Assembly: GCF_003070865.1 (NCBI RefSeq)
Contig: NZ_CP026948.1
Location: 2,170,001 to 2,234,000, forward strand
Length of the DNA: 64,000 nucleotides
Direction of reading: 5' to 3'
From: Corynebacterium liangguodongii
GTDB lineage: Bacteria > Actinomycetota > Actinomycetes > Mycobacteriales > Mycobacteriaceae
Part shown: positions 1-64,000 of the stretch, one piece after another
Layout: each line of letters opens with the position of its first letter
Numbering within the stretch: position 1 is the first letter of the stretch
Made by a program: the position numbers and the translations under genes
Notes under the pieces: model-generated
Told to the model about the DNA's origin: nothing
Databases searched by the model: none
Seen by the model: the letters and a program-made list of their open reading frames with translations, nothing else

Positions 1-2129
1 CGCGCAGAGACATGCCGTGGCGCGGGTACGTGGTCACCCTTTTCTGCCTCGGCTTCGCGCTGCTGGGCACGGCGCACGCTCTCGCGCCGTTATACGACGC
101 CCCCTTGGCCGCCTTCCGCAACCTCCACAAGTTCGACCCCCTCGTGCGCCTGCCCCTCGTCTTAGGCGTCGGCTGGTGCGCATCCCGCCTCCGCCGGCCC
201 GCCGTGGTGGGCGTCGCGCTCGTGAGCGCGGTGGCGCTCGCCCCCGCCTGGTCTCTGCGGCTGCTTCCCGAAGGCACGTGGACCGAGATCTCCCCCGACT
301 GGGTCGCCGCGGGTGCGTGGCTTGACGAACACGCCTCGGGCACCCGCACCCTCGTCGTGCCGGAATCCTCCTTTGCCCGGCAGACGTGGGGGTGGACCCG
401 CGATGAGCCGATCCAGGCCGTGTCCGCCTCCCGGTTCGCGGCGCGCGACGCCATCCCGTTGGTCGATCCGGAGGCGATCCGCGGCCTCGACGGGCAGGTC
501 AGCGCCGTGGATTGGGAGGCGTTGCGCTCCATCGGCGTCGGCGCCGTCGTCGTGCGGCGTGACCTCGCCGCGGGGCCCGAGGTGCCCGACCTCGGCGAGC
601 CCACCGCCCGCTTCGGCGACGTCGAGATCTTCCTGCGCGACCCGGCTCGAGACATGATGATCACCGCCTCGGAGCCCGTCGCCGTCGACGGCGGCGGAGA
701 GGTGCTGCCGTTGCTGTGGGAGCGCTACGGTTATTTCCCGGCGCGCCTGGTCGACTCCGGGGCCCAGATCATCACCGATACCCCTGCCGCCGCGGTACGC
801 AATTACGGCACGCTGGACTCCCCCCTCTCGGCGCAGCTCGCCTCTCCCGCGGAGGGTAGCGACGTGCACAACCGCGTGCCGGACTACCCCTCCGCCGGCT
901 CCCGGGTCGGCGTGTCCATGACCGGCGGCGAGGCCGCGGCCTCCAGCTCTGCCGCCGATGCCACCGCCTTCGGCGGGGCGAAGCCCTCGACCTCTCTCAC
1001 CGCGGCGTTCGACGGCCTTGAGGACACCGCGTGGTGGCCCGCCCCGGGAGACGACACCGCGTGGCTCTCCTCGACGGTCTCCGGCGGGTCGATCACCATC
1101 ACCGCCACCGACGACACCGTGGTGCGCGTGGCCACGGGAGACGGTGCCCGCGAGATCTCCCTCGTCGGAGGCGAGCCCCGCACGGTGCGGGCGGGCGGCG
1201 ACCACGTGCGCGTCGAGCTCACGCAGCGCGTCGGCATCGCGGAGCTAGGCACCGGCGTGCGCCGCGTCGTCGAGGTGCCGGGGACGGCCGATACCTACTT
1301 CTTCCAGCGCTTATTCCCCGCAACCGATGTGGTGCAGCGCCGCTTCACCACCGCCTCCGACGGCGAGTGGGAGTTGAGCGCACCGGCCACCATCGACGGC
1401 GAGCCAGCATCCGGCCGGGTGCATCTGGCCGCAGGGCCCCACGAGGTGCTCACCGATGCCGAGACCATCACCATCTCTCGCGCCAAACCCCTCACCGCGG
1501 CGTGGGAAGCCTTCGACGGCGAGGTGGGCCCGGGCGAGGGCGAGCGGCTCATCCTCACCGCCCGCGCGTTCAACGAGGGGCTGCGCGCGAGCGTCGGCGG
1601 GGTGGAGCTCGCCTCATTGCGTATCGACGCAGGCGCGCAGGCCTTTAGCGTCCCACCCGGGGTCACCGGCCGCTTCGAGATGCACTTCGCCGGCGAGGCC
1701 GCCTACCGCTGGAGCCTCTTACTCGGCTCCGTGATCTCCCTGCTCACGGTCGCCGCCTGCCTCTGGGTTCCGTGGCGCCGCACCGAGTACTGGGCGCCGT
1801 CTACAGGCTCAACGCCCTTATCCCCGCTGCTCGCGGCACTGTGCGTCGGCCTCGCCCCCGGCGCGGCGGCGGTGGCGCTGTGCTGGGTGGTGAGGCGCTA
1901 CACCCTCATCCCCGCCTGCGCTTTAAGCGCCGGCGCCGCTGCGTTCATGGGGCTGTGGCTGGCGCGCTCGCCGTGGCCGGCGGCGGGGTACGCCGGTTTT
2001 AGCGTGCTGGTGACCTTCGCGGGTTGCCTCGCGGTAGCGGCGCTGGCGTGCCCTTCACCCCAAACCCGGATGCCTAAGAATGCGGGTGCTCACCGTAAAC
2101 CCGGACCTAGTTCGGGGTGTCCGAGTTGA
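1..2129 (+). CDS. aftD: AftD-type alpha-(1->3)-arabinofuranosyltransferase, C-terminal part (5' end outside window)
   Basis: Membrane glycosyltransferase that adds branching arabinofuranose residues in arabinogalactan/lipoarabinomannan, using decaprenyl-phosphoryl-arabinose outside the cell membrane. The frame is open to the left edge, so the start lies upstream; about 705 residues are visible. The visible N-terminal part has membrane segments and the stretch FRNLHKFDPLVRLPL, typical of the DUF3367/AftD family. A long extracytoplasmic region rich in beta-type sequence follows (about 200-550), consistent with the carbohydrate-binding modules of AftD, then a C-terminal membrane block (about 570-680). 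The 3' end overlaps the converging acyltransferase gene by 23 nt. Neighbours (acyltransferase, DUF3068, glycosyltransferase, methyltransferase) match the mycobacterial Rv0224c-Rv0236c region. Family assignment is strong; linkage specificity is inferred from the family. Confidence 0.88.
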   Translation, partial: RRDMPWRGYVVTLFCLGFALLGTAHALAPLYDAPLAAFRNLHKFDPLVRLPLVLGVGWCASRLRRPAVVGVALVSAVALAPAWSLRLLPEGTWTEISPDWVAAGAWLDEHASGTRTLVVPESSFARQTWGWTRDEPIQAVSASRFAARDAIPLVDPEAIRGLDGQVSAVDWEALRSIGVGAVVVRRDLAAGPEVPDLGEPTARFGDVEIFLRDPARDMMITASEPVAVDGGGEVLPLLWERYGYFPARLVDSGAQIITDTPAAAVRNYGTLDSPLSAQLASPAEGSDVHNRVPDYPSAGSRVGVSMTGGEAAASSSAADATAFGGAKPSTSLTAAFDGLEDTAWWPAPGDDTAWLSSTVSGGSITITATDDTVVRVATGDGAREISLVGGEPRTVRAGGDHVRVELTQRVGIAELGTGVRRVVEVPGTADTYFFQRLFPATDVVQRRFTTASDGEWELSAPATIDGEPASGRVHLAAGPHEVLTDAETITISRAKPLTAAWEAFDGEVGPGEGERLILTARAFNEGLRASVGGVELASLRIDAGAQAFSVPPGVTGRFEMHFAGEAAYRWSLLLGSVISLLTVAACLWVPWRRTEYWAPSTGSTPLSPLLAALCVGLAPGAAAVALCWVVRRYTLIPACALSAGAAAFMGLWLARSPWPAAGYAGFSVLVTFAGCLAVAALACPSPQTRMPKNAGAHRKPGPSSGCPS

Positions 2130-3138
2130 GGGGGAAGCGGCCGTGCCGCCACCCCCGCACGAGCCGCGCGCCCGGTACCTCCACGAGCTCGTAGGAGACG
2201 TAGGCGAGCGCCACGCTGCCCGCAACGGTCGCGGCCCACACGAGCGCGAAGTGCCCGCCGAACACCGGCACCCCGAGGACGGGAAACACTAGTGCGAGCA
2301 CCCACACGTGCCAGAGGAAGAGGGAATACGACCACCTCCCCAGCGCCACCGCCACGGGGGAGGCAAGCACACCGCGCGAGCGCGGGCCGAGCGCGAAGGG
2401 TGCCACAATGAGCGCCGCGAAGGCCGCGCCGAGGATGATGCGCGCGTTGAACTGCGCCGGGGAGGGGTGCGCCAGCCCCTCCGGGCCGAGGACCCCTGCG
2501 ATCCAGGCCACCGGCAGCCCCAGGGCCGCGACCGGCCAGCGCGGGCCGCGGTAGCGTATGCCGAGGCGCTCGAGCTCAGCGAGGATGAGTCCAACGGCGC
2601 ACCACAACACGTAGGACGGCGGCCAGATCTGCAGGTTGACCGCATCAACGCCCGCGACGAGCCAGGGCCAGGCGAGAGAGGCCGGGATGGATAGTGCGAG
2701 GGCGAGGGTCCGCAGGGGCGTCGATAAGCGAAGATAGAGCGGTAAGACGAGGTAGAAAGCGACCTCGACGCACAGCGACCACATCTGGGTCAGCCCGGCG
2801 ACGAGGCCGTCGGGCACGTAGATCTGGACCAGGAAAACCTGGGCCAACGCCTGGGACCACGAGATCCCGGCAAGCTCGGGCAGGCTCGCCAGCACGACGG
2901 CGACGCACACGAGGTAGGCCGGGGCGAGGCGGGCGAGGCGGCGCCGGTAGTAGCCCGGGCGCAACCCGCCGCGCGCCAACAGGAAGGCAGAGAGCGCGTA
3001 GAAGACCGCGACGAAGTAGTCGAGCCGCTCGAGCACCGGGTGATACGTCGCCGTTTGGAAGGCGACATGAGTGGTGAGGATGCCGAGGGCGGCAACCGCG
3101 CGCAGGCCAGCGAGTTCGGGAAGTAGAGTGGTAGCGAT
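2107..3138 (-). CDS. tmaT: Membrane acyltransferase family 3, TmaT-like (trehalose mycolate acetyltransferase)
   Basis: Polytopic acyltransferase-3 protein. In this conserved locus the family member TmaT acetylates trehalose monomycolate before MmpL export. Visible hallmarks are PELAGLRAVAALGILTTH near the N-terminus (membrane helix with the family histidine), about ten hydrophobic segments, and a short C-terminal tail. The start is a problem: the conserved N-terminus is reached with no ATG, GTG or TTG at the expected place. The nearest ATG (3273) would add 45 atypical residues lying antisense inside the next gene. I place the start at an in-frame ATC (3138-3136) because it sits 6 nt after a TACACT hexamer, giving 343 residues; this is inference. 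The gene is divergent from the DUF3068 gene and its 3' end overlaps aftD. The function comes from family and locus, not from any specificity motif. Confidence 0.75.
   Translation of the reverse strand: MATTLLPELAGLRAVAALGILTTHVAFQTATYHPVLERLDYFVAVFYALSAFLLARGGLRPGYYRRRLARLAPAYLVCVAVVLASLPELAGISWSQALAQVFLVQIYVPDGLVAGLTQMWSLCVEVAFYLVLPLYLRLSTPLRTLALALSIPASLAWPWLVAGVDAVNLQIWPPSYVLWCAVGLILAELERLGIRYRGPRWPVAALGLPVAWIAGVLGPEGLAHPSPAQFNARIILGAAFAALIVAPFALGPRSRGVLASPVAVALGRWSYSLFLWHVWVLALVFPVLGVPVFGGHFALVWAATVAGSVALAYVSYELVEVPGARLVRGWRHGRFPLNSDTPN
3124..3129 (+). promoter_or_regulatory. Candidate -10 element (TAGAGT) of the DUF3068 gene
   Basis: TAGAGT matches the actinobacterial TANNNT -10 pattern and ends 9 nt before the ATG at 3139, the spacing expected for a leaderless transcript. 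It lies inside the coding region of the divergent acyltransferase gene. No clear -35 is visible. Confidence 0.35.
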
Positions 3139-3864
3139 ATGGACAGTGTAGGGGTAGGGCTGAAGCGGGCGTTGGTGCGCTGCGCTGTGGTGGTGGCCAC
3201 GTGCGCGGCGCTCAACCTCATCTCCCCCGTCGTCATCGCCCAGCAGCGCACGCTCCACCCCGGCGAAGAACACACCCGCGTGTTCGATGGGCCCACCCCC
3301 CTTTCCACCACGGTCACTGTGGGCACGAGTGAGGGGGACGACCAGGTCACCATCACGGGGCGCACCGAGCTTGGCGGCCTCGACGGCGGGGTGACCGTGG
3401 ATAGCTACCCCGCCACTGCGTCCTCAGCGCTGCCGGCCGCCGGCAGGAGCGGGCTGACTTACCTCTTTCCCTACCGCCCGGAGCGGCTGTCCTACCCGTA
3501 TACCGACCCCTTCGCGCCGGAGACCTCGGATCACCCCGTCGCGTTGGACTACGTCGGCCCGGGCAACGTCGGCGGCCTCGATACCTATCAATACCGCGCC
3601 GAGGTGGCCACCGAGGGCTATTCCGCCGAGCGGATTATCGACGTCCAGGTGGCCACCGGCGAGGTCTTAGACGAGACGTGGTCGGTGGCGCGGGGCCCGG
3701 CCACGGGCCTGTTTCGACTCTCGGAGGCCTCAAGAGCCGAGGCCCGGCAGCGGAGCGTGGTCGAGCTCCGGGTGCTGCGCGGCCTGCAGGTCTTGGCGTG
3801 GGTGACGCGGTGGATCGCCCTGCTGGCGCTGGTCTACCTGGCGGTGGCGGTTGCGCGCCGCTAG
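3139..3864 (+). CDS. DUF3068 domain membrane-anchored protein
   Basis: Protein of unknown function, 241 residues, of the DUF3068 family (mycobacterial Rv0227c position). It has an N-terminal hydrophobic segment (about residues 10-33, signal anchor), a large extracytoplasmic domain (about 40-205) with the family-like stretch SYPYTDPFAPETSDHP, and a second hydrophobic segment near the C-terminus (about 215-238). The topology therefore puts the central domain outside the membrane between two anchors. The ATG at 3139 abuts the inferred start of the divergent acyltransferase gene. The downstream membrane-protein gene starts inside the last codons of this one, suggesting translational coupling. Its position in the TmaT/MtrP/CmpL1 locus suggests an envelope role; no catalytic motif is visible. 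Confidence 0.85.
   Translation: MDSVGVGLKRALVRCAVVVATCAALNLISPVVIAQQRTLHPGEEHTRVFDGPTPLSTTVTVGTSEGDDQVTITGRTELGGLDGGVTVDSYPATASSALPAAGRSGLTYLFPYRPERLSYPYTDPFAPETSDHPVALDYVGPGNVGGLDTYQYRAEVATEGYSAERIIDVQVATGEVLDETWSVARGPATGLFRLSEASRAEARQRSVVELRVLRGLQVLAWVTRWIALLALVYLAVAVARR
3145..3150 (-). promoter_or_regulatory. Candidate -10 element (TACACT) of the acyltransferase gene
   Basis: On the minus strand TACACT is followed by exactly 6 nt and then the in-frame ATC proposed as start. The same TACACT-N6-start arrangement precedes glpK in this window. The element lies within the first codons of the divergent DUF3068 gene. Confidence 0.4.
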
Positions 3865-5236
3865 CGCGTTGGGGGCCTACGCCGCCGCGCTGGTCATCGC
3901 CCTGACCTGGCCGTTCATGGTCCCCGGGGAGGCGTTCGCACTACGCGACATGGTGGTGGTGCCCGAGATGGCGCTGACCCATGCGGCGTTGGGTTTCGGG
4001 GATTTGCCCGCGCGCAACGTGCCGCAAGACGCCGTGTTGGCGCTGGTGCCGTGGCCCGTGCTCGCGGCCCGCGCCATCGTCATCGGCTCCGCGTGTGCGG
4101 CCGCCTACGCGGGTTTTCGTGCCGGGACCTCAACCTTCGGCCGCGCCGCCGCGATGACGGTCGCGGTGTGGAACCCCTTTGTCGTTGAGCGCCTGCTCCA
4201 AGGCCAGTGGTCGCTAGCCGCCGCGGCGTGGCTTGTGCCGTTTATCGCCCTCGCGGCGCGTGGGATCGGCCCCATCGTCGGCTCATGGGTTGCCTCGCTC
4301 ACCCCGACCGGGGCGCTTGCCGCCCTAGCGCTCGCGCGCACGCGGGGCCAGGCGCTGGCCTGCGCGCTGTGCTGCGCCCCGTGGGTAATAGCGGGCTTTC
4401 TCGCTACCGGGACGGGGACGGCCTCTCCGGCCTCGAGCACGGCCTTCGCCCCGCGCGCTGAGAGATGGGTGGGCACCCTCGGCGCCATGGCCGGGCTTGG
4501 TGGGATATGGAATGCGGAGGCCAGCCCGGCCTCGCGCGGTGCCGGGTTCGCCGTGTTCGGGGTGGTCCTGGCTATCGTCCTTGCGGGCGGGTGGCGCGCC
4601 GTGTCGCCGCGCCTGCGCGTGCTGGCGGTGGTTGGGTTCGCCCTCGCCGTGGCGTCCTGGCTGGGGCTCGTCGGGCTCGTGATCGGGTGGCTGCCCGGCG
4701 CGGGGCTGCTGCGCGACGGGCAGAAGTGGCTCATTCTTGCCATCCCCGCATTCGTCTCGGCCGCCGGGGCGCTGCGCCCGCGCGTCGCCGCCGTGGCCTG
4801 CGCGTGTGCGCTGCTCCAGGTGCCCGACGCGCCGGCCGCGGTAAGCCAGTTGCGCCCCGCGCGCGTGGAGCTTCCCGCCATCGACGATCGCGGCCGCGAC
4901 GTGCTGTTCGTCGATAGGCCCGGCCTGCTCTCCCGCGCCGACGGCGTGCCTGTGGTCGATCCCGCGACGAAGGCGTTCAACGTCGTCGAGTCGGGCGAGC
5001 TGCGTATCGACGCCCGCGTCGTCGACGCCCCCTCCCCCCGCTGGCAGGCCGCGCAGGCGCGGCCCGGGGACCTCGACTACCTCGCTGACCTTGGCATCGG
5101 TGTCGTGGTCTACCCCGACGGGCGCGTGGTTGTAACCGGGGCGCCCGCCCGCGGGCCGGAGCCTGTGGGCCTTGCTTTGCTCGCGCTGTGGTGCGTCGCT
5201 CCCCTCGCCAGCCGCCTTAAGTTAACGAAAGATTAA
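3851..5236 (+). CDS. Polytopic membrane protein of the aftD/mmpL3 locus (Rv0226c-like)
   Basis: Integral membrane protein of 461 residues and unknown activity. It starts at TTG 3851, overlapping the last 14 nt of the DUF3068 gene, so the pair is probably translationally coupled. Alternating hydrophobic segments fill residues 1-320 (roughly ten helices). A soluble stretch of about 100 residues follows (about 330-430), then a last hydrophobic segment. The arrangement, with an extracytoplasmic tail domain after many helices, resembles lipid-linked-sugar-dependent GT-C proteins, but I see no diagnostic acidic motif, so that is only a suggestion. Synteny with mycobacterial Rv0226c next to Rv0227c supports a conserved envelope role. 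Confidence 0.78.
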   Translation: MRAASALGAYAAALVIALTWPFMVPGEAFALRDMVVVPEMALTHAALGFGDLPARNVPQDAVLALVPWPVLAARAIVIGSACAAAYAGFRAGTSTFGRAAAMTVAVWNPFVVERLLQGQWSLAAAAWLVPFIALAARGIGPIVGSWVASLTPTGALAALALARTRGQALACALCCAPWVIAGFLATGTGTASPASSTAFAPRAERWVGTLGAMAGLGGIWNAEASPASRGAGFAVFGVVLAIVLAGGWRAVSPRLRVLAVVGFALAVASWLGLVGLVIGWLPGAGLLRDGQKWLILAIPAFVSAAGALRPRVAAVACACALLQVPDAPAAVSQLRPARVELPAIDDRGRDVLFVDRPGLLSRADGVPVVDPATKAFNVVESGELRIDARVVDAPSPRWQAAQARPGDLDYLADLGIGVVVYPDGRVVVTGAPARGPEPVGLALLALWCVAPLASRLKLTKD

Positions 5237-5274
5237 CTCCGAGTAGCGCCGGTTTTCAGGCGTAAAAACGCGGC

Positions 5275-5288
5275 GTGACACAGATCAC
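5275..5288. promoter_or_regulatory. Candidate GlxR (CRP-family) binding site
   Basis: GTGACACAGATCAC fits the core of the corynebacterial GlxR consensus TGTGA-N6-TCACA. It lies about 110 nt upstream of the -35 of the small-gene promoter and 39 nt after the preceding stop. Distance makes the regulated gene uncertain. Confidence 0.4.
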
Positions 5289-5343
5289 ATTTCCAGGTTA
5301 CGGACACCCTGCACGCCTTCTACCAGCGCTTTTAATCGCTTTA

Positions 5344-5376
5344 GTTGGACATTTCCCATTAATGGGACGCTCCAAC
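5344..5376. promoter_or_regulatory. Nested palindrome (operator or structured terminator)
   Basis: A perfect 14-bp palindrome, TCCCATTAATGGGA (5354-5367), is framed by GTTGGA (5344-5349) and TCCAAC (5371-5376), which are each other's reverse complement. It ends 11 nt before the TTGACA -35 element at 5388. No T-run follows, which favours a protein-binding site over a terminator. Confidence 0.45.
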
Positions 5377-5387
5377 CGTAAGGTGCA

Positions 5388-5416
5388 TTGACACCGCCTA
5401 GACCGGCACTTAAAGT
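5388..5416 (+). promoter_or_regulatory. Strong promoter for the small-gene pair
   Basis: TTGACA (5388-5393), 17-nt spacer, TAAAGT (5411-5416). This is the only near-consensus sigma-70 type -35/-10 pair I found in the window. The predicted leader of about 60 nt holds two adjacent small hairpins: TACAC/GTGTA (5439-5453) and CCGCT/AGCGG (5455-5467). Confidence 0.6.
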
Positions 5417-5482
5417 TAACGGCAGTTGAACAAAAGGTTACACGTCAGGTGTAGCCGCTCAGAGCGGAAAGGAAGAGCATAT

Positions 5483-5731
5483 ATGACCACGGCACTCTTG
5501 GAGAAGATCACCCCCGCCCGCCTCGCAGATCAGGCCGATCACGCCGCTGAAGCACAAGGCGCGACTGCCACCGAGCACAACCGGGCCACCGTCTCCGCCC
5601 CATCTGCTGCGTTCGCCTCGACCGAGGCTCGACAGGCAGACCAGCCGGAGCGCAAGGCCTCCAAGGCAGGGCTCATCGACACCTTCGGCGCGTTCATCGC
5701 AGCCTCCGTCTTCACCCAGATGCGCGGCTAG
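5483..5731 (+). CDS. Small unknown Ala-rich protein
   Basis: Unrecognised protein of 82 residues. The ATG at 5483 is chosen because a good Shine-Dalgarno (AAAGGAAG) lies about 7 nt upstream; a longer frame from TTG 5426 would begin close to the predicted transcription start. The sequence is Ala/Thr/Glu rich and looks poorly ordered in the middle (about 15-60), with a more hydrophobic C-terminus (GLIDTFGAFIAASVFTQMRG) that could form an amphipathic helix. It is followed by a 52-nt gap and a second small gene with its own strong ribosome site, so the two probably share the promoter at 5388. Codon use is biased toward C-ending codons as in expressed genes. No family identified. Confidence 0.65.
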   Translation: MTTALLEKITPARLADQADHAAEAQGATATEHNRATVSAPSAAFASTEARQADQPERKASKAGLIDTFGAFIAASVFTQMRG

Positions 5732-5783
5732 CGCCCCACATCACACACAACCTCACAACCCACACCGTTTAAGGAGAAAGACC

Positions 5784-6017
5784 ATGAACAACAACATCGA
5801 CTTCAGCATCATCCGCGAGCGCGCCCTGCGCAACATCCGCGAAGACCTCGTCACCGAGTGGGGCAACACCTACCCGGCCGAGGCAATCCAGGAGACCTTC
5901 GACACCGTCAAGACCGAGCACAAGACCAAGGCCGTCGTCGAAGACTTCGTCCCGGTCCTCGTCGAGGCGGAGATGAAGGAGCGCCTGCGCACGAGTGATC
6001 TCGAGGGCGCAACCTAA
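5784..6017 (+). CDS. Three-helix-bundle small protein resembling the N-domain of Actinobacterial arsenate reductase/LMW phosphatases
   Basis: 77-residue protein with an excellent Shine-Dalgarno (AAGGAG, about 8 nt before ATG). Its pattern (RERALRNIREDLVTEWG, then a helix, then VVEDFVPVLVEAEMKERLR) resembles the stand-alone three-helix-bundle dimerisation domain found at the N-terminus of actinobacterial arsenate-mycothiol transferase and phosphotyrosine-phosphatase-like proteins. No catalytic CX5R loop is present, so it should be a binding or dimerisation module, not an enzyme. It lies downstream of the small unknown gene under the same promoter and ends just before a strong terminator. The family match is from pattern recognition and needs a profile search. 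Confidence 0.7.
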   Translation: MNNNIDFSIIRERALRNIREDLVTEWGNTYPAEAIQETFDTVKTEHKTKAVVEDFVPVLVEAEMKERLRTSDLEGAT

Positions 6018-6042
6018 CACCAGCCCCGGCTCACCGAATACC

Positions 6043-6070
6043 ACACCCCAGCGGAGATCCGCTGGGGTGT
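6043..6070. terminator. Bidirectional hairpin between convergent genes
   Basis: Twelve-bp perfect stem, ACACCCCAGCGG and CCGCTGGGGTGT, with loop AGAT. It sits 25 nt after the small gene stop and directly abuts the stop codon of the converging glycosyltransferase. There is no long T-run, as is common for high-GC actinobacteria. Confidence 0.75.
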
Positions 6071-7159
6071 TCACCTGCGCTCCCCCGCCGACCGCGCGAC
6101 GCCCGCCAGGATTTCCTCGAAGCGCCGACCGGTGGCCTCCCAGGAGAAGCGCCCCGCCCATTCGGCGGCGCCGCGGCCGAGGCGGGCGCGCAAGGGGGCG
6201 TCGTCAAGCAGACGCACAATGGCCGCGCGGAAGTCCGCCTCGCCGCCCACGAGCAGGCCCGTCTCCCCGTCGATGATGGAATCGCGCAGCCCCCCGGCGC
6301 TGAGGTAGCCGATCGTGGGCACACCGTGCTGCGCGGCCTCAATGACCGCGATCCCCCAGCCCTCCTTCACGCTCGGCATGAGGTGGACCGCGGCGCGGGC
6401 GAGAACGGCGTGCTTGTAGTCGTCGTTGACGTGCCCGTGGAAGACCACCGTGTCGCCGAGGCCCGCGGCGTACGCGCGCAGCTCGTCTTCCCACCACCCG
6501 GAGCCAATCACGTCGAGCACGACGCCGTCGAGCCCGCGCACGGCATCGATCGCCTGCTCGATGCGCTTGTGGGGCACGAGCCGCGACAAGGTCACCAGGT
6601 GCACGCGCCCGTCCTCGGCCAGAATCGGGGTGCGCGCCGGCACGGGGTCAACCCCGTTGTGCACCACCTCAATACCCTCCTCCCGCACGCCGAGGCCCAC
6701 GAGGTCCCGCCGGGAGGCATCGGAGACCGTGATGTAGCGCGCCCCGCGATAGACCCTTGGCGCGACCCGGGACTCCAAGAACCTGCCCAGCCTGCCGATC
6801 ACCGGGCCGGCCACGGGCCACTGCGGCAGGTGGCAGTGATGGGTGAGCAGCACCACGGGCGCGCGCGAGTAGAGCCGGGCGAAAAACGGGATGCCGTTTT
6901 GGGTATCCACGATGACATCGGGGCGGTGGCGCCAGACCGAAAACGGCGCGGCGAGATAGACCCCGTACTTGCCCCCGGCGCGCTCGATGCGCACCCCGTT
7001 TTTGCTGCTGCGCTTTGGTGCGTCGGTGTGCAAGGAGGTGCGCAGCACAACGTCGTGGCCCCTGGCGGCGAGGTATTCGCCCACGCGCTCGAGGTAGCGC
7101 TCGGAACCGCCGCCTTGCGGGTGGGTCATGTCGCGCCAGCACAGCAGCAGTATCTTCAT
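6071..7159 (-). CDS. GT4-family glycosyltransferase (Rv0225-like)
   Basis: Cytoplasmic GT-B fold glycosyltransferase, 362 residues from ATG 7159 (MKILLLCWRDMTHPQGGGSE). The glycine-rich acceptor-side loop PQGGGSERYLE lies at about 12-22. The nucleotide-sugar domain carries LVTLSRLVPHKRIEQAI and the family EX7E region (KEGWGIAVIEAAQHGVP). It is the second glycosyltransferase of the conserved aftD-TmaT-MtrP locus, where a homologue is syntenic in mycobacteria and C. glutamicum; the substrate is not established from sequence. Its start is only 4 nt from the start of the divergent methyltransferase gene, and a TACGGT -10-like hexamer ends 8 nt before the ATG, so a leaderless transcript is likely. 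Confidence 0.88.
   Translation of the reverse strand: MKILLLCWRDMTHPQGGGSERYLERVGEYLAARGHDVVLRTSLHTDAPKRSSKNGVRIERAGGKYGVYLAAPFSVWRHRPDVIVDTQNGIPFFARLYSRAPVVLLTHHCHLPQWPVAGPVIGRLGRFLESRVAPRVYRGARYITVSDASRRDLVGLGVREEGIEVVHNGVDPVPARTPILAEDGRVHLVTLSRLVPHKRIEQAIDAVRGLDGVVLDVIGSGWWEDELRAYAAGLGDTVVFHGHVNDDYKHAVLARAAVHLMPSVKEGWGIAVIEAAQHGVPTIGYLSAGGLRDSIIDGETGLLVGGEADFRAAIVRLLDDAPLRARLGRGAAEWAGRFSWEATGRRFEEILAGVARSAGERR
7151..7156 (+). promoter_or_regulatory. Candidate -10 (TATCTT) of the methyltransferase gene
   Basis: TATCTT followed by 7 nt and then GTG 7164. It lies inside the first codons of the divergent glycosyltransferase gene and supports the GTG over the upstream ATG at 7128. Confidence 0.4.
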
Positions 7160-7163
7160 AGGT

Positions 7164-7934
7164 GTGTACCGTACCCGTCGGCTAGCCACGCTTTCCCGTT
7201 CGCTTCGCCTCCTGCGCTCGTTTAGCTACGAGCAGTATCGCCCGGGCATCTTCTACGGCGGGCTAGCGCGCGATACCGCGCAGCTTATCGACGCCTTGTG
7301 GACCGACCTCACAGGCTCGCGCCTGCCGGGAGCCTCCGTCCTCGACGTCGGCGGCGGCCCCGGCTACTACGCCGCAGAATTCGCCAGGCTCGGCGCCTCC
7401 TATGTCGGCCTCGAACCGGACGTATCCGAGCTCACCGCGGCCGGCCTGAGCGGCTACGGCGCGGTGCGCGGCGACGGCGCGGCCCTCCCCTTTGCCGATT
7501 CCTCCTTCGATGTCGTCTACTCCTCAAACGTCGCCGAGCACATCCCGAACTGGCGGGAGATGGGCGAGGAGATGATCCGGGTGTGCTCCCCCGGCGGGCT
7601 CGTCGTGCTCAGCTACACCGTCTGGTTGGGCCCGTTCGGCGGCCACGAGACGGGGCTGTGGCCGCATTATGTCGGCGGCGAGTTCGCGCGGCGCCGCTAC
7701 GAGAGGCGGCACGGCCGAGAGCCGAAAAACGTCTGGGGCAGCTCGCTGTTCGCCGTGAGCGCCGCGGACGGCCTGCGCTGGGCGCGCTCCACGGGGCTTA
7801 TGCGATTCGCCTTCCCGCGCTACCACCCGCGGTGGGCGTGGTGGGTGGCAAAGGTGCCCCTCCTGCGCGAATTTGCCACCTCCAACCTCGTGGTGGTGCT
7901 GCGCGCGCCCGGGGGCAGCGGCGGCCCGGCTTAG
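7164..7934 (+). CDS. mtrP: SAM-dependent methyltransferase, MtrP-like
   Basis: Class I methyltransferase of 256 residues from GTG 7164. It has motif I ([16 protein letters not shown]), the acidic end of strand 2 (GLEPDVSEL), a motif with [16 protein letters not shown], and a C-terminal helical region. In the corresponding C. glutamicum and mycobacterial locus the homologue MtrP is needed for transport of trehalose monomycolate, apparently through an acetylated/methylated intermediate step; that role is transferred by synteny. A longer start at ATG 7128 would overlap the divergent glycosyltransferase by 32 nt. The 3' end converges on pckG, and the two stop codons overlap within TTAG (7931-7934). 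Confidence 0.82.
7168..7173 (-). promoter_or_regulatory. Candidate -10 (TACGGT) of the glycosyltransferase gene
   Basis: Minus-strand TACGGT ends 8 nt before ATG 7159. With the TATCTT element on the other strand this makes a compact head-to-head promoter pair. Confidence 0.35.
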
Positions 7935-9760
7935 TTGCCGGTTGCCGCCGCGATGCGCGCCTCGAGCGCGTCGAGCTGCGCGAAGATCTCGCGCGGCACG
8001 CGGCCACCCAGGCCCTCGAGGTAGCGGCGGGAATCCTTGGCGTCGCTCGACCAGGCCTCCGGGTCCGCGGAGAGGGCCTCTTGGACATCCGCAAGCGGGG
8101 TCTCCAGCCCCTCGAGGTCAAGGTCCTCGGCCCGCGCGGTGTAGCCCGCGACGGTCTCCTCGGCGCCGACGGTGCCCTCGATGCGGTCGACGATCCACTT
8201 GAGCACCCGGGAGTTCTCGCCGAACCCCGGCCACAGGAAGCGGCCGTCGTCGCCGCGGCGGAACCAGTTGACCAGGAAGATCGCCGGCATGCGCTCGCCG
8301 CCCTTGGCCCCCATGTCAAGCCAGTGCTGGAAGTAGTCGCCCACGGCGTAGCCCATGAACGGCAGCATCGCCATCGGGTCGTGGCGCAGGGTGCCCACGC
8401 TGGCCTCGCTCGAGGCGGCGGTCTGGCCCGAAGAGAGCATCGCGCCGATGGTCGTGCCGTGCTCCCAATCGCGGGCCTGGGTCACCAGGGGGACGGTATC
8501 GGGCCGGCGACCGCCGAAGAGGATCGCGTCGATCTTCACCCCGCGCGGGTCGTTGAACTCGGGCGCGGCCGTCGGGCACTGCTCGATGGGCACGCAGTAG
8601 CGCGAGTTCGGGTGGGCCGCGTCGCGCCCGGAGCCAGGCTCCCAGTCGTTGCCGCGCCAGTCGATGAGGTGGGCCGGGGCCTCGCCGTCCATGCCCTCCC
8701 ACCAGATGTCGCCGTCGTCCGTGAGCGCGACGTTGGTGAACAAGGTGTTGCCCGCCTCCATCGTGCGCATGGCAATCGGGTTGGACCCGTAGCTCGTGCC
8801 CGGGGCGACGCCAAAGAAACCGTTTTCCGGGTTCACGGCGTAGAGGCCATCTTCGCGCAGGTGCATCCAGGCGATGTCGTCTCCGACAACCTCGGCGCTC
8901 CAGCCGGGCAGCGTCGGGGTGATCATGGCCAGGTTGGTCTTGCCGCATGCCGAAGGGAACGCCCCCGCGATGTGGTAGCTCTTCCCCTCCGGGGAGGTGA
9001 GTTTGAGGATGAGCATGTGCTCCGCCATCCAGCCCTCCTCCTTGGCCATGACGGAGGCGATGCGCAGCGCGTAGCACTTCTTGGCCAAGATCGCGTTGCC
9101 GCCGTAGCCGGAACCGAACGACCAAATCTCCTTGGTCGCGGGGAACTGGGAGATGTACTTCGTCTCGTTGCACGGCCATGCGACGTCCTCTTCGCCCGCC
9201 TCGAGCGGCGCACCGACGGAGTGGAGGCAGTGGACGAAGTTATCTCCCTCGATCTTCTCCAGTGCCTCGGTGCCCATGCGGGTCATGATCCGCATGGACA
9301 TCACGACGTATTCCGAGTCCGTCAGCTGGACGCCGAGCTTCGGCTCCGGGTCCGTGATCGGCCCCATGCAGAACGGGACGACGTACATGGTGCGCCCCTT
9401 CATGGAGCCGCGGAAGTGCTCGCGCATCTCCTCTTTGAGGGCCTCGGGCTTCATCCAGTTATTGGTCGGGCCCGCATCAGCTTCCTCTTCGGTGGCGATG
9501 AACGTGCGCGATTCGACGCGGGCGACGTCGGAGGGGTTGGAGCGCGCAAGGAAGGAGTTAGGGCGCTTGGCCTCGTCGAGCTTGATGAGCGTCCCCTTCT
9601 CCACCAGATCCGCCGCGAAGGCATCCCACTCGCTTCGGGACCCATCGACGAAGACCACCCTGTCGGGCTGGAACAGCTCCTCAGCCTCGGCCACCCAGGA
9701 AATCAGGTGCTCGTTGTCGGTTGGCGCGTCCTGCGTCAACCCCTTGATAGCGGCGGTCAT
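7931..9760 (-). CDS. pckG: Phosphoenolpyruvate carboxykinase (GTP)
   Basis: Converts oxaloacetate and GTP to phosphoenolpyruvate, the gluconeogenic entry step. The 609-residue length fits GTP-type enzymes, and the start is ATG 9760 ([10 protein letters not shown]). The kinase-1 loop [12 protein letters not shown] lies at about 268-279 with the hyper-reactive cysteine and lysine, followed by GDDIAWM (about 293-299) for metal binding. The start is preceded by GGGAGAGCACT. It is divergent from trmB across a 427-nt region holding two 18-bp palindromes. pckG sits between mtrP and the cmpL1 cluster in the same order as in C. glutamicum and mycobacteria, so the location is ancestral and does not itself imply an envelope function. 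Confidence 0.97.
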
Positions 9761-9972
9761 AGTGCTCTCCCGTACTTGTCGTCGCGTCTTACGCCGGGGC
9801 ACTGGCGCCCCGACTGGTTATTTCCGGATCCGTCACGCGGAAAGTTTTTCCGTAGGTAACCAGACTATCGAAAACGTCTGCTCGCTGGAACAACCGCGCG
9901 CGTTGCCGCGCCCAATACGGGTATAACCAGTGACGCATCCCACGGGCCCGGGCCCCGTCTACCCCCGGACCG

Positions 9973-9990
9973 TAACCCCGGATGGGGGTA
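9973..9990. promoter_or_regulatory. Palindromic operator candidate 1
   Basis: TAACCCCGGATGGGGGTA, an 18-bp imperfect palindrome. Together with the copy at 10090 it suggests a dimeric regulator bound at two sites in the pckG-trmB region. C/G-box palindromes of this look are seen for copper-responsive CsoR-type repressors, but nothing nearby is a copper gene. Confidence 0.4.
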
Positions 9991-10089
9991 GAGCCCACCG
10001 GCCGCGACCACGGGAAACGGCACCCACCCAGGGAAAACGGGAAACTCGCCCGGGTCAAACATTTCCCGGAGCACTCGATGACCGGTTTC

Positions 10090-10107
10090 TACCCCCACAT
10101 AGGGGTA
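10090..10107. promoter_or_regulatory. Palindromic operator candidate 2
   Basis: TACCCCCACATAGGGGTA, an 18-bp palindrome with the same layout as the copy at 9973 and lying 117 nt from it (close to eleven helical turns). Confidence 0.45.
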
Positions 10108-10187
10108 ATGTCGCCCGTCAAGTACAGACCCGAGGCCCGCCCCTACCCAAACTTGCATCTGCCCACGTCATATGGACAATTAACGTG

Positions 10188-10958
10188 ATGCCTAACTCTA
10201 ATTTTTCTCAAACTTCCCGCCCAGCAACGGGCGAACTTCCCCCCGGCCGGCCGCTCCAAACCGAGTTCGACACCGGCCTCGACTACCCACGCCTCGGCTC
10301 GGTCACCTTCCGCCGCGGGACCCTCACCGAGAACCAGGAGGCGCTCTTTAACGCCCACTGGCCCCGCCTCGGCCGCGTCTTGGAGGACACGGTGATAGAC
10401 GTCGACGCATGGTTCGGGCGCGCGGGCCACCCGACGATCGTCGAGATCGGCTCGGGCACCGGCACATCTACCGCCGCGATGGCCCCGCTCGAGCGCGATA
10501 CCAACATTATTGCCGTCGAGCTCTACAAACCTGGCCTGGCCAAGCTGCTCGGCTCTCTCGTGCGCGAAGGAATCGACAACGTCCGAATGATCCGCGGCGA
10601 CGGCGTCGAGGTGCTCGCCCGCATGTGTGAGCCCGCATCGCTCGACGGGGTGCGCATCTTCTTCCCCGACCCGTGGCCGAAGGCCCGCCACCACAAGCGC
10701 CGCATTATCCAATCCGGCACGCTCAACCTCATCGCCACCCGCCTCAAGCCCGGCGGCGTGCTGCACGTCGCCACCGACCACGCCGACTATGCCGCCTGGA
10801 TCGACGAGCTTGCCCACGTCGAACCGCTGCTCGAGTACAAGGGGTGGCCGTGGCCGGAGGCCCCCGTCCTCACCGACCGCCAAGTCATCACCAAGTTCGA
10901 GGGCAAGGGCCTCGACAAAGACCACACCATCCGCGAGTACCTTTGGACGAAAAAGTAG
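10188..10958 (+). CDS. trmB: tRNA (guanine-N7-)-methyltransferase
   Basis: Makes m7G46 in tRNA. It has 256 residues from ATG 10188. Motif I is [16 protein letters not shown], and the family signature [15 protein letters not shown] is intact, with the catalytic Asp and the Arg/His cluster. Upstream in-frame codons back to 9930 are low-quality sequence in the promoter region and are not used. The NYN gene follows after 8 nt and cmpL1 20 nt later, so trmB probably heads the operon that carries the mycolate exporter, as in mycobacteria (Rv0208c-Rv0207c-Rv0206c). Confidence 0.95.
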
Positions 10959-10966
10959 GCAGGATT

Positions 10967-11662
10967 ATGAGCATGAACGACCTCCACGAAATCACCCACC
11001 CGTACTCCCCCGGCGCCCAGAAGGGGCCCGATAGCTACCTGCTGGTGTGGGACGCCCCCAACCTGGACATGGGGCTCGGGGCCATCCTCGGCGGCCGGCC
11101 CACCGCCGCCTACCGCCCGCGTTTCGACGCCATCGGGCGCTGGCTCATCTCTAAGGCCGACGAGGCCGCCGCGGCCCAGGGCGAGCCGGTCGAACCGGAG
11201 GCGACCGTCTTTACCAACATCGCGCCGCAGGGCGCGGACGTCGTGCGCCCCTGGGTCGAGGCGCTGCGCAACGTCGGCTTCGCCGTCTTTGCCAAGCCGA
11301 AGATCGACGACGCCTCCGACGTCGATAAGGACATGCTCGCCCACATCACGCGCCGGCGCGACGAGGGGGTGCTGCGCGGCCTCGTCGTCGCCTCCGCCGA
11401 CGGACAGAACTTCCAGCCCATGATCGAGGACCTGCTTGAGGACTCGATCCCGGTCACCGTCATCGGCTTCCACGAGCACGCCTCCTGGGCGGTGACAAAC
11501 CCCCGGTTCGACTTCGTTGACCTCGAAGACATCCCGGGCGTGTTCCGCGAGCCGCTGCCGCGCGTCAACCTCGACGCACTGCCCGACGAGGGCGCATGGC
11601 TGCAGCCGTTTAGGCCGCTGAGCTCGCTGCTCAATTCCCGCAGCGGCGCGAACCACGCCTAG
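10967..11662 (+). CDS. NYN-domain protein (Rv0207c-like)
   Basis: 231-residue protein of the NYN/PIN-like nuclease superfamily. The N-terminal LLVWDAPNLDMGLGAILGG carries the first conserved Asp and Asn (about residues 29-33). Further acidic positions include DDASDVDKDM (about 121-130) and VVASADGQNFQPM, the layout of metal-dependent RNases of the PIN-like fold. Whether it is active is not known. It sits between trmB and cmpL1 with 20 nt to the latter and is syntenic with mycobacterial Rv0207c. The start is ATG 10967; a second ATG two codons later is possible. Confidence 0.85.
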   Translation: MSMNDLHEITHPYSPGAQKGPDSYLLVWDAPNLDMGLGAILGGRPTAAYRPRFDAIGRWLISKADEAAAAQGEPVEPEATVFTNIAPQGADVVRPWVEALRNVGFAVFAKPKIDDASDVDKDMLAHITRRRDEGVLRGLVVASADGQNFQPMIEDLLEDSIPVTVIGFHEHASWAVTNPRFDFVDLEDIPGVFREPLPRVNLDALPDEGAWLQPFRPLSSLLNSRSGANHA

Positions 11663-11682
11663 AGGGGAGGTGCGAGCGCAGC

Positions 11683-13986
11683 ATGTTTTATACGTGGGGC
11701 ATCTTCGCCCACCGGCACCGCCGGGTCATCCCGGTAGTCGTGATCACGCTCATCGTCGTGATGCAGGTGTTCTTCGGCTCCAAGCTCGCCGAGCGGCTCT
11801 CCCAGGAGGGTTGGGAGGACCCGGGGGCCGATTCCACCGCCGCGGCGGCGATCGAGCTCGAGACCTTCGGCCGCGACAACTCCGGCGACGTCATCGTGCT
11901 CGTCAGCTCCCCCAATGGGGTGACCAAGGGCCCCGTGTTCGACGAGGCGCACCGGCAGATCTCCCAGCTCAAGGAGCGCTTCCCCGCCGAGATTGACTCC
12001 ATCTCGAGCTACTTCGACTCCCCCAACCAGCAGCAGGTCACGGCGGACGGCACACAGGCATTCGCCGCGATCAGCCTGGCAGGCGACGGCGAGCAGACGC
12101 TGAAGGACTTCCGCACCATCGAGCCCGCGCTGCGCGACATCGAGCTTCCCGAGGGCGCGAACGCGCGCATCGCGGGCGCCACCGCCGTCGCCGACGCGCT
12201 GGACGACGGCATGTCCAACGACATCGCCCGCGCCGAAAAGGTCGGCCTGATCTTCGTCGCCCTGATCCTCCTGTGGGTCTTCGGCGGCGTCGTCGCGGCG
12301 GCGATGCCGCTGATCGTCGGGGTGCTCTCCATCGGCGGCTCGTTGAGCCTGCTCTCCATCCTGGCCCAGTACCAGCAGGTCAACGTCTTCTCCCAATCCG
12401 TCATCACCTTGCTCGGCCTCGGCCTCGCCATCGACTACGGGTTGTTCATGGTCTCGCGCTTCCGCGAGGAGCTCGACCGGGGCCGAGACGTCGAGCAAGC
12501 CGTCGCGGTAACCACGGCCACGGCGGGCAAGACCGTGTTTTTCTCCGCCCTCATGGTCGGCGTCGCGCTCTCCGGCCTGCTGATGTTCCCCCAGGCCTTC
12601 CTCAAATCTGTCGCCTACGGCGCGATCGCCGCGGTGGCCCTAGCCGCGCTGATATCGGTCACCGTCCTGCCCGCCCTCTTCGGCCTGCTCGGCTCCCGCA
12701 TCGACATGTGGGCGGTGCGCAGGACCTCAAGGCGCGCCCGCCAGGTGGAAGATTCCGTGTGGTACCGCGCCCCCCGCTGGGCAATGCGCCACGCCAAGGC
12801 CGTCGTCGCCTGCTCCGCGCTCGCGCTCACGCTGCTGACCATCCCGGTCGTCGGCATCTCCTTCGGCGGCATCAACGAGTCCTACCTCCCGCCGAGCCAG
12901 GACACCCGCCAGGCCCAGGACGCCTTCAACCAGGCCTTCCCCGCCTTCCGCACCGACCCCGTCAAGCTCGTGGTCACGGGAGCGGATAACAACGAACTGG
13001 TAGACGTTGTCATGCAGGCGCGCCAGGTCACCGGGCTGGCGTCCCCGCTGGCGCCGTCGCACCCGACGAAGGACGGCACCACGATCCTCGCAGCGCCGCT
13101 GGAGGACCGGAACGCCGGCGCGGACGTCGTCAAGCAGCTGCGCGCCATCGAGGCGCCCGAGGGCGTTGAGCTCTACGTCGCCGGCACACCCGCCATGGAG
13201 GTCGAATCGATCGAGGCCCTGCTCGGGCGCCTGCCGTGGATGGCGCTCTACATGGTCGCCGCGACGTTTATCCTCATGGCACTGCTCTTCGGCTCGCTGA
13301 TCCTGCCCGCCAAGGCCGTGATCATGAACCTGCTCGGCATCGGGGCGACGCTCGGGTTCCTCACCCTCGTCTTCGTTGGCGGCCTGGGCTCCGGGCTCCT
13401 CGGTTTCACCCCCGGCCCCATGATGAGCCCCGTGCTCGTGCTCATCATCGCCATCCTCTACGGCCTGTCCACCGACTACGAGGTCTTCCTCGTCTCGCGC
13501 ATGGTGGAAGCGCGCCACAACCGCGCCTCCACGGACGGGGCCATCGCCTACGGCACCGCGCACACCGGCGGGATCATCACCGCCGCCGCCGCGATCATGA
13601 TCGTCGTCGCCGCGGCGTTCGCGATGAGCGAGATCGTCATGATGAAATACATCGCCTACGGCATGATCTTCTCCCTCGCCCTCGACGCCACGATCATCCG
13701 CCTCATGCTCGTGCCCGCCGTGATGCACCTGCTGCGCGAGGACAACTGGTGGGCGCCGCGGTGGGTCAAACGCGCCTACGCGATCCTCGGCGAACACTCT
13801 GACCCCGCCGACGGCTCCCCCCTGGCGCTGCCGCCTGGGCACCGCAAGCAGCGCGAGCTCATGGTCGCCGACACCGTCGTCGACGCCGCCCCGGTGCGCG
13901 GCGGCGTGAGCATCGAAGAAAACCGTGAGCTCATCGCCTTCGAAGATCTCATCAAACGGCTCTCGAACGAATCCAGAGACCGCTAG
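11683..13986 (+). CDS. cmpL1: CmpL1/MmpL3-type trehalose monomycolate flippase
   Basis: RND-superfamily transporter that moves trehalose monomycolate across the inner membrane using the proton gradient. It has 767 residues. TM1 lies at about 12-32, then periplasmic domain 1, TM2-6 at about 185-360, TM7, periplasmic domain 2, and TM8-12 at about 530-690, with a short cytoplasmic tail. The proton-relay Asp-Tyr pairs are both present: GLAIDYGLFMVSRF and GLSTDYEVFLVSRM. A long MmpL3-type C-terminal extension is absent, as in corynebacterial CmpL1. Gene order with NYN and trmB upstream and TmaT/MtrP functions nearby supports MmpL3 orthology over other MmpL paralogues. Confidence 0.93.
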   Translation: MFYTWGIFAHRHRRVIPVVVITLIVVMQVFFGSKLAERLSQEGWEDPGADSTAAAAIELETFGRDNSGDVIVLVSSPNGVTKGPVFDEAHRQISQLKERFPAEIDSISSYFDSPNQQQVTADGTQAFAAISLAGDGEQTLKDFRTIEPALRDIELPEGANARIAGATAVADALDDGMSNDIARAEKVGLIFVALILLWVFGGVVAAAMPLIVGVLSIGGSLSLLSILAQYQQVNVFSQSVITLLGLGLAIDYGLFMVSRFREELDRGRDVEQAVAVTTATAGKTVFFSALMVGVALSGLLMFPQAFLKSVAYGAIAAVALAALISVTVLPALFGLLGSRIDMWAVRRTSRRARQVEDSVWYRAPRWAMRHAKAVVACSALALTLLTIPVVGISFGGINESYLPPSQDTRQAQDAFNQAFPAFRTDPVKLVVTGADNNELVDVVMQARQVTGLASPLAPSHPTKDGTTILAAPLEDRNAGADVVKQLRAIEAPEGVELYVAGTPAMEVESIEALLGRLPWMALYMVAATFILMALLFGSLILPAKAVIMNLLGIGATLGFLTLVFVGGLGSGLLGFTPGPMMSPVLVLIIAILYGLSTDYEVFLVSRMVEARHNRASTDGAIAYGTAHTGGIITAAAAIMIVVAAAFAMSEIVMMKYIAYGMIFSLALDATIIRLMLVPAVMHLLREDNWWAPRWVKRAYAILGEHSDPADGSPLALPPGHRKQRELMVADTVVDAAPVRGGVSIEENRELIAFEDLIKRLSNESRDR

Positions 13987-13991
13987 AGGGG

Positions 13992-14972
13992 GTGGATGTC
14001 CCGGTGAAGATCTCCGCTGCCCAATGGCTGCGCTGGGGCGCCCCGCTGGCCGTCATGGCGGTCATCGCCTTCATCTTCCGGGACAAGCTGGGCTTTATCG
14101 CGGACGCCTTTGACGCGCTCGGGCGGGCGGACCCCGGCCCGGTGGCCGCCGCGCTCGCCTGCGCTGTGGCCTCCATTCTCGCCATGGCCGCGGTGATGGA
14201 GCTGCTCTTAAACGTCGAGCGCCGCGTCACGGGGATCTGGCCGTGCACCGCGATCACCCTGGCGTCGAACTCCTGGTCCACCACCTTACCCGGCGGCCCC
14301 GCGTTCTCGGCCTGGCTGACCTACCGCGTGCAGCGCAGCTGGGGAGCGACCGAGGGCGTGTGCGGCTGGTTCTTCGTCCTCTCCGGCGCGCTGTCTACCG
14401 TGTGGCTCATCCTCATCGGCGTGGCCACCGCGCTGCTCTTCGGCGCCCAGCTCTCCCCCGCCGCCCTGGCCGCCTCGCTCGCCACCGCCCTGCTCTCCAT
14501 GGCGGCGCTGTGGTGGGCCACCGGCCACCCGGGGCGGCTGCGGCGCTGGGCCGCCCTGGCCCCCGAGCGCGCCCGGGCGAAGCTCGTCGAGGTCATCGAC
14601 CAGGTCGCCCGCATCCGCATGACGCGCACCCGCTTCACCCTCACCGCCATGTATTCGCTGCTCAATCGCCTCTTCGACCTCTCGGTGTTTTGGCTGTGCT
14701 GCCTCGCCATCGTGCCCTCCGCACCGCTCGGCGCGGTCACTCTGGCGTTTATCATAACCAAGCTGGCGGGCTCCGCGCAGGTCACGCCGGGCGGGGTGGG
14801 CACGGTCGAGTCCATCGCCGCCGCCTCGCTCGTCGCCAGCGGCTTTTCGCTTGTCGACGCCACAGCGGCCACCCTGATCTACCGCGCCATATCCTTCGCC
14901 TTCATCACCGCCGCCGGCTGGGTCGTCTACTTCGTGGCCTACGCCGGGCGGGGGCTAATGTTGAGGCCATGA
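13992..14972 (+). CDS. YbhN/UPF0104 flippase-like membrane protein
   Basis: 326-residue polytopic protein of the lysylphosphatidylglycerol synthase TM-region family (UPF0104). It has about eight hydrophobic segments and the family-like motif QVTPGGVGTVESIAAASLV near residue 270. Homologues occupy the same place beside mmpL3 in mycobacteria (Rv0204c/Rv0205 area). Substrate unknown; a lipid transport role is plausible from the neighbours. The start is GTG 13992, only 5 nt after the cmpL1 stop; a GTG four codons downstream is an alternative. The last base pairs overlap the next gene (ATGA). Confidence 0.82.
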   Translation: MDVPVKISAAQWLRWGAPLAVMAVIAFIFRDKLGFIADAFDALGRADPGPVAAALACAVASILAMAAVMELLLNVERRVTGIWPCTAITLASNSWSTTLPGGPAFSAWLTYRVQRSWGATEGVCGWFFVLSGALSTVWLILIGVATALLFGAQLSPAALAASLATALLSMAALWWATGHPGRLRRWAALAPERARAKLVEVIDQVARIRMTRTRFTLTAMYSLLNRLFDLSVFWLCCLAIVPSAPLGAVTLAFIITKLAGSAQVTPGGVGTVESIAAASLVASGFSLVDATAATLIYRAISFAFITAAGWVVYFVAYAGRGLMLRP

Positions 14973-15325
14973 TGAAGAAAAGCTACGCCGTCGCGGCCGA
15001 CTACGTCGCCATCGCGGCCTTCGCTCTGCTTGCCCGCGCCGCGCACCAATCCGAGGACATGCCGTTTACCTTCCTCGGCTGGCTCGAGACGTTTCTTCCC
15101 TTCGCCACCGGGCTCGCCCTGGCATGGCTCGTGCTGCGCCGGGACCGCGGGGTGCTGATCTGGCTGATCACCGTCGCCGTCGGCCTGGTCATCTGGGGCT
15201 TCTACCGCGACAAGCTGCCCCACATCTCGTTTGTCATCGTCGCCTCCACCGTCTCCGCCGCGCTCATGCTCGGCTGGCGCGGCCTCGCCCGCCTGGCCCT
15301 GCGCCGTAGGGCGGGCGCCCGCTAA
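14969..15325 (+). CDS. DUF3054 family small membrane protein
   Basis: 118 residues with four predicted hydrophobic helices, fitting the DUF3054 family of actinobacterial membrane proteins. The start ATG 14969 overlaps the preceding stop (ATGA), so it is translationally coupled and closes the cmpL1 operon. The 3' end overlaps the converging betA stop by 4 nt. No function can be assigned. Confidence 0.8.
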   Translation: MMKKSYAVAADYVAIAAFALLARAAHQSEDMPFTFLGWLETFLPFATGLALAWLVLRRDRGVLIWLITVAVGLVIWGFYRDKLPHISFVIVASTVSAALMLGWRGLARLALRRRAGAR

Positions 15326-16881
15326 CGGGCGCCCGCGATGAGCTGTGCCGCCCGCTCGCCGATGAGGTAGCAGGTGATGTTGGGGTTGACCGCCGTGAGC
15401 TGGGGCATGACGGAGGCATCGGCGACGCGCAGGCGATGAACGCCTTTCACCCGCAGGTCCGGGTCGAGCGGGGAGAGCTCGTCATCGGGCGATCCCATGC
15501 GCACCGTGCCGGCGGGGTGGTAGACGGTGTTATGGGTCTTGGTGATGTAGGCGGCGATATCGGCGTCGCTAAGAGCGCCCGGCCCCGGGGAAAGCTCGCG
15601 CTTGATCACCCCGGCGAGCGCGGGCTGGGAGGCAATCTTGCGGGCGAGCTTGATCCCCTCCACCGCGATGTGCATGTCGTAGCCCTCCGGGTCCGTGAAG
15701 TAGCGCGGGTCGACCCGCGGCTTGTCGCGGTAGTCCGCCGAGCGCAGGCGCACGGTCCCGCGGGAGCGTGCGTGGGTGACATTGGGGGTGAGCGCGAAGG
15801 CCTCATCGGCGAAGGGGTACCCGGCCCGGGCGGTGTGCATGTCGAAGGGCGTCGAGCCGTAATGCATCATCACATCCGGCAGGCCGGCGTCGCTGGCGTC
15901 GGCGTCGATCTGGGCGAAGATGCCGATTTCCCACCATTGTGTGGAATCGCGCACCATCTCGACGTTCGTCTCGAACTGGATGACCACCTCCGGGTGGTCC
16001 TGCAGGTTGGAGCCCACCCCGGGGGAATCCACAAGTGCCTCGATACCGAAGGACTCCAGGTGCTCCTTCGGCCCGATGCCCGAGAGCATGAGGAGCTGAG
16101 GCGAGTTGATTGCGCCGGCGGAGATGATGACCTCGCGCTCGGCGCGGATGCTCGCCTTACGGTTGAACATGTCCTTGCGGTACTCGACCCCGGTCGCTTC
16201 GGTGCCGTCAAAAAGGACGCGGGTGGCCCAGGTATCGGTAAGAATGTCGAGGTTCTCGCGATCGCGGATCGGGTGGAGGTAGGACACCGAGGACGACGAG
16301 CGCGTGTTGTCTGCGTGGGAGGAGATTTGGAAGAAGTCTGCGCCCGTTGTTACCGTCTCGCCCGTGTTGAACTGGCGGCGGGGGATGCCCGCCTGCTCGC
16401 AGGCGTCGAGAAGCGAAAGCCCGACCTTGTCCGTCTGCGGCACGTCCATGAGCTCGACCGGGCCTTCGTGCCCATAGTCATCTCCCTCGCGCGAGTTTGA
16501 CTCCATCCGCTTGATCAGCGGCAGAATCTCGTTCGGCCCCCACCCCGTCGCTCCGAGCTTTTCCCACAACTGGAGGTCCTCTGCGGGCGGGTGGAACGCG
16601 ATACAGGAGTTGTGCGAGGAGCACCCGCCGAGCACCCTCGCGCGCGCGTGGCGCATGAAGGAGTTGCCGTTTTCCTGCGGCTCGACCGGGTAGTCCCAAT
16701 CGAGGCCCGATTCCAGCAGATCGGGCCATCGCTTGAGGGAGAGCACCTCTTCGCAGTCGGCGTCGTCCGGCCCCGCCTCCAGCAACGCGACGGTGACGGA
16801 GGGGTCTTCGGAGAGCCTGGCGGCGATCACTGCCCCAGTCGACCCGCCCCCGACGACGATGTAATCGTAGGAATCACGCAT
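15322..16881 (-). CDS. betA: Choline dehydrogenase (GMC oxidoreductase)
   Basis: FAD enzyme that oxidises choline to betaine aldehyde. The N-terminal dinucleotide fold (YDYIVVGGGSTGAVIAARL), the GMC signature GGCSSHNSCIAFHPP, and the C-terminal active-site block HPAGTVRMGSPDDELSPLDP ... VNPNITCYLIGERAA are all present; the length of about 520 is normal. Two ATGs compete: 16890 lies only 2 nt after AGGAG, 16881 lies 11 nt after it; I use 16881. It is the last gene of betT-betB-betA, 27 nt after betB. No betI repressor gene is linked. Confidence 0.93.
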   Translation of the reverse strand: MRDSYDYIVVGGGSTGAVIAARLSEDPSVTVALLEAGPDDADCEEVLSLKRWPDLLESGLDWDYPVEPQENGNSFMRHARARVLGGCSSHNSCIAFHPPAEDLQLWEKLGATGWGPNEILPLIKRMESNSREGDDYGHEGPVELMDVPQTDKVGLSLLDACEQAGIPRRQFNTGETVTTGADFFQISSHADNTRSSSSVSYLHPIRDRENLDILTDTWATRVLFDGTEATGVEYRKDMFNRKASIRAEREVIISAGAINSPQLLMLSGIGPKEHLESFGIEALVDSPGVGSNLQDHPEVVIQFETNVEMVRDSTQWWEIGIFAQIDADASDAGLPDVMMHYGSTPFDMHTARAGYPFADEAFALTPNVTHARSRGTVRLRSADYRDKPRVDPRYFTDPEGYDMHIAVEGIKLARKIASQPALAGVIKRELSPGPGALSDADIAAYITKTHNTVYHPAGTVRMGSPDDELSPLDPDLRVKGVHRLRVADASVMPQLTAVNPNITCYLIGERAAQLIAGAR

Positions 16882-16908
16882 ACGTATCATCTCTCCTTTT
16901 TCGCGCTC

Positions 16909-18402
16909 CTAGGCCTTTGGGAACCAGCCGGTCACGGCCGGTTCCGTGTTGTGATAGATGTGCTTGGCCTGCTGGTATTCCTCAAGTCCGCTGGGGCCAA
17001 GCTCACGGCCGATGCCGGACATCTTGAACCCTCCCCACTCCGCCTGGGGGATGTAGGGGTGGTAGTCGTTGATCCAGACCGTGCCGTGCTGCAGCGCCCG
17101 AGAGACGCGGTTCGCGGTCGCCATATCGGTAGTCCACACGGCCCCAGACAGACCATACATCGTATCATTGGCGATGGCGATGGCCTCTTCCTCCGTCCGA
17201 AACGTCTCCACCGTAATCACCGGGCCGAAGCCCTCTTCTTGCACCGCGGGGTTATCGCGCGTGCACTCATCGAGCACCGTCGGGGCGTAGAAGAAGCCCG
17301 CCTCGTGCTCGGCCCCACCCCAGTGACCCCCGCAGCGCAGGCGCGCCCCGGCCGCCACCCCGCGGTTGACGTAGTCCGTGACCTTGTCGCGGTGTTCTTT
17401 CGAGATGAGCGGGCCGGTCTGCGCGGATTCGTCGAACGGCCCGCCCATCACGATGGAGTTGGCCCGCTCCACGAGATCATCGACAAAGCGCCGCGCTATC
17501 GACTCGTGGACGATAAGCCGGGTCCCCGCCGAGCACACGAGGCCCGAATCGAGGAATCCGGCGTTGAGCGCGTTATCCAGCGCGGCGTCGTAGTCGGCGT
17601 CGGGGAAGATCACGTTGGGGTTCTTCCCCCCGAGCTCGAGGGCGATTTTCTTCACGGTCTTCGCGGCGGATTCGGCGATCGCACGCCCTGTGGCAAGCCC
17701 GCCGGTGAACGAGACCATGCCGACATCCTCGTGCGACGTGAGCACGGCGCCGACATCCGCCCCGGTCCCCGTCACCACATTGGCAACGCCGCGCGGCAGG
17801 CCAAGATCGTTTAATACCTCGGCGATCAGCAGTGTCGTGTGCGGAGTGAGCTCCGAGGGTTTGATGACGAAGCTGTTGCCCGCCGCGAGCGCCGGGGCAA
17901 TCTTCCAGCTCGCCTGGAGGAGCGGGAAGTTCCACGGGGTAATCAGCCCGCACACCCCCACCGGCTCGTAGACGACTCGGCTGATCACCGCGGGGTTGCC
18001 CGCATCGACGAGGCGGCCCGGGTGGGAATCGGCGATCTTGCCAAAATACCTGAAGCACGAGGCGATATCGTCCATGTCCGCCTCGGCTTCGACCAGCCGC
18101 TTGCCCGTGTCCAAGGCCTCCGCTCGCGCGAATTCCGCTTTTCGACGCCCCATCTCCGCCGCCACCCGCAGCAAGAAATCGCCCCGCTCCGCCGCAGGGG
18201 TCCTACGCCAGGCCCCGTCGTCGAAAGCGCGCTTCGCCGCAGCGACGGCGCGCCGCGCATCGGCGGGGGTTCCCTCCGATACGGTCCCGACCTCTTCCCC
18301 CGTTCCGGGGCAGATGATGGTGCGGGTCGCGCCGTTTTCCGCCGGGGCCCAGGCCCCGTCGATAAACAGCGTCTCTGCGTTGTTGCTTGTCAAGAATGCC
18401 AC
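16909..18402 (-). CDS. betB: Betaine-aldehyde dehydrogenase
   Basis: NAD(P)-dependent aldehyde dehydrogenase that turns betaine aldehyde into glycine betaine. It has 497 residues. Catalytic Glu lies in ALELGGKNPNVIF and the catalytic Cys in SGLVCSAGTR; the Rossmann-type SFTGGLATG is also present. Its start (ATG 18402) overlaps the end of betT by 13 nt, and betA follows, which fixes the pathway assignment better than the sequence alone could, since ALDH families are broad. Confidence 0.92.
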   Translation of the reverse strand: MAFLTSNNAETLFIDGAWAPAENGATRTIICPGTGEEVGTVSEGTPADARRAVAAAKRAFDDGAWRRTPAAERGDFLLRVAAEMGRRKAEFARAEALDTGKRLVEAEADMDDIASCFRYFGKIADSHPGRLVDAGNPAVISRVVYEPVGVCGLITPWNFPLLQASWKIAPALAAGNSFVIKPSELTPHTTLLIAEVLNDLGLPRGVANVVTGTGADVGAVLTSHEDVGMVSFTGGLATGRAIAESAAKTVKKIALELGGKNPNVIFPDADYDAALDNALNAGFLDSGLVCSAGTRLIVHESIARRFVDDLVERANSIVMGGPFDESAQTGPLISKEHRDKVTDYVNRGVAAGARLRCGGHWGGAEHEAGFFYAPTVLDECTRDNPAVQEEGFGPVITVETFRTEEEAIAIANDTMYGLSGAVWTTDMATANRVSRALQHGTVWINDYHPYIPQAEWGGFKMSGIGRELGPSGLEEYQQAKHIYHNTEPAVTGWFPKA

Positions 18403-20579
18403 TCCTTAGCTGTGTAGCTGTGTTCCTTCTCCGCTTCGCTGGGCTGCTGTGCGGGGTCCACGGTACCCGCCTGCTCGGAGACGGGCTCCCCGACTTGCCA
18501 CCACGTGGTGGGGGGCGGCGCAGAGGCGTCGGCAAGCAGCGGCCCGTCGCTGCCGTTGATGTCCATGAACGCGACGTGGCGCTCGAAATCGTCGATCACA
18601 TCGGCGATGATCTGGTCCTTCGTATACCCCATGACGTTGCGCCCGCGCGTGCCTCGCGCCGTGAAAACTTCGACGGAGTAGTACACATCGCGGCCGGCAT
18701 CGACGCGGGGGGCGTAGCTGGGCATCGGCCGCGCCACCGGGGCGAGCTGGTATTTGAAGTCCTCCTGCTGCGGGAAGCTCACCGAAAGGTCAATGTACGG
18801 CAGGCCCGTATCCTCCGCGGTCCCACGCGTGACTGTCGCGCGGGTGCCGAGGCGCTCGAGCTCCGCGCCGACCTCTTCCACGGCCGGCGCCGCGGTCTCG
18901 AGCAGGAACTCGCTGGCCCTCTTCGCCGTGGGAAAGGTCATCCCACGGGAGAGCCGACGGCGCCACGAGAGGGCCTCTTGGGAGGCCGTGCGGTCCCCGA
19001 TCAGGTACGAAAAGGAGCGGTACCGGGATTCGAGGGATTTGCGCTCCGTGCGCAGCACCTTCACCACGCTGGCCATGAGGAGGTAGAGAACGACGGAGAA
19101 AGGCAGGCCGATGAGCACCGTTGCCGCCTGGAGGGTGTAGACGCCGTTGATAAACAGCATCGCCAAGGTGAGCGCGCCGGTCACGACGGCCCAGAAGATC
19201 CGCAGCCAGGGGGCGCCGTCGGAGTCCTCGAGGCTCGCGTGGCTGGTCATGTTCGCCATCACGAGAGACCCCGAGTCGGCGGAGGTGACGTAGAACAAGA
19301 AGCCAACGATCACAGCCAAGGCGATGAGCACCGTCGAGCCCGGGTATTGGCTCAAGAGGTTGAAGTAGCCGGACTCGGGCTGCGCGACAGCTTCTTCCAA
19401 GAACTCCGCGTTGCCGGCGCGGAAGAAGCCGAGCGCTGAGTTCCCGAAGATCGAGATGAACAGCACGATGAACCCGAACGGGATGAGGAGGACCCCGAGG
19501 ATGAATTCGCGCAAGGTCCTCCCCCGCGAAATGCGCGTCAAAAACAACCCGACGAACGGCGCCCACGCGATCCACCACGCCCAGAAGAACAGCGTCCAGT
19601 CCTGCTGCCACTGCGCCGCGGGGTATTCGGCCAGCCCCTCGGTGTAGCCGAAGGTGTTCAGAAGCATGCCGGGGAAGCGGCTGAAGAAATCCCCGATGTT
19701 TTGTACCAGCTGGTTGAGCAGCGTGGCGGTCTTGCCGGCGAGGAGGACGTAGACCAGCAGCGCGATAGCCAGCCAGACGTTGAGTTCCGAGAGCCTGCGG
19801 ATACCCTTGTCCACGCCCGAGACCGCCGAGATGCACGTGACGGCAACCGATATGACGATGAGAGCCGCCCACACGCCCAGGTCGTGCGGCAGCCCGATCA
19901 GCTCGGTGAGCCCGTAGTTGAGAAACACCACGCCGATGCCCAGCGATGTCGCGATGCCGAACATCGTGCCGAGCGTGGCCGCGACGTCCACGGCGTCCCC
20001 CGCGGCCCCTTTCACCCGCGAACCGTACAGCGGGGCGATCGCCGAGCGGATCGACAACGGCAGGTGGTAGCGGTACGACGTGAGGCCCAAGGCCACCCCC
20101 ATGAGCGCATACATCGCCCACCCCGGGATGCCATAGTGGAACATCGTCCAGATGGTGGCCATCCGGGCGGCCTCTTCCGACAGCGGAGCAACATCCGGGG
20201 GAGTGAGGAAGTTCGTGGCGGGGCCCGCGATGGAGAAAAACATGACATCAACGCCGATGCCCGCGGCGAACAGCATCGCCGTCCAGGTAAAGAGACGATA
20301 CTCGGGGCGCGAGTGGTCCGGCCCCATGCGCGTCTCCCCCACCCGGCTCAGGGCCACGGCGAGGACGAAGACGACGATGACGCCTGCCGTCAAGACGTAG
20401 TACCACCCGAGGTTGGCGGCGATAAAGTCCATCGAACCAAAGATCCAGCGCTCCGCCTGCTCTGGAAAAACGGCCGAGAACACGACGAACGCTACGACGA
20501 GCGCGCCGGTGGTCGCGCACACCGGCCAATTCACTTTCGCGTGCACAGGCCTTGCGTGAGGCGCGGTGGAAGACAACAA
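18390..20579 (-). CDS. betT: Choline BCCT transporter
   Basis: High-affinity choline uptake carrier, 729 residues, with twelve hydrophobic segments (about 20-520) and a long cytoplasmic C-terminal tail (about 530-729) like BetT of other bacteria, where the tail is involved in osmotic control. BCCT hallmarks include GIGVDVMFFSIAGPATNF and the tryptophan-rich segment FFWAWWIAWAPFVGLFLTRISRGRT. The start is TTG 20579 followed by a second TTG, with AAGGAGAG directly upstream. The operon betT-betB-betA converts imported choline to the osmoprotectant glycine betaine. The upstream region carries an inverted repeat (20642-20665). Confidence 0.93.
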   Translation of the reverse strand: MLSSTAPHARPVHAKVNWPVCATTGALVVAFVVFSAVFPEQAERWIFGSMDFIAANLGWYYVLTAGVIVVFVLAVALSRVGETRMGPDHSRPEYRLFTWTAMLFAAGIGVDVMFFSIAGPATNFLTPPDVAPLSEEAARMATIWTMFHYGIPGWAMYALMGVALGLTSYRYHLPLSIRSAIAPLYGSRVKGAAGDAVDVAATLGTMFGIATSLGIGVVFLNYGLTELIGLPHDLGVWAALIVISVAVTCISAVSGVDKGIRRLSELNVWLAIALLVYVLLAGKTATLLNQLVQNIGDFFSRFPGMLLNTFGYTEGLAEYPAAQWQQDWTLFFWAWWIAWAPFVGLFLTRISRGRTLREFILGVLLIPFGFIVLFISIFGNSALGFFRAGNAEFLEEAVAQPESGYFNLLSQYPGSTVLIALAVIVGFLFYVTSADSGSLVMANMTSHASLEDSDGAPWLRIFWAVVTGALTLAMLFINGVYTLQAATVLIGLPFSVVLYLLMASVVKVLRTERKSLESRYRSFSYLIGDRTASQEALSWRRRLSRGMTFPTAKRASEFLLETAAPAVEEVGAELERLGTRATVTRGTAEDTGLPYIDLSVSFPQQEDFKYQLAPVARPMPSYAPRVDAGRDVYYSVEVFTARGTRGRNVMGYTKDQIIADVIDDFERHVAFMDINGSDGPLLADASAPPPTTWWQVGEPVSEQAGTVDPAQQPSEAEKEHSYTAKEWHS

Positions 20580-20641
20580 CTCTCCTTACACAACGACGAC
20601 GTCTCGGGGGGCGGGTGCCGAACCGCGCAGGACCCCGAATA

Positions 20642-20665
20642 GGTACACCTTTATGAGACTGTACC
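20642..20665. promoter_or_regulatory. Inverted repeat upstream of betT
   Basis: GGTACA (20642-20647) and TGTACC (20660-20665) are exact reverse complements separated by 12 nt, 60-85 nt before the betT start. The minus strand reads TACAGT here (20662-20657), a possible -10 overlapped by the repeat. It is a candidate choline-responsive operator; no regulator is linked. Confidence 0.35.
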
Positions 20666-20701
20666 CGGAAAGCTCACGCCTGCCCGGTGCCATCTCGCGG
20701 G

Positions 20702-20744
20702 CGCGAAAAAGAGGGGCAGGAAACCCCTGCCCCTCTTTTTCGCG
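20702..20744 (-). terminator. Strong terminator after the accD/peptide transcript
   Basis: Perfect 19-bp stem (20702-20720 with 20726-20744), 5-nt loop, with a T5 run inside the 3' arm. It begins 7 nt after the stop of the 37-codon gene. This is the strongest hairpin in the window. Confidence 0.9.
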
Positions 20745-20750
20745 AGGTCC

Positions 20751-20864
20751 TTACTTGAAGGAGGAACCCCAGTTGTAGAACGGGTTGCCGGAGAAGAGAC
20801 CGCCGATGAACCAGATCACGTTGTTGATCAGGTCGCCCGCGATATCGAGTGCGCTAGAGAGCAT
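20751..20864 (-). CDS. 37-residue hydrophobic/amphipathic peptide, candidate cell-wall porin
   Basis: A tiny gene. ATG 20864, stop TAA 20751, AAAGG about 10 nt before the start, and the strong terminator immediately after. The peptide starts MLSSALDIAGDLINNVIWF and ends in GNPFYNWGSSFK: a negatively charged, then hydrophobic, helix-forming N-terminal half and a Gly/aromatic end. It has no cleavable signal peptide. In size, lack of signal and amphipathic character it recalls corynebacterial PorA/PorH peptides that form channels in the mycolate outer membrane, and it lies directly downstream of the mycolate synthesis genes. Function is inferred; no homology search was possible. Confidence 0.7.
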   Translation of the reverse strand: MLSSALDIAGDLINNVIWFIGGLFSGNPFYNWGSSFK

Positions 20865-20942
20865 GGATGCTTGGCCTTTCTGGGAAGTGGGCAATGTCAA
20901 TCTCCCCCTACATCGCCGCACCGAAACGATTCGTTACATCGG

Positions 20943-22484
20943 TTAGAGCGGGCTGATCGAGTGCTTCTTCGGCAGGTCGGAGGCCTGCTTGGTGGAGAGC
21001 TGGCGCAGGGCGCGTCGCAAAGCAAGGCGCGTGTCGGAAGGCTGGATCATCGCGTCAATGAACCCGCGCTCCGCGGCAACGTACGGCGAGGTCATGTTCT
21101 CGTCGTAGAAGTCCATGAACATCTTCTTCATCGCCTCGCGCTGCGCGGGATCCTCCACGGCCGCGAGCTGCTTACCCTGGATCATCACCACAGCCGCGGC
21201 CGAGCCCATCACCGCGATCTGCGCCGTGGGCCAGGCAAGGTTGATATCACCGGTGAGGTTCTTCGACCCCATCACCGCGTACGCCCCGCCGTAAGCCTTG
21301 CGCACGATGAGCGAGATCTTCGGCACCGTGGCCGTGGCCAGGGCGAAACCGAACTTCGCGCCGCGGTGGATGAGCCCGACCCGCTCCTGCTCCACGCCGG
21401 GCAGGTAGCCGGGGGTATCCACGACAAATATCAACGGGATGTTGTAGGCGTCGCAAATGTTGATAAAGCGCGATCCCTTATCGGCGGCATCGGCGTCGAT
21501 GCAACCGGCATAGTGCATGGGGTTGTTCGCGATGAACCCCACCGTCCGACCATCGATGCGCCCGAGGGCACAGATCATGTTCTCCGCGTAGTTCGCCTGG
21601 ACCTCGACGAGGTCGTCGTCGTCTCCAAGCTGGACGAGCAGATCCATCATGTCGTAGCCGGCGTTGGTGTCGTCGGGCATGAAGGTATCGAGCGCGGAGT
21701 CGTCGAGCTCGTCGTCCGCGGGCGCCCAGGCCACCGGCGAGTCATCGAACGTCGAGGTAGGCAGGAGGGAGAGGAGATCACGCACGTAGTCGAAGGCCTC
21801 CTCCTCCGTGCCAACCACGGCGGAGACGTTGCCGTTGAGTTCCTGCTGCGCGGCCCCGCCGAGCTCCGCGGAGCTGATGTCCTCGCCGGTGACCTCCCGG
21901 ATCACGGCCGGCCCGGTGACATACATCTCCGCCTGTCCATCGACTGCGACGACGAAGTCGGTCGTCACCGGCGCGTAGACCGCGCCTCCGGCCGATTTGC
22001 CCAGCATGATGGAAATCTGCGGGCAGCGCCCGGAGAGCGGAAGCTGGCGTCGCGCGATCTCCGAATACATGGCCAACGAAGTCACGGCGTCTTGGATGCG
22101 GGCGCCGCCGGAGTCTTGGATACCGATGAGCGGGCAACCGATCTTGATCGCCATCTCCATCACCTCGGTGACCTTGCGGCCGAAGGTCACGCCGACGGAG
22201 CCGCCGTAGACGGTCTTGTCGTGAGCGTAGATCGCGACGGGGCGGCCGTCGACTCGGCCGTAGCCGGTGACCACGCCGTCGGAATAGACCGCATCGGGGT
22301 CGCCCGGGGTGCGGGCCAGCGCCCCAATTTCGACGAAGCTGCCTTCGTCGACCAGCGCGTTGATCCTCTGGCGCGGGGTGGTCTGCCCGGCGTCGTCACG
22401 CTTCTTGCGCGCGCGTTCCGAGCCTGGGTCCTGTGCCTTGTCCAGGCGTGCCCGCAGGTCGGCGAGCTTAGCGGCGGTTGACAT
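20943..22484 (-). CDS. accD3: Acyl-CoA carboxylase beta subunit for mycolate synthesis (AccD3/AccD4 type)
   Basis: Carboxyltransferase subunit that, with AccA3 and other subunits, makes the carboxylated fatty acyl extender used by Pks13. It has 513 residues from ATG 22484. Two crotonase-like domains are visible: N-terminal with GCPLIGIQDSGGARIQD and the oxyanion region MLGKSAGGAVYAPVTTDF, C-terminal with VVDTPGYLPGVEQE and the Gly-rich KAYGGAYAVMGSK. It overlaps the 3' end of pks13 by 17 nt and has no clear Shine-Dalgarno, so translation is probably coupled. It is called accD4 in mycobacteria and accD3 in C. glutamicum. Confidence 0.93.
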   Translation of the reverse strand: MSTAAKLADLRARLDKAQDPGSERARKKRDDAGQTTPRQRINALVDEGSFVEIGALARTPGDPDAVYSDGVVTGYGRVDGRPVAIYAHDKTVYGGSVGVTFGRKVTEVMEMAIKIGCPLIGIQDSGGARIQDAVTSLAMYSEIARRQLPLSGRCPQISIMLGKSAGGAVYAPVTTDFVVAVDGQAEMYVTGPAVIREVTGEDISSAELGGAAQQELNGNVSAVVGTEEEAFDYVRDLLSLLPTSTFDDSPVAWAPADDELDDSALDTFMPDDTNAGYDMMDLLVQLGDDDDLVEVQANYAENMICALGRIDGRTVGFIANNPMHYAGCIDADAADKGSRFINICDAYNIPLIFVVDTPGYLPGVEQERVGLIHRGAKFGFALATATVPKISLIVRKAYGGAYAVMGSKNLTGDINLAWPTAQIAVMGSAAAVVMIQGKQLAAVEDPAQREAMKKMFMDFYDENMTSPYVAAERGFIDAMIQPSDTRLALRRALRQLSTKQASDLPKKHSISPL

Positions 22485-25400
22485 TATCAATCCAATCGTT
22501 CATATGCTTGCCGACGATCCCCACCGCCGGCTCGTCCACCACCGCGAGGTGATCCCCCGGCAGGTGGACGATCTCCAAGTCATCCACGATAATGCCCCAG
22601 CCCCCGTCCTCGTCAATCTCGGCATAGGCCGGCTCGAGCATGATCGCACCTTCGTGCATGCGCTCCGCGCGGAAGAGCAGCACGGGGACCTCGACGTCGG
22701 CCCAACGGGTCATATCGAGGTTGCCAAGAATCTGATTATCCACAAAGGACGCCCGCTGGTGCTCGAGCACGCCCGCGGCGAGCCCGTGCTCGGAGGCATC
22801 CGTGGTGGCTAGAAACTCACCGAGCATGGCGAGCACGGCGTCTTCCCCTGCGCTGTCGAGCAGCTCGTAGGGCACCTCAAACTCGAGCCCGTAGGTCTCC
22901 TTCGCAAACTGCGCGTAGCGCCCCCAGCGCTTCCGCGTCTCCTCCGGCGTGTTCGGGCTCGGGTGGGCCGGCTGGGTTGTATCCAGCAGCGCAATGAAGG
23001 CCACCTTGTCGTTTCCAAGCTGGTGGGCGACCTCGTAGGCCAGCGCTCCGCCGAAGGACCAGCCCGCCAGCACCACGGGCTGGCCGGCGGAGAGCCGCTC
23101 GATGTCTGCACGATAGGCCGCAGCCCGCTCCTCCAGCGGCCCCTCAAGCCGCTCGATGCCGTAGACGGGGACGTCGGCGGCGAGGCGGCGCGAGAGCGGC
23201 TCGTAGACGGAGCTCGACCCGCCCGCCGGGTGGAAGAGGAACACGCTCGGCTTATCGACGCCCTCGCCGCGCTCCCTGAACACCCGCACATTGCCGTCCA
23301 CCGGGGTCTCCAGCCCCTCGCGGACCGCGTTGGCCAGCGGCTCCAGCGTCTCGGCCGCGCGCACCTGCTCGGCGGTGACCTCGATGCCCGAGCGCTCGCT
23401 GAGGTGCGCGGCGATCTGCCCGGCCACCTCGCTGCTGATCTCGGGCAGCGGCGAGGTCACCCCGGCCGCTGCGGCGCCGGCGTACTTCGCCCACGCGCCG
23501 AAGACCATCCGCTCGGAAGCGTCGCGCGGGGCGACGCCGACCCCGCCCGCCTTCGCCTTCGCTACCTCGGAAGCCGGGTCCCGGTGGTCTGAGTTATATG
23601 CCATCGGCGCGGCCGCCTCGCGGCCTTGAACCGCCTGCTCCACAACGGAGATGACGTCGGCAACGGAGGCGTCGCGCAGCATCTGCACCTGCAGCGGCGG
23701 GATCTGGAAATCGTTCTCGATGCGGTTTTTGATGCGCATGCCCATCAGCGAATCCAACCCGAGGTCGATCAGCGGTAGCTCGTCGGGCAGGTCGTCGGCG
23801 TCGTATCCCATCGTCTCGGAGACGATGGCGCGCAGCCGCTGCTCCACGCTCTCCCCGGAGGCCGGGTCCCAGCGCACGACCTCGATGCCGTCGCCCCCAC
23901 CGGCCCCGCCTGCAGCAGACGGGGCGGGCTGCGCCGCGGTGTTCTCCGCGGTGTTTTCCACGGTGTTTTCCGCAGTGCTCTCCTCGGTACCCGCTGCGCT
24001 CGCGGCGACGAAGCCTTCCACCACGAGCTCTGCGCCGTGATAGAGCTTGACGCCGGTTCCGCCGAGCGACGGGGAGGCGATGGCGGTGAGCTCGCCGCGC
24101 GCGGGCAGCACCCCGTGCTCCCTGACCGCAACTGAACCCGCACCCGCGCCTTTATGTGCTTCGCCCGCCACGGCCTCGATGAGCTGCTGCGGGCTAAAGA
24201 CGGCGTCGGCGCTCACGGAAAAGGCCGACTCCCCGGTGGGCAAGACAACCTTCTTGCCCAGCAGGGTTTCCGCCGCGGAGAGCGGGCGCGCCTGCGTCCA
24301 CAGGTGGCTGCGCTTGAACCGCGTTGCGGGAGCTGCGAGGCGACGGCCCGGCCCGAAGAAGCCGCTGAAGTCCACATCCACGCCTTGGACGTAGAGCTTT
24401 GCGGCGATCTCGCGCAGCGATTCCACCTCGTCGACCTTGCGCTTGGTGGTGTAGAGCAGCTGCACATCGGGCTTGCCCGCGGCGAAGGCGGTGTTCATCA
24501 TCCCCATCAGCGCCACCGGGTTCGGGGCGATTTCGATGAAGGTGGTGTGGCCGGCCGCAAGCGCGGCCTCCGTGGCGTCCTGGAAATAGACCGGCTTGTT
24601 CGTCATCCGCAGGAAGTATTCGTCGTCGTGCACCGTGGCTCCCGCGGGGTAGACCACGCCGCGGTCGACGGAGGAATACAGCGGGACGCGCAACGGGCTC
24701 CCGGAGAGCCCGGCCAGCTCGGCGGCGAGGTCTCCCATGATGGGGTCGAGCATGCTCGTGTGCCCGGCGCCGCGGACCTGCAGCTTGCGCGCGAACTTCC
24801 CCGCGCCGTCGAGCGCTTCCACGAGCACGTCGACGGCCTTCGCAGGCCCGCCGACCGTCGTCATGCCGGGACCGGCGTAGACGGCCGGCTCGACGCCGGC
24901 GGCCTCGGGGTGGCCCGCCACGAACTCGGCGAGCTCCTGCCGCCCGAGCTCGACGACGGCCATCGCGCCTTCCGCATCCGTGCCCGCAATCTGCTCCTCG
25001 CCTTCGATCATGAGGCGGGCGCGGTGGCAGGCGACGCGCACGGCGTCCTCGGCGGTGAGCCCGCCGGCACCGTAGGCGGCGCCCATCTCGCCCATCGACA
25101 TGCCCATCGTCGCCGCGGGCGTAATGCCGAAGCTTGCCAGCAGGTCCGTCTGCGCGATCTGGATCGCGGTGATGGTGACCTGGCCAGTCTGAGTGTCGTA
25201 GGTGCGCTCGTCGTCTGCAATGATCTCGAGCATCGACCAGCCAGATTCGAACTTCACCACCTCGTCGAGCTCCTCCATTCGGCGCCGGAAGAGCGGCGAG
25301 AGCTCGATGAGCCGCTTGGCCATCTTGCGGTGCTGCGAGCCGAAGCCGGAATAGACGAATACGGGCCCCATCGCGGTCGGCGCGTCCGCCACGGCGATGC

Positions 25401-27264
25401 CGGGGGCGGACTTGCCCTCGGCAACGAGGCGGAGCCGGGCGATTGCCTCCTTGCGGTCTTTGGCCTGGACCACGGCAGCGGAGCGGGCATGGTTGCGCCG
25501 CGCCAGAGAGCGCGCCACGGAGGGGAGGTCCGCCTCCGGGTGCGCCTCAAGGTAGTCGGCGAGCGCCGCGGCCGCGTCCTTGCGCCGCGACGGCAGGTGG
25601 CCGGAGACCGCAAGGGCGACGCCCGAGCCGTCTGCCAGCTCTCCGGCCGGCGCGGCCTCCTGCGCATCACCCCCGGCGTAGTCGGCCGGGTCGAAATCCG
25701 TGACCACGACGTGCGCGTTCGTCCCCCCGAAGCCGAATCCGGACACACCCGCGATGCGTCGGCCCGAGTAGCGCGGCCACTCGCGGGGATCCTCCACAAC
25801 CTCGAGGTGCTCAGCGTCGAAGTCGATGTAGCGGTTGGGGCCGGCGAAGTTCACCGAGGCCGGGATGGTGTCATGCTTGAGGGCCTCGACGACCTTGATC
25901 AGCGCCACCGCGCCGGCGGCGGATTCGGAGTGGCCGATGTTTGACTTCGACGATCCCAGCAGCAGCGGGGTGGCCGACGTGCGGCCGTGGCCGAGGACCG
26001 TGCCGAGCGCGGTGGCCTCGATCGGATCGCCCAAGATGGTGCCCGTGCCGTGTGCCTCAACGAGGTCGACCTGCGCCGGGTCGATGCCAGCGTCGGCGTA
26101 GGCGCGTCGCAGCACGTCGACCTGCGCGTCCGGGTTCGGGGCGGTCAGCCCGTTAGAGTGGCCGTCGGAATTCGTGGCGGATCCCTTGATCACCGTGAGG
26201 ATCTCGTCGCCGTCGCGCATGGCGTCCGCCACCCGCTTGAGCACGACAAACCCGGCCGCTTCCGAGCGCACGATGCCGTCGGCGTCGTCGGAGAAGGCGT
26301 GGATGCGATCCGTCGGGGAGATCACGCCGAGCTCGGAGAACATCAACGAGGCGAACGGGTTGGCCAGGATGTTGACCCCGCCGGCGAGCGCGACATCGCA
26401 TTCGCCGTCGCGCAGCGCCCGCACCGCGTGGTGGGTGGAGACCAGCGAGGACGAGCACGCCGTGTCCACGTTGACCGAGGGGCCCCGGAAATCGAACGCG
26501 TAGGAGATGCGGTTCGGGATGACGGCGGAGGACGACCCCGTGAGCGCGTAGGGGTGCGCCTGCGAGGGGTCGCCGGAGATGAGCATGCCGTAGTCGTTGT
26601 TGGAGGAGCCGACGAAAACGCCGACGGGCAGGCCGCGCAGGCGGCTTGCCGGGATGTGCGCGTCCTCGAGTGCCTCGAAGGCCAGCTCGAGCATGATCCG
26701 CTGCTGCGGGTCCATGTTCGTCGCCTCGAGCGGGCTGAGCCCGAAGAACTCGTTGTCGAACGAGGCGATGTCGGCGAGGTAGCCACCCGCGGTGTTGGCC
26801 TCGGCCAGCTGCGCCCGCACGACGGGGTCGCCGTCGTATTCGGACCAGCGGCCCTCGGGCAGCGGGCCAGTGGTCACTGTGGCGTCGATAAGCACGTTCC
26901 AGAACTCGGGCACGCTCGCCGCGCCGGGGAAGCGGCCCGCGGTGCCCACGATCGCGATGTCGCGCTCGGCGGGATCCGCGCTCGCGTATCGACGCCCCAC
27001 CGACGCCCCCAACCCCCGATCGGGCGGGGCCGTGGTGAGCGCCTCGGCGAGCGCCGCGATCGTGGGATACTGGTAAGCGATGGTCGGGTCGACGCGCCTA
27101 CCCAGCAGGTTTTCAAGCTCACCAGACATGACCACCGCGTCGCGCGAGGACAGCCCGAACGACTCCAAGGGCTGGGTCGGATCGACCTTCTCCACGTCTA
27201 GTCCCGTGGATCCGGCGATCCACTTACGCAGCCAGGTAGTCAGTTCGGTGTCATTCACAAGCAT
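22468..27264 (-). CDS. pks13: Polyketide synthase Pks13, mycolate condensing enzyme
   Basis: Condenses the FadD32-activated meromycolyl chain with a carboxyacyl chain and transfers the product to trehalose. It has 1598 residues in the order: ACP1 (about 1-80, Ser40 in FGLSSRDA), ketosynthase (about 100-520, Cys270 in DTACSSS, histidines in EAHGTGT and KSNIGHSES), acyltransferase (about 600-930, GMSMGE), linker with E(S/N)T(A/V) repeats, ACP2 (about 1120-1200, IDLGLDSLMG), thioesterase (about 1330-1590, Ser in AGWSFGG). This ACP-KS-AT-ACP-TE order is diagnostic. It starts 5 nt after fadD32. The linker repeat (12-bp unit at 23939-23983) may vary between strains. Confidence 0.98.
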   Translation of the reverse strand: MLVNDTELTTWLRKWIAGSTGLDVEKVDPTQPLESFGLSSRDAVVMSGELENLLGRRVDPTIAYQYPTIAALAEALTTAPPDRGLGASVGRRYASADPAERDIAIVGTAGRFPGAASVPEFWNVLIDATVTTGPLPEGRWSEYDGDPVVRAQLAEANTAGGYLADIASFDNEFFGLSPLEATNMDPQQRIMLELAFEALEDAHIPASRLRGLPVGVFVGSSNNDYGMLISGDPSQAHPYALTGSSSAVIPNRISYAFDFRGPSVNVDTACSSSLVSTHHAVRALRDGECDVALAGGVNILANPFASLMFSELGVISPTDRIHAFSDDADGIVRSEAAGFVVLKRVADAMRDGDEILTVIKGSATNSDGHSNGLTAPNPDAQVDVLRRAYADAGIDPAQVDLVEAHGTGTILGDPIEATALGTVLGHGRTSATPLLLGSSKSNIGHSESAAGAVALIKVVEALKHDTIPASVNFAGPNRYIDFDAEHLEVVEDPREWPRYSGRRIAGVSGFGFGGTNAHVVVTDFDPADYAGGDAQEAAPAGELADGSGVALAVSGHLPSRRKDAAAALADYLEAHPEADLPSVARSLARRNHARSAAVVQAKDRKEAIARLRLVAEGKSAPGIAVADAPTAMGPVFVYSGFGSQHRKMAKRLIELSPLFRRRMEELDEVVKFESGWSMLEIIADDERTYDTQTGQVTITAIQIAQTDLLASFGITPAATMGMSMGEMGAAYGAGGLTAEDAVRVACHRARLMIEGEEQIAGTDAEGAMAVVELGRQELAEFVAGHPEAAGVEPAVYAGPGMTTVGGPAKAVDVLVEALDGAGKFARKLQVRGAGHTSMLDPIMGDLAAELAGLSGSPLRVPLYSSVDRGVVYPAGATVHDDEYFLRMTNKPVYFQDATEAALAAGHTTFIEIAPNPVALMGMMNTAFAAGKPDVQLLYTTKRKVDEVESLREIAAKLYVQGVDVDFSGFFGPGRRLAAPATRFKRSHLWTQARPLSAAETLLGKKVVLPTGESAFSVSADAVFSPQQLIEAVAGEAHKGAGAGSVAVREHGVLPARGELTAIASPSLGGTGVKLYHGAELVVEGFVAASAAGTEESTAENTVENTAENTAAQPAPSAAGGAGGGDGIEVVRWDPASGESVEQRLRAIVSETMGYDADDLPDELPLIDLGLDSLMGMRIKNRIENDFQIPPLQVQMLRDASVADVISVVEQAVQGREAAAPMAYNSDHRDPASEVAKAKAGGVGVAPRDASERMVFGAWAKYAGAAAAGVTSPLPEISSEVAGQIAAHLSERSGIEVTAEQVRAAETLEPLANAVREGLETPVDGNVRVFRERGEGVDKPSVFLFHPAGGSSSVYEPLSRRLAADVPVYGIERLEGPLEERAAAYRADIERLSAGQPVVLAGWSFGGALAYEVAHQLGNDKVAFIALLDTTQPAHPSPNTPEETRKRWGRYAQFAKETYGLEFEVPYELLDSAGEDAVLAMLGEFLATTDASEHGLAAGVLEHQRASFVDNQILGNLDMTRWADVEVPVLLFRAERMHEGAIMLEPAYAEIDEDGGWGIIVDDLEIVHLPGDHLAVVDEPAVGIVGKHMNDWIDNVNRR
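23939..23983. repeat. 12-bp tandem repeat in the pks13 linker
   Basis: Nearly four copies of a 12-bp unit (GTGTTTTCCRCG-like on the plus strand) encoding E(S/N)T(A/V) in the AT-ACP2 linker. The frame is kept whatever the copy number. Confidence 0.7.
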
Positions 27265-27269
27265 TCAGC

Positions 27270-29060
27270 CTATCGCTCCAGAAATTTCTTCATGTTCACG
27301 CGGCGGGCAATCTTGCCCGAGGACGAGCGCGCGATCTCGTTCGGGGCGTAGAACTCGATGGTCTCCGGGGAAATCCCGTGGGTCGAGGTCACCGCCGCGC
27401 GGATCGCGTCCTCGGCCGCGGCGTCGCCGTCTTCCCCTGCCTCTTCCGCGCGCTCGACGAAAATGACGAGTCGCTCAACGTCCTCGCCCGGCACTGCGAA
27501 CGCCGCCACGGAATCCGGGCGGACGTGGTCGCTGGCCCCCATGACAGTGGCCTCGATGTCCTGCGGGTAGTGGTTGCGCCCGGCGACGACGACGAGCTCC
27601 TTGAGGCGGCCAGTGATATAGACTTCCCCGTTGTGGACGGCGGCGAGGTCGCCGGTGGCCAGCCACTTCTCCTTCGGCAGGCCCGGCTGGATCGTCTCGT
27701 TGATGGTGTTGTCGAAGGCCTCGCGGGTCTCCTCATCACGGTCGAGGTAGCCGCCGGCGACGTTAGCGCCGTGGATCCACAGCTCGCCGACCGCGCCCTC
27801 CGGCACCTCGTTGCGGGTCTCGGGGTCCACGATGGCCAAGTGCATCCACTTTACCGGGCGGCCCGTGGAGGCCATGGGGATCCCGTCCGCGGATTCAACG
27901 ATCCTCCCGGCCGCAAGCTCGGCGCGGTCGAATGTGGTAAAGCGCGGCTCGTCGGCGAGGTTGACAATCAGCGTCGCCTCCGCCAGACCATAGCCTGGGC
28001 GCAAGGCGCCCAAGCGCAGGCCGGAGGGCCCAAAGGCATTCATGAACACGTCCACGCCAGCCTGGGTAACGGACTCGGAGCCGATGATGAGCCCCTCCAC
28101 GACGGAGAGGTCAATATCTTCGGGTTCGCCCGGGCGGGCGTAGCGCGCCGCGAGGTCGAGGGCAAAGTTGGGCACGACGGAGTAGACGTGGATATCCTCC
28201 GGATCGTCTTCGCGGCGAGAGAGCTGGTCGATGTAGCGCTTCGGCTGCTGGATGAAATCGCGCGGCGCCATGATCTCCACCTCGTTGCCCAAGACGACGA
28301 GCAGCATGGAGACGATGATGCCCATGTCGTGGTGCAGCGGTAGCCACAGCGCGGCGCGCAGCGGTTGCTTGAGCTTCGCCGCGGTGTAGATCTGAATGAC
28401 GTTGGTGACCACGGATTGGTTGGTCAATACCACGCCGGCGGGCATACGGGTCGAACCCGAGGTGTACTGCAGGAAAGACGTCTGGTGTGCGGTATCGGTG
28501 CCCTCCGGGGTCTCGATGGGCACCCACGACTCCGCAAGCGAATCGGGCAGGGAATCGACCGAGAGGATGCGCGGGCGTTGGGCAGCCGGCTGTTCCGCGA
28601 AGTATGCGCGGACCGCGGGCGCCCCGGCCTTGTTCGTGAGCACGGTCTTTGCGCGCGAATCCCCCAGCACCGCCTTGAGGTGCTCCCCGTGGCCGGGCTC
28701 GTTCGGGTCGTAGAGGGGGATGGGCACCTGGCTGGCGTAGAGTGCGCCCATGAACCCGAAGAGGTATTCGGGCGAGTTGGGGGCGAGGATGGCCACGCGG
28801 TCGCCGGGCTGGCCCACCTGCATGAGGCGCGCCGCGACGGCCTTGATGCGGGTGTTGACCTCCCGGCGCGAGTAGATCCGCAGCTCCCCTTCGGAGCTGC
28901 CCGAATAGTCCCAGTACCTGATGTTGGGCTCGTCCAGCTTGCCCATCTGGGCGCCCATAAAGTGCAGCATCTCGGCGAGCGCCGGGATGGTGAAGTTGTC
29001 GGGCAGCACAATGTCGCCGTCTTCGTTGATAAAGCGCTGGATGATCACATCGAGGTCCAT
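27270..29060 (-). CDS. fadD32: Long-chain fatty acyl-AMP ligase FadD32
   Basis: Activates the meromycolic chain as acyl-adenylate and loads it on the N-terminal ACP of Pks13. It has 596 residues. The ATP-binding motif is LQYTSGSTRMPAGVVL, the adenylate motif is GYGLAEATLIV, and the small C-terminal domain carries WLATGDLAAVHNGEVYITGR, with catalytic-lysine region SSGKIARRVNMKKFLER at the end. A FAAL rather than CoA ligase identity is inferred from position before pks13. The start ATG 29060 has GAAGGAG about 6 nt upstream. Confidence 0.95.
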   Translation of the reverse strand: MDLDVIIQRFINEDGDIVLPDNFTIPALAEMLHFMGAQMGKLDEPNIRYWDYSGSSEGELRIYSRREVNTRIKAVAARLMQVGQPGDRVAILAPNSPEYLFGFMGALYASQVPIPLYDPNEPGHGEHLKAVLGDSRAKTVLTNKAGAPAVRAYFAEQPAAQRPRILSVDSLPDSLAESWVPIETPEGTDTAHQTSFLQYTSGSTRMPAGVVLTNQSVVTNVIQIYTAAKLKQPLRAALWLPLHHDMGIIVSMLLVVLGNEVEIMAPRDFIQQPKRYIDQLSRREDDPEDIHVYSVVPNFALDLAARYARPGEPEDIDLSVVEGLIIGSESVTQAGVDVFMNAFGPSGLRLGALRPGYGLAEATLIVNLADEPRFTTFDRAELAAGRIVESADGIPMASTGRPVKWMHLAIVDPETRNEVPEGAVGELWIHGANVAGGYLDRDEETREAFDNTINETIQPGLPKEKWLATGDLAAVHNGEVYITGRLKELVVVAGRNHYPQDIEATVMGASDHVRPDSVAAFAVPGEDVERLVIFVERAEEAGEDGDAAAEDAIRAAVTSTHGISPETIEFYAPNEIARSSSGKIARRVNMKKFLER

Positions 29061-29095
29061 GAAACTCCTTCGGTCGGTGCGGTTGCGGGTGCTCT

Positions 29096-29113
29096 CGGGC
29101 CGCGCGCGGCCCG
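29096..29113. other. Perfect GC palindrome in the fadD32 leader
   Basis: An 18-bp self-complementary stretch (CGGGCCG / CGCG / CGGCCCG) between the cutinase stop and the fadD32 start, 35 nt upstream of fadD32. It has no T-run, so a leader hairpin or RNA-processing structure is more likely than a full terminator. Confidence 0.5.
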
Positions 29114-29116
29114 GTA

Positions 29117-29122
29117 AGTATA
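29117..29122 (-). promoter_or_regulatory. Candidate -10 (TATACT) of fadD32
   Basis: Minus-strand TATACT with a weak TAACAC 17 nt upstream, placing a start point about 50 nt before fadD32 and upstream of the GC palindrome. It would allow separate control of fadD32-pks13-accD. Confidence 0.35.
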
Positions 29123-29142
29123 TTGTTTCTCGGTAAAACGTG

Positions 29143-30075
29143 TTACTGGGCGTCGATCACCCCACGCGCCCAATCTACCGTCCATGCCGGCGCCGTTGTC
29201 CCGGGAATCACATCCGGGTTGGTCGCGTACTGGGCGTGGATGCCGTTGGCCAGCATCAAATCGCCGGCGCGCGCGGCGAGCGTGCCCAAATCTTGGGGTG
29301 CGTCGCAAATCGAATCGTTCGGCGCGCAGATCTCAAACGCGCGGTCGGAGACCTCCCCGAACCCACCGGGGCGCGGGCCCCTCATCGTCGCCCCCGGGGT
29401 GACCGCCTTGGCCAGCCCTTGCAGGGGCTTCATGGCGATTTCCGCGCCGATTCCGCCCACGGGCGCCCCGGGGTTAATCCCCACCCCGTTTTCGCGGCGG
29501 CCGTCAGCGATCATGACCACCCCGAGCAGCCGCTCCGGGGCCACGGCGTGCTGGCGGGTACCAATCTGGTTGGCGATATCGCCCGCGATCACCGCGCCCT
29601 GGGAGAACCCGGCGATGATGAACTTCGTCGTCGGGCACGTCGCTGCAACGAACTCGAGCTCGCCGTTCGTGCGCGCGGTGCCTTCGTTGCGCGAGTCGTC
29701 GTACGACATCTCGCGGCGCCCCTGCTCGGTCTGGATGTTGCGGAACTGCGCCGTGTACGGCGTCGTCCACACCCTCACGCGGTTGATGTCGTAGGCCTGC
29801 TGGAGCGGGCGGGTGATCGAGAGCATGAAGCTGAGCTGGTTCGCCTGGGGGTTGAAGGGGTCGTCCCCAGGCGAGCTCTCCCACGTGCCCGGGATGGCGA
29901 CGAACTGCACGGCCGGGCACCACTCGGGCTCCGCGGGGACCTCAGGCGCCGGGGCCGGGGGCTGCGCCGTCGGCGGCTCGACGCCGGGGCCGCGCCCCGC
30001 GCGCCACTGGGCGATGCCGACGGCGATGAGCGCGATGACGACGATGGCGGAGACCACGATGAGCAGCTTTCGCAC
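29143..30075 (-). CDS. Cutinase-like (Culp6/Rv3802c type) envelope thioesterase/phospholipase
   Basis: Serine hydrolase anchored outside the membrane, 310 residues. N-terminal signal anchor (about 3-24), a Pro/Ala-rich spacer, then the cutinase domain with the nucleophile Ser158 in AGFSQGAVIAG, a cysteine pair region (CPAVQF ... ATCPTT), and a late acidic/His region (DSICDAPQ ... ANGIHAQYA). The mycobacterial homologue Rv3802c is essential, sits beside fadD32-pks13, and has phospholipase/thioesterase activity; here it occupies the same place. Substrate not deducible from sequence. Confidence 0.88.
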   Translation of the reverse strand: MRKLLIVVSAIVVIALIAVGIAQWRAGRGPGVEPPTAQPPAPAPEVPAEPEWCPAVQFVAIPGTWESSPGDDPFNPQANQLSFMLSITRPLQQAYDINRVRVWTTPYTAQFRNIQTEQGRREMSYDDSRNEGTARTNGELEFVAATCPTTKFIIAGFSQGAVIAGDIANQIGTRQHAVAPERLLGVVMIADGRRENGVGINPGAPVGGIGAEIAMKPLQGLAKAVTPGATMRGPRPGGFGEVSDRAFEICAPNDSICDAPQDLGTLAARAGDLMLANGIHAQYATNPDVIPGTTAPAWTVDWARGVIDAQ

Positions 30076-30109
30076 GAATGCTCCTTACACAGGCGGGCGG
30101 GGCCCGCGG

Positions 30110-30616
30110 TTAGCAGAGGTGCTCGTGCGCGGAGTCGTCGATAAGCTTGTTCAACGCGTCGAACGCTTGGTCGGTACGGCGCTGCTCGACGAGCTGGCCC
30201 GACACCGCGTCACGAGTAATGGTATTTCCTTCGCAGACACTAAACCCCGTGCCTGTGAGTTGGTCTTCAACGCCGTCGACGTTGATTCCGTTATTTCTGA
30301 GCGCTTCCAGGTAGGCCTGCTCCTCCGGCGTGTAGGCCGAGGCCTGCTCGGGCACGGAGTCGACCTCCTGGGCGGGCTGGTCCGCCCCCGCAGGTGCCGG
30401 CGCCGCGCTCGACCGGGGACTACTCGATGTGCTGCTCGAGGGTGCCGTGCTTGACGACGCCCCAGTTGACGCCGGCGCCGGCGTCTCCGCCGACGGCGAG
30501 GCGCTCGCCGTCGTCCCGGCCACCTCGGAGCTCTCCACCGTGCTCGAGCCGCACGCGGTCAGGGTCGCTGCCGCGAGCGCTAGCGCGGCGGCATATGGTG
30601 CGCGGGTCCGCGCCAT
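30110..30616 (-). CDS. DUF732-like lipoprotein
   Basis: 168-residue predicted lipoprotein. The lipobox LTAC (Cys22) follows a hydrophobic signal. A Ser/Pro/Ala-rich spacer (about 25-85) leads to a small C-terminal domain (about 90-168) with YLEALRNNGI and two cysteines (GFSVCEG and the penultimate residue), the pattern of DUF732 proteins. It lies between the cop1-type and cutinase genes, which are adjacent or separated by other mycolyltransferases in mycobacteria. Function unknown; the extracytoplasmic location is secure. Confidence 0.8.
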   Translation of the reverse strand: MARTRAPYAAALALAAATLTACGSSTVESSEVAGTTASASPSAETPAPASTGASSSTAPSSSTSSSPRSSAAPAPAGADQPAQEVDSVPEQASAYTPEEQAYLEALRNNGINVDGVEDQLTGTGFSVCEGNTITRDAVSGQLVEQRRTDQAFDALNKLIDDSAHEHLC

Positions 30617-30619
30617 GGC

Positions 30620-32554
30620 CTACCGCCCCCGCTCAACGACGCGGCCGTTGACCTGGTCAAGCGAGCCGTGCTGGAAGTCGATGGTGAGCCCGCCGGCCGG
30701 GATCGCCCTCATATCCGAGGTCGGCCAGCCGAGGCGGCCCTGCTCCCAGCGCTCCTTGCCCCAGGCATCGAAAATCTCGCCGTAGTAGATAGCGTGGGCC
30801 CCGCTCGACGGCGACCAGTAGATGTTGCCCTTCTCGAACTCCTGGAAGAACCCGCCGCTCACCGCGCGCTCGCCGCCCTTGGGGTAGCCGAGCTCGGAGG
30901 TCGCCGTGCCCATCTCCGCGTACTTCGCGCCGATGGCGCCGTGGACGATGGCGTTGCTGCCATCGGGGTTGCGAGTGAGGTAGCCACCCTGGAATTTCTG
31001 CACGAACCCGTTGCCGACCTGCTTGGCCTCCTCGACCGGGTAGCCCAGCGGGCCGCGCTCGTAGCCGGAGTGACCCCACTCCTTGAACATGTCGCCGGGG
31101 ATGGCGTGCGCGCCGGTCTCCGGAGTCCAGTAGATGGAGCCGTTTTGGAAGTGCACGAATCGGCCCTTCCCATCTGGGGCGACCGTCTCGCCGGTCAGCG
31201 GGAAACCGAGCCAGCCCTGCGGGCCGCCGAACTCGGCGTAGCGCGCAAGAATCGCGCCAAAGAGTGCGTGCGCGCCGGTCTCCGGGCTCCAGTACGCGGT
31301 TCCGCCACGGAAGTCCTCGGCCTTGCCTCCGGGCACGTCGTACTCGTTGTTCACGCAGGTGCCGATGATGCCGGACTTCGTCGCCTCGGCGATCGCGCCG
31401 ATGGGCAGGCAGTCCGCGCCGCGGTCGGCCTGAGAGAGCTGGAGGGAGTCGGCGATGTAGGGCCACGCCTGGGTCATCTCGAACTGCCAGTACTCCCAGG
31501 AGTGCACGCCGGAGGGGCGGAAGCGGACGATCGGCTCCACGCCGGCCTTCTCGGCGTGGCTCACGAAGGTCTGGGTGGACATCCGCGAGATAACCTCGAG
31601 GCCAACACCGGCCAGGTTCGCCCGGCCGCGCGCCACGGAGTTTGCCTCGCCAAAATCGTCCCGGCCGGAGCCGGAGGAGACGTAGACCGTCATGTTCTTG
31701 AGGTTTTCGATGCCGAGCTTCGGGTCGTGGTCGATCCAGTCCTGGGAGCCGGCCGGGCCCCACATGGCGGTCGAGTCGTAGCCGCCCGCATCCAACTGCG
31801 CGGCCGCGATGGCCTGCGGCATGCCCGCGGTCGTGGTGTCGAGGTAGCCGGAGAAGGATCCGACGAAGCTGAACAGGTGCGGGTTGCGCTCGGCGAGGTT
31901 GACCGCGGCGGTTCCACCCATGGACAGGCCGACGAGCGCTCGCTTGCCGTTGGAGCGGAACTCGTTGTCGAGCACCGGCACGAGTTCCTTTGTGAGGAAG
32001 GTCTCCCACTTGTAGTTCTTGCCGTTGTTCGGGCGCTGCCAGTCGGAGTAGAAGGAGGATTCGCCACCTACGGGGAGGATGACGTTGACGTTCTTGTCGG
32101 CGTAGAACTGCTCGATGTTGGTCTCGATGGTCCAGCCGTTTTCGTCATCTCGCGCGCGCAGGCCGTCAAGCGCCCAGACCTCCGGGAACTTCGCCTGCGG
32201 GTTGGAATGCCAGTCGCGGGCGAGCAGGATCTGGACCTGAATGAGCTCTTCCGGCATGGCGGCGGAGCGGATAAAGACAGCGACGCGGCGGTTGGTCAGC
32301 CACTCAATGCGGTCAACGGAGACGCCCGCGGGCAGGCCAGGAATCTGCGGGTTTCGGTCAACTTCGATCGGTGTGCGCTTCGGCGGGTCCGACGGGCGGA
32401 TGTTGTCGGATAACCCGGAGCTGGACAACCCGGGGATGCTGCTCTGGCCGTTGGCCGGGGTAGCCGAGGCGCCGACGACCAGCACGGTCGGCAGCGCTGC
32501 CGCGATGAGCCAATTGCGGCCCTTGAAGGGTCGCGGGGAACGAAGTTCACGCAT
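30620..32554 (-). CDS. cop1: Cop1/PS1-type mycolyltransferase with LGFP repeats
   Basis: Secreted esterase of the antigen 85 family that transfers corynomycolate from trehalose monomycolate to arabinogalactan or to a second trehalose. It has 644 residues: signal peptide (about 12-36, Ala cleavage region), alpha/beta-hydrolase domain (about 70-400) with Ser211 in LVGLSMGGTAAV, the ligand stretch VGGESSFYSDW and His in GVHSWEYW, then at least four LGFP repeats (about 415-640; LGFPLTGE, LGYPVEEA, LGYPKGGE, LGWPTSDM) that anchor the protein to the cell wall. The architecture is typical of corynebacterial PS1. The lipoprotein gene starts 3 nt after its stop. Confidence 0.95.
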   Translation of the reverse strand: MRELRSPRPFKGRNWLIAAALPTVLVVGASATPANGQSSIPGLSSSGLSDNIRPSDPPKRTPIEVDRNPQIPGLPAGVSVDRIEWLTNRRVAVFIRSAAMPEELIQVQILLARDWHSNPQAKFPEVWALDGLRARDDENGWTIETNIEQFYADKNVNVILPVGGESSFYSDWQRPNNGKNYKWETFLTKELVPVLDNEFRSNGKRALVGLSMGGTAAVNLAERNPHLFSFVGSFSGYLDTTTAGMPQAIAAAQLDAGGYDSTAMWGPAGSQDWIDHDPKLGIENLKNMTVYVSSGSGRDDFGEANSVARGRANLAGVGLEVISRMSTQTFVSHAEKAGVEPIVRFRPSGVHSWEYWQFEMTQAWPYIADSLQLSQADRGADCLPIGAIAEATKSGIIGTCVNNEYDVPGGKAEDFRGGTAYWSPETGAHALFGAILARYAEFGGPQGWLGFPLTGETVAPDGKGRFVHFQNGSIYWTPETGAHAIPGDMFKEWGHSGYERGPLGYPVEEAKQVGNGFVQKFQGGYLTRNPDGSNAIVHGAIGAKYAEMGTATSELGYPKGGERAVSGGFFQEFEKGNIYWSPSSGAHAIYYGEIFDAWGKERWEQGRLGWPTSDMRAIPAGGLTIDFQHGSLDQVNGRVVERGR

Positions 32555-32758
32555 GGATGTCCTGCCTTCTTGTCATTTGTCGAGTCGAATATTCACTGCC
32601 GCACCGCCGCACCGAGGGTTCCCCTCCCCCGGTGCACGTGCACAGCAGATCTATCGGTCACGTCACTGTCGTTGTTACGGTACCCGAAATCTTAAGTTGT
32701 ACTTGAGAGTTTGCCAAGAGGACACGCCGCCACATGTGCCACAACACTCACATTTCTT
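32555..32758. other. cop1 upstream region with CACGTG palindrome
   Basis: About 200 nt, lower in GC than its flanks, between the SDR stop and cop1. It holds GTGCACGTGCAC (32632-32643), a perfect 12-bp palindrome 78 nt before the cop1 start. No T-rich terminator is seen for the SDR gene. cop1 probably has its own promoter here. Confidence 0.5.
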
Positions 32759-33577
32759 TCACAGCCCGTGCCGTCGCGAGATCATGCGGAGCATCCACTG
32801 CTGCGGCACGAGCCGGGAAAGCGGGTACGCCACGCGTGCCGAAGACCCCTGGGCATAGACGGGCCTGGGCCTACGCACCCTAATCGCGCGACAAATCACC
32901 TCTGCCACCCGCTCCGCCGGAATGCCGGCAGCCTCGTTCCCATCAAGCCTGTCCTGCATCACGCGGAACTCGTCTGCGAACGGCCCGGCATCGTCCACGT
33001 ACTTCGTGCGGCGGGCGGAGATACCTGTCGCAATCGCCCCGGGCTCGACCACGCACACCCACACCCCGAACGGCGAGAGCTCGCGGCGCGCAGCGAGCGC
33101 GAAGCCCTTGATCGCGGCCTTGGAGGCGACGTAGCTCGAGCGGTAGGCCAGCGGGAAGCTCGCCAACATCGAGCCCACCATCACGACGCGCCCGCGCCCA
33201 GCCGCGCGCATGGCCGGGGTTAGGCGGCGGGTGAAGTCCACCTGGCCGATGACGTTGACCTGGAAAAGCCGCTCGATAGCCTCGCGCGGCAGCTCCTCGA
33301 AGGGCCCGGACTGCGACTCCCCTGCGTTGTTGACCACAACCGCGGGGGCGCCTAGCGCGAGGATATCCGCGCTACACCGCGCGATGGAGGCAGGATCCGC
33401 GAGGTCGAGCGAGAGGTACCGCACACCCTCAAGGCGATCGCGCACAGCGGAGGCATCGCGGGTTGTGCCCACAACTCTGAAATCGCGAGAAAGCCGCTGC
33501 GCCGTCGCGCGCCCGATGCCGGAGCTGGCACCGGTGACGACGGCGAGCGGCTTCACCTCGCTCTTAGCGACACCCAC
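32759..33577 (-). CDS. Short-chain dehydrogenase/reductase
   Basis: Classical SDR of 272 residues. NAD(P) loop TGASSGIGRATA (about 16-27), NNAGESQSGPF, and catalytic SSYVASKAAIKG (YX3K). The start is GTG 33577, overlapping the stop of the upstream mycolyltransferase by one base (TAGTG). A basic residue after the first strand (TTRDASAV) suggests NADP preference. It is an extra gene relative to the mycobacterial order of adjacent mycolyltransferases. A role in keto-mycolate reduction is tempting from location, but the known corynomycolate reductase lies elsewhere in C. glutamicum; the substrate is unknown. Confidence 0.85.
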   Translation of the reverse strand: MGVAKSEVKPLAVVTGASSGIGRATAQRLSRDFRVVGTTRDASAVRDRLEGVRYLSLDLADPASIARCSADILALGAPAVVVNNAGESQSGPFEELPREAIERLFQVNVIGQVDFTRRLTPAMRAAGRGRVVMVGSMLASFPLAYRSSYVASKAAIKGFALAARRELSPFGVWVCVVEPGAIATGISARRTKYVDDAGPFADEFRVMQDRLDGNEAAGIPAERVAEVICRAIRVRRPRPVYAQGSSARVAYPLSRLVPQQWMLRMISRRHGL

Positions 33578-34593
33578 TACCAGGCGTTCATGACATCGAG
33601 CACGCGCGGCTTGGTCGCCTCGAGCTGGCTACCAAACTGCTCCCAGTTGTGCACCCCGGTGGGGGTGAAGACCTCGGTGAAGTTCAGCCCGCTCGCCCGC
33701 GCCTTGAGCGCCCACAGGCGGGTGGTGAAGTTCGCTGCGGTCTCCAGCGCCACGGCAGAAGCGACGTGCTCCGGGCGGTAGCGCGCATCGGCCGGGCCAG
33801 GCACCGCGGAACCGGCGGAGACGTAGACGTCGGTGTTTCGCAGGTTGCCCATGTTCAAAAACGGGTCGTTTTCGAACCGGCGCGGGTTGAACGTCGAGCC
33901 GTACATCGCGTTGATGTTGTAGCCGCCCCCATCGAGCAGGGCGAAGCGCATGAAGGTCTGCGCGCCCGGCAGCGTGGTGGTGAGGTAGCCCGAGAACGAC
34001 AGAACCTGGCGAAACTGATCCGGGTGCTTCGCTGCGAGGTTCATCGCGCCCGTGCCGCCCATGGACAGGCCGAGGATCGAGTTGTTGTTGCGCGCGATGC
34101 CGAAGTGCTGCTCCAGGTATGCGGGCAGCTCGCTAGTGAGGAAGGTCTCCCACTTGTAGACGACCGGGTTGTTGAAGTCGTAGGTGGCAGGCGCGCGCCA
34201 GTCTGCGTAGAAGGACGACTGCCCGCCGATCGGCATCACGAGGGTGATGTTCGAGTGCTCGTAGGTCTTCGCGGCGTTGACGTCGTTGACCCACGCGTTG
34301 GAGCGCTCGGTGGCGCGCAGGCCGTCGAGCATGTAGAGTGCGGCGTTTCCGCCGCGCTCGGCGGGCTGGATCTGCACCGGGATGATGCGCCCCATCGCCG
34401 CCGAGTAGACGTCGCAGCGCTGGACCCAGTAGGCAACACCCGGGTCCCACTCGCAGGCTCCGGTGGCGTCTGGGCGCAGCCAGTCTCGGTTCGTCGCGTG
34501 CGCCTTCGGCGCCGCGACAACCAATGACGCAGCCAGGGCAAAGATGACGAGCAGCGCATACACGGCGCGCTTGAAAGAAATGCTCGCGTTCAC
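33577..34593 (-). CDS. Antigen 85-type mycolyltransferase without LGFP repeats
   Basis: Secreted mycolyltransferase, 338 residues. Signal peptide about 8-33 (ending APKAHA), catalytic Ser177 in ILGLSMGGTGAMN, VMPIGGQSSFYADW for substrate contact, and His in PTGVHNWEQF. It lacks the cell-wall repeats of its neighbour, as for the Cmt proteins of C. glutamicum. The start GTG 34593 has GAGGGGG nearby. It follows aftB after 90 nt and is the first mycolyltransferase in the leftward cluster. The two enzymes likely act on overlapping acceptors. Confidence 0.94.
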   Translation of the reverse strand: MNASISFKRAVYALLVIFALAASLVVAAPKAHATNRDWLRPDATGACEWDPGVAYWVQRCDVYSAAMGRIIPVQIQPAERGGNAALYMLDGLRATERSNAWVNDVNAAKTYEHSNITLVMPIGGQSSFYADWRAPATYDFNNPVVYKWETFLTSELPAYLEQHFGIARNNNSILGLSMGGTGAMNLAAKHPDQFRQVLSFSGYLTTTLPGAQTFMRFALLDGGGYNINAMYGSTFNPRRFENDPFLNMGNLRNTDVYVSAGSAVPGPADARYRPEHVASAVALETAANFTTRLWALKARASGLNFTEVFTPTGVHNWEQFGSQLEATKPRVLDVMNAW

Positions 34594-34683
34594 AGGACCC
34601 CCTCGGGTTTGTCATGGAATAGTGATGTTTACGTTATCAAGTCGTTGTCATCCGCGCCAATAAATCGACATCCGTCAAGGCCG

Positions 34684-36552
34684 CTAGAGATCCCGGGGCC
34701 AGGCGACCCGGGGGCCCACCAGCCCGACGTCTTCGCCGGCGTTGATCCGACTCAGCGTGGATTCATCGAGGTAGGCGGCGGGGTCGTCGTCAAGCGAGAG
34801 GTGCCGACCTGCCGTGAGAGAGAACTTGATGTTGGAGATAAACCTCGACCAGCTCAGCGGCTCCCGCGAGGTCGCGAGCAGCTCGCGGATCTCGGGTGTG
34901 CGCAGCGCGGCCCGCGCCTGCATGATTTTAATGCGATCGGCCGGCTCCGGCAGCGCGGCGACGTCGACGCCGGTATCGGCGATCTGCCACTCGGGCGGCA
35001 AGAGCTTGTCATGGCCGATGCGCGCGTCAGGTAGCCGCGGCATCCGCGCGGCAAGGGGCGTGGCCAGGCCCACGGTATCGAGCACGCGCACGTCTAGTCC
35101 CGCATTCATGCTGGTCATACCGAGGTTGACCAGGTAGAGCGTGAGCGGCTGGACGTTTAGATCACTTGCTTCCGGCGTGCGCGGGCGCGGGAGCCACTCG
35201 TAAGCGCCGGGCGCCGCGGGGTCGGCGGCGACCTGTACGAGGTGGATCTGCGCGGCGCCGGAGCGCTGCGCCTGCGCGATCGCCTCGTGGTAGTTGCTCA
35301 TGAGCCGCCAGCTCAAGAAGTCCTCCGCGTAGAGGGGGGCGCGGCCGCGAGATCCGAGCTGCCCGGTCGTCGCCCACACCCAGAAGCCGCGCTCGTCCAC
35401 CACCCCAAGCTGCGCTTTCGAATCCGGCGGCAGCGGCTCGAAGGCATGCCCCCTGGCCACCACGACGGTGGCCCAAACGAACACCGCGAGGCACACCGCG
35501 GTGATCCGCTTCGTCAGCGGCACCGCCATGACCGGCAGGAGCAGGGCGAAAAGTGGTAGCAGGAGCATGCGCCCGTGCATAAAGTCCCCGCCCACGCGCA
35601 ACACGTAGAGGACGTGGAGGAACCCGCACCCGAGCGCAAGGGCGACGATCGCGGTGCCGCGGCTCACCTCGTCCCGAGGCAAGACCGCCTCGGCGGTGAT
35701 CGCGCGCGCTCCGGTCCGGGCGGCTCTCGTTCGGGCGGCGATAGCACCCACCGCGAGCGCCGCCGCGGCGATCAGCCACAGCGCGTAAGTGCCGGCGAAA
35801 TCCCACAGGTATGCCATGCCTTCACCCCAGGCGGAGTCGGAGGCGGACTTCGCCACCGCGGTGTGGGGCGTCACAAGCCCGTAGTAGCCCATGCGGAAGA
35901 CCTGGTAGGCGGCAGGGATGGGAAGTGCGACGAGGAGGATCTTCCACCAGGCTCGCGGGGTGGCGGCGAGCAGCAGCAGGCCGGTCACCCCGCCGTAGAG
36001 CGCCAGCTCTGGGCGAACCAGCCAGGACAGCCCGCTCCAGACGGCCAGCCAGTAGCCCACCGGGGCGGGCGCGTGGGTCCTTGGGGGCTGCGCCCACCGC
36101 ACGAGCAGCGCCCACCACAGCCCGAACCAAAACAGCGAAAGGCCCCATTCCAACCCGGAGGTGGCGAAGTCCCGGGCCGGGGGAAGGGCGAGGTAGATGA
36201 TGACGCCGAAGGGCAGCACCGTCTGCCCCCAGTAGCGCCCGGCCGCCCACGTAGCTAGGACGCAGGCCGCCGCGGTGAGGAGTAGTGAGAGCCACAGCGC
36301 GACGCTCTCCAACCTGGCCCCGGTGATCCAGCCGACGAGCGCGATGAGGTATTGCCACAGGGTGGAGGTGTTTGCCTCCACGCGTTCCCCGGCGTTGAAC
36401 ACCGGGCCATGCCCGGCGAGGATGTTGCGCACGGTGCGAAGCACGATGAGCCCGTCGTCGCTCATCCAGCGTTGCGCCCATCCACCAGCGAGCGCGAAAA
36501 CGCCCGCCACCAGCATCGATACCCTCAGCGAGAGGCGAGCGTTGTGAGTCAT
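34684..36552 (-). CDS. aftB: Terminal beta-(1->2)-arabinofuranosyltransferase AftB
   Basis: GT-C membrane enzyme that adds the terminal beta-arabinofuranose to arabinan, which then receives mycolates. It has 622 residues from ATG 36552 (MTHNARLSLRVSM). Around ten hydrophobic segments lie in about 8-420; the first loop contains WMSDDGLIVLRTVRN with the acidic pair used by GT-C enzymes. A soluble C-terminal domain follows (about 430-620). Synteny with UbiA and the mycolyltransferases matches mycobacterial Rv3805c. A TAAAAT hexamer overlapping the ubiA stop ends 7 nt before the start, so a leaderless internal transcript is likely. Confidence 0.93.
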   Translation of the reverse strand: MTHNARLSLRVSMLVAGVFALAGGWAQRWMSDDGLIVLRTVRNILAGHGPVFNAGERVEANTSTLWQYLIALVGWITGARLESVALWLSLLLTAAACVLATWAAGRYWGQTVLPFGVIIYLALPPARDFATSGLEWGLSLFWFGLWWALLVRWAQPPRTHAPAPVGYWLAVWSGLSWLVRPELALYGGVTGLLLLAATPRAWWKILLVALPIPAAYQVFRMGYYGLVTPHTAVAKSASDSAWGEGMAYLWDFAGTYALWLIAAAALAVGAIAARTRAARTGARAITAEAVLPRDEVSRGTAIVALALGCGFLHVLYVLRVGGDFMHGRMLLLPLFALLLPVMAVPLTKRITAVCLAVFVWATVVVARGHAFEPLPPDSKAQLGVVDERGFWVWATTGQLGSRGRAPLYAEDFLSWRLMSNYHEAIAQAQRSGAAQIHLVQVAADPAAPGAYEWLPRPRTPEASDLNVQPLTLYLVNLGMTSMNAGLDVRVLDTVGLATPLAARMPRLPDARIGHDKLLPPEWQIADTGVDVAALPEPADRIKIMQARAALRTPEIRELLATSREPLSWSRFISNIKFSLTAGRHLSLDDDPAAYLDESTLSRINAGEDVGLVGPRVAWPRDL

Positions 36553-36559
36553 TCGGAGT

Positions 36560-36565
36560 ATTTTA
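36560..36565 (-). promoter_or_regulatory. Candidate -10 (TAAAAT) of aftB overlapping the ubiA stop
   Basis: Minus-strand TAAAAT begins with the ubiA TAA stop codon and ends 7 nt before aftB ATG. Confidence 0.45.
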
Positions 36566-37546
36566 GGCGGCGACCGCCGGGATGACATAGACCGCCATGA
36601 CGATGCAGACGATCCACAGCCCGGCGAGGAGCTGGAGCACGCGGTCTTCCAGGGCGATCTCCTCGGGCGCCCCGCCGTGACCGGAATCGACCTTCGCCGC
36701 GTAGCGCAAGATGGCGATGACGAAGGGAACCATCGAGATCTGGTACCAGATCGCGGCCCCGCCACCGACCTGGCTGGAGAGCTGGAAGCCCCACAGCGCG
36801 TAGGAGAGCACGACCGCGGTGGCCGAAAGCGTCCACACAAACCGCAGGTAGGTCGCCGTGTACCCCTCCAGGGCCTTACGGATCTTCGCCCCGGTTTCCT
36901 GCGCGAGCAGCATCTCGGCGTAGCGCTTGCCGGAGGCCATAAAGAGGGACCCGAAGGCGGCGACGAGCAGGAACCATTGGGAGAGCTCGATGCCCGCGGC
37001 GACACCGCCAGCCATCGTGCGCAGCATGAACCCGGATGACACCAGCGCAATGTCGATCACGGGGATGTGCTTCCAGCCGAAGCAGTAGCCGAGCTGCAAG
37101 ACGATGTAGACTCCGATGACCCAGGCCAGTGCCGGGTTGGTGGCCAAAAACGACAGGCCGATCGCGGCCGCGATAAGGACCGCCGCCATGGCGTAGGCGA
37201 GGTTGATCGGCAGCATTCCCGAGGCGATCGGGCGGTAGCGCTTTGTGGGGTGGGCGCGGTCGGAGTCAACGTCGCGCGCGTCGTTGACCAGATAGATGGC
37301 AGAGGCGCCGCAGCAGAAGACGACGAAGGCGATGGCGACGTCGATAAGCGAGCGCCCAGTGAGCTCGTCGAGGCCCGCGGCGAGCGGGGCGGCGAGCACG
37401 AGGACGTTTTTCACCCACTGCTTCGGCCGCAGGCCCTTGACCATCGCGTCCGGGAGGTTCTTCGGAGGGGTCTTCTTCCGCGCGACGTCGACGCCCTCGG
37501 TGTGGGGCTCGGACTTGAGAAACGGCTCTTCGTGCGACTCGCTCAA
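36563..37546 (-). CDS. ubiA: Decaprenyl-phosphate phosphoribosyltransferase (UbiA family)
   Basis: Transfers 5-phosphoribose from PRPP to decaprenyl phosphate, the first membrane step toward decaprenyl-phosphoryl-arabinose. It has 327 residues. The start is TTG 37546, preceded by GAAGGAGA at proper distance; no ATG fits better. The Asp-rich motif NDARDVDSDRAHPTKRYRP lies near residue 80, and about nine hydrophobic segments follow. The TTG overlaps the stop of the phosphatase gene (TTGA). Together with the PAP2 phosphatase it forms the consecutive Rv3806c-Rv3807c pair. Confidence 0.94.
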   Translation of the reverse strand: MSESHEEPFLKSEPHTEGVDVARKKTPPKNLPDAMVKGLRPKQWVKNVLVLAAPLAAGLDELTGRSLIDVAIAFVVFCCGASAIYLVNDARDVDSDRAHPTKRYRPIASGMLPINLAYAMAAVLIAAAIGLSFLATNPALAWVIGVYIVLQLGYCFGWKHIPVIDIALVSSGFMLRTMAGGVAAGIELSQWFLLVAAFGSLFMASGKRYAEMLLAQETGAKIRKALEGYTATYLRFVWTLSATAVVLSYALWGFQLSSQVGGGAAIWYQISMVPFVIAILRYAAKVDSGHGGAPEEIALEDRVLQLLAGLWIVCIVMAVYVIPAVAA

Positions 37547-38046
37547 CGCGTCTCCTTCTCCAGTTCGATGGCCGTCTTGGCCACGCCGGCCCCGATGAGG
37601 GACCCGATCAACGTATCCGTCGGGTAATGCACGCCAAGCACCATACGCGATGTCATCATCACCGGAATGCCGACATACGGCAGCTTCGAGCCGAAAATAT
37701 CGGCCAGGTGCACCATGGCAGCGGCGGTGGAGGTGGAGTGCGAGGACGGGAAGCTCAGCCGCGAGGGCGTGGATACGCCGACCGTGATGCGCGCATCGTG
37801 CGGGCGCTGGCGGCGCACGATGCGTTTTAACACCACGGAGGCCGCGTGCGCGAGGAAGGTACCCGCGCCCATCGCGAGCCACTTTCGGCGCCTTTGCTTA
37901 TCGACGCCCACTCCCACCGCCGCGATCGCCAGCCAACCCAGGTCGTGCTCACCGAAGTGGCTCAAGCCCCGCGCGATGGTCGCTGCTTGATCGGTGAGCA
38001 GCCTGTTCTGAATGGCGACTAAGAGGTCGGCCTCACGCTTGCTCAT
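37543..38046 (-). CDS. PAP2-family decaprenyl-phosphoryl-5-phosphoribose phosphatase
   Basis: Membrane phosphatase of 167 residues, thought to remove the 5-phosphate from decaprenyl-phosphoryl-phosphoribose after UbiA. The three PAP2 motifs are intact: KRIVRRQRP, PSSHS, and SRMVLGVHYPTD. The start ATG 38046 overlaps the glfT2 end by 14 nt, and its stop overlaps the ubiA start. Mycobacterial counterpart by position: Rv3807c. Confidence 0.92.
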   Translation of the reverse strand: MSKREADLLVAIQNRLLTDQAATIARGLSHFGEHDLGWLAIAAVGVGVDKQRRRKWLAMGAGTFLAHAASVVLKRIVRRQRPHDARITVGVSTPSRLSFPSSHSTSTAAAMVHLADIFGSKLPYVGIPVMMTSRMVLGVHYPTDTLIGSLIGAGVAKTAIELEKETR

Positions 38047-39982
38047 CGAAAATCCTTCCCCAGTTCTCGCGGCTGGTCAGCTCCTCCATTGCGCCGGCGT
38101 AGGAGCGCTGTAGCTCCGGCCAGCGCCGCCGGATCTGCGTCTGAAGTTCCTTCGTCTGCGCGAGCAGGTCTTTGGCGAGCTGCTTGTCCCGCTTGCGGAA
38201 GGCTACCCCCGTGCCGCCGGCGGTGGAGACGGTGGCCGAGTCCACGCGGGAGAGGGTAAACCAGCGCGCCTCCTCCGCGGTGAGGCCCAGCTGCGGTGCC
38301 TGCCAGTGGGCCCGGTCCTCCGGCTTGCTCAGGTGGAGCAGAGACTTTGCCGCCCACGGCAGCTTCTTCACCTTGCCCAGGCGCCCGCCGACATTCTTGG
38401 TGGGCACGCCCGGCGCGCCGGTGGGTGCGGGCAGGTCCGCGGCCGATGGGATCACCTGTGCATCCGCGTAGTCCTTGCGGATGTTCTGGATGCGCGGCAG
38501 GGTCGACTCCAAGATGTCGAAGAGCTGCTCGGGCCCTTTGAGGAAGTCCTTCATCGCCTCGATCTGGATCGCCATGGTGGAGTACTCCATGCACATGAGG
38601 TGCTTGTAGGTGGACTTCATCATGTTGCGCAGGATCCCGCGGGGATCCTCGGGGCCGTAGACCGAGGCGACGATGAGGCGGTTGCGCAGGTGGAAGTAGG
38701 CCTGCCAGTCGATCGCGTCGTCCTTATCCGCCCAGGCCATGTGCCAGATTGCCGCACCCGGCCAGGTCACCGTCGGGAAGCCAGCCTGCTTCGCGCGCAG
38801 GGCGTACTCGGTGTCGTCCCACTTGATAAACAGCGGCAGCGGCAGGCCGAGTTGCTTGGCGACGACCCGCGGGAACAGGTTCATCCACCACCCGTTGTAA
38901 TCCACGTCGATGCGCCGGTGCAGGGCGCGGGAATCGTACTTCTTCGGGTCGAGGTGGTCCTCCTTCGACCCGATATACCCCAGTGGGTAGCGGGCGAAGT
39001 CGTGATCGTAGACGGCGTGCGCGGCCGGGCCCCACATGAAGGTGGCCGGCTCGACGGCCTCCCCTGTGGTGCGCAGCTGGGCGCGGTCCTGCAGGTTGAG
39101 CATCTGCCCGCCAACGAGGATCGGGCTTTTCGCGTAGCGCGCGGCCTGCACGGCGCGCAGGATGGAGTCCGGCTCGATGGCGATGTCGTCGTCCATGTAG
39201 AGGATGAACGGCGCGTCGGTGCTGTTCAGCGCCTCGTACATGATGCGCGAGTACCCGCCGGAGCCGCCGAGGTTGCCCTGCGGGAAGATCCGCAGGCGAC
39301 CGTCGAACGCGGCCTCGGCGGCGGCGAAGTCCGGCTCGTCGGCCGGGTGCTGGTCGCCCTGGTCGGGCATGAGCACGTCCGTGATCGCCTCGAGCACCAC
39401 CGGGTCCTCGGCGAGCGCGTGCAGGGCGTTGACCGCATCGCGCGGGCGGTTGAAGGTGGGGATGCCCACAGCCACCATCTTCTCCTCTGGGCCGGTGGTG
39501 GTGCCGTCGGGCATGGTCTGCGCCTCCGGCAGACGGTCGGAGCACCAGGCGGCGTTCGCGATGGTGGCGCCGGTCTCGGCGGTGACGTCGAACCACAGCC
39601 AGCCGCCGGCTTCGAAGTTGCGCAGCTCAAGCGGGATCTCCACGTGCTCGTCTTTGGCTTCGACGTTGAGCACGGAGATGCGCACGCCGTCCTGCTTCGA
39701 GCGGTAGACGGAGATCGTCGCCGCTCCCTCGACGTCCATGGCCAGGATCACGCGGTCGAGCTGGGACCAGCGCCGCCAGTAGGACGCCGGGAAGGCGTTG
39801 AAGTAGGTCTCCAAGGAGACCTCGGCGCCCTCCGGAACGCTCAGGCTGGTGCGGTCGGGCCACCTCAGGCGGGCCTTGTTCAGCTCGCCCTCGACGAGGT
39901 AGAGCATCTGCACGTCGCGCGGCTCGCCCTTACGGGGCATGAGCACGCGCTGGAGGACGTCGACTGCCAATGTGGCGCTCAC
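38033..39982 (-). CDS. glfT2: Galactofuranosyltransferase GlfT2
   Basis: Processive enzyme that polymerises the galactan of arabinogalactan with alternating beta-(1->5) and beta-(1->6) links from UDP-Galf. It has 649 residues from GTG 39982 (VSATLAVDVLQRVLMP) with GAAAGAGAG upstream; the longer open frame to 40336 lies over the promoter region and is not used. N-terminal beta domain (about 1-150), GT-A domain with VGIPTFNRP, the metal-binding LYMDDDIAIEP, FIKWDDTEYALRA (catalytic Asp pair) and AIWHMAW, then a helical C-terminal domain. Order glfT2-PAP2-ubiA-aftB is conserved with mycobacteria. Confidence 0.96.
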   Translation of the reverse strand: MSATLAVDVLQRVLMPRKGEPRDVQMLYLVEGELNKARLRWPDRTSLSVPEGAEVSLETYFNAFPASYWRRWSQLDRVILAMDVEGAATISVYRSKQDGVRISVLNVEAKDEHVEIPLELRNFEAGGWLWFDVTAETGATIANAAWCSDRLPEAQTMPDGTTTGPEEKMVAVGIPTFNRPRDAVNALHALAEDPVVLEAITDVLMPDQGDQHPADEPDFAAAEAAFDGRLRIFPQGNLGGSGGYSRIMYEALNSTDAPFILYMDDDIAIEPDSILRAVQAARYAKSPILVGGQMLNLQDRAQLRTTGEAVEPATFMWGPAAHAVYDHDFARYPLGYIGSKEDHLDPKKYDSRALHRRIDVDYNGWWMNLFPRVVAKQLGLPLPLFIKWDDTEYALRAKQAGFPTVTWPGAAIWHMAWADKDDAIDWQAYFHLRNRLIVASVYGPEDPRGILRNMMKSTYKHLMCMEYSTMAIQIEAMKDFLKGPEQLFDILESTLPRIQNIRKDYADAQVIPSAADLPAPTGAPGVPTKNVGGRLGKVKKLPWAAKSLLHLSKPEDRAHWQAPQLGLTAEEARWFTLSRVDSATVSTAGGTGVAFRKRDKQLAKDLLAQTKELQTQIRRRWPELQRSYAGAMEELTSRENWGRIFDEQA

Positions 39983-40224
39983 GAATCTCTCTTTCGGTTC
40001 GACTGGTGGTCTCGGTGAATTAACACTAGTAGGTGGCGAGGCCCGACACTTCCCCGGCGCGCGGGTAGTCGGCACCAAGCTAGAAAATATTGAGCGTGGA
40101 AGCGTTATGCACGGGCTCGTTACGGGCGTTAACGAGGTAATGTCCATTCCTTGTAAAACTCGGCACTCTGGCAATCGTGACATACAGTGTGCTGCTAACA
40201 ACCGGACGGAAGGATTGTTCGCGG
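39983..40224. other. Intergenic region between glfT2 and the DUF3800 gene
   Basis: About 240 nt between divergent genes. It holds an inverted repeat CTCGTTA/TAACGAG (40116-40136) and a candidate -10, TACAGT (40183-40188), for the rightward gene. Base composition drops noticeably from 40030 onward, marking the left edge of an apparently foreign segment. Confidence 0.5.
40183..40188 (+). promoter_or_regulatory. Candidate -10 (TACAGT) of the DUF3800 gene
   Basis: TACAGT lies about 35 nt before ATG 40225, leaving a short leader with GGACGGAAGG. No convincing -35 was found. Confidence 0.35.
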
Positions 40225-40860
40225 ATGACACAACGCATATACCTTTATGCTGATGAAACGGGGAACTTGGACTACAACGGATCCCCCAACCCACGCGGAG
40301 GGGGTGCGTCCACATACTTTGGTTTCGGAACCGCAACTTTTAACACCGCAGACCATGGCTCGGATCTACTCGAAGGGCTTCACCTCCGAGCGCACTGCGC
40401 CAAGGAAGGCATAAAGCTCGAGCGCGGATTTCATGCTGTTGATGATTCCGCTAAGACACGCAGTGAAATGTTTTCCGAAATCAAGAAACAGGCACCACGT
40501 TTTGATGCAACGTTCCTTTATAAGGAAAACGCTTATCCGAGGGTCAAACGAGAGGGGCCGATGAGGCTATACAAGATGGCCTGGTTCTTGCATCTTAAGG
40601 AGATCGCACTACGCGTTTCCCGACCTGAGGATGAACTTTTCGTAATTGTTGCTGAATTTGGAACCAAGAGCACGAAGAGAGCGGCGGTTAAAGCCGTTGA
40701 AGAGGTATGCCAACAAATTGATCGGGATATAACATTATGCGTGTGGACCTCCCAATCAGCCTGGGGTCTGCAAGTCGCTGACTATGGACTGTGGGCAATT
40801 CAGCGCACGTTAGAAGGAAAAAATGCTCTTGGTTTGAGCCCTGCATCAAGCCAACGCTAG
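40225..40860 (+). CDS. DUF3800 domain protein
   Basis: 211-residue protein of the DUF3800 family, widespread on mobile elements and suspected to be nuclease-like (RNase H-like fold), with no proven general function. The N-terminal YADETGNLD (about 8-16) is the family D-E-(S/T)-G motif. Near the C-terminus QVADYGLWAIQRTLEG matches the family Q-(I/V)-A-D segment. A central lysine-rich part (about 45-110) and a helical region follow. ATG 40225 is used; a GTG further upstream is possible. Codon use and GC are clearly lower than in both neighbours, and the gene splits the otherwise conserved glfT2-glf pair, so recent acquisition is likely. Confidence 0.85.
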   Translation: MTQRIYLYADETGNLDYNGSPNPRGGGASTYFGFGTATFNTADHGSDLLEGLHLRAHCAKEGIKLERGFHAVDDSAKTRSEMFSEIKKQAPRFDATFLYKENAYPRVKREGPMRLYKMAWFLHLKEIALRVSRPEDELFVIVAEFGTKSTKRAAVKAVEEVCQQIDRDITLCVWTSQSAWGLQVADYGLWAIQRTLEGKNALGLSPASSQR

Positions 40861-40898
40861 CCACTACATTCGCACCCTGGGGAACGCCTGAGACCAAG

Positions 40899-40960
40899 GA
40901 AACTGGCTATCCCTCCCTATAGGAAGGAAGTCCTCCCCTGGAGGACTTGTCGCCAGTTTC
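40899..40960. repeat. Nested inverted repeat (branched hairpin)
   Basis: A 9-bp outer stem, GAAACTGGC (40899-40907) with GCCAGTTTC (40952-40960), encloses a perfect 9-bp hairpin AAGTCCTCC-CCT-GGAGGACTT (40928-40948) and a weaker hairpin at about 40909-40927. In RNA this would make a three-way junction. It starts 38 nt after the DUF3800 stop, so it could be its terminator, but the layout also resembles the ends of some transposable elements. Confidence 0.6.
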
Positions 40961-41074
40961 TACTCGATAGTACCGCCCCATGTGTAACGAGTCAACCATA
41001 CGGTGAGTCCTTCCTCGATGCCGACTACCGAGCCCATTGCGAATACGGCGTCCCAATCATCCGCAGCATAAACC

Positions 41075-41080
41075 TATATT
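41075..41080 (+). promoter_or_regulatory. Candidate -10 (TATATT) for the small membrane gene
   Basis: TATATT lies 4 nt before ATG 41085 and 10 nt before ATG 41091. Confidence 0.35.
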
Positions 41081-41090
41081 TTGAATGGCC

Positions 41091-41315
41091 ATGACGAACA
41101 CCCCTGCTGCCAACTTCTCTATCAGGGGCATCCTGGTTCTCGTCGCCTCATTTTCCTTTGAGTTTCTGACCGGTTCGACAGCCGTGTTCATCGGGATCGG
41201 CGCGGAGGTTGCCGGCGCGGCGTTCCGTCCGATCGGAGCGCAGAGACCGAAGCACGAGCACGGCCTGGGAGACACCGGCTACATCGATCCCGACGAGCCG
41301 CGTCGCAACACGTAA
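41091..41315 (+). CDS. Possible small membrane protein
   Basis: Open frame of 74 residues from ATG 41091 (76 from 41085). A hydrophobic segment runs from about 12 to 45 (GILVLVASFSFEFL and following), then a basic/polar tail ending GDTGYIDPDEPRR. A near-perfect -10 hexamer just upstream supports expression as a leaderless message, and the frame stops 10 nt before the converging glf stop. No family recognised. An opposite-strand frame overlaps it but lacks a start signal. Treat as tentative. Confidence 0.42.
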   Translation: MTNTPAANFSIRGILVLVASFSFEFLTGSTAVFIGIGAEVAGAAFRPIGAQRPKHEHGLGDTGYIDPDEPRRNT

Positions 41316-41324
41316 ACGCTCGGT

Positions 41325-42599
<1,275 letters not shown>

Positions 42600-42600
42600 T

Positions 42601-42606
42601 TACAAT
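42601..42606 (+). promoter_or_regulatory. Candidate -10 (TACAAT) of the amidase gene
   Basis: TACAAT lies 44 nt before GTG 42651, leaving a leader with AACAGGAGCC as ribosome site. The -35 region is weak. Confidence 0.4.
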
Positions 42607-42650
42607 GCACACGGATTAACTCTATTCACACACGCAACAGGAGCCTTACC

Positions 42651-44483
42651 GTGCAACAACGTCGACGCCTCACCCGGCCCACGCCGGGGAAGAACCCGGT
42701 CCTGGCCGCCCTGATGTCGGTGGCCCTCGTCGCGACCGCCGCCTTCGGCGGCAGCCAGATCGTCCACGTCCGATCCGTCGGGGGTGATCCCCTCTCCGTC
42801 GACGTCTCCAGCGCGTCCTTTGCCACCGGCGCCAACGTCCCGGTCGACGACGCCGCGGTGATGACGCAGGGCGGCGAGCAGCTCGAACACCGGGTGGTCA
42901 AGGAATTCACCCGCGAGACCCCCTTCTCCCTGGTCGGCCTGACCTGGGACGGCGAGCGCGACATCGTTGCCTACGTGCGCGCTCAGCGTGCCGACGGCAC
43001 CTGGTCCGAGTGGTACCAAATGGACGGCGCCGACTCCGCCGTCGCCGACCCCTCCGTCAAGCGCGGCACCGAGCCAATCTACGTCGAAGAGACCACCCGC
43101 ATCCAGGTCTCCACCGGAAACGTCGACCTGCTCGAGGACGGCCGCCCCGCCTCCGACGCCCCCACCACCGCCAACGACATCGAGGCGGTCTTCCTCGACG
43201 GCGGCGAAGGCACCGCGGAAGGCGACATCTCCCCCGTGGCAGAGTCCTACGCCTACGGCATGCCGAAGGTGGTCACCCGCGCCGCGTGGGGTGCGCGGGC
43301 GGCGGGTCAGTCGCCGTACTACACCGAGCCGACGAAGGCGATCACCGTCCACCACACCGCCGGCTCCAACAACTACTCCGCGGCCGAAGCGCCCGGCATC
43401 GTCCGCGGCATCCAGGCCTACCACCAGGGCATGGGCTGGGGAGACATCGGCTACAACGCCCTGGTGGACAAGTACGGCAACATCTACGAGGGCCGCGCTG
43501 GTGGCCTCGACCGCGGCCCGATGGGCGCGCACGTCGGCTCCTTCAACGACAACACGTGGGGAATTTCCATGCTGGGTAACTACGAAACTGCCCAGCCCAG
43601 CGCGTCGGGCATTAAGGCCATGGGCGAGATCATCGGCTGGAAGGCCGCCCAGGCCGGGGTCGACCCGCTGGGACAGACGCAGCTCACCGCCTCCGGCAAC
43701 TTTGCCGGCAGTCGCTTCGGCGCCGGCCAGACCGGAACGTTCCCCACTATCAACGCCCACCGCGACTTCCACTACAACACCTGCCCCGGCCAGTACCTCT
43801 ACAACCAGATGGGCACCATCCGCACTGCCGCGGCGGCGAAGGCCGCCCAGGTGCGCGGCGGCAAGGCACCCTCGCCCTCCTCGCCGGTCCTCGGTTCCAT
43901 AACCTCCCCGGACGGGCTGACCACCACCGTGAATAACCTCAGCTCCGGGCCGCTGAAGAACCTCGACCTGACCAAGCTCGCCCAGGGCGATCCCACCGCC
44001 ATCGCCACGGCAGCCGGCACGATCGCCGGGGTGGTCATCCTCTACCTCGCCAACTCCGGGGCGCTGGCCGAGGGCGTGAAGAAGGTCGCCGGCATTGAAC
44101 TGATCCCCGGCCTCACGCTATCGACCCTCACCCCGCACGTGGGTAAGATCCTCCAGTTCGTAGGCGGGCAAGAATCCAGCGATGCGTGGAAGCAGCTAGA
44201 ACCGCTCTTGGGCCCGCTTCAGGGCGCGGCGACCGGCATCGGCGGCAACAACTACGCCTTCTACTCGGGCGGGATCGGCGTGCAAAAGGGCCAAGGCGAG
44301 ATCTTCACCCTCGTAGGCGAAATCGCCAACGCCTGGCTCCAGCAAGGCCTCGACGCCGGCCCGCTGGGCCTGCCGACCTCCCAGCAGTACAACCCGACCG
44401 AAGACCAGGTCAAGGTCGACTTCGAGGGCGGCTCGATCACCTACAGTCCGTCGAGCAAGTCTATCGACATCGCCGTGAGCTAG
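42651..44483 (+). CDS. Secreted PGRP-type N-acetylmuramoyl-L-alanine amidase (Rv3811-like)
   Basis: Cell-wall hydrolase of 610 residues. The start is GTG 42651 with AGGAG upstream. N-terminal signal segment (about 18-38), an N-terminal domain of unknown role (about 45-200), then the PGRP/amidase-2 domain (about 210-390): VTRAAWGARAAGQ, ITVHHTAGSNNY (zinc His), DIGYNALVDKYGNIYEGR, and INAHRDFHYNTCPGQYLY with the late His and Cys zinc ligands. A C-terminal region (about 440-610) ends in an LGFP-like segment (AGPLGLPTSQQYN) that may bind the envelope. Converges on glpK with a 4-nt gap. The longer open frame extending to 41418 is antisense to glf and is not used. Confidence 0.9.
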   Translation: MQQRRRLTRPTPGKNPVLAALMSVALVATAAFGGSQIVHVRSVGGDPLSVDVSSASFATGANVPVDDAAVMTQGGEQLEHRVVKEFTRETPFSLVGLTWDGERDIVAYVRAQRADGTWSEWYQMDGADSAVADPSVKRGTEPIYVEETTRIQVSTGNVDLLEDGRPASDAPTTANDIEAVFLDGGEGTAEGDISPVAESYAYGMPKVVTRAAWGARAAGQSPYYTEPTKAITVHHTAGSNNYSAAEAPGIVRGIQAYHQGMGWGDIGYNALVDKYGNIYEGRAGGLDRGPMGAHVGSFNDNTWGISMLGNYETAQPSASGIKAMGEIIGWKAAQAGVDPLGQTQLTASGNFAGSRFGAGQTGTFPTINAHRDFHYNTCPGQYLYNQMGTIRTAAAAKAAQVRGGKAPSPSSPVLGSITSPDGLTTTVNNLSSGPLKNLDLTKLAQGDPTAIATAAGTIAGVVILYLANSGALAEGVKKVAGIELIPGLTLSTLTPHVGKILQFVGGQESSDAWKQLEPLLGPLQGAATGIGGNNYAFYSGGIGVQKGQGEIFTLVGEIANAWLQQGLDAGPLGLPTSQQYNPTEDQVKVDFEGGSITYSPSSKSIDIAVS

Positions 44484-44487
44484 CGCT

Positions 44488-45966
44488 TCAGCCGAGCCCC
44501 AAGGAGCGCTCCACGGCATCGTCCCACCGCGCAATGAGCCGGTCCCTCTCGGGGCCGGCCATTGTGCTGTGCCAGGTCAACGTCGTGCCCAGAGGGAGCG
44601 GGGCCTCAATGAGCCCGGCGCCGATACCTGCCGCCGAGGCCGCGCCCATCACCGTCGTCTCGATGTTGGCGGGGCGGGTCACGCGGGCGTCGAGAAGATC
44701 GGCCTGGAGCTGCATGAGCAGCTTGTTGTCGGTCATCCCGCCGTCGACACGCAGCTCCTCGATGCCCGTGCCGGCATCGCGCTCCATCGCGCGCACGACC
44801 TCGCACGTCTGAAAACACGTCGCCTCCAGCGCGGCCCGGGCGATGTGGCGCCGATCCGTATACCGCGTCAGCCCGGTGATCACCCCGCGCGCATCCGTGC
44901 GCCAGCGCGGCGCGAACAAGCCAGAAAACGCAGGGACAATGACCACACCCGCGCTGTTATCGACCTGCGCCGCCAAGATCTCGCTCTCCGCCGCGCTACC
45001 GAGCACCCCCAGCTGATCCCGCAGCCACTGTATGAGCGAACCCCCCACCGCGACCGAGCCTTCCAGCGCGTAGACCGGCGCCTCGCCCTCAATTTGGTAG
45101 GCCACAGTCGTAAGCATCCCGTGCTCGCTGCGCTGCGGTGTCCCACCCGTATTGAGCAGCATGAACAACCCCGTGCCGTAGGTCATCTTCGCGTCCCCGC
45201 GATCGAGGCACCCCTGCCCGAACAGCGCCGCCTGCTGGTCTCCGAGCACCCCCGTGATGGGCACCCCCGAGAGCGTGCCGCGGCGGCGCACCACGCCGAA
45301 CTCGCTTATCGACGCCCGAATCTCCGGCAGCATCCCCCTCGGCACCCCCACCTCACGGCACAGCTCGTCGTCCCACTGCAGTGTCTCTAGGTCCATCAGC
45401 AACGTCCGGCTCGCGTTCGTCACATCCGTCACGTGCACTGCCTCGTGCCCGTCGTCCCCCCGCGCGCCGCCGGTGAGGTTCCAGATCAGCCACGTATCGA
45501 TCGTCCCGGCAAGCAACTCCCCCTCCTCCGCCCGCTGCCGCGCGCCCGGCACGTTGTCCAGAATCCACGCCCACTTCGGGCCAGCCGGGTAAGAATTGTG
45601 CAGCAAACCGGTCTTGCCCTGGAACGCCGTCGGATCCCCATCGTGGTTCGTGCGGGCATCCTGCCAGACGATCGCGTTGTAGACCGGCTTGCCCGTCTCC
45701 CGCTCCCACACCACGGCGGTCTCCCGCTGATTGGTTACCCCGAGCGCAACAATGTCCTCCTCGGTGATGTCCTGGCTTGCCATCGCCTCCCCCGCCGCCC
45801 GGCGCGTATTGCGCCAGATTTCCACCGGGTCATGCTCCACCCACCCCTGGCGCGGCATGATCTGCTCGTGCTCGTACTGCGCGTGGGCAACCACCTTGCC
45901 CTCTAGATCCGTGAGGATAAATCGCGTCGTCGTCGTGCCCTGGTCAATCGCGGCGATGTATGGCAT
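44488..45966 (-). CDS. glpK: Glycerol kinase
   Basis: Phosphorylates glycerol with ATP. It has 492 residues; [10 protein letters not shown] at the N-terminus is the phosphate-1 motif, [23 protein letters not shown] carries the glycerol-binding Arg-Glu pair, [15 protein letters not shown] holds the catalytic Asp, and [13 protein letters not shown] is the adenosine motif. No glpF or glpD is linked here. A TACACT hexamer lies 6 nt before the ATG, indicating a leaderless transcript. Confidence 0.97.
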
Positions 45967-45972
45967 GGGGAC

Positions 45973-45978
45973 AGTGTA
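45973..45978 (-). promoter_or_regulatory. Candidate -10 (TACACT) of glpK
   Basis: Minus-strand TACACT followed by GTCCCC and then ATG 45966. The start site would coincide with the start codon. Confidence 0.5.
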
Positions 45979-46150
45979 GTGGCGGGGCTGGATGGCTGCG
46001 GGGGTGCTGGTGCTGGGGTGGCCACGGTATCGCTACTAGACCACAACAACCAGCACACCACTCCCGCCCCCCCCACAAAGCCAGCACCACCCCACACCCG
46101 GACCGCACGCATTACCACGCAACCCCCGCACCGGGCGAAATCTGCGCGAG

Positions 46151-46159
46151 TTATCCACA
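46151..46159 (+). other. DnaA box (TTATCCACA)
   Basis: Perfect match to the DnaA consensus TTATNCACA, same orientation as a second copy 18 nt downstream. Confidence 0.6.
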
Positions 46160-46168
46160 CAGTCGCAC

Positions 46169-46177
46169 TTATCCACA
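46169..46177 (+). other. DnaA box (TTATCCACA)
   Basis: Second perfect box, in direct repeat with the first, with starts 18 nt apart. Confidence 0.6.
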
Positions 46178-46249
46178 GGCGGCGCGCGCATCCCCGGCGG
46201 GGAAGGACCGGACAGGGCACAATTCGTGGCATGACACCGGGGGGAAGAG

Positions 46250-47035
46250 TTGGAATTTATTAGGGAGGTCGCCAAGCGTTGCCGGACCTCTGTGGTCACG
46301 GGACCTGCGGCGCTTCGGTTGCATGGTGTGAAGACGCTGGAGTGGGTGACCCAGGTGGACCTCGCGCTGCGCGGGAACGCGAGGGCGTTCGGTGCGGTAG
46401 CGCACGGCAGGGTGTATCGCAGCGGGAAGCTCGGGCCGGAGGAGATAGTGGACATCGGAGGCATCGCCGTCACCATCGGTATCCGAGCGCTGTTTGACAC
46501 GTACCGCTACTACGGTCGCCTCGACGCGCTGGTGGCGATTGAGTCCGCTCGCCACCTGCACGGGTTCACGGCGGAAGACCTGCTCGCGCGGGCAGAGGGG
46601 TTGCCCAGGTCTAAGGGGATCGTGGGGTTTCGGGAGCTGGTGGGGTATTCCGCGGGGACGTCCGAGAGCCCGTTGGAGACCTTGGGGCGCGATGGGATCG
46701 TGCGGGCGATCGCGTCGGGCGCGCTCGATCGGGTCACGTCCGTGGAGTCTCAGGTCGAGCGCACGATCCGTTCGGAGTGGGGCGAGCCGAGGCGCGCGCG
46801 TATCGACGCCATGCTCAACGGCTTCGTCGGCATCGAGTTCGACGGGAAATCGAAGCTCTCCGGGAAATTCGGCGCCCCCACCGCGCTCACCGCGGACGAG
46901 CGGTGGCGCGAGAAGCAGCTACAGAACGTGGGCATGGTGATCTGCAGGTTTGGGTGGAAGGAGGTGGTCTCGGGGGAGTATGTGCGCACGATAGCGGGCC
47001 TGATCGCCCGGTTCCCGGCGCCGCGGGTCGCTTAA
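46250..47035 (+). CDS. DUF559/AbiEi-like protein
   Basis: 261-residue protein of the large actinobacterial group with an AbiEi-type middle and a DUF559 (VSR-endonuclease-like) C-terminal domain. The middle has VVTGPAALRLHGV (about 15-27), VYRSGKLGPEEIVDIGGIAVT and a helical part. The C-terminal domain has SPLETLGRDGIVRA, VGIEFDGKSKL (about 189-199) and WREKQLQNVGMVICRFGWKEV, the usual E...E-x-D...W pattern of the fold. The N-terminal winged helix found in full-length relatives is missing. Start TTG 46250 with GGGGGAAGAG just upstream. A role in defence is possible, but no partner toxin gene is adjacent. Confidence 0.7.
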   Translation: MEFIREVAKRCRTSVVTGPAALRLHGVKTLEWVTQVDLALRGNARAFGAVAHGRVYRSGKLGPEEIVDIGGIAVTIGIRALFDTYRYYGRLDALVAIESARHLHGFTAEDLLARAEGLPRSKGIVGFRELVGYSAGTSESPLETLGRDGIVRAIASGALDRVTSVESQVERTIRSEWGEPRRARIDAMLNGFVGIEFDGKSKLSGKFGAPTALTADERWREKQLQNVGMVICRFGWKEVVSGEYVRTIAGLIARFPAPRVA

Positions 47036-47041
47036 GCCCGG

Positions 47042-47866
47042 CTAGAACCAGCGCTCGAGTATCGCGGCCACGCCGTCGTCGTCGTTGGTGAGCGTGATCG
47101 CGTCGGCGGCGTCTTTGACCAGGGGTTTCGCGTTGCCCATCGCCACGCCGTGGCCCGCCCAGGCGAGCATCTCGCAGTCGTTGGGCATATCGCCGAAGCA
47201 CACGGTTTCGGCGGCGGAGACGCCGTAGCGCTCGGCAAGGATGGACACCCCGGAGGCCTTGTTAATTCCCGGGCGGGAGAACTCGATGAGCCCTTCGTCC
47301 ATGGAGTAGGTCACTTGGGCGTCGATACGCGGCGCGACGAGGTCGAACATCTCCGCCGAGCTGAGCTCCGGGCAGCGCACGAGGAGTTTCGCCGCGGGTT
47401 CAGAGATAAGCTCCGCGACAGTTGCAAGCCCGAAGCACGGGTCCCATGCATCGGGGTGAAACCCGGAGGTAACTAAGAACACCTCGTTTTCCGGGTCGAG
47501 GGCGGACTGCCCGACGCGTTCGACACCGTAGCCGCAGGACAAGCCGCGCGCGGCGAAGACCTCGTCGACGGTGGCTGTGATGGAGCGCATGTCATCCGGC
47601 GAGAGCTCGAAGGAGTGGAGCACCGTATCGCTCGACGGGTCGTAGACCACCGCGCCGTTCGCGCAGACGCACACCGGGGAGATAGGCAGCTGGTCGAGCA
47701 CCGGCATGAGCCATCGGTGGGGCCTGCCGGTGGCCAAGCCGAAGTGCACCCCGGAGCGGACAGCACGCATGACGGCGGCCCGCAGCCGCGGGCTCACCCT
47801 GCCGTTGCTGTTGATAAAGGTCCCGTCAATATCGCTCACGATGAGTCGGGGGGTGGTGGCGCCCAC
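47042..47866 (-). CDS. HAD-superfamily Cof-type phosphatase
   Basis: 274-residue hydrolase of the Cof/HAD-IIB type. Motif I is IVSDIDGTFIN (Asp nucleophile pair at about 11 and 13), motif II is GLATGRP, motif III is the lysine region INKASGVSILAERYG, and motif IV is CFGDMPNDCEML. The cap domain lies in between. Cytoplasmic phosphatase of sugar- or nucleotide-phosphate type; the substrate is unknown. Its 5' end is 3 nt from the stop of the acyltransferase gene, so the three leftward genes serS, plsC-like and HAD form an operon, as in mycobacteria (Rv3813c-Rv3814c area). Confidence 0.88.
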   Translation of the reverse strand: MGATTPRLIVSDIDGTFINSNGRVSPRLRAAVMRAVRSGVHFGLATGRPHRWLMPVLDQLPISPVCVCANGAVVYDPSSDTVLHSFELSPDDMRSITATVDEVFAARGLSCGYGVERVGQSALDPENEVFLVTSGFHPDAWDPCFGLATVAELISEPAAKLLVRCPELSSAEMFDLVAPRIDAQVTYSMDEGLIEFSRPGINKASGVSILAERYGVSAAETVCFGDMPNDCEMLAWAGHGVAMGNAKPLVKDAADAITLTNDDDGVAAILERWF

Positions 47867-47869
47867 GGC

Positions 47870-48703
47870 TTATTTTTTCTGCTTCTTAGCGGCCCGGGCG
47901 GCCTTTTCCTCGCGGTAGATCTCCTCCGCCTCGTCAAGCGTGGGCGCGCTGCCGCCCATCGAGGCCGGCCGCCAGCGCTCGCCATCGGGGAAGGGCCCGA
48001 AGCGGTCGTCGTACTCGGCGCGGGCGTCATCGAGGAGCTGTTGAACAGCGTCTTTGAGTCGGGCCGTGACCTCCTCGGGCGTGCCCTCCAGCGGCACCGG
48101 CGGGCCGTAGCTGATAATCACCGGGGTGTGCGTGCGGCCCAGGCGGCGTGGGAGATCCTTGGTCCAGATCCGCTGGGAGCCCCAGATCGCGCACGGGATG
48201 AGCGGACCCCCGGAGCGCTGGGCAATGCGGGCGGCCCCGGTTTTGAAGTCGGCGAGCTCGAAGGCGCGCGAAATTGTACCTTCGGGGAAGATCCCCACGA
48301 AGCTGCCCTTCTCTATCCAGTCCACGGCCGATTCGATGCTGTCCGCGCCTGACGCGCGGTCAACCGGGACGTGGTGCATCGCGCGCATCATCGCACCGAT
48401 CACGGGGGCGGAAAACACCTCTTTTTTGGCCATGAAACGCACGAGGCGCTGCCCGTGGACGTGCGGTCCGGTTCCACAGAAGATGAAGTCGAACCAGCCA
48501 GTGTGGTTCGCGGCGATGATGGCCCCGCCGGTGGTGGGAAGGTTTTCGAGGCCGTGGAGGACCGCGGTCGTGCCTTGGGCACGGAAGACCGCCTTGATCA
48601 CGCCGATTAAGCGGTGGTAGAAGGGGTCCCCCTTCGCCTCCGGGTGGTTCGCGGGTTGAGCGTAGCCGCTTTCCACCTCGAACAGCTTGTCAATCTTCTT
48701 CAT
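47870..48703 (-). CDS. PlsC-family lysophospholipid acyltransferase
   Basis: 1-acylglycerol-3-phosphate acyltransferase family, 277 residues. The catalytic HX4D is in NHTGWFDFIF, the phosphate-binding motif is FPEGTIS, and the late proline motif is IPCAIWGSQRIW. It lies 3 nt downstream of serS in the same direction. The C-terminus is highly charged (EEIYREEKAARAAKKQKK). Corynebacteria and mycobacteria carry several such paralogues here; the exact acceptor is not known. Confidence 0.9.
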   Translation of the reverse strand: MKKIDKLFEVESGYAQPANHPEAKGDPFYHRLIGVIKAVFRAQGTTAVLHGLENLPTTGGAIIAANHTGWFDFIFCGTGPHVHGQRLVRFMAKKEVFSAPVIGAMMRAMHHVPVDRASGADSIESAVDWIEKGSFVGIFPEGTISRAFELADFKTGAARIAQRSGGPLIPCAIWGSQRIWTKDLPRRLGRTHTPVIISYGPPVPLEGTPEEVTARLKDAVQQLLDDARAEYDDRFGPFPDGERWRPASMGGSAPTLDEAEEIYREEKAARAAKKQKK

Positions 48704-48706
48704 GGT

Positions 48707-49960
48707 TTAGGGCTCCAGAATCTCTTTACCGACCCACGGACGAAGCGCCTCGGGCACGACCACGGAGCCGTCCGCGCGCTGGTTGTTTTCTAGGATAGCA
48801 ACGAGCCAGCGCGTCGTCGCCAGCGTTCCGTTCAGCGTCGCCGCGGTCTGCGTCTTGCCCTCGGCGTCGCGGTAGCGCACGCCGAGTCGGCGCGCCTGGA
48901 ACGTGGTGCAGTTCGAGGTGGAGGTGAGCTCCCGGTAGGTGTTCTGGGACGGCACCCAGGCCTCAGTGTCGAACTTGCGGGCCGCAGACGAGCCAAGATC
49001 GCCGGCCGCGACGTCGATGACGCGGTAGGGCACCTCGACGGCGGAGAGCATCTCGCGCTCGAGCCCGAGGAGCTTGCGGTGCATCTCCTCCGCGTCTTCT
49101 GGCTTGCAGTAGACGAACATCTCAAGCTTGTCGAACTGGTGGACGCGCAGGATCCCCTTGGTGTCTTTGCCGTAGGAGCCTGCTTCACGACGGAAGCAGG
49201 AGGACCACCCGGCGTAGAGCAGCGGACCGTCGCTCAGGTCGATGATCTCCCCGGAGTGGTAGCCGGCCAACGCGACCTCGGAGGTGCCCACCAGGTACAT
49301 CTCGTCGCGCTCGAGGTAGTAGATCTCCTCGTCGTGGGCGTCGAGGAAGCCTGTGCCGGCCATGATCTCGGGGCGCACGAGCACCGGCGGGATGACAACT
49401 TTAAAGCCCTCCTCACGCGCTTTCTGGGCAGCGAGCATGAGCATGCCCAGCTGCATCCAGGCGCCGTCACCGACGAGGTAGTAAAAGCGCGCGCCGCCGA
49501 CCTTCGTCCCGCGCTTGACGTCGATGATCCCGAGGCCTTCTCCGAGGTCGAGGTGGTCGCGCACCTCGAAATCGAACTCGGGGACCTCACCGACGTGCTC
49601 GAGGACGACGAAGTCCTCCTCGCCTCCCGCCGGGGCGCCCTCGATGACGTTGGCCATGCGGTACTGGAGCTTCTCCACGGCCTCGACGGCCTTCTCCTGC
49701 GCCGCCTCGGCCTCTTTCACCCGGGCCTTGAGCGCGTTCGAACCCTCGAGCAGTGCCGGGCGGTCCTCCGGTGCGGCCTGCCCGATCTTTTTGCCGAAGG
49801 CCTTCTGCTCGCTGCGCAGCTCGTCGGCGACGTGGATGGCGGCGCGGCGCGCCTCGTCTGCCTCGAGGAGCTGGTCCACTAGGGCGGGGTCCTCCCCGCG
49901 GGCCCGCTGGGACTCGCGCGCGAGGTCGGGGTTTTCACGCAGGAACTTAAGATCAATCAC
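48707..49960 (-). CDS. serS: Seryl-tRNA synthetase
   Basis: Charges tRNA-Ser. It has 417 residues from GTG 49960 ([20 protein letters not shown]). The N-terminal antiparallel coiled coil (about 25-100) is rich in charged heptads, followed by the class II core with motif 2 [21 protein letters not shown] and motif 3 [18 protein letters not shown]. The GTG is supported by the family N-terminus and by TAAGAT 8 nt upstream; the open frame further upstream (to 49987) is not needed. Confidence 0.97.
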
Positions 49961-49968
49961 GCTGAGCC

Positions 49969-49974
49969 ATCTTA
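49969..49974 (-). promoter_or_regulatory. Candidate -10 (TAAGAT) of serS
   Basis: Minus-strand TAAGAT ends 8 nt before GTG 49960, consistent with a leaderless mRNA. Confidence 0.45.
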
Positions 49975-50014
49975 GCGTGAATCCCACCCTCTTTTCTGGT
50001 CATAACCACGGCGC

Positions 50015-50020
50015 TAGGCT
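50015..50020 (+). promoter_or_regulatory. Candidate -10 (TAGGCT) of the GntR gene
   Basis: TAGGCT is followed by 6 nt and ATG 50027. Confidence 0.4.
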
Positions 50021-50026
50021 GGGGGC

Positions 50027-50758
50027 ATGCAGATCGTGGAAGGCCCCGTGCCCAAGCACGCGCAGCTGCGCGCCATCTTAGAGGCAGCCTGCGACTCCGA
50101 GCTCCAGCCCGGCGACCCCCTGCCGGGTGAGCGCGCTCTAGAGGAGAAGTACGGGGTCAGCCGCATCACCGTGCGCCGCGCGATCGGGGACCTCGTGGCG
50201 GCCGGCCGCCTGCGTCGCGTGCGCGGCAAGGGCACCTTCGTTGCGCCGAGCCCGCTGGTGAGCCGGCTGCACCTTGCGTCGTTTTCGGACGAGATGAAGG
50301 CACAAAAGGTCGCCGCGAGCTCGCGGATCCTGCTCTCTGGGAGGGCGGTGCCACCCGAGTGCGTCTCGCGGTTTTTCGCCACCGACCCCGCCACCACCCA
50401 CATCCACCTGCGTCGGCTGAGGCTGGGAGACGGCGAGCCTTACGCGATTGACGACGCCTGGTACAACAGCACCCTGGTGCCCGACCTTTTGGAAAATGAC
50501 GTCTACAAATCCGTCTATTCGTTGCTCGAGGAGGACTACGGTCTCGGGATCACCGAGGCCGACCAGACGGTGACCGCGGTGAGCGCCACCGAGGCCAACG
50601 CGAAGCTCTTGGACGTCGATACGGGCGAGGCCCTGCTCCACATCGTGCGCTTCGCGCGCAGCGGGGATCGCCGCGTCGAGCTGTGCTCATCGCTCTACCG
50701 CAGCGACCGCTACCACCTGACCACGCGGGTGGCCAGGACCGCCCCGCGGCCCCTATGA
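50027..50758 (+). CDS. GntR-family (HutC/UTRA) transcriptional regulator
   Basis: 243-residue regulator with an N-terminal winged helix (about 5-72; LPGERALEEKYGVSRITVRRAIGDL) and a C-terminal UTRA ligand domain (about 90-235; HIHLRRLRLGDGEPYAIDDAWY, then LHIVRFARSGDRRVELCSS). UTRA regulators sense small molecules such as sugar phosphates, amino sugars or histidine derivatives. The target cannot be deduced; hut genes are 8 kb away and have an IclR regulator of their own. It is followed after 15 nt by the septum-formation gene. Confidence 0.9.
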   Translation: MQIVEGPVPKHAQLRAILEAACDSELQPGDPLPGERALEEKYGVSRITVRRAIGDLVAAGRLRRVRGKGTFVAPSPLVSRLHLASFSDEMKAQKVAASSRILLSGRAVPPECVSRFFATDPATTHIHLRRLRLGDGEPYAIDDAWYNSTLVPDLLENDVYKSVYSLLEEDYGLGITEADQTVTAVSATEANAKLLDVDTGEALLHIVRFARSGDRRVELCSSLYRSDRYHLTTRVARTAPRPL

Positions 50759-50773
50759 GGCACAATAGATCGC

Positions 50774-51838
50774 ATGGTTTCGACATCAGCAGGCCTGCGC
50801 TCTATCCTCGTCGCCGTCGTGGCGGGTGCCGTGGCGGCCGGGTCCTACGCTGCCGTCTCCGATCGCACGGCGCCGCAGGGCCCTGCCGCGGGGGGCAGTG
50901 CGGCAAGCGCCAGTTCGGGCTCGACGAGCGCGGCGCAGCCTAGCGCCTCGACCCGCGTGTCACCTTTTACCACCGCCGACGAATCGGCGTGCTTGACCTG
51001 GCAGGTCGGGCCGGACGGGGCGGTGAAGGCGTTCGAGCAGACCTCCTGCGACCAGGAGCACCGCTTCGAGGTCTCCACCCGCGAGGACCTCGCGGCGTTT
51101 CCCACCTCCGAGTTCGGCGAGGACGCCGCCATGCCGAGCCAGACGAGGCAGGCGCAGCTGCGCGAGGAGCTCTGCGGCGCGGCGACCGTGAATTACCTCT
51201 CGGGCGTCTTCGACCCCAACGGGCGCTACTCCATCGCCTCCATCCTGCCCCCGGCCGAGGCGTGGGCGCGCGGGGACCGCACGATGCTCTGCGGCCTGCA
51301 GGTTACCGACTCGACCGGCACCCCGGTGCTCACGACGGGCCGCGTCGCGGAGCAGGACCAGGCGCGCGTGCTCGATCTGGGGCAGTGCGCCTCGACCGAC
51401 GCGGCGAACACGCTGAGCGTCGTCGATTGCGCGCAGCCGCACCACCTCGAGGTGACCTCGATCGTCCCCCTCGCCGAGGTCTTCCCCGACCACACGCCGA
51501 GCGTGGAGGAGCAGGACAAGCACCTCGGGGATGTCTGCACGACCGCCGCCCACGACTACCTCGGCGGGGAGGAAAACCTCTACCAGATCGCTCTGCAGCC
51601 GTTTTGGACGACGCACTCCCCCGCCGCCTGGGAGGGCGGAAGCAAGAGCGTCAACTGCGCGCTCGTCTACGCCAATAACGGCCAGTTCGCCAGCCTCACG
51701 GGCTCGGCGAAAGACGGACGCGGGGGCTTGCGTATCGACGGCAACCCGCCCCCCGAGCGCCCCGAGCGCCGCCCCTTGCGCGAATCCGCCAGCGCTCCGG
51801 CCCCCGCCCCGGCGCCTGCCCCAGCCCCGGCGCAGTAG
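50774..51838 (+). CDS. Septum-formation domain membrane protein (Rv3835-like)
   Basis: 354-residue protein. N-terminal membrane anchor (about 8-28), a Ser/Gly-rich linker (about 35-65), then an extracytoplasmic region with paired cysteines (ACLTWQ ... SCDQEHRFEV; LGQCAST ... VDCAQPHHLEV) that reads as two copies of the septum-formation (PF13845-like) unit, and a Pro/Ala tail of AP repeats. It occupies the Rv3835 position between serS and the metallopeptidase Rv3836. The precise cell role is unknown. Confidence 0.85.
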   Translation: MVSTSAGLRSILVAVVAGAVAAGSYAAVSDRTAPQGPAAGGSAASASSGSTSAAQPSASTRVSPFTTADESACLTWQVGPDGAVKAFEQTSCDQEHRFEVSTREDLAAFPTSEFGEDAAMPSQTRQAQLREELCGAATVNYLSGVFDPNGRYSIASILPPAEAWARGDRTMLCGLQVTDSTGTPVLTTGRVAEQDQARVLDLGQCASTDAANTLSVVDCAQPHHLEVTSIVPLAEVFPDHTPSVEEQDKHLGDVCTTAAHDYLGGEENLYQIALQPFWTTHSPAAWEGGSKSVNCALVYANNGQFASLTGSAKDGRGGLRIDGNPPPERPERRPLRESASAPAPAPAPAPAPAQ

Positions 51839-51841
51839 GTC

Positions 51842-52186
51842 ATGCTCGCCACCCCGGAGGAGTTCGAGGAGATCATTAACGACGCCCTCGACGAGCTGCC
51901 CGAGTCCTTCGCCCGCGCGATGGATAACCTCGTGGTCCTAGCCCGCGACTTCAACCCGGACGACCCGACGATGCTGGGGTTGTTCGAGGGCGTGCCGCGC
52001 ACCGAGCAGCACGCCAACCACACCGGCTACCTGCCGGAGGCAATCTTTATCTACAAAGACGCCCACGAGGCGGTTTGCGGCAGCGTCGAGGAGCTGCGCG
52101 AGCAGGTGAGGATCACCGTCTTCCACGAGGTCGGGCACTATTTCGGCATCGACGAAGAAGGCCTTCACGCCCTCGGGTGGGGCTAG
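51842..52186 (+). CDS. Zinicin-like metallopeptidase (Rv3836-like)
   Basis: Small cytoplasmic metallopeptidase-family protein, 114 residues, with TVFHEVGHYFGIDEEGL near the C-terminus (HEXXH plus a following Glu), the zincin signature of the minimal DUF1025 family. Overall acidic. Starts 3 nt after the previous stop, so co-transcribed and probably coupled. Physiological substrate unknown. Confidence 0.88.
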   Translation: MLATPEEFEEIINDALDELPESFARAMDNLVVLARDFNPDDPTMLGLFEGVPRTEQHANHTGYLPEAIFIYKDAHEAVCGSVEELREQVRITVFHEVGHYFGIDEEGLHALGWG

Positions 52187-52201
52187 CCGGCCGCCCCTGC
52201 C

Positions 52202-52801
52202 TCACAGTGCGTGCTCGCCCCACTTCACCACCCGCCACGAGCCGAACTCGCCCACCGGGTCGATGACCAGGTAGTGGCAGTTGGGCAGGTAGGCCGCCTG
52301 GGCGAACTCGGGGTCGACATCGCAGGCGTTGGCCGCGAACGCCCTGATCGCCCCGCCGTGGGAGACGGCGACTGTGTCGCCGGCCTCGCTTACGTAGGGC
52401 TCCAGGGAGGAGCGGTAGCGGTTGAGGAAGACGGCGAGGGAGTCCCCGCCGTCGATAAGCGCGGCGAGATCGCGCCGGTAGAATCCGGCAAACGCGCCGT
52501 GGTAGGCGGCGTGGGCCTCGAGCGTGTTGTGCATCTCAAAGCGGCCCGCCTGAACCTCGTGGAGCCCCGGCAGGGCGGGGATGTCCGCGAAGTGCGCGCC
52601 GAAGGCGATCCGCCCGGTCTGGCGGGCCCTTAGCGCCTGGGAGGTCACCACCCGCGCGGGGCGATAGGCAGACATGATCTCCTCGCCGGCGGCCGCTGCC
52701 TGGCTGCGGCCAAGGTCGGTGAGCTCCGCGCCGGGCAGCGCCGTATCCAGGTAGCGCCCGACGTTGGAGGTGGTTTGCCCGTGCCTGAGCAAAATCAGCA
52801 T
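52202..52801 (-). CDS. Histidine phosphatase family protein (Rv3837c-like)
   Basis: 199-residue branch-1 histidine phosphatase. The N-terminal LILLRHGQTTSNVGRYLDTA carries the catalytic RHG; VAVSHGGAIRAFAAN holds the second His. The upstream pheA gene ends at 52802, so there is no gap and the start follows directly. Often labelled phosphoglycerate mutase, but the real substrate is not known. Confidence 0.88.
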   Translation of the reverse strand: MLILLRHGQTTSNVGRYLDTALPGAELTDLGRSQAAAAGEEIMSAYRPARVVTSQALRARQTGRIAFGAHFADIPALPGLHEVQAGRFEMHNTLEAHAAYHGAFAGFYRRDLAALIDGGDSLAVFLNRYRSSLEPYVSEAGDTVAVSHGGAIRAFAANACDVDPEFAQAAYLPNCHYLVIDPVGEFGSWRVVKWGEHAL

Positions 52802-53707
52802 CTACTTGCCTTCCCGTGCCCGTTGGACCCAGTCCTGCGCCGCGCCGAGCCGTGCGGCGTCGATCATCGGCTTGCCGCCAGGCTCGTCGACGCGGGGCCA
52901 CGACCCCAGATAGGTAATTTCGCTCGCGCGCAGGTAGAGGCTGCGCAGCGCCTCCGCGACGGGGGTGTCCTCGATGTGGCCGACGAGCTCCACGAAGAAA
53001 TTGTACGTGCTGTGCGCTTGCCCGGTCGGCCTCGATTCGATGCGGCTTAAGTCGACGCCGCGGTAGGCGAACTCCTGGAGCGCGCCGACGAGGGTGCCCG
53101 GCTCATTGGGAAGTTGGAAGGCGACGAACGTGCGGTCTGTGCCCGTGCGCGCGGTGGGCACCCCGCGCGGGCCGACGAGCACGAAGCGGGTGCGCGCCGC
53201 CTGCCGGTCGGCCACCCCGCGCGCGTGGACCGTAAGCCCGTAGAGCTCGGCGGCGCGCGCGGGCGCGGCGGCGGCATCGGCCTGCCCCCGGGCGACCATC
53301 TCGGCGGCAGCCGCGTTCGAGGATGCCGCGCGGAACTCCGCCCGTGGCGCGTGTGCGGCCACCCAGTTTTTCACCTGCTGGTAGCCGACCGGGTGGGTGG
53401 CAAAGGTCTCGGAGTCTTCGAGCCGCTCGCCCGGGCGCGTCATGATGGAAAACGAGATTTCGAGCTCGGTCTCGCCGTAGATCTGCACCCCGTGGTCTTC
53501 GATGAGCGCGTCGGCAGTCGAGGTCACCGCGCCGTCGACGGAGTTCTCGATGGCCACCACCGCCCGGTCCGCCTCGCCCGCGCGCACCATCCGAAGCGCA
53601 GCGGACGGCGAGTCGGCGGGGATGAGCTCGGCATCGTCGAGCCCGAATGCCCACACTGCTTCTTCGGTAAACGTTCCGTGCGGCCCCAGGAAAGCGATGC
53701 GGTTCAT
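52802..53707 (-). CDS. pheA: Prephenate dehydratase
   Basis: Converts prephenate to phenylpyruvate in phenylalanine synthesis. It has 301 residues: catalytic PDT domain (about 1-185) with FLGPHGTFTEEAV, VAIENSVDGAV and the active-site TRF in QAARTRFVLVG, followed by an ACT domain (about 195-280) with the feedback-site motif LSRIESRPTG. The stand-alone, non-fused form is normal for actinobacteria. Shares a very short divergent promoter with the CPBP gene. Confidence 0.96.
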   Translation of the reverse strand: MNRIAFLGPHGTFTEEAVWAFGLDDAELIPADSPSAALRMVRAGEADRAVVAIENSVDGAVTSTADALIEDHGVQIYGETELEISFSIMTRPGERLEDSETFATHPVGYQQVKNWVAAHAPRAEFRAASSNAAAAEMVARGQADAAAAPARAAELYGLTVHARGVADRQAARTRFVLVGPRGVPTARTGTDRTFVAFQLPNEPGTLVGALQEFAYRGVDLSRIESRPTGQAHSTYNFFVELVGHIEDTPVAEALRSLYLRASEITYLGSWPRVDEPGGKPMIDAARLGAAQDWVQRAREGK

Positions 53708-53711
53708 GCCT

Positions 53712-53719
53712 TAAAGTTA
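53712..53719. promoter_or_regulatory. Overlapping divergent -10 elements for pheA and the CPBP gene
   Basis: The sequence TAAAGTTA contains plus-strand TAAAGT (53712-53717), 6 nt before ATG 53724, and minus-strand TAACTT (53719-53714), 6 nt before pheA ATG 53707. The two genes are only 16 nt apart, so both messages would be leaderless. Confidence 0.55.
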
Positions 53720-53723
53720 CTGC

Positions 53724-54443
53724 ATGTCAACGCGCCCGGCGCGGATCCGCCTGGAGATCCTCATCGTCCTCGCCGTCACCTTCGGCCTGTCCGGGGTACG
53801 CTCCATCCTCAAGCTTATCGACGCCTACGTGGCCGCCCCTGCCCTCAACCTCCAAAAGGTCACCCTCAACGGCACCGCGTCAACTATTAGCTGGCTCGAC
53901 CTCGCGCTGCAGGTCTGCTCGGCGGCCTCGCTTCTCTCCTGGGGAGCGCTCGCCCTCTACCTCCTCGGCGAGCGCCTGCCGCACCCCCGGGGTCGCGACT
54001 GGCTGTGGGGCGCGGGCCTGGCCGCGCTCATCGGGATCCCCGGGCTCGCCCTCTACGTCACGGCGGTGCACATGGGCTGGTCAAAGGAGGTCGTGCCCGC
54101 CACCGAAACCACGCAGGTGCCCACGCTGCTCATCTGGTCGTTCGCGAACGCCTTTGCGGAGGAGACGGTCGTCGTTACCTGGTTTGTCGTAAGGCTCCGG
54201 CAGCTGGGGTGGCACCCGGCGGCGGCGATCGCGTCCTCGGCGGTCCTGCGCGGCAGCTACCACCTCTACCAGGGGGTATCTGCGGGTTTCGGCAACATCG
54301 TCATGGGGGTGGTCTTCGCCTCCTTCTTCCACCGCACGGGCAAGATATGGCCGCTCATCCTCGCGCACTTCCTTATCGACGCCGTGGCATATCTCGGCTA
54401 CCTTGCCTTAGACCTTTCCTGGTTGGGAATAAAGCCGGGCTAG
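53724..54443 (+). CDS. CPBP-family intramembrane metalloprotease-like protein
   Basis: 239-residue membrane protein with about six hydrophobic helices. The CPBP (CAAX protease/bacteriocin-processing) motifs are present in the actinobacterial form: EETVVVTWFVVRLRQLGW (Glu-Glu; the usual EEXXXR arginine is absent at its normal place), RGSYHLYQG with the conserved His, and HFLIDAVAYLG with His and Asp. Its role is unknown; relatives process or protect membrane proteins. The stop overlaps the -10 of the next gene. Confidence 0.85.
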   Translation: MSTRPARIRLEILIVLAVTFGLSGVRSILKLIDAYVAAPALNLQKVTLNGTASTISWLDLALQVCSAASLLSWGALALYLLGERLPHPRGRDWLWGAGLAALIGIPGLALYVTAVHMGWSKEVVPATETTQVPTLLIWSFANAFAEETVVVTWFVVRLRQLGWHPAAAIASSAVLRGSYHLYQGVSAGFGNIVMGVVFASFFHRTGKIWPLILAHFLIDAVAYLGYLALDLSWLGIKPG

Positions 54444-54446
54444 ACT
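54441..54446 (+). promoter_or_regulatory. Candidate -10 (TAGACT) of the LCP gene
   Basis: TAGACT starts with the TAG stop of the preceding gene and ends 7 nt before ATG 54454. Confidence 0.5.
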
Positions 54447-54453
54447 GCTTCCC

Positions 54454-55725
54454 ATGCCGACCTCTCCTCACTCGAACGACCCCAGGGACAACCTGGGGGA
54501 TTACGTGCTAGGCAAGGACGGAAAACCCATCGTCGACCGCTACGGCCGCCCGGTGCGCCGCCGCGTGACCGGCACACAGCCCCCGGCACAGCGCCCAACG
54601 CAGCGCCCAACGCAGTACCCCGCGCAGCGCCCGACGCAGTACCCCGCGCAGCGCCCAGCGGAGCCGACCCGGCGCTACGAGCACACCCGCGTGGAGCAGC
54701 CGAGCTACGTGCCGCGGCGCCCGCCCCAGCTGCCCCCGCGCCAACCCGAGCCGGCGCCGGCACCGCTCCAGGTCTCGCGCTCGCGGGTGCGCACCGCCCC
54801 GCGCCCGCCTGCGCCCCCGCGCCCGCGCAGGCGCCGCAGAGCGCCCGGCTGCTTTTCCCTCATCGCGCTGCTGCTCGCAATCGCCGTCGCCGCGCTCGTG
54901 CTTATCGACGCCCGACTCGCCCGCGTCGACGCCCTGCCCGACGAGCGGATCGCCAACACCGCCGGAACGAACTGGCTGCTGGTCGGCTCCGACTCGCGCC
55001 AGGGTTTGAGCGAGGAAGACATCGCCCGCTACGGCACCGGTGGCGACCTCGGGGTGGGTCGCACCGACACCATCATGCTGCTGCACCTGCCGCGATCGGG
55101 CAAGGCCACGCTGATCTCCATCCCGCGCGACTCCTACGTGGAGATCCCCGGGTACGGGATGGACAAGATCAACGCATCCTTCGCCTACGGCGGGCCGAAG
55201 CTGCTCGCCGCGACGGTCGAACAGAACACCGGGCTGCGCGTGGACCGCTACGCCGAGATCGGCATGGGCGGCCTCGCCGGCGTCGTCGACGCGATCGGCG
55301 GGGTGGACATCTGCGTCACCGAGCCGATCCAGGACCCACTGGCGAACCTGTCCGTCGAGCCTGGTTGCCAGAAGATGGACGGGGCGACCGGCCTGGGCTA
55401 CGTGCGCACGCGCGCCACCGCCCAAGGCGACCTCGATCGCGTCGGGCGCCAGCGCGAGTTCCTCTCCGCAATTGTGAGCGCGGTGACGTCGCCACGCGTG
55501 CTGCTCAACCCGCTGCGCTCGATCCCTCTGGCGCTCGCGCTGCCGAAGATGTTTACGGTCAACACCGGCGACCACATCTGGGACCTCGCCCGGGTGGCGC
55601 TGGCGATGCGCGGCGGGATCGCGACGGAGACCGTGCCGCTCGGAGGATTTACCGACACCGAGGTCGGAAGCGTCATCCTGTGGGACGATGCCGCCGCCGA
55701 GGCGCTGTTTTCCTCCCTGCGCTAG
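54454..55725 (+). CDS. LytR-CpsA-Psr (LCP) family glycopolymer ligase
   Basis: LCP proteins attach arabinogalactan to peptidoglycan. It has 423 residues: a cytoplasmic N-terminus (about 1-125) that is Pro/Arg/Gln-rich with a six-fold 12-bp repeat (54589-54660), one membrane helix (about 130-150), then the LCP domain (about 165-420) with NWLLVGSDSRQG, the phosphate-binding RTDTIMLLHL, SIPRDSYVEIPG and VRTRATAQGDLDRVGRQREFL. There is no LytR_C extension. It fits with the other arabinogalactan genes in the window. A terminator follows. Confidence 0.93.
   Translation: MPTSPHSNDPRDNLGDYVLGKDGKPIVDRYGRPVRRRVTGTQPPAQRPTQRPTQYPAQRPTQYPAQRPAEPTRRYEHTRVEQPSYVPRRPPQLPPRQPEPAPAPLQVSRSRVRTAPRPPAPPRPRRRRRAPGCFSLIALLLAIAVAALVLIDARLARVDALPDERIANTAGTNWLLVGSDSRQGLSEEDIARYGTGGDLGVGRTDTIMLLHLPRSGKATLISIPRDSYVEIPGYGMDKINASFAYGGPKLLAATVEQNTGLRVDRYAEIGMGGLAGVVDAIGGVDICVTEPIQDPLANLSVEPGCQKMDGATGLGYVRTRATAQGDLDRVGRQREFLSAIVSAVTSPRVLLNPLRSIPLALALPKMFTVNTGDHIWDLARVALAMRGGIATETVPLGGFTDTEVGSVILWDDAAAEALFSSLR
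54589..54660 (+). repeat. Six 12-bp tandem repeats in the LCP gene
   Basis: Units CAGCGCCCAACG/CAGTACCCCGCG and close variants, exactly six in a row, encoding QRPT-QRPT-QYPA-QRPT-QYPA-QRPA in the cytoplasmic tail. Length change would stay in frame. Confidence 0.85.
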
Positions 55726-55738
55726 CCACACCTACCTC

Positions 55739-55810
55739 GAAGACCTCAGTGGGGTTAGGAGCCCTGAAGCGCTCCCGAAATATCGCTGAGGTCTTCCCAT
55801 GCGGTTTTTT
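55739..55810 (+). terminator. Terminator after the LCP gene
   Basis: An 11-bp stem, GAAGACCTCAG (55739-55749) with CTGAGGTCTTC (55786-55796), encloses a smaller GGAGC/GCTCC hairpin; a T6 run follows at 55805-55810. It lies between convergent genes. Confidence 0.75.
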
Positions 55811-55822
55811 GGTCGGCGCTGG

Positions 55823-57397
55823 CTAGGAGGTGACCACCGTCGAGCCACCGGAGCGGCCCGTCTCTGCGTCACCTGCAGCCTGCTGCTGCCAGGTGCCGGC
55901 TGCGATCATTTCGCGCTTGCGCTCCACCCAGTAGTCTGCGCCCTTGATACCCAAGGCCTCCGGGTCGAACTGCGGGTCGAGGCCGGCCTTTTTCTGGCGG
56001 CGGTAATCCCACAGGCATTTCAGTGCCGGTCCCTGGATGACCAGGATGGCGAGGATGTTCAACCACGCGGTGGCGCCGACACCGATATCACCAAGCGCCC
56101 AGGCGGTACCCGGGGTGGTGGTTGCGCCGATGTAAACCGAGATGAGGATGAGCAAGCGCAGCACCCAGATGATCGCGCGGCGCGCCACGTCGCTGTGGAC
56201 CCATCGGTTGAGGTAGGCGAAGTTAACCTCGGCGAGGTAGTAGTAGGCCAGCACCGTGGTGAAAGCGAAAAACATGATTGCGAGGGCAACAAACGAGGGG
56301 CCGATTCCCGGTGCAACCGTGTTCATGCCTTCCTGGACGAATCCCGGGCCGACGTCGATGCCGTCGGGAAGCGAACCCGCGTAGCGCACCGCACCGTCCT
56401 CGGATTGGCCCTCGAAAACCTTGTACATGTCGGTGGAGATGATGATGAACGCCGTTGCCGAGCACACGAACAGCGTATCGACGTAGACGGCAAAGGCCTG
56501 CACGAAGCCCTGCTTGGCCGGGTGGGAGACCTCGGCCGCGGCCGCGGACTGCGGTCCTGTGCCCTGGCCGGCTTCGTTGGAGTAGATGCCGCGCTTGACG
56601 CCCCAGAGGATTGCGGCACCGAGCATGCCGCTAAACATCGCCTCGCGGTCGAACGCGGAGCGGAAAATGAGGCCGAAGACCTCGGGGATCTGGCTCGCGT
56701 TGGAGAACAGAATCCACAGGGCGGCCAGGATGTAGATGACCGCCATGACGGGCACAACCAGCGAGGCGAAGGTGGCGATGCGCTTCACGCCACCGATGAC
56801 GATGATGCCGAGTAGCACCACCATGGCAATCCCGGAGATCCAGGTCGGCACCGTCCACGCGTTCTCGACGGCCGCGGCCACACCATTGGCCTGGATGCCG
56901 GGCAGGAAGTAGGAGGTGGCCAGGATCATGCAGATGGCGAAGATCACGGCGTAGACCAGGGCGAAGGAGCGCGCCTTGGTGTGCGCGCCTGCTTTTTCGA
57001 TGTAGAATGCCGGCCCGCCACGGTACTCACCGGTGTCGCGATCTTTCTCCTTGTAGATCTGGGCGAGCGTACATTCCACGAAGGAGGTCGCGGAGCCCAT
57101 CAGGGCGACGAGCCACATCCAGAACACCGCACCAGGGCCGCCGAACGCGATGGCAGTGGCAACACCTGCAATGTTGCCCACACCGACGCGGCCGGCAAGT
57201 GAGATCATCAGCGATTGGAACGAGGAGATGCCAGATTCGGACTTCTCCCCCTGCGAGATCTGCTTGATCATGTCGGGAATGCAGCGGATCTGCAGGAACA
57301 GCGTGACGATAGTGAAGTACGCGCCCGCACCGAGGCACAGGTACACGAGCCAGTTCGACCAGATCAGGCCGTTGAGTGTTTCAATTATCCCATCCAT
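55823..57397 (-). CDS. Sodium:alanine symporter (AGCS family)
   Basis: Amino-acid carrier of the alanine/glycine:cation symporter family, 524 residues, about eleven hydrophobic segments. The family motif GGPGAVFWMWLVALMGSATSF and the NEAGQGTGP loop are present. ATG 57397 has GGGAGGGAG about 10 nt upstream. The C-terminal tail (about 480-524) is polar. It shares a 270-nt region with the divergent YjiH gene. Transport of alanine or glycine is inferred from the family. Confidence 0.92.
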   Translation of the reverse strand: MDGIIETLNGLIWSNWLVYLCLGAGAYFTIVTLFLQIRCIPDMIKQISQGEKSESGISSFQSLMISLAGRVGVGNIAGVATAIAFGGPGAVFWMWLVALMGSATSFVECTLAQIYKEKDRDTGEYRGGPAFYIEKAGAHTKARSFALVYAVIFAICMILATSYFLPGIQANGVAAAVENAWTVPTWISGIAMVVLLGIIVIGGVKRIATFASLVVPVMAVIYILAALWILFSNASQIPEVFGLIFRSAFDREAMFSGMLGAAILWGVKRGIYSNEAGQGTGPQSAAAAEVSHPAKQGFVQAFAVYVDTLFVCSATAFIIISTDMYKVFEGQSEDGAVRYAGSLPDGIDVGPGFVQEGMNTVAPGIGPSFVALAIMFFAFTTVLAYYYLAEVNFAYLNRWVHSDVARRAIIWVLRLLILISVYIGATTTPGTAWALGDIGVGATAWLNILAILVIQGPALKCLWDYRRQKKAGLDPQFDPEALGIKGADYWVERKREMIAAGTWQQQAAGDAETGRSGGSTVVTS

Positions 57398-57658
57398 TGG
57401 GGTGTCTCCCTCCCGGGAATGCCGAAGGGATCCCCCGCCCGGCGGCCTCAGCACCGGCGAAGGACTCCCTGCCTTTACAACGCCCGAAGTGAACGTTGCG
57501 GATCATCCTAGACCCTTACCTGTCGGTTGAAAGGCAGTTTTGGGGAATTTTTTCCGGCAACTGGGACGATCTGGCATCTGAGACACCAGCCCGGTAAACC
57601 AGCTCCCCGGCAGGCCTGCATCCTCTTAGCTTCGAGTTAATCCCCGGCGAAAGGAGCT
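57398..57658. other. Divergent intergenic region, GC-structured leader
   Basis: About 260 nt between the symporter and YjiH genes. On the plus strand 57550-57620 can fold into several short hairpins (CTGG/CCAG pairs, a perfect GCAGGCCTGC palindrome at 57610-57619). The words CTGAGA and GGCATC recall a TPP riboswitch, but the other conserved blocks are missing. No riboswitch class could be assigned. Confidence 0.4.
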
Positions 57659-57670
57659 GTGCCCCCCCCC
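57659..57670 (+). repeat. Poly-C tract at the YjiH start
   Basis: GTG followed by nine C and then ATG (57671). AAGGAG (57651-57656) lies just upstream, so the run either separates ribosome site and ATG or forms codons 2-4 after a GTG start. Nine identical bases are prone to slippage. Confidence 0.7.
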
Positions 57671-58987
57671 ATGGACCACCGATCTCCCGACACCCGCGCA
57701 CCTCGACACAGGTGGCGCCTCTTTGTCTACAGCGCCGTCGGTGTTGTCGCGTTCTTCGTCCCCTTCACCCTGGGCGGAACCAGCACGATCTTGCTCGATC
57801 ACATCGTGAGGTGGATTACGGCCGCGCTCGGCGAGGGCGCACGGTTTCTCGCCCTCGCCGCAGTCACCGCGGGCGCGCTGTACCAATTTGCTACCGGGCG
57901 GTGGAAGGAGGACACCACACGCACTGTCTTCGCCTTCCTCAGCGCCCTGGCGGTGATCATTTCCGCGATGCTGGTTATCGGGCGGGGCCCAGCCTTCCTG
58001 TTCAACCCTCAGATCGGCCCCTTCGTGCTGGAGAAGCTCGTCATTCCCATTGGCCTGCTCATTCCCGTCGGCGCAGTCTTCCTGGGCCTACTCGTGGGTT
58101 TCGGCCTCATGGAGTTCATCGGCGTTCTTGTCCAGCCGATCATGCGGCCCGTATTTCACACCCCCGGAAAGTCGGCGGTCGACGCCGTGGCGTCCTTCCT
58201 CGGTTCCTACTCCCTCGGGCTCTTAATCACCGACCGCATGTACAGGTCGGGCAGCTACACGGGCCGAGAGGCCGCGATTGTCGCCTCCGGGTTTTCCACC
58301 GTCTCCGCCACCTTCATGGTGATTGTCGCGCGCACCTTGGACCTGATGGATCACTGGACCACGTACTTCCTTGCCACCTTTGTAATCACGTTTGTTGTCA
58401 CCGCAATCACGGTGCGGGTTCCACCCCTGTCGCGAATCTCCGCCGACTACTACCCGGGAAGCGAACCGAAGCCCGAAAAGACGATCACCGGCAACAGGAC
58501 CCGCGCCGCATGGGACGAGGCGATGGCCGAGCTGAGCAAGGCCGACCCGTTGCGCACGGTCGTCTGGAACAACTTCCGTGACGGACTAACCATGGTCATC
58601 CAAATCCTGCCGGGAATCATGGCCGTAGGCGTCATCGGCCTTACGGTAGCCACCTACACCCCGGCGTTTAGCATCCTCGGAGCCGTCTTTTACCCCGTGG
58701 TGTGGGCGCTCGGCCTGCCCACCCCCTGGGAGACGTCCGGGGCACTCGCGGCAGGTTTGGCGGAGATGTTTTTACCTGCAACGCTGATGGCCGATTCCAG
58801 CGATATGGTGCTGAAATTCACCATCGCTGTGGTCTGCGTCAGCCAAATCTTCTTCTTTTCAGCCATGGTACCGGCGGTGCTAGCCACTGATATCCCACTC
58901 AATATCGTCCAGATGATCACTATCTGGTTTATCCGAGTCCTGCTTACCGTGCTTATCACGGTCCCGGTCGCGCACTTGATTGTCTAG
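57671..58987 (+). CDS. YjiH-family membrane protein (nucleoside-recognition GATE domain)
   Basis: 438-residue polytopic protein of the YjiH family, a GATE-domain group with suspected transport function and no confirmed substrate. About eleven hydrophobic segments. GATE-type sequence GSYSLGLLITDRMYRSG and GREAAIVASGFSTVSATF lies near the middle, with a second related block after residue 290. Start at ATG 57671 or GTG 57659 (poly-C between). The 3' end converges on hutG, the two TAG stops overlapping in CTAG (58984-58987). The adjacency to hut genes hints at amino-acid uptake, which is inference. Confidence 0.85.
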   Translation: MDHRSPDTRAPRHRWRLFVYSAVGVVAFFVPFTLGGTSTILLDHIVRWITAALGEGARFLALAAVTAGALYQFATGRWKEDTTRTVFAFLSALAVIISAMLVIGRGPAFLFNPQIGPFVLEKLVIPIGLLIPVGAVFLGLLVGFGLMEFIGVLVQPIMRPVFHTPGKSAVDAVASFLGSYSLGLLITDRMYRSGSYTGREAAIVASGFSTVSATFMVIVARTLDLMDHWTTYFLATFVITFVVTAITVRVPPLSRISADYYPGSEPKPEKTITGNRTRAAWDEAMAELSKADPLRTVVWNNFRDGLTMVIQILPGIMAVGVIGLTVATYTPAFSILGAVFYPVVWALGLPTPWETSGALAAGLAEMFLPATLMADSSDMVLKFTIAVVCVSQIFFFSAMVPAVLATDIPLNIVQMITIWFIRVLLTVLITVPVAHLIV

Positions 58988-59925
58988 CTACCGCCCGCCG
59001 CCAGGTGCGCGGCCACGATGTCGTCGATAAGCCGCGCCGCGGTTTTTGCCGTGCGGCCATCGATGTCGAAGGCGGGGTTGAGCTCGACGACGTCGACAAG
59101 GCCGAGGCGCCCGGTGCCGGCGACGGCGACGGCCATCGCGCGAATCTTCTCCAGCGCCACGCCCAGGCCCGCGGGGGCGGACACGCCCGGGGCGACGTAG
59201 GCGGGCAGGACGTCGAGGTCGATGCTCAAGTGGATCGGGCGCTGGCCCTCAACGCTGTCGAGGGCGAGGTGGGCGCACTCGCTGAGGCTCAGCGCCTCCA
59301 GCTCGGTGTCTAACACCGTGCGCACCCCGAGAGTTGCGGCGGCGTCGAAGAGCACCTTGGTGTTGTTGGGCCGGGAGATGCCGAGCACCGAGTAGTTGAA
59401 GGCGTCGCCGGCAAGCCGGGCGATCTGCCGAAACGGCGTGCCGGAGGTGGGCCGGTCTGCCTCGCGCAGGTCGAAGTGGGCGTCGAAGTTGATCACGCTC
59501 ATATCGCCCAGCGCCTCGCGCGCCCCGCGGTGGGAGGCGAACGAGGTCTCGTGGCCGCCGCCGAGGACGACGACCAGGTGTCCGGCGGAGGCCAGCTCTG
59601 TCACGCGCGTACTGAGCTCCGCCTGGGCGCCCTCAAGGTCGTCGCCCTGGGTGGTCACGGTGCCGGCGTCGATGCGCGGGGCGTCGTCGTGGATGGCCAG
59701 GCTACCGAGCGCGGTGCGCAGCGCCTCGGGCCCGGCGGCAGCGCCCTGGCGCCCGCCGTTGCGCAGCACACCCTCGTCGGAGGCAAACCCGATCAGCGCG
59801 ACACCGCCGGCGGGCGCTTCAGAGGAGATCACGCTGTGCCAGCGGGCGTGCTCGGGCCCGGGGCCGTCGTCACGCCCGCTCCACTTTCCGGCGGGGACGT
59901 ACAGCGGCGCGGTAACGGTGTTCAT
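58984..59925 (-). CDS. hutG: Formimidoylglutamase, arginase family
   Basis: Hydrolyses N-formimidoylglutamate to glutamate and formamide at the end of histidine catabolism. It has 313 residues from ATG 59925 (MNTVTAPLYVP). The binuclear Mn site is intact: GGGHETSFASHRG, INFDAHFDLRE, and LSIDLDVLPAYVAPG. The clustering with a permease, an IclR regulator and hutH favours hutG over arginase or agmatinase. TAGTCT ends 7 nt before the start. Confidence 0.9.
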   Translation of the reverse strand: MNTVTAPLYVPAGKWSGRDDGPGPEHARWHSVISSEAPAGGVALIGFASDEGVLRNGGRQGAAAGPEALRTALGSLAIHDDAPRIDAGTVTTQGDDLEGAQAELSTRVTELASAGHLVVVLGGGHETSFASHRGAREALGDMSVINFDAHFDLREADRPTSGTPFRQIARLAGDAFNYSVLGISRPNNTKVLFDAAATLGVRTVLDTELEALSLSECAHLALDSVEGQRPIHLSIDLDVLPAYVAPGVSAPAGLGVALEKIRAMAVAVAGTGRLGLVDVVELNPAFDIDGRTAKTAARLIDDIVAAHLAAGGS

Positions 59926-59932
59926 GCGCCCT

Positions 59933-59938
59933 AGACTA
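59933..59938 (-). promoter_or_regulatory. Candidate -10 (TAGTCT) of hutG
   Basis: Minus-strand TAGTCT overlaps the end of the upstream permease gene and ends 7 nt before ATG 59925, so hutG can be transcribed separately. Confidence 0.45.
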
Positions 59939-61360
59939 TGCGCCATCGCGCGCGGGCGCGTACCCACCGGGCACGGGGTTGTTCACACCCTCGACCTTGT
60001 GGCGGCCGGTGGCGTAGTACATGGCGATGCAGGCGACGCTGAAGACCACACCCACGGCCAGAGGGGTGCGGAAGTCCGGCTGCCACGCCATCACGCCGAA
60101 GGTGAAGAGGATGAACGCCAGGGCGAAGTACTGCCCCACCGGCCAAAACGGGACGCGGTATTCAAGCTCCGCCGCCTCGGACGGGGTCATGCGGCGCCGG
60201 GAGGCCAGGTGGGCGAGCAGGATCATTGCCCAGACGAAGATGGTGGCGAAGGTGGCCAGCGCGGCGATCAGCGCGAAGACGGACTCGGGGATGACGGCGT
60301 TGAGCACCACCCCGACGATCAGCACGGCCAGCAGGATCACCGTAGTCATCACCGGCACACCGCGCACCGTCTTAGACATCACCTGCGGGGCGAGGCGCTG
60401 GTTGGCTAGCCCTGTGAGCACGCGGCCGGCGCCGAAGATGTCGGCGTTGATGGCTGACAGGGCTGCGGTGATCACGATGACATTAAGTAGGGCGGCGGCC
60501 CAGTTCACGCCGAGCGCAGTGAAGATCTGCACGAACGGCGATTCCTCGCCGGTGATGGTGTGCCAGGGGTTGATCATCAAGATGATCAGAATCGCGAGCA
60601 CGTAGAACAGCAGGATGCGCGCGGGCACGGTGTTAATCGCCTTCGGGATCGCGCGCGATGGTTCATCGGCCTCGGTGCCGGCCACGCCGATGATCTCGGT
60701 GCCGCCGAAGGCGAAGAGCACGAGGATGAAGGATGCCGCCATGCCGGAGATACCGTTGGGGAAGAACCCGCCCTCATTGATGAGGTTGGCCGGGCCCGTA
60801 GTCTCCGCGTTGGACAACCCGAAAATGAGCACGGCCGCGCCCGCGGCGATCATCGCCACCACCGCGCCGACCTTGACGATGGTGAACCAGAACTCCAGCT
60901 CGCCGAACACGCGTGTCGACGCCACATTCGCTGCGCCGACGATCAATAGCGCCACGACAATCCACACCCAGCGCGAGACGTCCGGGAACCAAAAGCCCAT
61001 GTAGATGCCAATGGCGGTGAGGTCCGCCATGGCCACAATCACCATTTCGAAGGCGAACATCCACCCGGTGAGGAAGCCCGCCGCTCCACCCAGGTGGGCT
61101 CGGGTGTATTCCGCGAACGAGCCGCGCACGGGGTGGCGCACGGCCATCTCGCCGAGCGCGCGCAGCACGAAGTACACCACGGCGCCGCCGAGCAGGTAGA
61201 CCAGCAGGACCGACGGGCCGGCGGCCTGGATGGCGCCGGCGGAGCCGTAGAACAACCCGGTGCCGATGGCGGAACCGAGCGCGATGAAGTGGAGGTGGCG
61301 CGAGGTCAGGCCGCGTCCCTCGGTGTGGACCGGGGTGCCACTGGGCTGAATCGTTGTCAT
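59936..61360 (-). CDS. APC-family amino-acid permease, probable histidine transporter
   Basis: 474-residue amino-acid permease with twelve hydrophobic segments. The N-terminal HFIALGSAIGTGLFYGSAGA and the RHPVRGSFAEYTR loop are typical of the AAT subfamily. Substrate inferred as histidine (HutT-like) from the hut context; the AAT family includes aromatic, proline and histidine carriers, so this is not certain. ATG 61360 is chosen; TAGACT ends 8 nt upstream. hutG follows after 10 nt. Confidence 0.88.
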   Translation of the reverse strand: MTTIQPSGTPVHTEGRGLTSRHLHFIALGSAIGTGLFYGSAGAIQAAGPSVLLVYLLGGAVVYFVLRALGEMAVRHPVRGSFAEYTRAHLGGAAGFLTGWMFAFEMVIVAMADLTAIGIYMGFWFPDVSRWVWIVVALLIVGAANVASTRVFGELEFWFTIVKVGAVVAMIAAGAAVLIFGLSNAETTGPANLINEGGFFPNGISGMAASFILVLFAFGGTEIIGVAGTEADEPSRAIPKAINTVPARILLFYVLAILIILMINPWHTITGEESPFVQIFTALGVNWAAALLNVIVITAALSAINADIFGAGRVLTGLANQRLAPQVMSKTVRGVPVMTTVILLAVLIVGVVLNAVIPESVFALIAALATFATIFVWAMILLAHLASRRRMTPSEAAELEYRVPFWPVGQYFALAFILFTFGVMAWQPDFRTPLAVGVVFSVACIAMYYATGRHKVEGVNNPVPGGYAPARDGA

Positions 61361-61368
61361 GGCTGGGA

Positions 61369-61374
61369 AGTCTA
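61369..61374 (-). promoter_or_regulatory. Candidate -10 (TAGACT) of the permease gene
   Basis: Minus-strand TAGACT ends 8 nt before ATG 61360. Confidence 0.45.
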
Positions 61375-61416
61375 AGACACGTTTTCCTCTTACTGTGATT
61401 TGTCTTTCTTTGCCCT

Positions 61417-61432
61417 GTCTCACATGCGAGAC
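61417..61432. promoter_or_regulatory. Palindrome in the permease-IclR intergenic region
   Basis: GTCTC-ACATGC-GAGAC, a 16-bp palindrome (the ACATGC centre is nearly symmetric). It ends 7 nt before the regulator ATG, well placed for autoregulation and control of the divergent permease. Confidence 0.45.
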
Positions 61433-61439
61433 TCGTCGT

Positions 61440-62204
61440 ATGCCCCAAGTACCCGCTGCCCGCAACGCGCTGCGCATCCTCACGCTGCTTTCGCTGAGCG
61501 ACGCCCCCTTATCCGCCGCCCGCATCCAACGCGAATTGGATCTTCCCCGCTCCTCCACCTACCACCTGCTGCGCGAGCTGGAGGCCTCCGGTTTCGTGGT
61601 GCACCTCTCCAACCCCGGCACCTACGGTCTGGGCCTGGCCGCCTACCGGATGTCCGCGGCGTATACCACCCAGCAACCCCTGGTGCGCCTGGCCGCAAAA
61701 GACTTAAAGGCCATCGCGGTGTTTGTCGGAGGGTCTACACACCTCTCGCGCATGGCCGGCTCCGAGGTCGTCTACCTCCACGAGGCCCGCGCCCCCAAGG
61801 CGGTCTCCCTGGTCACCGAGGTCGGAGTGCGCCTTCCCGCTTTGTCCACCGCCTCGGGGCGGATCATGGTCGCGCACCTGCCCGAGGCGGAGGTCAAGGC
61901 CGTGTTCTCCGCCTCGGGCGAGCAGCGCGCATACCGGGAGGGGAAGGACCGCCTTATAGCGGCGCGTCAACGCGGGTGGGACGAGGAGCGCGAAGAGGTC
62001 TCGCGCGGCCAGGAGACGGTGGCCGTGGCCGTGCTCGACCACTTGGGACGCCCCGCTGCCGCGCTCGCAGCGACGTTTCCTGCCGGGTCCAGGGACGATG
62101 ACCAACGCGCAGAGGTGGTGGGCCGCCTGTCGGCCGCTGCGCGACGGGTGGCGGGGAAGTTTTTTGGTGGGGCTGGCACACCCGTTCGCACACACCTCTC
62201 CTAA
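61440..62204 (+). CDS. IclR-family regulator, probable hut regulator
   Basis: 254-residue IclR protein: N-terminal winged helix (about 5-65; AARNALRILTLLSL, SSTYHLLRELEASGFV) and C-terminal effector domain (about 80-245; SGRIMVAHLPEAE, RGQETVAVAVLDHLGR). ATG 61440 is used because upstream codons lie in the intergenic palindrome. Divergent from the permease and flanked by hutG and hutH, it is the obvious candidate hut regulator (HutR-like). The published C. glutamicum HutR motif as I recall it (TCTG-N6-CAGA type) was not found here. Confidence 0.88.
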   Translation: MPQVPAARNALRILTLLSLSDAPLSAARIQRELDLPRSSTYHLLRELEASGFVVHLSNPGTYGLGLAAYRMSAAYTTQQPLVRLAAKDLKAIAVFVGGSTHLSRMAGSEVVYLHEARAPKAVSLVTEVGVRLPALSTASGRIMVAHLPEAEVKAVFSASGEQRAYREGKDRLIAARQRGWDEEREEVSRGQETVAVAVLDHLGRPAAALAATFPAGSRDDDQRAEVVGRLSAAARRVAGKFFGGAGTPVRTHLS

Positions 62205-62347
62205 GCCCCATAGAAAAACCCTCCGCAGCCAGTCCGCTGAACGGGTAACTTGTCTTCCCTGGAGCTCGAAATCTCGCCCGCCAACAGGACCCTGATTTCG
62301 AGAACCAAGGGCTCACCCGCCAATGGGTATATACGAAGGTTTTCCCG

Positions 62348-62569
62348 GTGAGACAGATACGAAACAGAATCGCCCACCACGAGTCCTTGGCCCCGAAGGG
62401 CGTTCCAATAACCGGCACTGAAACCCGGCTAACTCCACGCGAATGCCATCAATCCTGCCTAGACCTCGGCTCCATGCTCGACCGGGACCTGCGATCATTT
62501 CTGGAGCGCCTTCCGACCTCCAAGGTGTTGGATAAATTGGAATCGACTTTAGCTTCGTTGCAGGCCTAA
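62348..62569 (+). pseudogene. Remnant of an Abi-like (HEPN) gene
   Basis: A 73-codon frame beginning within the motif RQIRNRIAHHESLAP, the HEPN-type R-N-X-H-H core of Abi-like (AbiD/AbiF) proteins, and continuing with a helical C-terminus (SMLDRDLRSFLERLP). The preceding several hundred residues expected of a full gene are absent; upstream sequence in another frame (MGIYEGFPGETDT-like) may be frameshifted debris. Its lower GC supports a decayed acquired gene. Confidence 0.55.
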
Positions 62570-62601
62570 CCCCCCCCTAGCGCCCCACCCCACCCACCGG
62601 C

Positions 62602-62607
62602 TACACT
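62602..62607 (+). promoter_or_regulatory. Candidate -10 (TACACT) of hutH
   Basis: TACACT 95 nt before ATG 62703, leaving a leader of about 85-90 nt. No clear -35. Confidence 0.3.
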
Positions 62608-62646
62608 TATCCCCGTCGCGTCTGGCTGTCGCGCGTTTGAACAACT

Positions 62647-62666
62647 CCGGCCCCGCGTAGGGCCGG
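62647..62666 (+). promoter_or_regulatory. Leader hairpin upstream of hutH
   Basis: CCGGCCC-CGCGTA-GGGCCGG, a 7-bp GC stem 37 nt before the hutH start. No T-run follows; a leader structure or attenuation role is possible. Confidence 0.4.
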
Positions 62667-62702
62667 TTCACGCACGCATTCCTACAAACGCAAAGGACAG
62701 CC

Positions 62703-64000
62703 ATGACCACCACGTACCCCTCCACCGTCACCGTCGGCATCGGCGCGCTCACCATCGATGAGGTCGTTGCCGTCGCCCGCTACGGCGCCTCCGTCGAGAT
62801 CGACCCGGCCGCTCTCGAGGAGGTCGCCGCCACCCGCGACCGCATCGAGGAGCTGGCCAACGACCCGACCCCCGTCTACGGCATCTCCACCGGCTTCGGC
62901 GCACTGGCACGCCGACACATCCCCGAGGCGATGCGCGCTCAGCTGCAGCTTTCCCTCGTGCGCTCCCACGCCGCCGGCTCCGGCCCGGAGGTGGAGCAGG
63001 AGGTGATCCGCGCGCTGATGCTGCTGCGCCTGTCCACCCTGTGCACCGGGCGCACCGGCGTACGCCCGGTGGTCGTGGAAACCTACGCCGCCGTGCTCAA
63101 CGCGCACATCACCCCGGTCGTGCGCGAGTACGGCTCGCTCGGCTGCTCCGGCGACCTCGCACCTCTCGCCCACTGCGCCCTGGCCCTGCTCGGCGAGGGC
63201 GAGGTGCGCGTCAACGGCGGGGAGATCGTCCCCGCGGCGCAGGCGCTTGGCGACGCCTCCATCGAGCCGCTCGCGCTGAAGGAGAAGGAGGGCCTGGCGC
63301 TGATCAACGGCACCGACGGCATGCTCGGCCAGCTCTGCCTGGCCATCACGGACCTGCGGGAGGCCGCCAAGGTGGCCGACATCGCCACCGCCATGACCGT
63401 GGAGGGGCTGACCGGCACGCTCACCGTCTTCGCCGATGACCTGCAAAAGTTGCGCCCGCACCCGGGCCAGGCCGACGCCGCCGCCAACATCCGCGCGGTG
63501 GCCCACGGCTCGGAGATCCTTGACGCCGCGGCTACGGAGTTCAAGCAGAAGCAGGTCCAGGACGCCTACTCGGTGCGCTGCGCGCCACAGGTCGCCGGCG
63601 GGTTCCGCGACACTATCGCGCACGCCGAGCTGGTGGCGGGCCGCGAGCTCGCGTCGGCCGTGGACAACCCCGTCGTGGCGCTCGACGGCCGGGTCAGCTC
63701 CAACGGTAACTTCCACGGCGCGCCCGTGGCCTACGCGCTGGACTTTTTGGCCATTGTGGTCGCCGATCTGGCGTCGATAAGCGAGCGCCGCACGGACCGC
63801 TTCCTGGACACCGCGCGCAACCGCGGGCTCAACGCCTTCCTTGCCGACGACCCCGGCGTGGATTCCGGACACATGATCGCGCAGTACACGCAGGCCGGCA
63901 TCGTCAGCGAGCTCAAGCGCAACGCGAACCCGGCCTCGGCGGACTCGATCCCGTCCTCGGCGATGCAGGAAGACCACGTCTCGCTCGGCTGGTCGGCGGC
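62703..64000 (+). CDS. hutH: Histidine ammonia-lyase (3' end outside window)
   Basis: Deaminates histidine to urocanate, the first step of histidine breakdown. ATG 62703 with AAAGGA upstream; 432 codons are visible with no stop. Family sequence VYGISTGFGALA, LIRSHAAGSG-type helix (LVRSHAAGSGPE), GTDGMLGQL, and the Tyr/Gln region near SSNGNFHGAPVA. The cofactor triad, which self-cyclises to MIO, reads Cys-Ser-Gly (GSLGCSGDLAPLAH) where the textbook enzyme has Ala-Ser-Gly. The catalytic Ser and Gly are intact, so activity is expected. hutU and hutI are not in the window. Confidence 0.95.
   Translation, partial: MTTTYPSTVTVGIGALTIDEVVAVARYGASVEIDPAALEEVAATRDRIEELANDPTPVYGISTGFGALARRHIPEAMRAQLQLSLVRSHAAGSGPEVEQEVIRALMLLRLSTLCTGRTGVRPVVVETYAAVLNAHITPVVREYGSLGCSGDLAPLAHCALALLGEGEVRVNGGEIVPAAQALGDASIEPLALKEKEGLALINGTDGMLGQLCLAITDLREAAKVADIATAMTVEGLTGTLTVFADDLQKLRPHPGQADAAANIRAVAHGSEILDAAATEFKQKQVQDAYSVRCAPQVAGGFRDTIAHAELVAGRELASAVDNPVVALDGRVSSNGNFHGAPVAYALDFLAIVVADLASISERRTDRFLDTARNRGLNAFLADDPGVDSGHMIAQYTQAGIVSELKRNANPASADSIPSSAMQEDHVSLGWSA

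Follow-up and report, generated by a model that had tools for sequence, protein, structure and literature searches.

HIP1 of the cyanobacteria is a palindromic octamer that is highly iterated across a clade, and the described Chi sites are short, oriented, non-palindromic words, overrepresented and chromosomal. The systems closest to the word reported here are the DNA uptake sequences of Neisseriaceae (DUS) and Pasteurellaceae (USS). In the portions of the literature drawn on here, DUS form clade-specific dialects with a conserved core and are said to be tolerated especially well in the DNA between genes (PMC3630211), and the known uptake sequences are commoner in one orientation within reading frames without having a general orientation bias (PMC2346458). 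We found a short, non-palindromic word that, like DUS and USS, is strongly overrepresented genome-wide in Corynebacterium liangguodongii and, judging from sequence, is probably a corynebacterial DNA uptake sequence or a closely similar tag that marks self DNA for gene exchange.

The initial annotation of a 64-kb window (the whole stretch of C. liangguodongii DNA analyzed) had described an iterated 11-mer, GC(T/G)TATCGACG, with 25 copies of the core against about 1.3 expected and 20 copies of the extended form. We counted 27 copies of TATCGACG against 1.77 expected from dinucleotide shuffles (27 was reached in 0 of 100) and 21 of the extended form against 0.10 expected; both ends of the reported span, 1622 and 63779, are correct. 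The genome-wide count, proposed in that annotation as a check, is also far over expectation, with 351 core copies (179 + 172) and none of the reversed-pattern control. The iterated word is real, but the 11-mer is an incomplete form of it: it is a subset of the bipartite motif GCKTNNCGACGNC (GCKT-NN-CGACG-N-C), in which the AT of the 11-mer can be any two bases and position 13 is an additional invariant C. This full motif occurs 39 times in the window (Table 1) and 1,198 times in the genome (609 + 589), against 39 (16 + 23) for the reversed-pattern control. In 457 kb of the genome, we found 249 copies where an order-4 Markov model gives 14.2, an excess of about 17-fold. The density there is one per 1.8 kb (about one per 2 kb in the genome overall), similar to that of the Pasteurellaceae USS.

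Table 1. Copies of the full motif in the C. liangguodongii window
Motif copy	Position	Strand	Context
GCTTATCGACGCC	2717..2729	-	
GCGTATCGACGCC	5002..5014	+	
GCTTGACGACGCC	6197..6209	-	
GCTTATCGACGCC	7283..7295	+	
GCGTTTCGACGCC	11119..11131	+	
GCTTGACGACGTC	13123..13135	-	
GCTTGTCGACGCC	14849..14861	+	
GCTTCTCGACGCC	16402..16414	-	
GCTTTTCGACGCC	18137..18149	+	
GCTTGCCGACGCC	18525..18537	-	
GCGTGACGACGCC	22389..22401	-	
GCTTATCGACGCC	23250..23262	+	antisense in 1,598-aa ORF 22468-27264 (pks13)
GCTTATCGACGCC	26881..26893	-	sense in 1,598-aa ORF 22468-27264 (pks13)
GCGTATCGACGCC	26984..26996	+	antisense in 1,598-aa ORF 22468-27264 (pks13)
GCTTATCGACGAC	30134..30146	-	
GCTTGACGACGCC	30449..30461	+	
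GCTTGACGACGAC	34783..34795	-	
GCTTATCGACGTC	37337..37349	-	
GCTTATCGACGCC	37896..37908	+	
GCTTGGCGACGAC	38854..38866	+	
GCTTATCGACGCC	41495..41507	-	
GCTTTACGACGCC	42051..42063	-	
GCTTCTCGACGCC	42525..42537	+	
GCGTGCCGACGGC	42986..42998	+	
GCGTGTCGACGGC	44740..44752	-	
GCTTATCGACGCC	45304..45316	+	
GCGTATCGACGCC	46798..46810	+	
GCGTATCGACGCC	47318..47330	-	
GCGTATCGACGGC	51730..51742	+	
GCTTATCGACGGC	52448..52460	-	
GCTTATCGACGCC	53813..53825	+	
GCTTATCGACGCC	54900..54912	+	
GCGTGGCGACGTC	55485..55497	-	
GCTTCCCGACGGC	56360..56372	-	
GCTTATCGACGAC	59020..59032	-	
GCGTGACGACGGC	59863..59875	-	
GCGTGTCGACGCC	60911..60923	+	
GCTTGGCGACGCC	63245..63257	+	sense in aromatic amino acid lyase gene 62703-63998
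GCTTATCGACGCC	63770..63782	-	antisense in aromatic amino acid lyase gene 62703-63998

Outside positions 1–13 no position has an information content above 0.48 bit, and the motif shows no sequence conservation beyond the core word of the kind that marks REP, MITE, or CRISPR elements. When a PWM was refined without supervision it ended up following codon periodicity, and word counting was used instead. One-mismatch forms are hardly in excess (285, where synonymous shuffles with preliminary gene calls give about 251), in contrast to the USS of Haemophilus influenzae, which has an excess of such forms; we would expect more of them from slow decay under drive alone. The motif also differs from the Pasteurellaceae USS in its word and in envelope and pilus type, while sharing with it the lack of a palindrome and a commoner orientation in reading frames, as far as the cited part of the source describes them (PMC2346458).

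Relative to its reversed control, the core GCTTNNCGAYG is enriched at least fourfold in 150 of the 201 Corynebacterium genomes, below twofold in 42, and at most 2.7-fold in other genera of the same family (140 genomes). Three quarters of the sampled Corynebacterium genomes carry from hundreds to about two thousand copies each; C. deserti and C. doosanense are among the carriers. The spelling varies by clade, being CGACG, CGATG, or a form with A at position 12; the last was seen in loci of C. lubricantis and C. pilosum. Eleven genomes, which occupy one region of the TadA tree, use CGATG almost exclusively (479–1,184 copies, against 20–189 of CGACG). High iteration across a clade recalls HIP1, from which the motif differs in being non-palindromic and in having dialects. 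Clade-specific dialects with a common core are a trait of DUS and USS, and the motif resembles the Neisseriaceae DUS, as covered by the sections cited, in its similar word length, thousand-fold copy number, core-genome location, and dialects (PMC3630211), as well as in the lack of a general orientation bias (PMC2346458). Searches of four non-carriers (80 to 96 kb each) for another iterated word, which a sparser word could escape, gave codon-like words in G039 and G162, a tandem repeat within one stretch in G014, and one dispersed repeat in G146. In the open literature, we found no earlier report of an uptake sequence in corynebacteria, and no paper about the motif was among the leading open-literature matches when its letters served as the query.

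Like DUS and USS, the motif belongs to the chromosome of its own kind and is scarce on mobile elements, here 19 plasmid-sized contigs of carriers and two corynephages. The contigs hold 3 full motifs where 104.6 were expected, and 15 copies of the looser core against 124.4 expected (reversed control, 7); five of them were looked up and are catalogued plasmids at 100% identity, of which at least two encode a MobF relaxase. The phages (86 kb) contain no full motif and one core.

Plasmid and phage scarcity, dialects, and restriction to the genus support the likeness to DUS and USS seen in the initial annotation, with the uptake role putative. How the word would be read by a receptor and why it would accumulate is inferred as follows, as are uptake and natural transformation themselves. 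A surface receptor, most likely a Tad-type pilus subunit or ComEA, would preferentially bind free DNA of related cells that bears GCKT-NN-CGAYG; ComEA and ComEC would bring the tagged DNA inside, and recombination into the chromosome would come next. As tagged fragments would enter more often, copies would build up and persist in the genes of the chromosome, with very few on plasmids or phages. Drift in receptor preference would allow a new spelling to spread in a clade, and copies would decay where specificity was lost.

We propose with moderate confidence that this is a genus-wide DNA uptake sequence with a conserved core of two blocks (GCKT-NN-CGAYG), which has several dialects and has been lost repeatedly, that it is read by a Tad pilus, that it would be the first Gram-positive case to our knowledge, and that much of the genus is naturally transformable now or was recently. 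Corynebacteria are Gram-positive and have an envelope containing mycolic acids, and sequence-selective DNA uptake would then have arisen independently in a Gram-positive lineage; we know of no other natural-transformation self tag outside the Gram-negative Neisseriaceae and Pasteurellaceae. The proposal predicts hidden natural competence, and tagging donor DNA would provide a genetic handle for a genus of industrial producers, commensals, and pathogens. Dialects and scattered losses in 201 sequenced species offer a natural experiment through which the receptor could be sought. Whatever its function, a 13-bp word some 17-fold over the Markov expectation in C. liangguodongii, with its core in 150 of 201 genomes and no report found in the open literature, needs a cause.

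ComEC was found in 200 of the 201 Corynebacterium genomes and, among 78 chosen genomes, the Tad ATPase in 77, HHH_3 (ComEA) in all 78, and the prepilin peptidase in 77 (74 above the curated cut-off). A competence machine of ComEC, ComEA, Tad ATPase, T2SSF, pilins, and prepilin peptidase is present, and non-carriers have it too. The machinery does not track the motif: Tad ATPase, HHH_3, and prepilin peptidase were matched in all 47 weak or non-carriers (by the later core count, 36 below twofold, 6 at two- to fourfold, and 5 above fourfold), and the only two missing matches fall in carriers (G021 and G137). Being near-universal, these three and ComEC were rejected as discriminating genes. The Tad ATPase has diverged in one deep clade of non-carriers, which is not the cause of motif absence because other non-carriers have its ordinary form. 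Single-query BLAST found a TadE-like protein in all 28 loci of carriers and in 5 of the 12 loci of non-carriers, and transitive clustering of called genes found it in 7 of 8 and 10 of 12, respectively; we read these counts as divergence, not absence. In nine proteins (27–28 carriers for the Tad-locus proteins, 21 for ComEA and ComEC), residue-dialect correlations follow phylogeny and, because the CGATG genomes are related, they are uninformative on the receptor. We found no account of natural transformation of any corynebacterium in the open literature; Micrococcus luteus, also an actinobacterium, is naturally transformable with the competence genes tadA1, tadA2, and comEA, according to the part of the study cited (PMC6667448). 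The corynebacterial motif differs from the Neisseriaceae DUS in its actinobacterial host, in a Tad-type pilus as opposed to type IVa pili and ComP, in a different word made of two blocks parted by free bases, and in its putative uptake role.

Copies lie in both orientations without replication polarity, as in DUS and USS: 131 are leading and 118 lagging, as measured in the C. liangguodongii genome alone, and the 150 carriers pooled have 85,480 forward and 85,605 reverse copies. The lack of strand polarity noted earlier thus holds, and the motif shows neither the leading-strand bias of Chi nor the strong terminus-directed polarity of FtsK-orienting sequences (KOPS). Chi-like and nucleoid-protein sites had also been suggested in the initial annotation, and both fit worse than an uptake sequence. 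It is unlikely that the motif is a Chi-like signal, at which a helicase-nuclease of the AdnAB or RecBCD type would alter its activity in break repair, with selection for chromosomal copies. Such a signal would sit on the chromosome and be rare in plasmids and phages, as the motif is, and drift of the enzyme would yield species-specific variants; however, the motif is unpolarized, longer, and bipartite, and its ten fixed positions in two blocks exceed those of any Chi known to us.

Gaps between copies are slightly more even than random (CV 0.87 against 0.99, 95% range 0.89–1.11). Five pairs among 228 gaps are less than 60 bp apart, all inverted; with intergenic density below coding density, the frequent intergenic inverted pairs, often serving as terminators, that some, though not all, DUS and USS show are missing here. 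A chromosome-organizing site, evenly spread and bound by a nucleoid protein, condensin loader, or segregation factor, would fit the spacing and the scarcity on plasmids, yet is quite unlikely: the motif is non-palindromic, most sampled copies lie within coding sequence at a codon cost, and more than a fifth of the genomes of the genus (the 42 below twofold) hardly have it. The organizing systems that we know of have tens of sites, or polarized ones.

Still less can be said for a tag that serves DNA export or conjugal chromosomal transfer under donor-side selection, comparable to the clt-like repeats that TraB translocases of actinobacteria recognize. A function in self-exchange would produce the same distribution, dialects, and losses, but plasmids hardly carry the motif even though MobF relaxases are encoded on some of them, and we regard this reading as very unlikely. 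A modification motif, also raised in the initial annotation, probably fits less well than an uptake sequence; strong overrepresentation would not be expected of restriction-modification sites.

By revised gene calls, the 249 copies in the window and 20 sampled stretches comprise 165 sense, 75 antisense, and 8 intergenic copies and 1 at a gene edge. The split of about 18 sense to 7 antisense given in the initial annotation did not hold up: by preliminary calls, the 27 core copies of the window comprise 14 sense, 11 antisense, and 2 intergenic ones. All gene calls are approximate; the preliminary set was partly wrong by Pfam, and the revised set gave the same shuffle outcome. Intergenic density is below coding density in C. 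liangguodongii, unlike in the Neisseriaceae DUS: by revised calls, 29 kb of intergenic DNA holds 8 copies and 432 kb of coding DNA holds 241 (18 intergenic copies in 51 kb by preliminary calls).

There is a negligible chance that the motif arises as a side effect of bias in codon pairs, peptides, or mutation: the favored frame, xxG-CKT-NNC-GAC-GNC, does place the free bases at replaceable codon positions, but 100 synonymous-codon shuffles left a mean of 16.7 copies (maximum 25) of the 241 observed, antisense frame 2 has 44 copies against 0.5, GCKCNNCGACGNC, which has the usual codons, does not rise above background (54 against 56), and a cell-wide bias would need to spare the plasmids of the same cells. 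Because counts also exceed the shuffled mean in all six frames, codon usage does not explain the motif, as the initial annotation had argued. Neither of the two outcomes named there as refuting, a genome-wide count near expectation and a full explanation by codon pairs, occurred. In favor of the uptake reading, orthologues that share the amino acid retain a CTT/CGT codon more often when it belongs to the motif (91 of 223) than when it lies elsewhere (224 of 1,863).

The word reported in the initial annotation, an 11-mer GC(T/G)TATCGACG, is strongly over-represented: 21 copies lie in the window against 0.10 expected (27 against 1.77 for TATCGACG), and 351 in the whole Corynebacterium liangguodongii genome (2,357,924 bases in one contig, of which the window is 2,170,001-2,234,000), where the reversed control gave 0. 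The iterated word therefore stood, and its exact form did not. We varied each position in turn across the window and 20 sampled stretches (464 kb), masking 7.1 kb around a CRISPR array. At positions 5 and 6, read as AT in the annotation, every base is tolerated with a strong excess (4-fold to 53-fold), position 12 is likewise free and position 13 is C, so that the motif is a wider, bipartite one of 13 positions, GCKT-NN-CGACG-N-C (the full motif). In the sampled stretches GCKTNNCGACGNC occurs 249 times against 14.2 expected from an order-4 Markov model, and 200 scrambles that preserve its letters and spacing gave a mean of 5.2 and a maximum of 37. Most single-base changes at the fixed positions fall to background, the strongest leftover excesses being A at position 13 (3.4-fold) and C or T at position 1 and A at position 2 (about 2-fold). 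The spelling with commoner codons, GCKCNNCGACGNC, showed no excess in these stretches (54 copies, 56 expected), and information outside the 13 positions nowhere exceeds 0.48 bit per position. Genome-wide, the full motif counts 609 + 589 = 1,198 copies (reversed control 39). The window holds 39 and, at 0.61 per kb, is somewhat denser in copies than the average for the genome (0.51 per kb). The masked array lies outside the window, at 2396-9291 of stretch L103 (genome ~2,092,400-2,099,300); a fragment of the repeat is matched 114 times there, and unless masked the array swamps the k-mer statistics.

Codon usage alone does not account for the motif, as had been argued from the window. With revised gene calls, 241 copies fall within 432,120 coding bases of the same stretches, whereas 100 synonymous-codon shuffles made inside each gene, which keep every protein and its codon usage, leave a mean of 16.7 and a maximum of 25. 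All six frames exceed the shuffled mean, and in the favoured frame, xxG-CKT-NNC-GAC-GNC, the free positions of the motif fall at sites whose amino acid may vary. Earlier, poorer gene calls gave 230 observed against 18.0. Intergenic DNA carries 8 copies in 29 kb; the first gene calls gave 18 in 51 kb. The motif is thus a feature of the DNA. One-mismatch forms number 285 against about 251 in synonymous shuffles (first gene calls), and this near absence of an excess suggests that maintenance is stronger, or specificity sharper, than drive alone would give.

Full-motif copies in coding sequence by reading frame, observed and after synonymous shuffling
Frame	Observed	Shuffled mean	Remark
Sense 2	155	4.8	
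Antisense 2	44	0.5	
Antisense 0	26	9.7	
Sense 0	6	0.2	
Antisense 1	6	0.4	
Sense 1	4	1.1	Observed equals shuffle maximum

Conservation between species was assessed in the pks13 region of 69 named loci, at sites with an identical amino acid in the relative. Motif CTT or CGT codons were retained in 91 of 223 comparisons, against 224 of 1,863 for CTT and CGT codons elsewhere, which is support rather than a significance test because the comparisons share ancestry and involve few distinct sites. Species names of loci come from the pks13 scan (69 of the 72 retained loci are Corynebacterium), in which C. lipophiloflavum (78% protein identity) and C. senegalense (76%) are closest to the window; the former is sister to its organism in the pks13 tree.

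Of the first 10 sampled stretches 9 have a positive GC skew, and of the last 11, 10 have a negative one; this switch of sign locates the origin close to position 0 and the terminus at around 1.18 Mb. By this map 131 sampled copies are leading and 118 lagging; there is therefore no replication polarity, in agreement with the initial annotation. Gaps between copies are slightly evener than random (CV 0.87 against 0.99, 95% range 0.89-1.11), and gaps below 200 bp number 16 against 26 at random (18-35). Five pairs of copies in the sampled DNA are separated by under 60 bp (L090:9157, L092:3171, L093:18199, L097:12768 and L101:4319); every one is inverted, minus then plus, and two of them overlap to form a single inverted repeat.

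Within the genus, the looser core GCTTNNCGAYG exceeds its reversed control at least 4-fold in 150 of 201 genomes (the carriers), 2-4-fold in 9 and less than 2-fold in 42; the carriers total 85,480 forward and 85,605 reverse copies. Among 140 genomes of other genera in the family sample the ratio is about 0.2 to 2.7 (maximum in G297), and the stricter GCKTATCGACG has at most 37 copies in each. No genome in the phylum sample of 198 except that of C. liangguodongii had more than 20 copies of GCKTATCGACG. In the pks13 tree 15 of 70 rows fall under the density threshold and are dispersed among carriers, individual labels being uncertain because the counts rest on about 25 kb or less. A 40-genome TadA tree contains 12 non-carriers, 8 of them in one deep clade and four scattered. 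One genome without the motif (G146; loci L117, L119 and L120) has a dispersed repeat, GGCAGGCCAA, often followed by AAC, with 9 copies in about 96 kb.

The spelling differs between clades. C. liangguodongii has 1,198 CGACG against 42 CGATG copies, whereas the iterated word in G006 is GCTTnnCGATG, and 11 Corynebacterium genomes have 479-1,184 copies of GCKTNNCGATGNC and just 20-189 of the CGACG form; G073 and G200 have about 200 of GCKTNNCGATGNC. In the TadA tree the 11 CGATG genomes share one region, in which branching order is not resolved, with one CGACG genome and one non-carrier. Position 12 is A in 16 of 18 copies in a C. lubricantis locus and 21 of 28 in a C. pilosum locus (25 kb each, a small sample). 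One genome (G142) is mixed, with 1,184 CGATG and 189 CGACG copies, as is a C. glucuronolyticum locus (L082; 20 CGACG and 7 CGATG core copies); these are possible dialect switches in progress.

Plasmid-sized contigs of carriers largely lack the motif. From each of 19 small contigs (3-145 kb) of carrier genomes we took at most the leading 20 kb, 337,315 bases in total, and set dialect-matched counts against each genome's own rate: there were 3 full motifs against 104.6 expected, and 15 core copies against 124.4 (reversed control 7). The five of these 19 contigs that were checked each match a catalogued plasmid with 100% identity (C. doosanense, C. deserti, C. occultum, C. atrinae and C. comes). 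A twentieth contig of the set, a chromosome, had 5 copies against 6.3 expected. Lower GC is ruled out as the cause of this scarcity by chromosomal loci of 57-58% GC, which still bear 14 (C. propinquum), 12 (C. pseudodiphtheriticum) and 10 (C. silvaticum) copies per 25 kb. Corynephages BFK20 and phi674, whose hosts may or may not be carriers, lack the full motif altogether and have a single core copy over 86 kb.

A motif that is non-palindromic, unpolarised, found about every 2 kb, rare on plasmids, conserved in position, spelled in clade dialects around a fixed core and repeatedly absent has the profile of a DNA uptake sequence. We consider it probable that the motif is an uptake sequence or a closely similar self-exchange tag, and the likeness first drawn in the initial annotation gains from the dialects, the scarcity on plasmids and phages and the restriction to the genus. 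Counting against uptake, no report of corynebacterial transformation was found in the literature searched, and one-mismatch forms show little excess. A paper on gene transfer in M. tuberculosis says that uptake sequences have not been reported for mycobacteria (PMC10526031).

Genes for ComEA, ComEC and a Tad pilus are all present in C. liangguodongii; in Micrococcus luteus, genes of this kind count as competence genes (PMC6667448). Its ComEA (SLBB plus HHH) adjoins ComEC, and its Tad locus encodes an ATPase, two T2SSF proteins, a DUF4244 pilin-like protein, a TadE-like protein (without a Pfam hit) and a Tad protein. ComEC is present in 200 of 201 Corynebacterium genomes. A panel of 78 chosen genomes comprised 31 carriers and 47 selected as weak or non-carriers (by the later core count, 36 below 2-fold, 6 at 2-4-fold and 5 above 4-fold). 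The Tad ATPase was found in 77 (missing in G021), an HHH_3 hit in all 78, an ~800-residue HHH protein also matching, and a prepilin peptidase hit in 77 (74 above the curated cut-off). Carriers and non-carriers alike have the machine, so its presence does not separate the two. The genome lacking a prepilin peptidase hit, G137, uses the CGATG dialect and has a single HHH_3 hit, as if its machine had been partly lost in recent time. The Tad ATPases of the eight deep-clade non-carriers stand well apart (branch 0.78; loci L136-L142 and L147 against L128-L135), and a number of the Flp-like pilins of these genomes carry a long N-terminal extension in the open frame.
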